A stretch of DNA of 34,558 nucleotides from positions 199,052-233,609 of the forward strand of contig NW_003122422.1 of NCBI RefSeq assembly GCF_000003605.2, given 5' to 3'. Below, piece after piece: positions 1-34,558 of this stretch. Source of the stretch: Saccoglossus kowalevskii. Lineage: Eukaryota; Hemichordata; Enteropneusta; Harrimaniidae. Below the pieces are notes generated by a model. That model did no database searches. It worked only from the letters and a program-made list of their open reading frames with translations, and was not told where the DNA came from. The position numbers and the translations under genes are program-made. How positions within the stretch are numbered: position 1 is the first letter of the stretch; each line of letters begins with the position of its first letter.

Positions 1-299
1 GACGTTAGGCAAAAGGTATACACAATTATTGTTTAAACATTATGTTGGAAGTCATCATGCGTTTTGACGTCGAATATTGATAAAATGTGCAATTTATTGC
101 ACGCTACGCAGTATACCATTTGCTCATAGTCTGCAATGGGCACACACGTTAACATGCGTCGAACGGACACCGCTATCGTATCGCATCTGTCTACGGATGA
201 GGTGGGCTGACCGACGAAAATCAATACCTTTAATGAGAAAGAGTGACTTGAGACTTGAGTGAAAGTACAGAAAAGTCTAATCGGACAACACACGGTTTG

Positions 300-728
300 C
301 TATATGTGGGACTGGGGCTCCTTTAACATTAATATCTGCAGTTCACAAATTACTCTGTCTATACATGCCAAAAATATACCTGTCTGACATAATCCAATAT
401 TTCTTTGTTGTTTCTCTTTGTTTCGTTTTCCTCGCTCTTGCTTTGATAAATCCGTAAAATAACGACAGCAAGTTGGGTGAAATCCACCATGTTCCGGTAC
501 TGGTATTGCTAAACAATCGCCATCGCCATCGGCAGGTAGGGCAGCAGACCCGAATTCCTGCACGAAATCTCTCGCGATATCGGCCTGAAAACCCACTAAA
601 TCTTTCCAAATTTTAACGCTGTTTAAAACTGTGCTCCATCGTTTCTCTGTGAAAGGCTTTAGATCTTCGATTACGCCCGAACAATGGACAAAACACCTAC
701 GATGAGGCGAACTTCCAGAGACGGACAT
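300..728 (-). CDS. Hypothetical Cys/His-containing protein, possibly a partial or TE-derived gene
   Basis: An open frame of 142 codons starts at the ATG at 728-726 (MSVSGSSPHRRCF); the frame is also open further upstream to an ATG at 878, but that part looks like leader. The segment has a C-x3-C pair (CFVHC), a stretch LKPFTEKRW, and about 65 residues later GGFHPTCCRYFTD followed by a Lys/Arg/Gln-rich tail. From memory, this arrangement (C..C, then 'KPFT..W', then 'H..C...FT') occurs at the N-terminus of many uncharacterised invertebrate proteins, some linked to transposons; I cannot confirm it without a search. A plausible splice donor (ACAG|GTATAT, last exon base 380) follows residue ~116, so the C-terminal part after it may be intron and further exons may lie outside the window. 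Function unknown. Confidence 0.45.
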   Translation of the reverse strand: MSVSGSSPHRRCFVHCSGVIEDLKPFTEKRWSTVLNSVKIWKDLVGFQADIARDFVQEFGSAALPADGDGDCLAIPVPEHGGFHPTCCRYFTDLSKQERGKRNKEKQQRNIGLCQTGIFLACIDRVICELQILMLKEPQSHI

Positions 729-880
729 GATGGTTTCACGTTCACTGTTTTGAGATATACGACGACAACACTGAAGCCGCGCCGAATGATACAATGTTTC
801 CGATTGGCTGCTGCGCGGTAATCTGTAATTTGGGCGGTTGGATAGGCAAATCGAGTGCGCCGATAGTTTTAGCGACATAA

Positions 881-2689
881 GAAGCAGACGATTTATTGGA
901 TAAAAGCAATGACTTTTTTCAGTAAAATACTAAATAATGCTCCACTTCCCAGTTTGGGAAATACAATAAACTAAATCTTCATTTCTAAATAAGTTTCAGG
1001 TAGTCACACGATGCAGAGAACCTGACGAGCTTAAAAATCATCTCACCCCATGGTCTAAATGTTTGAACCTAAAACACCTGATTATATACAGGACACTTGT
1101 GCATGTCGTCTACGGTATGCAACTATAATAGACATAATACTTATTATCGACTGTATGAAGCATATTTATTGGGAAAAAATGCTCACACACGTCAAATTTG
1201 TCAGCATGTTATACTGTGCATTTAGCGATAAATTTACCGATTTTAGTATTTTGCGAGCATGCATACCATGTACCGTGCACAAGTTTAATAACCGATGGAA
1301 TTAAACATGCACGGTGTTGTTATCAATGTTCGAGTCGGTAAGCTGGACGACGCTGCGCTAAGCAGGCATTAATTCTCTGTGATCTAACTATTAGATTCAA
1401 TTTATTTACAGCTCTTATTCTATTGGCGGAGCCTCGGTGTTGAATTCGAATATGGTGATTGCCACGCACCTGTGCAAATTTGCGCCTAATTTAAACAAGC
1501 TCCTCTAAGCCTCTAATAATACATAGTCATTCAATTGATATTTAGAAATTTAATTAATACAATAAATGCAATATGAAAACAAATATTGAACAATAAATTA
1601 GTTTGCTACATCTTTGCAAATATTTTGAAATACATTTTGTTAATGACGACTGACATTAATGTATGTTGCGTGTTCAAGTAACTGGTAACTTGTGTCGTGC
1701 GCACGCTCATTCATTATTGAATTATGCTATCGGGAGTGTGTAGACAGGTGGCATATTCGTTGAAGAAGCAATAACAACTTGAACCAAATGAGGTCTTTTT
1801 TTTATTTTCTGAGGAAAGAAGGGAACCGAAAGTTATCCTAAACAAATCTGAATGTATGATAATATTGTTACTTCGTTACAAAGCATGTGGAAACTGTAAT
1901 TGATAAAGCCAGTGTCGACAGTTGTGTACTACGTTTATATTTGCAGCGGCCTCCATTCATTTCATTATGTGCGGGATAACTGATTAAACTCAAGTTCTTG
2001 AATTTACAGGACCAGAGCATCCCATACCACATTACGCCCATGCCGACATTCATCAGATCAAGATCTGAGTTAGCAAATAAATGTTGCAAAATTTAACAGG
2101 AAATTACAGCTCAATTCGTTTGTGGTCATTTTTTTTGTCTTCTCATTACATGCGCCTTAGTTTATAACAACAATAACAATTTCATCGTATATCTGATTCA
2201 AATATCGCATTGTTTGAAACAATAATGATAATTATTTCAACATCACTCACTGTATTTTGATAATATCATACTTTTCATATTTTAAGATAATCGATCGGAG
2301 CGAACAAGATGAAACTGCTAATGTTTTGGATTAAATTTGTCATGTTAGTATGGGTTACTACTGAACTGGTTTAAAGATGTTATTGTTCGTTTCAATTAAT
2401 TACTCATCTGTTTTGAAGTGTCAAATTTCGCAAATATGGAGGTATTGTATCTACAGTTTCACGAAGGGTTTGAATTTCAGTAAACACATTTATTCACGAG
2501 ATTGATAGTATCTTTTACAACAACTATACATGTTTTTTTTAAAAACTCGAATTTACCTTATTAATGTTTATATTGAGGAATACATTCTTACTTTATTATG
2601 TGATTTGTTTATCGTTTGTCATGATTACTGTACAATAGTGCAAAATGCCTTATCATGAAACACATCATTTGGTATATTTTGTTTTCAAA
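881..2689. other. Non-coding stretch, no gene recognised
   Basis: AT-rich sequence. The open frames here are short and have no recognisable motif or coding composition. I see no RNA gene. It lies between the minus-strand Cys/His ORF and the 3' side of the kinase gene. Confidence 0.5.
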
Positions 2690-3330
2690 ATGATAATATT
2701 AATGATCTGTTACCATGTTAACAGTGTAAACACATTTAAAAATGTGTCTCTGTTACAAGCCATTGTCAATATTAAGTTTGTGTTTTACGATGATAAACAC
2801 TTTTTCACAACATAATTCTGGTGGAAACTCTTTTCAATGTGTGTGTGTGAAATCACTTCATTAAAACATGTCTTCGGTTGAGACATGTTTCTACGCGTCG
2901 TAATTATAAATACTTTTCAAATGTGTGTCCAGTAAAAGCACTTTTAAAAGTGTTGTGATAATAAACACTTTTTATACATGTTCCTGGTGGGAACACTTTA
3001 CAAATGTGTGTCCAGTAAAAGCACTTTCAAAAGTGTTGTGATTATAAACACGTTTTATACATGCTCCTGATATTTTTTTTTACAGAATGTGTCTCTAGTA
3101 AAAACACTTTAAAATAGTGTTGTGATAATAAGCACTTGATATACATGTTTCTGGTGCAAACACTTTTAAAAACGTGTTTCTAATGTGTTATGGGCAAAAA
3201 CATCTCGGGAATGTTCCACTAAAAGTGTTTTCATAATATACACTTCTCGCAATTATGCAGAATATAAACACTTTAAGTGTATTTAAAGTGGAGACAAGCT
3301 TATAAACATTTTAAATGTATTATCACAAAA
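2690..3330. repeat. Tandem array of ~83-bp units with AAACACTTT/AAAGTGTTT palindromes
   Basis: The phrase ATGTGTGTCC(or TC)AGTAAAA recurs at about 2742, 2837, 2921, 3003, 3087 and 3172, a period of 82-84 bp in the best part. Each unit carries ACTTTTAAAAGT-type palindromes followed by TGTTGTGATAATAAACAC and ATACATGTTCCTGGTG. The units at 2921 and 3003 are nearly identical. The outer units are decayed, and loose AAACACTTT motifs continue to about 3450. This is a diverged minisatellite. The spacers are repeats too and no cas-like genes are present, so it is not a CRISPR array. Confidence 0.75.
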
Positions 3331-4864
3331 CAGTAAAAATGTCTTATTTTAAAACAGTAGTGTTGTAAAATAACTCATTTACGATTTTTAGAAAAAAAAC
3401 TTAAAGTGATTTTAAAGTATGTGTCATATTTTAAAACACCTAGATTTACAGTGTGAAAAGTAAAAACAAATGTTACATGAGACTTGTAGGCGAATTATGC
3501 AAACCATGTATTGTGTAACAATAAACAAGTCACATTAAATAAATGAAGCATGTTCAGGTTGCGATAATCATTAGCAAATGTTGAGTAGAAACAAAAATTC
3601 TATTACTACACAGAATCAATTTTTACAAGTCAGTGTGACATTGTATGCTAAACGAATATTAATATTAATCAGATTTTTTACTTTACCAAAATCTGTTAAA
3701 AAAAATTATTGCGATAAGCCAACATCTGAGTACGTGAATACAATAAGGAGTATTGAAAACAATAAATTAACTTGGTATGACGGCTTAACTGTAATTTTAT
3801 AAAAGTTTCTGGATGCACTTTTTCTCAAAGACCTTCGCAAAGCGCCGCGGGAAAAAAAAACAATATTGAGGTGGTGTGGCTATTCAAATTTAAGGTGCTA
3901 GTTTAACGATGAAAGCTTTCTTATAAGGAGGAAAACAAAGGGTAGTGTCGCTGTTTTGTGGCAGTTATTAACGTGATTTTATTCATAATTGATATCTTCT
4001 TGGGCCTTTTCTTCTTTTCGGATTAGTACTATGATATTCGTAATTGATATTTGCCAAAAATAATATATCGACCTCCTAGCAATGAAATCTTTCTCTTGTC
4101 TTAGGTGTCGACATTGTGATCACTTTTGCTCTAGGCCAAATATATTGTGAGATTGGGGGCGGGTGAACAATATGTACAATATTAGTTCATGCGCTCTGTC
4201 ACCAACACATGATATAATTGTTTAGCTTTTTAAGCAAAATGAAACCCAAGTTTTTGAAGAAGTTGTGGCCTATCAGTATTATGTACATACAAGAAAATAT
4301 TACCCACATGTACTGGAAAAAGTGTTTAATTTCGTGATACTATTTTTGATTATACGAACAGACTTAGGGTTAAATGAGTAATGTGTGTTTTTTTAATTGG
4401 GGAAAGTGGATTACAGTTATGTATAGGAAGTGATCTAAGAAGTTGTGTCAATATTAAAGAAAGCATGGTTGACGAAATATGTAAATCTAAAAAGACGTGT
4501 ACGACAGGGATGCTGGATACGATAATACTAACATGAAATAAATTGAACTGAGAACCAAAGTAACTGTACAATACGTTCATTTCCGAGTTTAAAATCATTT
4601 TTTTTCTTAAAAATATTAATTTTGTCCTGAAACACGTAAACCATAATAATCATTAATCAACAACAATTGAAAAAAAAAACACTAGCAAACAATATATATC
4701 CAGAATATCTATAATACCGTATTTTAGATACTTAGATATAATACACATATCACAGAAAATTGTCTGCCAGAATGCAAAACGCTTATGTCTTAAGGATGTA
4801 ACTCTTTGAACCGATCACAATTTCGTATTCGAGGTGCATTTTCACAGGCGGATCCGTTAAATAT
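3331..4864. other. Non-coding stretch holding the kinase gene 3' flank
   Basis: No coding region is supported. The last part, just below 4865, should contain the 3'UTR of the minus-strand kinase gene. I could not choose a poly(A) signal with confidence. Confidence 0.4.
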
Positions 4865-4981
4865 CTAAAGAATGCTTTGATAACCATTCTGTTCATATTC
4901 CTGTAAATTATTATCTTGATGTGGAACTGGAACTGGAATGCATTCAGCATCTTTGCAAAGTTCCCTGAGGTTGATGTATAC
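4865..4981 (-). CDS. Kinase gene: last coding exon, C-terminal tail
   Basis: 117 nt from acceptor TACTTCCAG|GTA to the TAG at 4867-4865. Encodes VYINLREL (pYxN motif) followed by a Pro-Val repeat and a Gln/Asn/Tyr-rich end finishing NGYQSIL. No PDZ-ligand consensus. Confidence 0.9.
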   Translation of the reverse strand, partial: VYINLRELCKDAECIPVPVPHQDNNLQEYEQNGYQSIL

Positions 4982-7900
4982 CTGGAAGTAAATCAATTAG
5001 TTTGTTACTGTAAATGTGAAAAGACGGTCGAGTGTTTTACCAAGATTTGATTTATAATGAACTGAATGTCAAATAAAGTTACTTACCTTCTCAGTTGCTT
5101 TCATTTGACAGATTGAGATTGATAACTTTTCAAAGGACGGTCTTGCTGATGGGTCCTCACACCAACACTTCCTCATCAAAGCATACCTGCGATTTAATTT
5201 ATTTTGTTAAACAATGAGAAGTGTGATAGTCGATACATGTTACATAACATAAACCATAAATCACACACTCTGTGTCGTTGATAAACAGTAGGGCTGTTAG
5301 GATAAATACATTACAAAATAAAGTATCTGAGTATTACTTTCAATCATATTGCAAGTTAACTGTAAAGTAACATGACGTGAAGATAGTAAAAATTTATACT
5401 TCGAACAGTGACATCATACACAAGGAAAAGTAAATGCGCACCACAAACGCAATGTAATGATTCATAAAAATGTATTACTTATGATAACTAATGATGTTAG
5501 TACTATGATACTAATATTACTCACAGTGCATGTTCACAGTGCTTAGGTTTACGTAATCGATTACCACGTTCTAAGAATATTAATATCTCATCAGACGTGT
5601 TTCCAGCGTAGGGAGTAGCACCTTTGGTGAAATAATATTACAAATGAATGAAAATAGAATGAAGGAACATGTTTGTGCAAGATATTAAAATTGATACGGT
5701 GCTTGTATGTTACCTAGTGTTGCAATTTCCCACAGAAGAACTCCAAATGACCAAACGTCACTTTTGATTGTAAAAACCCCTCTGCATAATGATTCGATAG
5801 CCATCCATTTCCTAGGAAGTCGGTCCTGGAAAAATGAAGACAACGTAAGCAGTCGAACACAAACTTGCGGGATCTTTAAAATTGGTTCAATGATAACAGC
5901 AAATACTGATAATACATCAAGGAATCAACAACATCTATACCTGAAACTGCCAGGCTAAAATCTATTGTTATTCATGTCGAGGCAATTTCACCAAACTCTC
6001 AAAATATCGAAATGTTTTTCAACATGATTTTATGAATCGAAATAAGAAATCTATAATAATTTGAAGAAATCTATTTCGGTAACATTGAACGTTGTACCTG
6101 TAACGTGACATGATACACTTCGACGTCGCGGGCCAAACCAAAATCAGCAATTTTACAATTATACTCTCCGTCTAGCAGTACATTCCGAGCCGCCAAATCT
6201 CTGTGGATACACTGGAATTAGTATGACAATTAGTGAGACACTGTTGTTGCTGTTAATGTATATGTGATGATTCAAACTTAACATGTCGATTGTAATCACT
6301 GGCAATTGTTCTTAATGTTACTGTGTGAACAGTATCTCAGTATCAATAACTTTATCGTATTATTTCCACGATGTCTGAAAGGGAAGATCACAAGTTTGAT
6401 TAATAAGGTAATATTTAATGTACGCCAAAGTGTTTATGTCACAGTGAATCTTGTATTCTTTTATTTTCTTTTTGCAATACTCGTTTGAGTACTCGTTTGT
6501 GATACAAAATGCATTTACTCAACAGTCCGTTACCGCATGAATGTCGCAACTAACTTGACATCAATTTGTAATCAATATGAAACGTTTTCAGCAGGCTTCC
6601 GTCACCTACACATTATATTAAACATTGTGCAATGTGATTTTATCTTTTTAACATGAATAACAAACCTGTTTCTGTTCGAGATATGCCATGCCCATAGCGA
6701 CTTGATATGCGAACCGTATGAGGTCACTGTGTTTAAGATTCTTGGTTTCTCCATAAATGTTTTCGTAGACAGGATAACCATCTTTTTTGCTGTGTTTCAA
6801 AAATTTCCATAAATTTCCCATCGCCATATACTCAAGTAATAAATAAACTGGCTCTGTAAAAAGGAGGGAATATTTCAGTCACATTTATGAAAACAAACTC
6901 GACACAAAAATGTTTACTGTGCCTATCTGTCTATCTGTTTCAAAACTTGTGTTCTATTATCACGTTGGTTAAAGGTACTTGGAACGGCCATTATATCTGT
7001 TATATGCTGTGTAATATATAGCGTGTCGCCCAATAGTAGGTCAATTGTGATGCGCAAAACCATCGACTGACAGAAGACTACACCGTGTCCAAAAAGTCCG
7101 TTCGTTCATCTGGGTCATATGTGTGGACTGATTGCATACAGTGGCTGCCTTGAGAGATACCCGCATGACCACACCATGGGTAAAGTCACATATGGACATC
7201 ACAGACTTTCTGAGTCCCAGCTTTGTACCCAAGCCGTTGCCCTTTGTAGTGTGGACAAAACTTGTAAGCAGGTTGCCACATCCTTGGGGAGAACTTTACG
7301 ATGGGTTTTGAAGTGGTCCAAGTGTCACAAGCAAGGTGCAGGCGTTGTAGATAAGCTCCGATCTTGACGTTCTCAATGCCAAAGCCAGGGACATCATCAG
7401 GAAGGCCAAGGGTAGAAGGCGACATAATGCAGGTGGTTGGGTGGCAAACTAAAAACATTGACAAGAAAAGTTATGAGAGCACTATTCATCGCTATTTGAC
7501 CAAGACAATTGGTTTGAGGGCATAAAAAAGCACAAAATATCACGACTGACAGAGATCCATCAAGTGAAGAAGCTGTTTTTCGTCAGGAAGTATGCCAGCT
7601 TGTCCCTGGGGACTGGGATAAGTGGTTTTACTCTGACGAGTGCCCTTGTATTTGTTTCTGACGCCCAGCAGTCAAAATGACCCGGTCTACACCGATATTC
7701 CTGGGAAAGTACCTCCTTCTGAGCAGGTGAAATTGAGTGCCCAGACCATGGGCTGACTGAGCTTCACATAGTGCCACAGGTGACCATAGTAAATGCTCAA
7801 TACTACCTGCAGAATATACTAGAACCGACACTGGTGCCCATCATGAGGAGAAAGAAGAGGAGTGGTCCCGTCGCCGGTCGGAAGATGTACAAACAACGCT

Positions 7901-10900
7901 CGGACATGGGGTTCATCCAGGATGGTGCATCTGCTCATACCGCCTATGTGAGCCAGGAGTGGTGTTCCCGGAAACATCCTGGCCTTCTCCGCAAAGAAGA
8001 ATGGCCCCAAACTCTCCAGACTTGAATCCAATTGAGAACTGCTGGCGGATACTGAATGACAGAATCTCCAGTAGCTGACCCCTATGTCCATGAAGTAGCT
8101 GAAAACAAGGACAGTAAGGGAATGGGAGAAACTTGAGCCTTAGGTTCTAAAGGACTAGGAGCACTCTATGCCTGTGCGGCTCAAATCTGCTATTAACATG
8201 AGAGAGGGCTACAGTGGATATTAAATTATTGGATTCTAGCAGCATATGTTTGTTTTATTGATTGCTAATCAACGTGAAGAAACTTTTGGGACACGGTGTA
8301 ATTCACAAAAGGTTCTAGGCCAATTCGTCCAAGTAATAAAATCTTGCAATTCAAACGCACATTGGATAGTATCGCCAAATCGACTTAGCCGATAAATTGT
8401 GGAATATTTTTTCTTCACAATCCAAGTGATACACAAGAATGATCAATCGTTTATTGAATTTAGTAGTTAATTAGTTGGTATTATTTATTAAACCAAGAAC
8501 AACTTACAATACCTTGAACGGTACACCACCCAAGTAGTGACACAATATTAGGATGTGGTCCAATAGAGCTCAACAACGTCAACTCCAGTATTATATCCCT
8601 TCGATCAGTTACACTTGGTGACTCTGGAACCGATAAATAATATGGCAACATAGTATACATGTCTGTATATCAAGAAAAGTGTTGCTGCTTATGTGAAACA
8701 ATAGTTTCAATAATATAATTTGTAACAGACTTGCCCCAGAAAATCAAGGGATTGTGCCTGTCTGCCTGTCTTTAATTACATCTGATTGTAACCAACATAA
8801 ATATCGTCTTATCCCAATTAAATATAAGTAGATTACTTTGCCATACTTACTTTTCAACATTTTTATTGCTACCCGCACTGGGCCAATTCTTCCCGGCAAG
8901 TTTGACACAGTACCTTTCACGACTTGCCCAAACGATCCTTTACCAATTTCTTCTTGAATGTCGATATTTGTCCGATCTACTTCCCAAGGAGTGTGCCGTA
9001 AACGATCGAATACATGGTACATTTGGTATGGTTTTTTACACTCGGCCTAATGAATGTGAATAAATTATAAATGCGTGTAGTTTTTGATAGTGAGAACGAC
9101 TTCATTTAAATTGCAGTATAGACTCATATTTTCGGAATCTGACATATGTAGTCAAAGTCAGTGCACTGGATAGTTTTACTTGTGTGAGCAATCTTATCTA
9201 AGACGTTAGAACAATAAACTGCGTTATGTCATAAGCTTGTCTATAATATCACATACATGTCACAAACAAAACTGATTTCTTTCACAACTACTACCTATTT
9301 TCACGTACCTTATCCTGAAGTGTGTTCATTGTTACTAAAGCCGCATCTCCAAGCACATCAACATCAAGTGGTTGTTCTGTAGAAAAAGTAACGGAAATTC
9401 GAGAGCAATAAATTGATGCGATTCAAGTAAAGTTAATTATTACATAGTAAAACAAATATTAGTTTTGCGGGTAGTACTCACGTGAGTATGGTGTCATCTC
9501 ATTGCATGCGCTTACTGGCACACTCTCTAGGGGGCGCTGCTTTGCATCGGATGCGCGTTCTTTGTTGAATGATCCATATATTGAATTGTTCAACTCCGTA
9601 AAAATAAAAGGTCTATCGTGTATTTGCTGAAAACAAACACTTGAATACTTCAGGCAAAATGAATCAAACATAATGATCAGTTAATATGCAATTATATTAA
9701 CTGCACAATTTTCTGCTTTTAATATTCATGTAAATAATAAATCAAACACAAAGCAATGATTATAAAATGTTGCTGCTGACTATATACAATGGTAGCACTT
9801 AAGATAATGGTTAGCACATATATCAAAATCACCTGTTCCATGTGTTCCGTTTCAGAAATATCACTTGTTATTTTCCGTCTTTTCTCTAAAAAAAATATTA
9901 TAGACGTTATTCATTATAAACATTTAAAGAAGCGTACGTTGTAAACAGCGTATACATGGCGCGTCATTGTGTTACTGAATACGGAATTATTGTTATGAAA
10001 CTTACGTGAATAATGTATCATCCCACTTGCTTCATACACTGAGGTTCGGTTACTCGTTAATTCATTATTATTATTATTATCATTTCCATTGTCTACATTA
10101 TTTAGACCGTCAAATAGACCAGTTTTCTCACATATCGCATCACATATGCTACCTTGGTATGTATTATTTTTTAACCGAACATTTTCATACTGCAATTTAA
10201 AAATAAAACAATTGAAAACCCGAACGAATGCCGTTGATTAATTTGTATCAGGAAACCATTTGTTGGGGAGGTATACGTAACGTTTTTGTACAAAACAAAA
10301 CCATTTAAACCGATGGTTAATTGAATAAATGTTTGACGATATCTTCTTACCCGTCTTTTTGGCCGCATCGATCGCTTCTGTACTTCCGAATCCATGGCAT
10401 TCTGACGTTTTTCCATTTCCAGGTTGTGTTCTAAATAATGGGATATTATAATATTTTGCATGAGAACGTAAAGTATTACTCAAGGTATTAGCATGTTCAG
10501 ATAACATGACACATGGTTCATGCACTTCCAAAGACTATGAAGGCGCTCATGTAGCGTACTTCATAACTATTTTCATTGGGGTTTATATTTTAGCTGCGTT
10601 ATCTGTTTTTGACTATTCTTGTTTAATATTACTTTACCTTGTGTGTTTTTTATCCAGGAAAAAAATAAACCAATGAGCACTGCGTTCAAAGCAATCAAAG
10701 ATAAAAAACTGAATATCAGATTTTCTGTTTGAACTTCGCTGGCCTGCATATCTAATAATGGATATGAAAGCAAAACTCAATTGTTAATACATGGCATACT
10801 GCATCTTATGTGTCATCACCAGAAATTAATTTGGGAGACGTTAATAATCGCAATTTCTATATATGTGTGTACATACAATTCATGCTACATAGGTTTCTCA

Positions 10901-12013
10901 AATATATTAAATTTTAAAATAACCGTGGTGCATATTAATCACATTCTTGACTTTTAGTGAAGTATTCCTAACGAAAAAGAAGCTATACGCCAGTATGTGT
11001 TGATTAAACAGTACACAGAAAGCCAATTCGTGCCACAGTATTTATCGCTGCAATTTGAAATTTTTTTTACTTAATAACTATAATTTCCCGCATGCTGCAA
11101 TGAAAAAAAATCATGATATTGACCACTAAAATTTTAATATGAGAACAAATCACTGAGAAGGGTTATAATTTTGCCCATTTAGAAAATTAATATCATTCGT
11201 AACTACAAATGTATATTTCCCGATGCTCTTGGAAGTAATGAATAATTAACATACAATTCGTAAGCGTAGCTAAGTACATTCATATGATTCCCTACAAATC
11301 TGTTTGACACTCAAAGTAAAGGTGGGACATGTAATAAATATGTTATCACCTTATATTACCAATTCGTATAATAGGTTTACGTAATGGGCTAGTATTATCC
11401 ACGAACGTAATATGTTTAAATCTAAATCATAATGAGGTTGAGGTATACATTTTTTTTATAATATACATAATATATTTGTTATTATTCGAAAATAATCGAT
11501 GTGTTGAGTATATTTGATTTTGGTTTAATACTATAGTCAAATATGGTCGCTTTTTGCTTAAAACAATATCCCGGAAATAGCGTTGATAAGTATTCTATAC
11601 TAATGATATAACAAAAATACCTTCTGTGATTTGTTGAATTGTTCTCATTTCCATGACCACACTTGTCATACTTGTCCGCGTGCACCTATGAATAATACAA
11701 GAATTGACATTATGTAAATCCGTAATCTGAATATCTAAAAATTAACGACAAATCAAAAACCGACAAACCATTTGAAGTCAAACCTACCTACGGGGTAAAA
11801 CATCCTCTTTATCTAAAAGGTAAAATTAGAACAAACTTTGTTATTTTTATGTTTGAACCTCAACGTAGACAATTTTTATACTATCATAACTTTTAATTTA
11901 CCTTTTCTACGTCTCCATAAACAAAAAAATATTGTAATAACAACTAGGATCACAGCAACGATTACCAATAAGGTCACTTTCGTCACATCCTCCTCCATGT
12001 TGCTTGACTCCAT
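4865..12013 (-). CDS. Receptor-type tyrosine kinase with almost no ectodomain (spliced gene, TM1 form)
   Basis: Joining 12015-11902, 10430-10351, 10189-10006, 9885-9833, 9626-9482, 9376-9309, 9046-8851, 8623-8513, 6853-6666, 6211-6098, 5825-5714, 5621-5525, 5186-5087 and 4981-4865 gives one frame from ATG 12013 to TAG 4865: 558 aa, all junctions GT/AG and phase-consistent. Order: ~12 outside residues, TM helix (13-33) then RRRK, a ~210-residue Tyr-rich juxtamembrane region, kinase domain ~245-515 and a short tail. Catalytic elements are intact: GKGSFG 249-254, VAIK Lys276, alphaC Glu293, HRD 382-384, DFG 402-404, and WMAIESL in place of the APE box. WMAIESL and the activation-loop style resemble Tie/Ret/Cad96Ca-type receptors rather than FGFR/VEGFR (WMAPE). 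YENV (Tyr65), YENI in the kinase insert and YINL in the tail are pYxN, Grb2-SH2-type motifs. No Ig or other ectodomain exon was found upstream on this strand; exons further away cannot be excluded. Confidence 0.9.
5087..5186 (-). CDS. Kinase gene: alphaH/alphaI exon
   Basis: 100 nt, acceptor AATCGCAG|G, donor GAGAAG|GTAAGT, phase 2 in, 0 out. Encodes [18 protein letters not shown], the conserved C-lobe end (CW...P..RP.F). Confidence 0.95.
5525..5621 (-). CDS. Kinase gene: alphaG exon
   Basis: 97 nt, acceptor TTTCACCAAAG|GT, donor GCACT|GTGAGT, phase 1 in, 2 out. Encodes [14 protein letters not shown] and a [10 protein letters not shown] segment that corresponds to the 'GyRmekP..C' block of RTKs. 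Confidence 0.93.
5714..5825 (-). CDS. Kinase gene: P+1 loop and alphaF exon
   Basis: 112 nt, acceptor TTTTTCCAG|GAC, donor ACTAG|GTAACA, phase 0 in, 1 out. Encodes [12 protein letters not shown] and [14 protein letters not shown], diagnostic of receptor-type tyrosine kinases. Confidence 0.97.
6098..6211 (-). CDS. Kinase gene: catalytic loop and DFG exon
   Basis: 114 nt, acceptor CTAATTCCAG|TGT, donor TTACAG|GTACAA, phase 0 in and 0 out. Encodes [10 protein letters not shown] (catalytic loop with the tyrosine-kinase signature DLAARN) and [10 protein letters not shown]. The activation loop has one tyrosine (EVYHVTLQ), not the YY pair of FGFR-type kinases. Confidence 0.97.
6666..6853 (-). CDS. 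Kinase gene: hinge, kinase insert and alphaE exon
   Basis: 188 nt, acceptor TTTTTACAG|AG, donor AAACAG|GTTTGT, phase 1 in, 0 out. Encodes the hinge [11 protein letters not shown], a short kinase insert with [11 protein letters not shown] (three tyrosines, one pYxN) and [13 protein letters not shown]. The upstream intron holds the Tc1-like element. Confidence 0.95.
7079..8300 (+). mobile_element. Tc1-like DNA transposon, degenerate, in a kinase intron
   Basis: The element runs 7081-8298 and is flanked by TA on both sides (7079-7080, 8299-8300), the Tc1/mariner target duplication. Its ends are inverted: CACCGTGTCCAAAAAG at the left against CTTTTGGGACACGGTG at the right, with one mismatch in 16. 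At ~1.22 kb it is near the usual Tc1 size, so both ends are kept. It interrupts the intron between the alphaC exon (8513-8623) and the hinge exon (6666-6853), in antisense to the host gene. Confidence 0.9.
7190..8080 (+). pseudogene. Tc1-family DD34E transposase remnant
   Basis: Fragments in several frames recall a Tc1 transposase: an N-terminal helix-turn-helix stretch (RLSESQL...VATSLGRT, ~7200-7300), the first catalytic Asp region [10 protein letters not shown] (~7611-7640), the second in [10 protein letters not shown] (~7914-7943) and the last Glu in [14 protein letters not shown] (~8015-8055). Frameshifts separate the blocks, including one between the KEEWP and SPDLNP segments, and stops follow the HTH part. 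No intact protein can be made, so the copy is immobile by itself. Confidence 0.85.
8513..8623 (-). CDS. Kinase gene: alphaC-helix exon
   Basis: 111 nt, acceptor GGTTCCAG|AG, donor TTCAAG|GTATTG, phase 1 in and 1 out. Encodes [11 protein letters not shown], with the alphaC Glu that pairs with the P-loop-side Lys, and [12 protein letters not shown], the classic RTK beta4 segment. A GTAAGT eight bases further would break the frame and was not used. Confidence 0.95.
8851..9046 (-). CDS. Kinase gene: N-lobe exon with P-loop and catalytic lysine
   Basis: 196 nt, acceptor CATTCATTAG|GCC, donor TGAAAA|GTAAGT, phase 0 in, 1 out. Contains PWEVDRTNI (RTK juxtamembrane-to-kinase junction), the glycine loop GKGSFGQV and VAIKMLK with the ATP-binding Lys. 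Confidence 0.95.
9309..9376 (-). CDS. Kinase gene: exon before the kinase core
   Basis: 68 nt, acceptor TTTTCTACAG|AA, donor GATAAG|GTACGT, phase 1 in, 0 out. Encodes [18 protein letters not shown] then TLQDK; leads into the kinase domain. Confidence 0.8.
9482..9626 (-). CDS. Kinase gene: juxtamembrane exon with SIYGS and TPYSQ tyrosines
   Basis: 145 nt, acceptor TTTGTTTTCAG|CAA, donor CTCAC|GTGAGT, phase 0 in, 1 out. Encodes [20 protein letters not shown] and ends EMTPYS. The ending matches that of the 10006-10189 exon (GMIHYS, same split codon), which hints at an old internal exon duplication. Confidence 0.85.
9833..9885 (-). CDS. Kinase gene: short juxtamembrane exon
   Basis: 53 nt, acceptor TTTTTTTTAG|AG, donor AACAG|GTGATT, phase 1 in, 0 out. 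Encodes [17 protein letters not shown]; basic cluster, then Ser/Thr/Glu-rich. Confidence 0.8.
10006..10189 (-). CDS. Kinase gene: Tyr/Asn-rich juxtamembrane exon
   Basis: 184 nt, acceptor AAATTGCAG|TAT, donor TTCAC|GTAAGT, phase 0 in, 1 out. Opens with YENVRL (pYxN-type Grb2 motif) and also has NTYQG, TSVYEAS and IHYSQ. An (AAT)n tract encodes an Asn run ([12 protein letters not shown]) that may be length-variable between alleles. Confidence 0.85.
10351..10430 (-). CDS. Kinase gene: juxtamembrane exon ([10 protein letters not shown]...)
   Basis: 80 nt, acceptor ATTATTTAG|AA, donor GACGG|GTAAGA, phase 1 in, 0 out. It is the shared acceptor for both TM exons. Highly charged and basic at its end (RPKRR), a typical inner-membrane juxtamembrane stretch. 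Confidence 0.85.
10638..10751 (-). CDS. Kinase gene: alternative transmembrane exon TM2
   Basis: 114 nt, acceptor ATTATTAG|AT, donor CACAAG|GTAAAG, phase 1 in and 1 out. Encodes [11 protein letters not shown], then a hydrophobic helix ([17 protein letters not shown]..), then FFSWIKNTQ. Aligned without gaps to TM1, Met1, Ser4, Leu16, Ala20, Val24, Ile26, Phe29 and Phe30 coincide. An alternative acceptor (ATGCAG|GCC) is present four codons in but breaks the phase. Including both TM exons would give a two-span protein with the kinase domain outside, so mutually exclusive use is likely. Confidence 0.7.
11631..11685 (-). CDS. Candidate alternative first exon feeding the TM2 exon
   Basis: 55 nt between CATAG| and GAAG|GTATTT. 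In the frame that exits in phase 1 it contains ATG then [15 protein letters not shown], and it joins in frame to the TM2 exon (G|AT ATG CAG). In the frame required by the TM1 exon it hits a stop (GTA TGA), so it cannot sit between TM1 and TM2 in one transcript. It may be the start of a second isoform from an internal promoter, with or without use of the upstream AG. Transcript data are lacking. Confidence 0.4.
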
Positions 12014-12015
12014 AA
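11902..12015 (-). CDS. Kinase gene: transmembrane exon TM1 (first coding exon)
   Basis: 114 nt, acceptor TTTTCTAG|TT, donor AAAAG|GTAAAT, phase 1 in and 1 out. After two bases it reads ATG (Kozak-like if spliced from the exon ending AAAG, with G at -3 and G at +4), then [12 protein letters not shown], a helix of ~21 Val/Ile/Leu-rich residues ending FFCLW, then RRRK. Acidic residues before and basic residues after the helix predict outside N-terminus and cytoplasmic C-terminus. It has the same length and phase as the exon at 10751-10638 and looks like its duplicate. Confidence 0.8.
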
Positions 12016-12246
12016 CTAGAAAATATAACGTTATTTTTAGTTCATAAATGCACATATTTCATATGATCATATATATTTTCTTGCTCTGTAGATTTTATTT
12101 TATGATCAACTTTACATGAACGTAGCAGATTTTAATTTGGGTAATAGCATCAAAGTGGACATTATGTAGAACAATCATGGCTCATATACAATTGCATGCA
12201 TCTTTAGTTTTGATTCACTCTTCCAAGATTATGTCGAATAGTATGT

Positions 12247-12483
12247 ATATTACGAAGATACCTCAAAGTATGCACGAAGACAGTAAAAATCGAAAAGTTT
12301 AGAACAGAATCAGCAAACCCCGTTTTGTGGATTCTGGTTGAACCCTGGCGGCAGCCATGTTTGTTTTTAATATTAGAGGACGCTCACGTGCGTAATCATT
12401 CCGTATTTCGAGTTCGCATTTCCTTATATGGTAGGATAAAAATACTTCGTAAAATACCGCAAAATTACGGCTCACTGTGACGA
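12247..12483 (-). repeat. Dispersed repeat copy B, inverted relative to 15994-16275
   Basis: Read on the minus strand it follows GCCGTAATT.TGCGGTATTTTACG, then ATCCTACCATAT, GGAATGATTACGC, GCGTCCTCTAAT, ACATGGCTGCC, GCTGATTCTG and GAGGTATCTTCGTAATA. The same blocks occur in the same order on the plus strand at 15994-16275, roughly four in five bases identical by eye. No ORF or target duplication is clear, so it is probably a non-autonomous element family. Confidence 0.8.
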
Positions 12484-12677
12484 TTCTATGACAAGAACAT
12501 TAATTATAATTGTGATACCAGCAAATATATTTTTACATAATTTAGTAATTTGCATTTCACCAATTTATGTATATCTGAGTATTCATTGTATCATAGAGCT
12601 ACAATTATAATGTAACAATTAATCGCAACATAGTTTGAAAAATGATGTAGACAAGGTGCAGAACTGACTCCACATAC

Positions 12678-12790
12678 CTTTAAATCACACACGACGTTTA
12701 CAAAAGTCGTAAATAATTTCGGAAGTAGCACTCATAAAGCGAATACGTGTGTTGATCAACTCAGACCAGCCACAGCAACTGTCCGTTTAC
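12678..12790 (-). promoter_or_regulatory. Probable 5'UTR exon end of the kinase gene, with a 16-codon uORF
   Basis: On the minus strand a good donor, TTTAAAG|GTATGT, ends at 12678, upstream of the TM1 exon. The preceding bases hold ATG (12735-12733), 16 codons (MSATSEIIYDFCKRRV) and TGA, so the exon could be a leader with an upstream ORF. The 5' limit is arbitrary. Splicing to 12015 would place G at -3 of the main ATG. Not proven without transcripts. Confidence 0.35.
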
Positions 12791-12812
12791 TCAAGGAAGT
12801 AAATAGTTTTAT

Positions 12813-12830
12813 TTGACCTTACTAGGTCAA
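12813..12830. promoter_or_regulatory. Everted nuclear-receptor half-site palindrome (ER4-type)
   Basis: TTGACCT-TACT-AGGTCAA: perfect 7-bp arms around a 4-base spacer, giving two AGGTCA half-sites in everted orientation. It lies in the region between the two divergent genes, close to the presumed kinase leader exon. Everted repeats of this half-site are known nuclear-receptor sites. Use here is unproven. Confidence 0.35.
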
Positions 12831-14499
12831 TGGTTAATAATTAAACTGTGTATGCACTGATATACCTACTCAGTGATATAGGTGTCATGCCTGTGTTGCA
12901 ATCAGGTCGCTGATAAGCTGGCAACAATCAGGTATTCTTTGTTGTATCCAGGCCGTTCATATAATATCAATTCGTAAGAGCCAACACATTGATTATTATT
13001 TTACGTCGTAAAGGTTGCTAGAGAAATGTCGACGGCTGTAACCAGCACAAATTAATAAAACCAAAAACATACCAAACCTATACGTATTCTTACAGAGTCA
13101 GACTTGGAATATTATAACGGGGAGCGCGTTTGTCGACAATGGCGAGGCACATCTGTGAGTTCCTATCTGGTGTTTATATGATCGTATATTATATGTTCTT
13201 GTACATCAGAAACCAAAGAAACTAAACGGCAACATCGTATAGCTATTGAACCGGGTCTCCATTTAAGTTTAGACAGACCGTATTGGTTCAAAATTATTGA
13301 CCTGGAGTTTTAACAAGACTATCTTATGTTTTAATGCTTGTAGTCACTTAGTTTAACGATAAATTAACGACGTTGCCATGAAAGTAGATACAAATTTCTG
13401 TTGATATATAACTTGGACATCGTTTTTGTCGATGCCGTTGGGATAACAATTATTTGTCATAATTCTTTTTTTTTAAATATTGTGTCTATTTATAATTATC
13501 TTCATCATAACTTGTGCTTGTTTTAGTTATGATTGGCAATCATGAATAAAAATGAAGCAGTTCTTACAAAGTGAGTAAAGATATGATACTAATGCACTTA
13601 TGATATGTGTAAAGCATGTACTGTTTCATATGGAAAAAAAACAAAAAGAAAATATAGCAAAATTGTACATTATATAGAGCAAATGCGTAGTTTTTGTTAT
13701 TTAATTATTGATAAAAAAACACACTCAAAACCTAAAGAATATGTTATATCAGACAGATAGAAACATATTATTGTTTTCTGTCAATGCTAGCATTTACAAA
13801 CTCTATGTGTACCATTATGTTATAATAAAGTTAAACGGTTGCACGTACGTGACCACAATTGATACATATGACATCGCGTTACATATATTATGTTTATCAA
13901 TTCACACACAGTTCTGTATAAATAATACAAGTGTTTAAGTCCATGTTTTAGCCTTCCGAATATTTGTAATATATCTGTCGCCGTCGATACAATTGCAGCC
14001 TGCAACACGTAAATAAACCTTATATGGCCGAAAACCATTGATTATAACGAATAATAACGCCATGTTCCATACACATGTATTAACATGATGATGTACATGT
14101 AGTATAAACACTTTGTGTAATGTTTTTTATTATCGCCAAACAGTATATTCTTCTCAATAACGTTTTTTTATGGCTGTTATAAAAAATAACTGGCAGAGAT
14201 CGTACAAAGCAAACTAGGTCATACTACCAACCAATATGTAGTCAACGAATAGGTTAATGTTTTTTTTAATTGTTAATGTACTGAAATCTCGCCTAACAAC
14301 TCACATTCCCTTGCATGCATAGTACATTGTGTATGACAGCTTAATACAAATAATCCAGCTGAATGCTAATTCTAATTCTTAAAATTGCATCGCTAATAAG
14401 TAGAATGATAGCAAAGTGTGAAATATATCCCCATTTCTCTTGAAAACTTCTGAATCAGTGTAGAAATGACGATGCCTCTTAAATGAAAACGTGTTCACA

Positions 14500-14513
14500 A
14501 GCGCCACCAATCG
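14500..14513 (+). promoter_or_regulatory. Repeated 14-mer AGCGCCACCAATCG, copy 1
   Basis: Identical to 15224-15237 in the same orientation, and GC-rich in an AT-rich context. Both copies are upstream of the Ig-receptor start, the second about 85 bp before it. Possible shared regulatory site or trace of a repeat; flanking bases do not match. Confidence 0.3.
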
Positions 14514-14806
14514 TCAGCACACTTCGTTTTGAATTACCTCCGTCACCGAGGTAATTAGAGGTTTTTTTGCAATGAATAATATTAGTTGAAGCATTTCTAT
14601 TTTATCATAACGATATATTTAGCGTAGCAAATATACTATTTTGCAAGCTATTCATAATTACATCTGCTAACAACATAATACACGAACTTTCTAACCAACA
14701 AATACACGATAAATTAAATTTTCAAATAAAAAAAGAATATTCTTGTTATGTACGCATTTATAAGTGCATTTTTAAATATACAGATTCAAATTGACTATGA
14801 GAATAG

Positions 14807-14939
14807 TTAAAAGACGATGGTCGTCGCGCCGCGCCCTGTCCGATATGGGACTCATAGCAACGTGCAGAACGCTAGCAAAATACATTGTTTGTTTACATGA
14901 AATTCGAAAACGCGCTACGCGACGACCACCGCCCTTTAA
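14807..14939. mobile_element. 133-bp MITE-like element with TTAA ends
   Basis: TTAA at 14807-14810 and 14936-14939 encloses imperfect terminal inverted repeats of ~26 bp, including a perfect inner core TGGTCGTCGCG on the left and its complement CGCGACGACCA on the right. TTAA duplication is typical of piggyBac-type elements and some MITEs. The arms are far more GC-rich than the surroundings and could fold into a hairpin. Confidence 0.6.
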
Positions 14940-15223
14940 ACTTTACCATTTCATATAAGTAATTCTACAAATTAACTCGTAATGTTCAACAGTAAATTAC
15001 CATTTCATATTTGTGAATTTCATGACAATGACGAATGTGTGTTTCAAATGAAATTGCAGAGTTTGTAGTATATTATTATTTGCATATTATAGCGTGATGA
15101 CTCTCTACGTGGTCGACATCGTCACATTTCTGATAGTATGATTTTAAATCTGAATAGAGCATTCTTCATCAAGAAAATGCCCGTCTGATAATTTAGTTAT
15201 GTCACATAATGTCAACATTAACC

Positions 15224-15237
15224 AGCGCCACCAATCG
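15224..15237 (+). promoter_or_regulatory. Repeated 14-mer AGCGCCACCAATCG, copy 2
   Basis: Second exact copy of the 14500-14513 motif, 84 bases before the Ig-receptor ATG, in the likely promoter or 5'UTR. Confidence 0.3.
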
Positions 15238-15321
15238 ATATGTTGTCGGACGTTTTTACATATTAACTGTAATGTCACAGTTCATACAATCTCCCAGTGA
15301 CAAGTAGACACGGGTTACTTG

Positions 15322-15409
15322 ATGCAAGAACTAAACATGTGTATGAGATTCACACACGTGTATTGTCAATTGGTATGGTTAATTATATCTACTGTACTGT
15401 ATCGTGGAG
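15322..15409 (+). CDS. Ig receptor: signal-peptide exon
   Basis: Starts MQELNMCMRFTHVYC, then hydrophobic QLVWLIISTVLY and a small-residue end (RGA). An in-frame TGA lies at 15298-15300, so this ATG, or the in-frame Met codons at residues 6 and 8, starts the protein. Donor GGAG|GTAAGT, phase 1 out. Confidence 0.85.
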
Positions 15410-18400
15410 GTAAGTTGATAATGGTTAGAATATACAACACATGAATCTATCACGTCAGTTTATTTTAATGACAACGCATTGTACTAATTTGTGTTTTGTT
15501 GAATATAGCATGGTCCTATGAGTTTACAGAGACTCCGATCGACACACTTGTCTGTACTAGTAGAACTACACAGATGAACTGCTCATTCGATGGATTGTCG
15601 TTACTCGATAGAACGCGCGTACAATGGCTGCAATACAAGGAAGACATGAACGGAGCTACTGATGTGAGCATAGGCAGATATACCTTTCACGACAGTTTCA
15701 CCATTGTCGGCGATGAAAATGAAGATGAGTATCATTTACGTATAGAAAACAGTACATTGGAGTTTGAGGCAGAGTATGAATGCAAGGTGATCGGTTATGA
15801 GGCTTCCGATTTTGCTATGCTGTACGTGTTAGGTAAACATCATTTGTTATCACTAATCATTAATCTGTTTGTGTTCACATGGTTAGATGAATAGCTCATG
15901 GCACCATTTAGTTACAATTTCCAGCCTACGAGATTGCCATCGTGTTATTGTTCAATAGAACGTATATTATCATACATCTGTCACCGTAACCGTTACATCG
16001 TGCCGTAATTGTGCGGTATTTTACGGGGTATTTTCATCCTACCATATTAGGAAATGCGAATTCCAAATATGGAATGATTACGCGCGTAAGCGTCCTCTAA
16101 TAATAATAAAAAAAACATGGCTGCCACCGGGGTTTAGCCGGACTCCATACAAAGAATTTCGCTGATTCTGTTGGATTTCGGCATTCCCGATGATGTATTC
16201 TCCCTACTCCGCTGCGCGCAGCCGATACTGCCGTTGTACTGTCTTTAGGCATATTTTGAGGTATCTTCGTAATAACCTATATTCATAAACTCTTGTTTTA
16301 CTGTATCTTGATGTCTAACATACAGTGGCATAACTCACATTGAAATTCGGTCATAAATTACATAATAACGTAATTACATATTTGATTGTTGAAATATATC
16401 AGAGCATGGTCCTGTCTGTGCCGTGATTTCAAATATTGTTGTGGAAAATGAGGACGTTGTCTTCAACTGTACAATCGATAAAGCTGTTCCACCTGGTGAA
16501 CTGCTGTGGTTACAAGATGGCGACGTGATGTCACGAGAAAATGACTCTCTCGTCCACATATGGATAACGTCGTTCCATAGATCAAATAATGGTTCAGTAG
16601 TCAATTGTCAACTGGATCACGTAACTCTGCCACCACCAGATGTAACGTGTGATGAAGATATTATCATGATTGTGCAATGTAAGTAGATTCCTTTAAATTC
16701 TTTCTTGTGATTCTATTAAAGTTCAGTAAATGTAACGTCATCCATGTCTTTCATCTATTCTATTTGTATGTCACTCTCTCCGGATAACATTTTTGCATTA
16801 AGCATGAATATATTTCAGTCAGTCTATAAATCAGTCTGAAATAAATCAAAATAAACCGATATGTTGTTGGTAAAAAACAATAATGTCATGTTACACCTAA
16901 TATATTGCATAAACATAAATGTATGCCAAGAATTCATTTATTTGTTGAATTAGTTAATTGACAAATATTGATATTTTACAGCAATTTTATCAGACAAAAT
17001 AATATATGTTTCTCTAACAGACCCTCCTGTGGTAAAAATATGGAGTGAATCAATGGACACTGTCATCGAAGGTGACAGCTATGAAGCGGAATGTAGAGTT
17101 GCTGTGTATGGATTTCCAGAAGATATTAAACATTTATTTTGGAAAGGACCCGGTGGAGAAATATACGACGGATCAACTTTGTATTTACACAACGTGTCAA
17201 GAAACGATGAAGGAAACTATACATGTGTCGCTATGAATGAATATCACGATGGACGGAATGGAACTGGGACAGCGTATGTGGAATTAGATGTACAGTGTCA
17301 GTATTTGTTTAGTGTGTGAATGGTTTACAAAAAAAACAAAAAAAACATTTATATTAAATGCCATGAATAGAATCGTAAATAAAAAGGAAATTACAAGTTA
17401 AAATTTGTATCCTTTTTAAACATGTGTTTATGTGTGTCTTTGTTCTGTAGTTAGCCCAACAGTTAAAATTGTTGACGAATCCGACGGCAATGTCATCGAA
17501 AATGAAGCTTACCTAGCTAGATGTACATCATATGCCAATCCAGATCCAACATACACATGGGTGGATCCACTAGAAAACAAAATCGAGGTGGAAAATGATC
17601 AGGTGCTGGTTGTGAGTAATATTACTAGGTCACAGAATGGTTCATATACATGTGAAGCTGAAAACATATTCTGGGATAACAGTACTGGATATGGAGAATC
17701 ATTTGTGTATGTCAATGTGCAGTGTAAGTCTAAATTATACATTAGTTTAAGATATTGAAGTGAAGTACCAACTATTAACTAACACATAATGAGCGTAATA
17801 CATTATATAAATACTTCGTTTGTCACATTGCGGATTCATTGTACTGCAAAATGCTAACGCATCGTTTTTTTAATCATAATATGTCTCGATTTTCAGTCGA
17901 ACCAGCATTGTTATCCACTTTTAGTGGGGCAGTTACGAACGACGGGACATGTAAAGCTGGCGAGTCTTTCTCCGTGCAGTGTTTGGTTGTGTACGCCAAT
18001 CCAAATGAAGTTGACCTGATATGGTTGAACTCGACAACACATCAAGTTGGAGAAGATCTATTAATATTCAACCCAGTTAAAAAAGAACACACAGGAAAAT
18101 ATATATGTCATGGGAACAACACGTTTTGGGATGGTACTAATGGAAGAAATATAAGTGATGTTTTAATAGACGTTCAATGTGAGTATATACTTTTTTCTTC
18201 AAATTCAGTTAATGTAAATCCGGCATTGTGGTTTGAATATTCTCCCCATACTTCACGAAGGTAGAAACAAATGCCAACATTTTATATTGTGTATATTATG
18301 GCCACATATTGAAACTGGTTCGACGATAAACATGTGACAATTATCGGAGGGTATATTTACAGTAGCATTTACCTAATTACTGGCCATAAAGAACAAAGTA

Positions 18401-21400
18401 CCCACTGACTAGAAGATGTGCGAGTTGGGATGGGATATGTTACCTTGTTTACAACTTTAGTTCAACGCACATGCTCCACCAAAAAGAAATATATTTAATT
18501 TCGTACAGTACAAGTTGAAATAAATAAATAAAAAAATGTTTGATTTACAATCAATACATTTGGCAGATTAATCACTCTATTAGGACAACGAAGGTAAAGT
18601 AATTGAAAGGGATAATTATACTGCCAGTTGTTATGTTTATTCAAATCCTTATGGGAATATAACATAGTTAGACCCACATGGGAACGTTTTGAACACAGAC
18701 AATAACATTGAGTTATAACACACGGGGAGCACTGACGATGGAACTTATATGTACCTGTGTTGCATTTAACGAATTTCTTGGATGTACAATGTAAGTCACT
18801 AAATAAATCATTGCATTGAACCTAATAAGCTTATGTTTTACATTATCAATTTAAAATTGATTTCAAATCGTGTTGTAAATAAATCATAACATGATTTTAC
18901 TTGAACAAATAATCAATATATCTGTTTTGTAACAGATTATTCAAATGCAACTACATTTGTCCACGGCGATGCATCTTCGACTGGGGAAGTAATAGAAGGA
19001 ATTGTTTTCTCCGTTGAATGCGTTGTTTTTTTTAACCCAAGCGTTGACAAAATGGGTTGGATTAACAATTAAAGTCATGACAAATGGATGAATTTCACCA
19101 AAATCGACCGAAATGAAAGTGACTACTATATGTCAGGCAATGAATACTTTCTACTATAATTCAAATGACGGGCATATAAATTGACGTACAATGTATGTAT
19201 ACTTGCACACCACGTAGTCTTAAATTTTGATTGTGAGTACAGATATAATATAAATATACTACATTATCTAACTATTAGGTTTAAAGTTGTTCGTTACTTT
19301 AAGAACACCTCGCAAAAACTCGTGCTGAATTCACTCATTGCACTACAGTTAAATCATATAAAGAATATAACATAGCTCAAATATATTTTGACAATGCAAT
19401 ATACAAATATTAATGAGGTAAGGACTCATCCAAACCATGCTGTAATTCAATATACAAATACAAGCCTTCTACATAACAGATCAACATAATCCTGAATTTT
19501 CGCGTTCCCATTTGCTTTACCTGTATAAAACACATTATTCATAATAATATATTATAATAAATATTAATAAATGTTAGCACTCATGCAACGTACTAAAATA
19601 ATGCTGATACAAGTTAACCCACACGTGACACAAATTACATAACAACAAATATTGTAATCTTACTTGTAAGACCACCTATTTTATATTACACCTAAATTGT
19701 TTGAGTTTGTCGTAATTCTAGTCTTTATCAGACAATAGTGTTCATCTGCATCAGACAATATAGCTTCCAACCTGCTCGTATTATGCTATTTAAATCATCT
19801 TCGAACCTAAATCAACTTCTTACGAGCCACATGGTTCAAAAGAACATATAAACTGTCATTTTCTAACTGTACCAAATAAACTATAACTTCATGTGTAAAT
19901 ATGGGGTATCCCAGATAACTGGCTCTATTTATGTACTATTCTGGAGCTTGTGTTATTTTGCTTAGTATTTTCTTATCGTCAGATTCACCAGAGGTTGACC
20001 TTAGTGACGACACCGTGACATTTGTTGTGGAGGGGTCAGATTACCATGCAACATGTAATGTGGATGCCAACCCTGATGCTGATGTTTACTGGAGACATCC
20101 TGATAACGACATTACAGCCGGCAGTGAACTGCATTTGTATGATGTCAAAAGAGATGAACATGGCAACTATACCTGTCATGCAAATAATACATTTTGGGAT
20201 GGCTCAACTGGAGAGGGCAGTGTTTCACTTGATCTTGACGTACAATGTGAGTAGACAAAAACGAACTACATTTATCGTGCATATTGCTAGCGGTAGTCGA
20301 TTGCAGAATTCATTTTCGCAAGCCTATAGTAACTTAGCATAACACACAATTCTTATTATATTTATAATGAAGATCCTCCTACTGTTGCTCTTTCATCACC
20401 ACTTGTACGTAAGGAAAGTGAAAACGTGACTTTGAAATGCGTTGTTACTGATGGTAATCCCACGGAAGCTGATTTAAGGTGGTTACACAATGGGGAAACT
20501 GTACACGATGATGGAGTGTTAGACTTGCATGACATAACCAGAGAGGATCATGGAGAATATAACTGTACTGCTAGTAACACGTACTATGATGCAAGTCGAG
20601 GGTTTGGTAGCGGGATTACCTATATAAATGTACAATGTAAGTAAATTCAGATATGTAATGCAACTGTAGTAGTATTATTTTGAGACACGTTCTTATATAT
20701 CAAATTTGGACGCTAAATTTTGCGAAATTCGACAAATTATACGTACAGTGCTGTAGGATCGTGTTTGTTGATAAAAAGGCTATTTTAGAATAATTGATCA
20801 TATTTCTTTAATCCACGTAATACCGGGCAAACATAGTGTGTATGCTACAGAATGAGCAAAAACAAAGTAATATTTATTATACATCTATGAGATTAGTAAG
20901 CAAATGGATATAAGATATTTTTTTCTTTTCACCGAGATGCTCTTCAGCTACGTAGATTCTATATACGGAGAACATACTTGCTAACATTTTACCCATCTAT
21001 ATTTGGTTGGCGAAAGTAATTGTGGCTAAGCTTTATAAAGAATAACAGATATATAAGAATGCTAATCAACGCAGTTGAGGTCCTATATAATCACATCGTG
21101 GAATTTATATTCGATAGTAGGTCTCGTTTGTATATGATGTACTTCCGTAATATATTCCTTAAAACCCATAACATTTCACTGCACAAATATTAGTCTCTAC
21201 AAATGTATTTTCCTGTAGAGCAGATAAATACCAAAGATAGCTACAAACTCCACGTGATTGAAAACGTAATTTCTGTTTACAGATGACCCCATTGTTACCG
21301 TATTAGGAGAAGTCCGATGTAAAGTAGACGAAGATGTCACACTAAAATGCCAAGGAGATTCCAATCCCCCGCCTACTGTTGTTACATGGAGTATAGATGG

Positions 21401-24400
21401 ACAGATTGTAGCTAATGATACGTCGTTTACAATTAATGACGTCAAGAAAGATGACGCCGGTAGTTACTTGTGTACTGCTTATACCGTATTTTATGACGAT
21501 TCACTGGGAAGTGATGAAGACGTCACACAATTGGTAGTTGAGTGTGAGTTTTTTTATGTATTTGAATTATGTTCTAAATTCATTTGTCATTTTCAAAATC
21601 CACCTGTACTAGCCTTATTGTATTAATTTGAAATACTAAATAATATGCTTCCGCAAAACACAAACTTGGCAGTTTCAGTAACGCTGCTTGTTTTTTCATA
21701 AGCGCTCGCGCAGAGGCGAGCAAAATATAACTCGGTTTTAAAAACAATCATTTGAATATTAAAACAAAATTCAAAGCTGTTATTTATGAGACGCAATTGT
21801 GATTTTCATGCACACTTTCCCAGGATGCAATGCACGTCCGGTGCATCTGATAATAGGTGTGTTCCAGATAAAAAAAATATGACACAAAAGCACAATTTAA
21901 CATTTGTTGTCTTCTAATGTAACATTTAGCTTTCTTATAGAAGCACACGTGGTCTAACAATTCAAATAGTAAATGGTATTTCCCATTGTAGATGCGTCCG
22001 AAGTTCACATTAATGTTCACAATCATGCAGTTATATTAGATGACAATTTGGCGATAACGTGTTCAGCTACAGAAGGAATCCCTGATCCCTACAGAATTGA
22101 ATTATACATCATTGGTAGCGGTGACGAAGAAACCATCGTAGCAGAAACCGACGTTGACGTTGAGCTTCTGTATCAAGTCCAGAGTGTAACCATGGCAGAT
22201 AATGGAACGTACTATTGTGTGGCCTACACCGAATATTACGACACGTCTGAAGAGAAAACATACAGTGATAAAGAAGACGTATTTATTATATGTTAGTTGC
22301 ATTCATTTAAATCATGTATCTGTGCATATATATATATCTATCTATCTATATATTCATTGTTGACCAATCGCTTAAAGAACTATTTAATCTGCTGATATTA
22401 CTAGCTGTACAACTGGTTATTGAAGTTATTGGCTAGAATTATTCACTATATGTATGAGTTGTATTTGATGATAACCTTTTTCATCACAATAATACCAATT
22501 TAATAAGCAGAAAGGGCTCTTCAGTCGACATCCTTCAGAAATAAACAGTAAATCGATATCGTCGAACTCTCATAACCAATTGACGTGTAACGTGAATATT
22601 GTGGGGATTACTGTGTCACATTGTTTAGTACTATTCCACACAACACGTCACATCTGTGTAATGTATGCAACATAGTCTATCACGACGTATTAAATTGTCT
22701 TTATTCATGAACCAGTAATGCATTTAATTTTGTTGTTGTTAGATGCACCAATAATCACAGGTGAAAACTCCTATACGGTTGAAGAGGAAAGCGCTGCACA
22801 CATATCTTGTGTAATTAATGCTCACCCTGTCGTAAAAGAAACTGATATCAAATGGGAATATGAAAGTGGACAAGTCATACCTGACACATACATTAATATA
22901 CCAGATCCTATTGGTACCGTGGTTACATCTACCTTAACTATAGACTCTGCGACTGAGGATCACGGTGGAATATACACGTGTTATGCATGGAACGACGTTG
23001 GAACTAGCAGTTATAATATAAATTTGACGGTCAACTTACCAGGTAAAGCATATTTTCCAGCTCCATTCGATTTTGACGACAGTTATCTCGTTCGCTTTTT
23101 AGTAAAATGCAATATTTTTTACAGATTCAATTGGCGGATGGATTATTTTTGCAGTTGTCGCAGGAACGTTTCTGTTAATACTAATCATTATTGTCTTATC
23201 AAAACTGATTTGTAGGACTGACAAAACAGAAGCTAATGAACAAGGTTAGTTTGTCAGTATGGAAAATATTTGATTATTTATGTCAACCCATTATTCGGTC
23301 ATTATAATATTATTAAAATAAACATATCACTACCAGAGTCCTATTATCATGTAGTAATCTCGAAACAGTATTCCTTATACGAAGGCAATTGATCGTTTGG
23401 TTTATTGGGTGGCAATGCAGATGGAAAGCGAAAATGCGCTTATAGCTAATTTTGCAGACAAAAGTGATCAGCATTTGTTTTGTTGCCTAAACAATCCTTA
23501 AATATTTGGACAACCACTGAATTTCACTGAATTTTCACAAACAGTGCCCAATTACTGATCGCCAAATCTAAATGCATTGTAGTAGCGCGAAATTATAATT
23601 GTTAATATAAAATAAGAATATATGTTTTGCATTGACATTTATTTGTCACGAACACTGCGATAAAGACCATCCGTTTTCGACATTGTGAAATGCTTTTGTT
23701 TTTATGCAGAAAAATACAGTATTTTACCAAGTAAAATCTAATTTACTAAAGTTATTGCTCAAACATGGCTGGACACCTACATAGTTTGTGATTTTATTCA
23801 GTTTTTTTTTTCAGTCATAATTCAAGACAAATAAAATATAGCTAATTATTTTTGTTAACGTTCTTTATATCGTTAATTCTGAGAGTTATTTATGGTTGCT
23901 TAGTTAATACAGTTCATTTTGAATTAATCTTAAACAAAATTTTTGAATTATCTTGTTAAAATCAGTCTCAATCAGTCGAAAACGGCAAGTCTTTATCGTA
24001 GTGTTCACAAGAGGTGAGGACAAAATAAAAGCTCAACGCTCCTTGTATTTGATTGATACGATTTTGTGTTTTATTTTCAGACTCAAATCGCATGGAGTAC
24101 GTATGAATCAGAAGCAATACAACCATGTCCGACCGTTATTTATGTATATCTTGACTTTGTTCTACTTCAAAGACACACCGTGAAGAAATATTAGTGAACA
24201 TTATAAGCATATGCTACATATGACTTTATATTATTATTGTTTAATCAACGTTTTTTGAAATACATGAAAATATATTTTTGTATCCTCCCCATAGAAACCT
24301 ACTTCGAGAATTTGGTCAGCTTTCAACACTCGGCGGAGCAAATCAAGACATCGCTGATGAAAACGATAACCCGGGTAAGTTGCACAAAGATACATGTCAT

Positions 24401-24625
24401 ACAAATTCTGATCTGTTTAACAATTAGTAACATTTTCAATTTGCTTTTCGCAACTGTGTTTGTCGTTTCTTTCCCTTACAACATCTTCCTAATTTATGTC
24501 TGCTTTGTCGCAAGTCACAAATAAATCAGATGACGAAAAACTAAAAAACAGTGATGTCTCCAAGGAAAGCGATAATGATTCTAATACAAAGATATTGGAC
24601 TCTAAGGTATGATTATAGTATATCG

Positions 24626-24656
<31 letters not shown>

Positions 24657-25552
24657 AATTCACAACCAAAATACAAGAAATTTATAGAATTAGTTTTATA
24701 TCTTGGACATCCAACAATTTCATTGGTCCTGGTGTGCTATTAATGTTTCAGACTGCTGAAGATAAGATGGAGGATTTAGACTCAGATATCTCCAGTAATG
24801 GTAATGTTACTGCTGATAACAATATTTCATTGATAACATAACCGCATTTTAATCAATTTACTACATTATTCACAATTTATTAAAATCTTGTTTTTTCTCT
24901 TGTAGACGGCAATCCAAATGACATGAAAGGGATAAGTTCTAAACATAAAAAAGTAGGTTTTTCTTTATTGTTTATACTCATTGTTGTATCATCACTATAA
25001 TTTCAAAGCTTTAGTCGTATGCTTCATTGATTATAGATAATGCAGTGATTTACTGCGTTTTTGGAACTGTAGGCAGCTGACTGGCTACAATCAGCTCAGG
25101 AAACGACAGTTGTAATCCTGAAAATTAAGCGAGCGTCTTCAATATATAAATATTACTGAAACAAATTATTGATAGATAATCAGCTACTGTCTCACTGAAA
25201 TATGAAATGAACGCATGAATTGCTAGGCTTGTCACTGTAATAGCTATTGCTTTGATATAAATGTTGTACTTTGTTCCACTCATCCAAACACACTAACTAG
25301 ACTGAGTAGGAATCGCGGTCGCTTCTGCACTAGATTTGATGATGATACCTGGATGACATCCCGATTCTGGACATACTTACATTTGTCAAACTATTTCCAT
25401 ACATGTCTCTTCATGATTAGAATATACTACTTGTTGCTTTCATTATTATTCGTATTCTCGTTCATTTCGATTGATCTACTCAGTGTGGAATATCATCTAA
25501 CTGATTTGTATTGATTTATTTTCAGAGTGTTCGCTTTGGGGAAGAGTGTTGA
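15322..25552 (+). CDS. Ten-Ig-domain single-pass receptor, nephrin/Kirrel-like first domain (spliced gene)
   Basis: Joining 15322-15409, 15509-15832, 16403-16678, 17021-17296, 17451-17723, 17897-18178, 19983-20246, 20373-20636, 21283-21543, 21992-22291, 22743-23042, 23125-23244, 24081-24096, 24295-24374, 24530-24606, 24752-24800, 24906-24952 and 25526-25552 gives one frame of 1107 codons plus TGA, all junctions GT/AG. Layout: signal peptide 1-29, Ig1 31-137, Ig2-Ig10 138-969, TM ~974-996, cytoplasmic tail 997-1107. Every Ig domain is one symmetric phase 1-1 exon, most ending ..VQ|Y(or F) before the next domain, the usual cell-adhesion Ig pattern. Ig1 (EYHLRIEN..EAEYEC) resembles the first domain of nephrin/Kirrel proteins; later domains carry the invertebrate-style N(T/E)xxWDG(S/T)...VQY. 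Many N-x-S/T sites. The tail has no tyrosine, is acidic and ends KKSVRFGEEC, a PP1-docking RVxF-type motif. Probable role: cell-surface adhesion or recognition. Confidence 0.92.
15509..15832 (+). CDS. Ig receptor: Ig1 exon (V-like, nephrin/Kirrel type)
   Basis: Acceptor TATAG|CA, donor TTAG|GTAAAC, phase 1-1. Contains QMNCSFDG, VQWLQY, DEYHLRIEN and EAEYECKV: the two Ig cysteines, the core Trp and the D/E-x-A-x-Y-x-C end. The order and the 'EYHLRIENSTLE..AEYEC' block match nephrin/Kirrel domain 1. Confidence 0.92.
15994..16275 (+). repeat. Dispersed repeat copy A in the Ig1-Ig2 intron
   Basis: Same family as 12247-12483, in inverted orientation. Carries about 45-60 extra bases near 16170-16235 (CTCCGCTGCGCGCAGCCGAT), absent from the other copy. 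No ORF. Confidence 0.8.
16403..16678 (+). CDS. Ig receptor: Ig2 exon
   Basis: Acceptor ATATCAG|AG, donor CAAT|GTAAGT, phase 1-1. Encodes VVFNCTID, LLWLQDGD, NNGSVVNCQLDH. The end is unusual (VTCDEDIIMIVQ) with an extra Cys. Position and size match nephrin/Kirrel domain 2. Confidence 0.88.
17021..17296 (+). CDS. Ig receptor: Ig3 exon
   Basis: Acceptor CTAACAG|AC, donor ACAGT|GTCAGT (non-consensus at +3), phase 1-1. Encodes YPPVVKIW, YEAECRVAV, NDEGNYTCVAMNEYHDG, ELDVQ. Confidence 0.93.
17451..17723 (+). CDS. Ig receptor: Ig4 exon
   Basis: Acceptor TTCTGTAG|TT, donor GCAGT|GTAAGT, phase 1-1. Encodes YLARCTSYANPDPTYTWVD and NGSYTCEAENIFWDNS, ending YVNVQ. Confidence 0.93.
17897..18178 (+). CDS. 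Ig receptor: Ig5 exon
   Basis: Acceptor GATTTTCAG|TC, donor TCAAT|GTGAGT, phase 1-1. Encodes FSVQCLVVYANP, VDLIWLNS, HTGKYICHGNNTFWDGT, ending LIDVQ. Confidence 0.93.
18567..18790 (+). pseudogene. Ghost Ig exon 1 (or poison exon)
   Basis: Between TTGGCAG| and ACAAT|GTAAGT lies a broken Ig domain: GKVIERDNYTASCYVYSNP, then TAG (18665-18667) where the core Trp of a neighbouring domain sits, then TAA (18716-18718), a frameshift near TDDGTY..TCVAFNEF, and a shortened end before LDVQ. It is about 50 nt shorter than the live Ig exons. The donor is intact; the acceptor is followed by stops. A decayed tandem copy of an Ig exon. Confidence 0.8.
18936..19192 (+). pseudogene. Ghost Ig exon 2 (or poison exon)
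   Basis: Acceptor TTTGTAACAG|AT and donor ACAAT|GTATGT still look usable. Frame: YYSNATTF, GEVIEGIVFSVECVVFFNPS, MGWINN, then TAA (19070-19072), and a frameshift just before the second Cys (DYY..CQAMNTFYYNSNDG). If spliced in it would end the protein after Ig5. Confidence 0.82.
19983..20246 (+). CDS. Ig receptor: Ig6 exon
   Basis: Acceptor TTATCGTCAG|AT, donor ACAAT|GTGAGT, phase 1-1. Encodes YHATCNVDANP, DVYWRHPDND, EHGNYTCHANNTFWDGS, DLDVQ. Confidence 0.93.
20373..20636 (+). CDS. Ig receptor: Ig7 exon
   Basis: Acceptor TATAATGAAG|AT has a weak pyrimidine tract; donor ACAAT|GTAAGT; phase 1-1. Encodes YPPTVALSS, VTLKCVVTDGNP, LRWLHNGE, EYNCTASNTYYDAS, YINVQ. Only 126 bp of intron separates it from Ig6, and both are 264 nt, so they may be a recent pair. 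Confidence 0.93.
21283..21543 (+). CDS. Ig receptor: Ig8 exon
   Basis: Acceptor TGTTTACAG|AT, donor TTGAGT|GTGAGT, phase 1-1. Encodes YDPIVTVLG, VTLKCQGDSNPPPTVVTW, KDDAGSYLCTAYTVFYDD, ending LVVE. It has no internal Met start and is easy to miss in ORF scans. Confidence 0.92.
21992..22291 (+). CDS. Ig receptor: Ig9 exon, lacks the core tryptophan
   Basis: Acceptor CATTGTAG|AT, donor TTATAT|GTTAGT, phase 1-1. Encodes LAITCSATEGIPDPYRIELYI, where the Trp of strand C is replaced (ELYI), and MADNGTYYCVAYTEYYD. A long Glu/Asp/Lys-rich G-strand region follows. Confidence 0.9.
22322..22354 (+). repeat. TA/TCTA microsatellite
   Basis: ATATATATATATCTATCTATCTATATATT in the Ig9-Ig10 intron. Confidence 0.7.
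22743..23042 (+). CDS. Ig receptor: Ig10 exon (I-set, membrane-proximal)
   Basis: Acceptor TTGTTGTTAG|AT, donor CCAG|GTAAAG, phase 1-1. Encodes AAHISCVINAHP, IKWEYESGQ, EDHGGIYTCYAWNDVGT and a NLTVNLP end. Closer to a standard I-set domain than Ig3-Ig8. Confidence 0.93.
23125..23244 (+). CDS. Ig receptor: transmembrane exon
   Basis: Acceptor TTTTTTACAG|AT, donor ACAAG|GTTAGT, phase 1-1. Encodes DSIGGWIIFAVVAGTFLLIL then IIIVLSKLICR: a 23-25 residue helix with a basic stop-transfer, so the N-terminus is outside. Confidence 0.93.
24081..24096 (+). CDS. Ig receptor: 16-nt microexon
   Basis: Acceptor TTTATTTTCAG|AC, then TCA AAT CGC ATG GA, donor GTACGT. Phase 1 in, 2 out; encodes D-SNRM-E. A donor four bases later (GTATGA) gives the wrong phase for the next exon. 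Chosen because it alone joins 23244 to 24295 in frame. Confidence 0.65.
24295..24374 (+). CDS. Ig receptor: cytoplasmic exon 1
   Basis: Acceptor CCCCATAG|A, donor CCCGG|GTAAGT, phase 2 in, 1 out. Encodes NLLREFGQLSTLGG and ANQDIADENDNP. Another open frame through it does not fit the next exon. Confidence 0.75.
24530..24606 (+). CDS. Ig receptor: cytoplasmic exon 2
   Basis: Acceptor AATAAATCAG|AT, donor TCTAAG|GTATGA, phase 1 in, 0 out. Acidic/Lys-Ser rich: DEKLKNSDVSKESDNDSN..; probably disordered, with possible CK2-type acidic phosphorylation sites. Confidence 0.75.
24625..24650 (+). repeat. (AT)n microsatellite
   Basis: About 13 AT units, then GTGTGT, in the intron after cytoplasmic exon 2. 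Confidence 0.85.
24752..24800 (+). CDS. Ig receptor: cytoplasmic exon 3
   Basis: Acceptor AATGTTTCAG|ACT, donor AATG|GTAATG, phase 0 in, 1 out. Encodes TAEDKMEDLDSDISSN, acidic. Confidence 0.72.
24906..24952 (+). CDS. Ig receptor: cytoplasmic exon 4
   Basis: Acceptor TCTCTTGTAG|AC, donor AAAAAA|GTAGGT, phase 1 in, 0 out. Encodes GNPNDMKGISSKHKK; the last Lys begins the PP1-type motif. Confidence 0.72.
25526..25552 (+). CDS. Ig receptor: terminal exon, RVxF motif and stop
   Basis: Acceptor TTATTTTCAG|AGT, then SVRFGEEC and TGA at 25550-25552. With the previous exon it makes KKSVRFGEE, matching [RK]-x-[VI]-x-F with basic residues before and acidic residues after, as in many PP1-binding proteins. 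Confidence 0.75.
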   Translation, partial: SVRFGEEC

Positions 25553-25651
25553 TGTATGCTCACTTTGAACATTGCGATGGCAACTTTGCGAAATGTTTTC
25601 TTCACAACCAACAGAGGCAACAGAATATGCTACAATAGAATTATCATTAAA
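25553..25651 (+). terminator. Ig receptor 3'UTR and possible poly(A) signal
   Basis: ATTAAA at 25646-25651, a common variant poly(A) signal, lies about 95 bp after the stop. No AATAAA is closer. Other sites further downstream are possible. Confidence 0.35.
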
Positions 25652-28361
25652 ACAAATGAAATGATCAAAACTGGGATTATTTAGTTAAAGATTTTTTTTG
25701 ATATTATTCGGCCAAGGCATACGCACTTGTATTGCCTGTGTGAAAATCAGTTTTTATGCATGCACCGAACTTCACTACCGCAATGTTTGTTTCAATAAGT
25801 CACTGATTACATGCAAACGTTAGATTGATCGTACAGTGTTATTTATGAACTGATATCTCGATAAACTTATAAATGTATATACACAGGCTAACGGAATTGT
25901 GTATTTTGATAAATCAACCGATCGTGTGTTATGATTGTATTATATTAAGACGCTTTTTTATTGCACATCCCATGCTTAATATTATATAGTTTCTTTCATT
26001 TTATTGTGCATCCCACTAAACGGGTTTAGCGACCGAGCTGGGTTATTCATGCAACTGATATGAATGCGGAACAAAATAGTTCAGGTCAATTGGTTGTAGT
26101 ATGTCAGTATATTCTTCTTAATATGCTCACTGTGTCAGCTTACGGAAGGCTTTACTGGTGTATCTTATCTTGTGATACTTACTTATATAGCGCCAGTTAA
26201 TTGGTGTTATCATGATGGGATCAATGTCTAACCATACCGTGATGTGTATGTACGGTGCTACTCAAAAATAACATGACCCATTGAGTGTTGTTCAGCAGGT
26301 GATACACCACGATTAAATACTGTCGTCGAGCATTGTTCAGAGCACAGCCTACAACGCAAATACAATATTGAAATAGCATAAAAGCGTGAAAAATACATTA
26401 TACGATCTACATGCATCGTAAAATACATTCGTTTTAAACGCTTTTTCAGCGATGTAATCTTACTATTGTTGAACGACTCTAATCAAATTATGCCAAAAAA
26501 TAAATAATACTATTTTCACTTGTAAAGTTTGATATGTGCTAGTTTTTATTTGGTATTTTACTACATTTATATTAAACACTGTCTTTCTATATGATTATCT
26601 GATTCTGGGTCAATAAACTATATAATTAAAAAAAATCACGAGCGTCAGAAAGCAGATGTATAACTCTCATCTGCAGATTATCTGCATTTTAGATCAGCAT
26701 TAAGCATTAAGAATATATGTGCTTACATGCATGTGATCACTATAATGCAGCTGGCAGAGGGATGATCGTGAGCAAAAATAGGTACAAGCCACAGACTGAT
26801 AACTTACGAATAAGCCTTACAGATATTGTTCGTAGTATCTTCAAATTTAAGATTTTGTTGTCATCTCTTAAATAACATGTGTGGTTTATTTCAGCGGAAT
26901 TTTTCTTCAACTTATTTATGCGTATTTATTTAAAGTTTATTCACAGATGGATGTGTACTGGTGATATGAACTAAACATTCACCAGCAAATATCCGTTTGT
27001 ACTTTGCATAGAATGCTGGGTAATCACAGGCAACAAGGTCAACAACGCAACGGGTAGAATTTGCTGCATTAGTTACCATAAAAATAATCATCATACATTA
27101 AATTAATTTTCAATAAGAAAATGAGGTGTTCCGATGTATCATATAAATTGTATCAGATTATTCTAAACTGTAAACATTGGTGCCGGCCCTGTCCGTGTTT
27201 TATTTGTTGCGCGTGGCTTCACTGATGTCATGTTTGTTTTAATAAATCACTCATTATATTATGATGATATAGTCTCACTCGTAGTGTTATGTCTGTGCTG
27301 CTATCTTTGTGAACTTTGAATCGTTTTATATTGCGCAGGTGAATAGAATAGTAATGACAAATAGATTACCGAGTGACCCTGTCAATTGATATGACTGTTC
27401 GCTCCTTGACATTCAACGGATTCCACAAGATACCGTGTGATTTCATTTTTTATTAATGGTAAAATTGTAACCTTTATCCTTTTTCCGTATTGGCATGTGC
27501 ATACTTACGCAGTTAACAGTGTCTGGCACTAATATGTGAAGACGGAATGCACTGGTAAATACTGTAGAATGATAGGACGCCTCGCAGTCTTGTAACCTAT
27601 GTTAGACATTCAAATTGGGCCATAATGTCAGCATTTGTAATTAACAACCCCGACACACGTGGCACGGGTGTACGCATTATCAATGAATCTACATACTAAT
27701 CTGTAAGTGGAGTAGAGAATAGTTCATTCAGTGTTGGATAGCAATTTACTGGCCCTTACTACGCAACGTTGAGGGCGATGTAACTGTGGTACAAGTAGCA
27801 ACGGCTTTCAGCAAGTACTCTGTTTTTTCGGCATAGTTTCTATTCACCTAGGTCATCTCTATTTTTCTGATATGTATCAGTTCATGATAATTAAGTAATT
27901 AACAAATAAAACAATCTAGTCATGGTTGATAAATCATTCAGAGAAAAACGATATTTAATAAACCATTATTTTGAATAACTAAGATACCTGTTGAAGATAA
28001 TAATTGGCAAGCCGATGTGATGTACCTGGCTCGACATTGCCTCTCTTAGCGATTGCATCGACAATTATAATCACATTGTACACTATATATCAGCTGGTAA
28101 TCGTATTCAACTGCAAGACTTTTGCTCGGTACAGTTTTGAAATCCCGATTTTAAAATGTTAACCTCATTCGCACGGTGGATTCGGACATATTCGACTTAC
28201 TCGCGTAGATGTGTTAATTACACCAACATTTTTTCCCAATCCTGGACTCGTTATGTTTGGACATTCCTACACGTTAACCGGCGTTCCACTAACTATTTTG
28301 CAGCTGTTGATTTGTTGCACATTTATATCGCTATTTGCTAGCCAACTGAGTTTTCTTAGGA
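25652..28361. repeat. Non-coding region with first half of a diverged segmental duplication
   Basis: No gene seen. Blocks near 27430-27540, 27750-27830 and 27865-28300 match 30665-30790, 31090-31160 and 31920-32365 in the same order and orientation, for example TATTTTGAA..CTAAGATACC.TTGAAGA and GCAAGCCGATGTGA. No frame is shared between the copies, so they are non-coding. The limits are approximate. Confidence 0.5.
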
Positions 28362-28585
28362 GAATGCAACTAAGGTATCTAGTCATATTCATTTTGTCTG
28401 GTGCGTTCATAGCGAAGACTTTGTCTGGCCCTACATATACATGTACTTAGACTGATTAACTATGCAGATTGGCTATACATACACGTGTGCAATCAATAAA
28501 CGTTAGAATAAACCACACACATGATAATCTTTCGCAAACATTGGCTTAATTGTATGTTGTATACTTGTTTGCAACTAGAATGTTA
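28362..28585 (+). repeat. 224-bp tandem duplication, first copy
   Basis: Starts GAATGCAACTAAGG and repeats at 28586 (GAATGCAACTAAAG). Shared blocks: TAGTCATATTCAT/TGGTCATATTCAT, GTTCATAGC, TCTGGCCCTACA.ATACATG, ATTGGCTAT, CACATGATAATCT. The second copy is split by an insertion (28655-29735) and resumes at 29736, ending near 29890. Confidence 0.8.
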
Positions 28586-28874
28586 GAATGCAACTAAAGC
28601 ATCTGGTCATATTCATATCATCTGGTTCGTTCATAGCAAGGACTTAGTCTGGCCTCAGACTAGTAATACAACAGACTCGCAACGCGTCATTTTTTTTGAA
28701 GTAATGCGTGCCACGTTTGTTTAGGTTATCAGTTCTTATCGTACCGAGTAAACGTTACTGAGCAACAACATTTTCATTAGATTTCACAAAATAACGCGAG
28801 ATCTATTCATATTGCAATCAACTATCGCGATGCATCGCGAGACATAAAGACAGGAAGTGGCATAGACGACGAAC

Positions 28875-29036
28875 ATGGCATTTACGGAAAAAAATTGCAA
28901 ATCTGAGGACGATAATTACGAGTGGGAAGCTATTTTAGGAGAACATTTTGACGAAGATAACGACAATTTCTCTGAAGAACTTGGCAACCCAAGAGCGATC
29001 TCGTGTTTTTCATTTCCTGAAATTAAGAATAAATAG
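28875..29036 (+). CDS. 53-codon acidic ORF inside the insertion
   Basis: ATG at 28875, TAG at 29034-29036. MAFTEKNCKSEDDNYEWEAI, then many Asp/Glu. It lies near the left end of the element and may be the start of a deleted element protein. No known motif. Confidence 0.3.
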   Translation: MAFTEKNCKSEDDNYEWEAILGEHFDEDNDNFSEELGNPRAISCFSFPEIKNK

Positions 29037-29168
29037 AAATATACTGGGCTATTTTTATACAAAACTATGAAGGAAGTCAAACAAAATCAGTGAAACTCGA
29101 AATAGCAACAATACTGACACACAATAGAAAATTGAAACAGTCACTGAACAACGCGTAGATCGCGTACT

Positions 29169-29456
29169 ATGAAGTCGAACGCGACAAAAATAACACACCT
29201 CCAGTTTTTACCGTTACCGGATCACGCTGATACGCTGAGAGATATTATGTACATGACACTAGTTATCCCATGTTTCGGCATCCGAGAACACAAAAACAAA
29301 ACGGGTAACACACAAAGAGGTATGATCGTTCAAAACGCAGCGATATGCTCTCTCCGAAAAAAATATTGGAAACCTTCCGCAAAATCCGCAACAGCGAGAA
29401 ATATCGTTTCAAAGTTGCTCATTATATATTCAAAAACTATTTCAGGTAAACACTAA
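29169..29456 (+). CDS. 95-codon ORF inside the insertion, unrecognised
   Basis: MKSNATKITHLQFLPLPDHA followed by a Lys-rich half. No conserved catalytic or zinc motif seen. An overlapping opposite-strand frame of similar length (29437-29700) is also unrecognised. It may be non-coding. Confidence 0.2.
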   Translation: MKSNATKITHLQFLPLPDHADTLRDIMYMTLVIPCFGIREHKNKTGNTQRGMIVQNAAICSLRKKYWKPSAKSATARNIVSKLLIIYSKTISGKH

Positions 29457-29890
29457 GACATTCAGTTACTTGTAACTCCCCTGATTGTTGGTCGATTCTT
29501 AAAATTCTTACACAGCTGCAAAGGTCAAAATGTCTCTCGTTTTTTTTCAAAATGGCCGGGTCCGATTTACGAAGAAATACGCAATTTCCGAAGAAGCGCG
29601 AAGTGTGCAGAATATCCAGTGTTCGGTAAACTTCGACGCCAATGCTACACAGCGTGGCACATACAGTATATACAATTAAGCCGATTAACACCTTAAACAA
29701 TAGGCGTTGCGAGTCTGTTGTATTACTAGTCTGAGGTCTGGCCCTACAGATACATGTACTTAGACTTGCTGATTAACTAGACAGATTGGCTATCCATACA
29801 CGCATGCAATTGATAATTTTTAAAATAAACCACATACATGATAATCTATCACAAACATTTGACTTAAACAAGTTGTATTCTTGTTTGATG

Positions 29891-32800
29891 TATTAAACTT
29901 GTTAAAATAACAAGCACGCATGATATGCAAACTTGAATTGTCAATAAACAAGATAAGGGCCGTACGCACTTAACGATAGTGACTGTATGCGTGGATGTTT
30001 TTGAATTATCAATACAGTCAATGACCGCCTGTTCTTGAGATAAGAAAACCCTGAGCAAGAGAGCACAACAATCGTATATAAATGCGACAGATTTCGAAAT
30101 TCGATCTTCTCGCATCATATTTTATTCGTGCTGAGGCGTGTTGTCGCTGCCATACTATATGCCGTTGTCCAGATTTACAGTATTGTCGAGCGGTTGTATA
30201 AATGTTGTTTTTGGTGATACATGAGATTTCTCGTCGCATTGTATTTCTTCGCTGTTTTGAGACAATAAACACGCAATATAACGTATTAATACAAGTATTT
30301 AGTTGATCTATAGAAATATTTAAATTGGAATGCATTCAGTATGTGTGTAATTCAAAGTTGTATTGATATATGCATAACTAAACAATTGTTACATTTCCAT
30401 ACTAATGTGCAATTCTTTATAATATACATTATGTGTTAACTGCATTTTTTCAATAATTTTCTTTTTATCCTCAATCATAGAATTAAGTTTCTTCAATTTG
30501 CGTATGCTAGACTAGTTAAATAGTGTTGAATAACGACACAGATAATGCCGAACCTGGTCAAATGCTATGTCTGTTTTTCTTCAACGAGTGTCGCCTCACC
30601 TGAGCTTTCAAGTTCAAGTTGACTTTCATTTCATGTGTTCATTCTGTTTTCAGTTGTAAGTGTGCTAAGTAATGCAGCGTGATGTCATTTTTATTGATAG
30701 TAAATAGTGCAACCATCGTTTCCTCCCGTATTTGAATATGCATACTTACTAAGATATGAAAATACCACGACTGATATGTTTACCGTGTATTAATTAATTA
30801 TATATAAAATACAAAAAAGAAACTGATTGTACGAAATATTTAGAATGTATTAAACAAATTGCGACTATTTACCTCTGCCATTTTCCCTATATGGAACTGT
30901 GAACCAGGGTCACTGTTGGAATATAAACGCCGTACTATGTGTATGTATAATTTATAGTACGTGATTTATTTTTACGATTTCAATAAATAAAACGAGATCG
31001 TTGGAATAAGACAGGTTGATTAAAATGTATAAAATCTAGAGCAGTTAGGGAAGCATCGTGAATAGGTCGGTGCTAATACGCGCAGTGATACCTTTACTGA
31101 TACCTTAATACACAACGTAGCGGGCGCTGTAACTATGGTACAAATGCAATTGCTTTCAGTGTTTTGATTTTAAAGTTTGATAACTAGCCTTGCATTCTCA
31201 GTATTAATTCTTATTATATGAATATTAAAATGATTTCTTTGAAACTACAAATTATGCCCTACAATATATCATAGTGATGTGATTCCTCAGAATTGAATTT
31301 GATACACAGGTAACTTGGCTCCACAGGGAAAATAGTATAGCCCTCACATGATTGCATTGAAATACCATTTTCAGCTAGTAAATCTAATCTAGTGATTAAG
31401 TAACTGTAAAATATTAGTATGGATTGTCCGAAAACATTAATTATGCCCACAATATATTACTGTGATGTGATACCTTAGAGTAATGAAACATTACAATTGA
31501 CACACCTTATAATTGAATGTGTTTCACTGTCTTGTAAGTTGAACCCAAGGGCGTAATGAGTCTAGCTCTCACATAATGCACTTGAAATACAATATTACAG
31601 CTAGAAAATCACCTCTAGTGTTTAAATAAATGTCCAACTTGATAATATCTTATCTTCGGCACTTTTTCCTCCCTCATTTAAACATGTTATAAATCATTTA
31701 CACATAATATTTACAGTTTATTAAACATCAATTACATACAATTCATTATTGTTGTTGTTGTTGCATATTACAATTTACAGGGCTGGTACTGACGTTAGCC
31801 TGACTTCAAAAATATGTGTGTTCCATCATAGTTTCCCTTTATTGTAGTCATTTGTATAGTGACGAAAATATTGAACAACTAATGGGAATATGTCATGATT
31901 TGCTGGAAAATCCTAGACCTAGATTATTATCAGCTTATGAAAATTAGGTAAGCACTTATAATTAAATTAACATATATAACACTCTAATCATATTTAAACA
32001 GTCAATTCAGAAAAAAAAATATTAAATAAACTATTATTTTGAATCCCTGAACAATTGCCAAACAATAGACTAAGATACCGTTTGAAGACAATAACGCGAC
32101 CTGTGACCTGTAGACACTTCGCAAGCCGATGTGACGTTGCCTGGTTGGACTTTGCCTGCAGTAGCAATTGCATAGATAATTATAAATATAGTGTACACGT
32201 TATATCACCTTGTAATCGTATCCAACTGTACCCGAATTTCTATATTTTAATCTCATTCGAAAATTTATTCTGACATATTCGACCAGGCGTGTTACATGAC
32301 AGTTTTTTTCCGATCGTGGACTCGTGCTTTGAACTTTCTACAAGTTAACCCTGCGTTCCACTAAAGTGAAATCAGAAGCTTCACAGTGCAGTTACTATTC
32401 ACGTCGTGCTTGTGTATTAAATATGACCCACCTTTTTAAAGTTTAAACTCAACTCACATTAGATTAGCATTAGCTCAACAATTAAAATGAATGATGTAAG
32501 CGCAGAACAGTATGAAAACATTAACCTCAAGTATGTTGACATCTGCAGGCGAAATGCAAATATAACAGTGGTGGGCAATCTGACGTTCTATATTCTGTCT
32601 TTAACCTCTGATAGCTCCAAAGATTACCTGATACATTGTAATTACTATGCTCAGTACACGCGGTAACGCGATATCAATTGATCTACAGTGTAATGTAGTT
32701 GTTGGTTATGTGACCACTGTATTTGGCGAAGTCCATCAGATCTGACGTGATGTTGCCTTCTCCCACCTGTTGATGGCGCTATTACTGGAAACAAGATTTA

Positions 32801-34558
32801 TTTATTATCAAACGTGCGCTGTCGTATTTCGAGACGACACACGTACAGTGTTTATGGTCACCATGATTGGTCTTAATTCCATATTATATCCATTTTTGAA
32901 TTAATTTAACATAATTTACAATATTTATAATCAAATATACTATTTAACTATAATCCATAGTTTCATAGGCAAGCAATGATTGCAAATAACAGCCATAGAT
33001 ATGAAACGCAGATCAGTGTTTTGGATGGAACGTGGCCATATTTAAACATATTATATATTGTTAAAAATATATTGGTGTAACATAGAATGTGATTCCAACC
33101 GCATAATTGCAATACAACACTAAGATAAAAGTAATAACAAAGTTGCAAAATCGATTACAAATTGAGTAATCTGAAATTTCAAGACTAATTAAAATCCTGT
33201 TATAGGAAAAACAATTTTTGACGACAAATTAATTCACCTCACTAATGCAATAAAATTATATTGTTAACAATCTTGAATTTAAAATAACAAAAATGATTTA
33301 ATGGTTTCTTAATTTATAATATTATTTTATCTGTATTATTAAACATTGTTTATTGTAGTTCGTGTTAGTTAGTATAAACGCACACTTCTTTAAATGTAGG
33401 TTATTTGTATTCGTGTGTTTTCCACGTAATGCGCATAGCGAGAGTGTTGTTTGTTTATACACAAATGGAACAAATTTGAACGCGCGCAGTTGAAATGACC
33501 ATCATCCGCTAAACATATTTTTAAAGTTAACAACAATATAAGTCAACTAATTTATATTTTATCATGTCTATGTTATGTATACTCACTTGCCATTGTTATT
33601 CCCTGATATCTGATTGCGCCATACAGTCTCAATTTTGTTGGGTCATCCCATCAGGTGGCAAAACACAAAGTATAATTGTGAAATGATATTGGCCAAATGT
33701 GATTAATTGATTCATTCCTTAATATCAACACAATGATATTGATATTTTTTGATAATATTTCAAATTAATATTTTTATTTACATAAACCCGCGAGCTCCTG
33801 CAATGTGAAATAACGTAGGAAAAATACAACGCATCTATAGACTGCTTGGTCTATATTTTCTAATGTTTCGAAAATATACAATCATTTTCATCGCTAGAGG
33901 GCGCAACATATAGACAAGGTGTGTTGAATATAAGCTCAATTCAATTACATGTGAATATGACGTGTGTGGTAATTCCATGAGTTTTTATTGTAAATGAACT
34001 TAAGTGTTATTATGTACGTCATTTCACTGTCAAGTGTTTGTCAATATATTGCAATCATTGACATTCTGCAAACATGACAACATAACCCTCGATAACAGTT
34101 GTCATTATGTGAGGCTAATGACCTGCACATTAAAAAACAATATGATTTCAAAATAACAATATATCTCGGAAATAAAATAATTTTGTAATTCTCACTACTT
34201 GCCTCAGATATGACGATAAATTCAAGATTTATATTTGCAATTTTCATACTAATGTACAATCCTTACTATTCCTTATTATTCCTATTAATACGCATATGCA
34301 AATAATGTTATAAGTGTTTAATGAATACAAGGTTGTTTTGATGATGGCACAAATAGTAGACTAAACAATCAGAAACTACGAATAATACTAAGTGCCAAAT
34401 GTTGAATACGCTATTTCGAGCATTGGAATCGCATTAGCGTCATCAAACATAGAACAAATATAAAACCATTATATTATATTATAAAGAAGTTCTTGTTCGG
34501 TAGAGGGCTAGACGGATATAAATTGTGTAGATAGACTGAAACGTGGTTTTCTGTACGT
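29891..34558. other. Non-coding region with second half of the segmental duplication
   Basis: No gene supported. It holds a 189-bp tandem duplication (31252 and 31441), a (GTT)n run at 31748-31763, the second duplication block to about 32365, and otherwise AT-rich unique sequence. Open frames here are short and motif-free. Confidence 0.5.
31252..31625 (+). repeat. Diverged 189-bp tandem duplication
   Basis: TTATGCCC(T)ACAATATAT..GTGATGTGAT starts both units (31252, 31441). Each continues to TCACAT..TTGAAATAC..TTACAGCTAG(T/A)AAATC. The second unit has a small insertion. Confidence 0.65.

Follow-up and report, generated by a model that had tools for sequence, protein, structure and literature searches.

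The window, that is, the whole stretch of 34,558 nucleotides analysed (G+C 34.4%, CpG observed/expected ratio 1.0), contains genes that appear to be intron-rich and of animal type. A tyrosine kinase gene on the minus strand and an immunoglobulin (Ig) receptor gene on the plus strand lie head to head, with 3.3 kb separating their first coding exons; the introns of both genes do not exceed 1804 nt, with medians of 207 and 198 nt. The original prediction of two complete frames diverging across about 3.3 kb is borne out by these gene models, which were derived from the sequence alone. Elsewhere in the window, a 209-codon open frame containing HPTCCRYFTDLSKQERGKRNKEKQQRN occupies positions 300-929 on the minus strand (206 of its residues were searched against Pfam, and nothing matched at E values up to 0.1), a tandem array of 3.1 copies of an 83-base unit lies at 2908-3166, and several diverged repeats, related to one another, are found at 27437-32364. 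The window gave no Rfam match at gathering scores, and a search for relatives in viral contigs returned 12 pattern matches, none of which was confirmed.

The kinase gene runs on the minus strand from 12015 to 4865 and is modelled as 17 exons, with GT/AG borders at 16 of 16 introns and one joined frame of 626 residues. Its features are as follows:

11902..12015, minus: first transmembrane (TM) exon, TM1, 114 nt, phase 1-1, with an in-frame ATG two bases past the acceptor
11788..11812, minus: juxtamembrane exon of 25 nt, which forms a phase 1-1 unit with the next exon
11621..11685, minus: juxtamembrane exon of 65 nt
10638..10751, minus: second TM exon, TM2, 114 nt, phase 1-1, with an in-frame ATG two bases past the acceptor
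9309..10430, minus: five juxtamembrane exons with the tyrosine motifs YENV, YQGS, YEAS, YSQK, YGSF and YSQQ
4865..9046, minus: eight exons encoding the N-terminal approach, the kinase domain (PF07714) and the C-tail; stop codon at 4865-4867
about 7050..8300: Tc1/mariner-like insertion with a disrupted frame and similar ends in the largest kinase intron, its limits approximate and judged by eye rather than with a family library

From the N-terminus, 12 residues are followed by a TM helix, a juxtamembrane region rich in tyrosine, and the kinase. The TM, the juxtamembrane region and the intact kinase claimed for this gene at the outset are thereby retained, and the minimal outside part holds conditionally, amounting to 12 residues only if the putative ATG in the TM1 exon is used. 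Among the tyrosine motifs, YENV and YENI fit the pattern of Grb2-type YxN sites. The Pfam search places a tyrosine kinase domain (PF07714) at residues 311-577 with an E value of 1.6e-87 (293.5 bits). The catalytic motifs are intact, comprising the glycine loop, the VAIK lysine, HRDLAARN and DFG, and the alignment to FGFR3 in the PDB search pairs the helix-C glutamates of the two kinases. Among the 60 PDB matches listed out of 2549, the best single-domain chains include FGFR3 (261.7 bits), Tie-2 (256.8 bits) and RET (247.7 bits), which lie near one another; the top row is EGFR at 321.6 bits, a chain in which the kinase is present twice, at 159.5 bits per copy. The predicted structure of one 65-residue kinase exon taken alone has a mean pLDDT of 63 and is not drawn on here. 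The frame of the model is set by the chain of exon phases: in this frame, 16 exons score between -5.4 and 9.7 (the last exon is unscored), and for the exons at 11685 and 10430 another frame scores higher than that of the model.

The second TM exon of the kinase gene is new beyond the original prediction. Both candidate exons precede the kinase, as judged by hydrophobicity by eye and by flank charges only. TM1 and TM2 share 58 of 114 bases, compared with a mean of 41 in segment-preserving codon shuffles, only 1 of 20,000 of which reaches 58; their protein score is equalled or exceeded in 8 of 2000 shuffles. When each exon was compared without gaps with the rest of the window, on both strands, the highest agreement was 56/114, and no third TM-exon copy stood out there. 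With a value as close as 56 occurring by chance elsewhere, the signal, though real, is not overwhelming by identity alone; the equal length and phase of the two exons strengthen it. TM1 and TM2 look like a duplicated pair, perhaps mutually exclusive. Neither kinase TM exon resembles the TM exon of the Ig gene more closely than shuffles do (score reached by 786/2000 for TM1 and 1975/2000 for TM2).

The flank charges (-3/+4 for TM1 and -4/0 for TM2) favour an N-out orientation for both helices, and a protein carrying both would consequently break the charge rule for one of them. Mutually exclusive use appears likely, and a two-TM protein is also possible, since the full exon chain is open. Each of TM1, the small-exon pair that follows it and TM2 is a phase 1-1 unit, so each can be skipped in frame. 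The acceptor of TM1 scores 7.4 and its entry phase is 1. TM2 has an open frame, with splice-site scores of 5.7 (acceptor) and 7.5; its coding score of -5.4 is the lowest in the kinase gene, and TM2 is missing from the exon scan's list of 34 minus-strand rows. Given this poor coding score, TM2 may be an unused relic.

The Ig gene, on the plus strand from 15322 to 25552, is modelled as 18 exons encoding 1112 residues:

15322..15409, plus: start and signal-peptide exon, the signal peptide judged by eye
15509..23042, plus: ten Ig-domain exons, all phase 1-1
18584..19181, plus: two degenerate Ig exons interrupted by stops, located after the fifth and before the sixth Ig exon of the model, which omits them
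23125..23244, plus: TM exon, judged by eye
24081..25552, plus: six tail exons, the Tyr-free tail ending in KKSVRFGEEC

This model agrees with the claimed signal peptide, ten Ig exons, TM and Tyr-free tail. The combination expected of an Ig-superfamily receptor is found, namely Ig domains, a TM and a signal peptide, the latter two assigned by eye. Pfam Ig_3 is recognized in nine stretches of the protein; the Y-x-C motif occurs in nine of the ten Ig exons (the second is without it) and the Trp likewise in nine (the ninth is without it). The tail comprises 114 residues and no Tyr. Read-through of the exon at 24081 gives a short alternative tail ending in MEYV*, with one Tyr. The six-exon tail is the one adopted in the model and stops at the same place as the tail predicted originally; both ends may be isoforms. 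Among the 60 PDB matches listed out of 108, the best are to carcinoembryonic antigen (CEA), DSCAM, MDGA1 and contactin-1, the first at 95 bits, while ectodomains of the receptor tyrosine kinase (RTK) type rank lower in the same list (otk 47.0, VEGFR2 36.6 and MuSK 32.1 bits). By closest resemblance, the Ig chain would be an adhesion-type receptor. Phase 1 at the membrane-proximal junctions, also part of the original prediction, holds for all three TM exons of both genes; it says little, because phase 1 is usual for Ig modules.

As a side observation, the KSVRF sequence in the Ig tail (24906-25552, plus) fits the RVxF docking pattern of protein phosphatase 1; the motif was picked post hoc, and 46 of 20,000 shuffled tails contain a matching pattern.

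Within the window, neither the exon scan, which was trained on these same two genes, nor tblastn revealed an ectodomain-like exon upstream of the kinase. The 34 minus-strand rows listed by the scan comprise 14 exons or parts of the kinase gene, 13 rows upstream of 12015 and 7 elsewhere. The 13 upstream rows have lengths of 46-84 nt and coding scores between -4.1 and 4.5, compared with 16.6-36.5 for the ten Ig exons. When the Ig protein was used in tblastn with E values up to 1, no Ig exon was detected on the minus strand, save a chance match (E 0.78). Since the kinase exons themselves score as low as -5.4 and at most 9.7, the scan rules out only an Ig-like or well-coding ectodomain, and small or unusual exons could escape it; a signal-peptide first exon lies outside its reach. 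Between 12016 and 16500, nine ATG frames with a hydrophobic stretch are listed, one of which, at 13070, has a possible weak phase-1 donor, as judged by eye. A start peptide at this position could supply a signal peptide, without a binding domain.

Two copies of an unnamed repeat, the only ones seen in the window, flank the signal-peptide and Ig1 exons, with 83% identity in one block and 85% in another:

12236..12485, minus: repeat copy 1, inverted relative to 15988-16284
15988..16284, plus: repeat copy 2, in the Ig1-Ig2 intron

These repeats bear on the proposal that one former Ig-RTK was split by inversion, since flipping the segment between them would yield a frame of 765 codons, its one stop included, that runs from the signal peptide and Ig1 into TM1 and the kinase. 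However, an open frame is expected wherever the junctions are of phase 1, and proves nothing. A break between the Ig part and the kinase would leave a single TM exon, whereas three are present, one in the Ig gene and two in the kinase gene. The Ig part is closest to adhesion molecules, and just two repeat copies are seen, in a single species. The split is disfavoured, and such an origin appears very unlikely. A normal kinase ectodomain could also lie beyond the window, or its exons could have escaped the scan through small size or divergence; the Ig gene would then sit inside an intron of the kinase gene. The splice sites speak for this: the good TM1 acceptor (7.4) and its phase-1 entry look as if an upstream exon were spliced on, and TM2 also has an acceptor (5.7). 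Beyond the window, however, the required intron would exceed 22.5 kb, out of scale with introns that reach at most 1.8 kb here, and within it the minus strand shows no ectodomain-like exon by tblastn or exon scan. This arrangement is considered unlikely.

A functional link between the neighbours can be envisaged in the form of a split receptor, in which the Ig chain binds the ligand, the naked kinase signals, and the two genes are kept together and co-regulated. In favour of such a division are the complementary architectures of the two genes, which lie head to head with their first coding exons 3.3 kb apart, and the contrast between an Ig tail free of tyrosine and a kinase chain rich in it. 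What joins the two chains is nevertheless their adjacency; the TM helices carry no opposite charges (by eye), and at 3.3 kb the gap is longer than would be usual for a common promoter. Such a receptor is judged improbable, slightly more so than the undetected ectodomain. Chance neighbourhood, with no functional link and a kinase that is an RTK having lost its ectodomain, is a good deal more plausible, falling a little short of an even chance: none of the tests performed here shows a link, although two complementary membrane receptors side by side are suggestive, no more. It overlaps the preferred explanation, which leaves the link undecided. The interpretation offered originally thus finds partial support, with the inversion split disfavoured, co-evolved partners possible and a chance neighbourhood retained.

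The preferred explanation, held with moderate confidence as a whole, is that the minus-strand gene specifies a receptor-type tyrosine kinase resembling FGFR, Tie and RET, STYK1-like in its minimal outside part and activated by lateral partners, with an Ig receptor of possible partnership next to it. The two would be separate genes, both with intact frames. Duplication of the TM exon would have given transcripts that probably carry either TM2 or TM1, the latter with its own juxtamembrane piece included or skipped, and either TM is predicted to place the kinase in the cytosol. As the kinase appears to have no ligand-binding domain, its activation would most likely occur by lateral clustering in the membrane, whether by means of its own TM or with the help of a partner receptor; signalling could then proceed via the tyrosines of the juxtamembrane region, the kinase insert and the tail. 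The product of the Ig gene would be an adhesion-type receptor, perhaps a partner, perhaps not.

A further and quite unlikely extension combines an Ig-sensing chain and an ectodomain-less kinase into a two-gene receptor, the kinase picking its TM exon to select the partner. In a bolder form, the repeats would let the signal-peptide/Ig1 segment flip, so that the same cassette could head either gene. A kinase with intact motifs, no sensor of its own and two possible TM exons would provide a natural system for activation from within the membrane; if the Ig neighbour were the sensor, this would be an animal receptor that divides sensing and kinase between two linked genes.

The anatomy of the locus is unusual, its parts are ordinary. 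A head-to-head kinase/Ig pair was not described in the titles or abstract openings of the literature searched, a scope that leaves out most subscription papers. The kinase domain resembles those of FGFR, Tie and RET; in contrast to the minimal outside part found here, these receptors have large ectodomains fused to the kinase. Separate sensing and signalling chains recall TCR/CD3 and DAP12. In those systems, however, the signalling chains are kinase-free and pair with the ligand-binding chains via TM charges, whereas no opposed charges are seen here and the putative signalling chain has a kinase. Members of the KIN-16 family have a short outside part. This family of lineage-specific RTKs in C. 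elegans includes OLD-1 and FLOR-1, described in the part of the source considered as two receptors acting as a pair (PMC10523662); that pair consists of a kinase and a pseudokinase, whereas here a kinase stands beside an Ig receptor. The human STYK1/NOK is single-pass and kinase-like with a very short outside part, 22 residues for which the portion of the article considered reports no ligand (PMC13259870), compared with 12 residues here if the start lies in the TM1 exon. STYK1 is a pseudokinase with altered motifs (Table 2 of PMC13259870), whereas the motifs are intact here, and that portion of the article does not mention for STYK1 a second TM exon like that of the present kinase gene. The STYK1 and KIN-16 parallels indicate that a kinase with hardly any ectodomain is of a known kind; what is new is the Ig neighbour, together with a TM exon that appears to have been duplicated.
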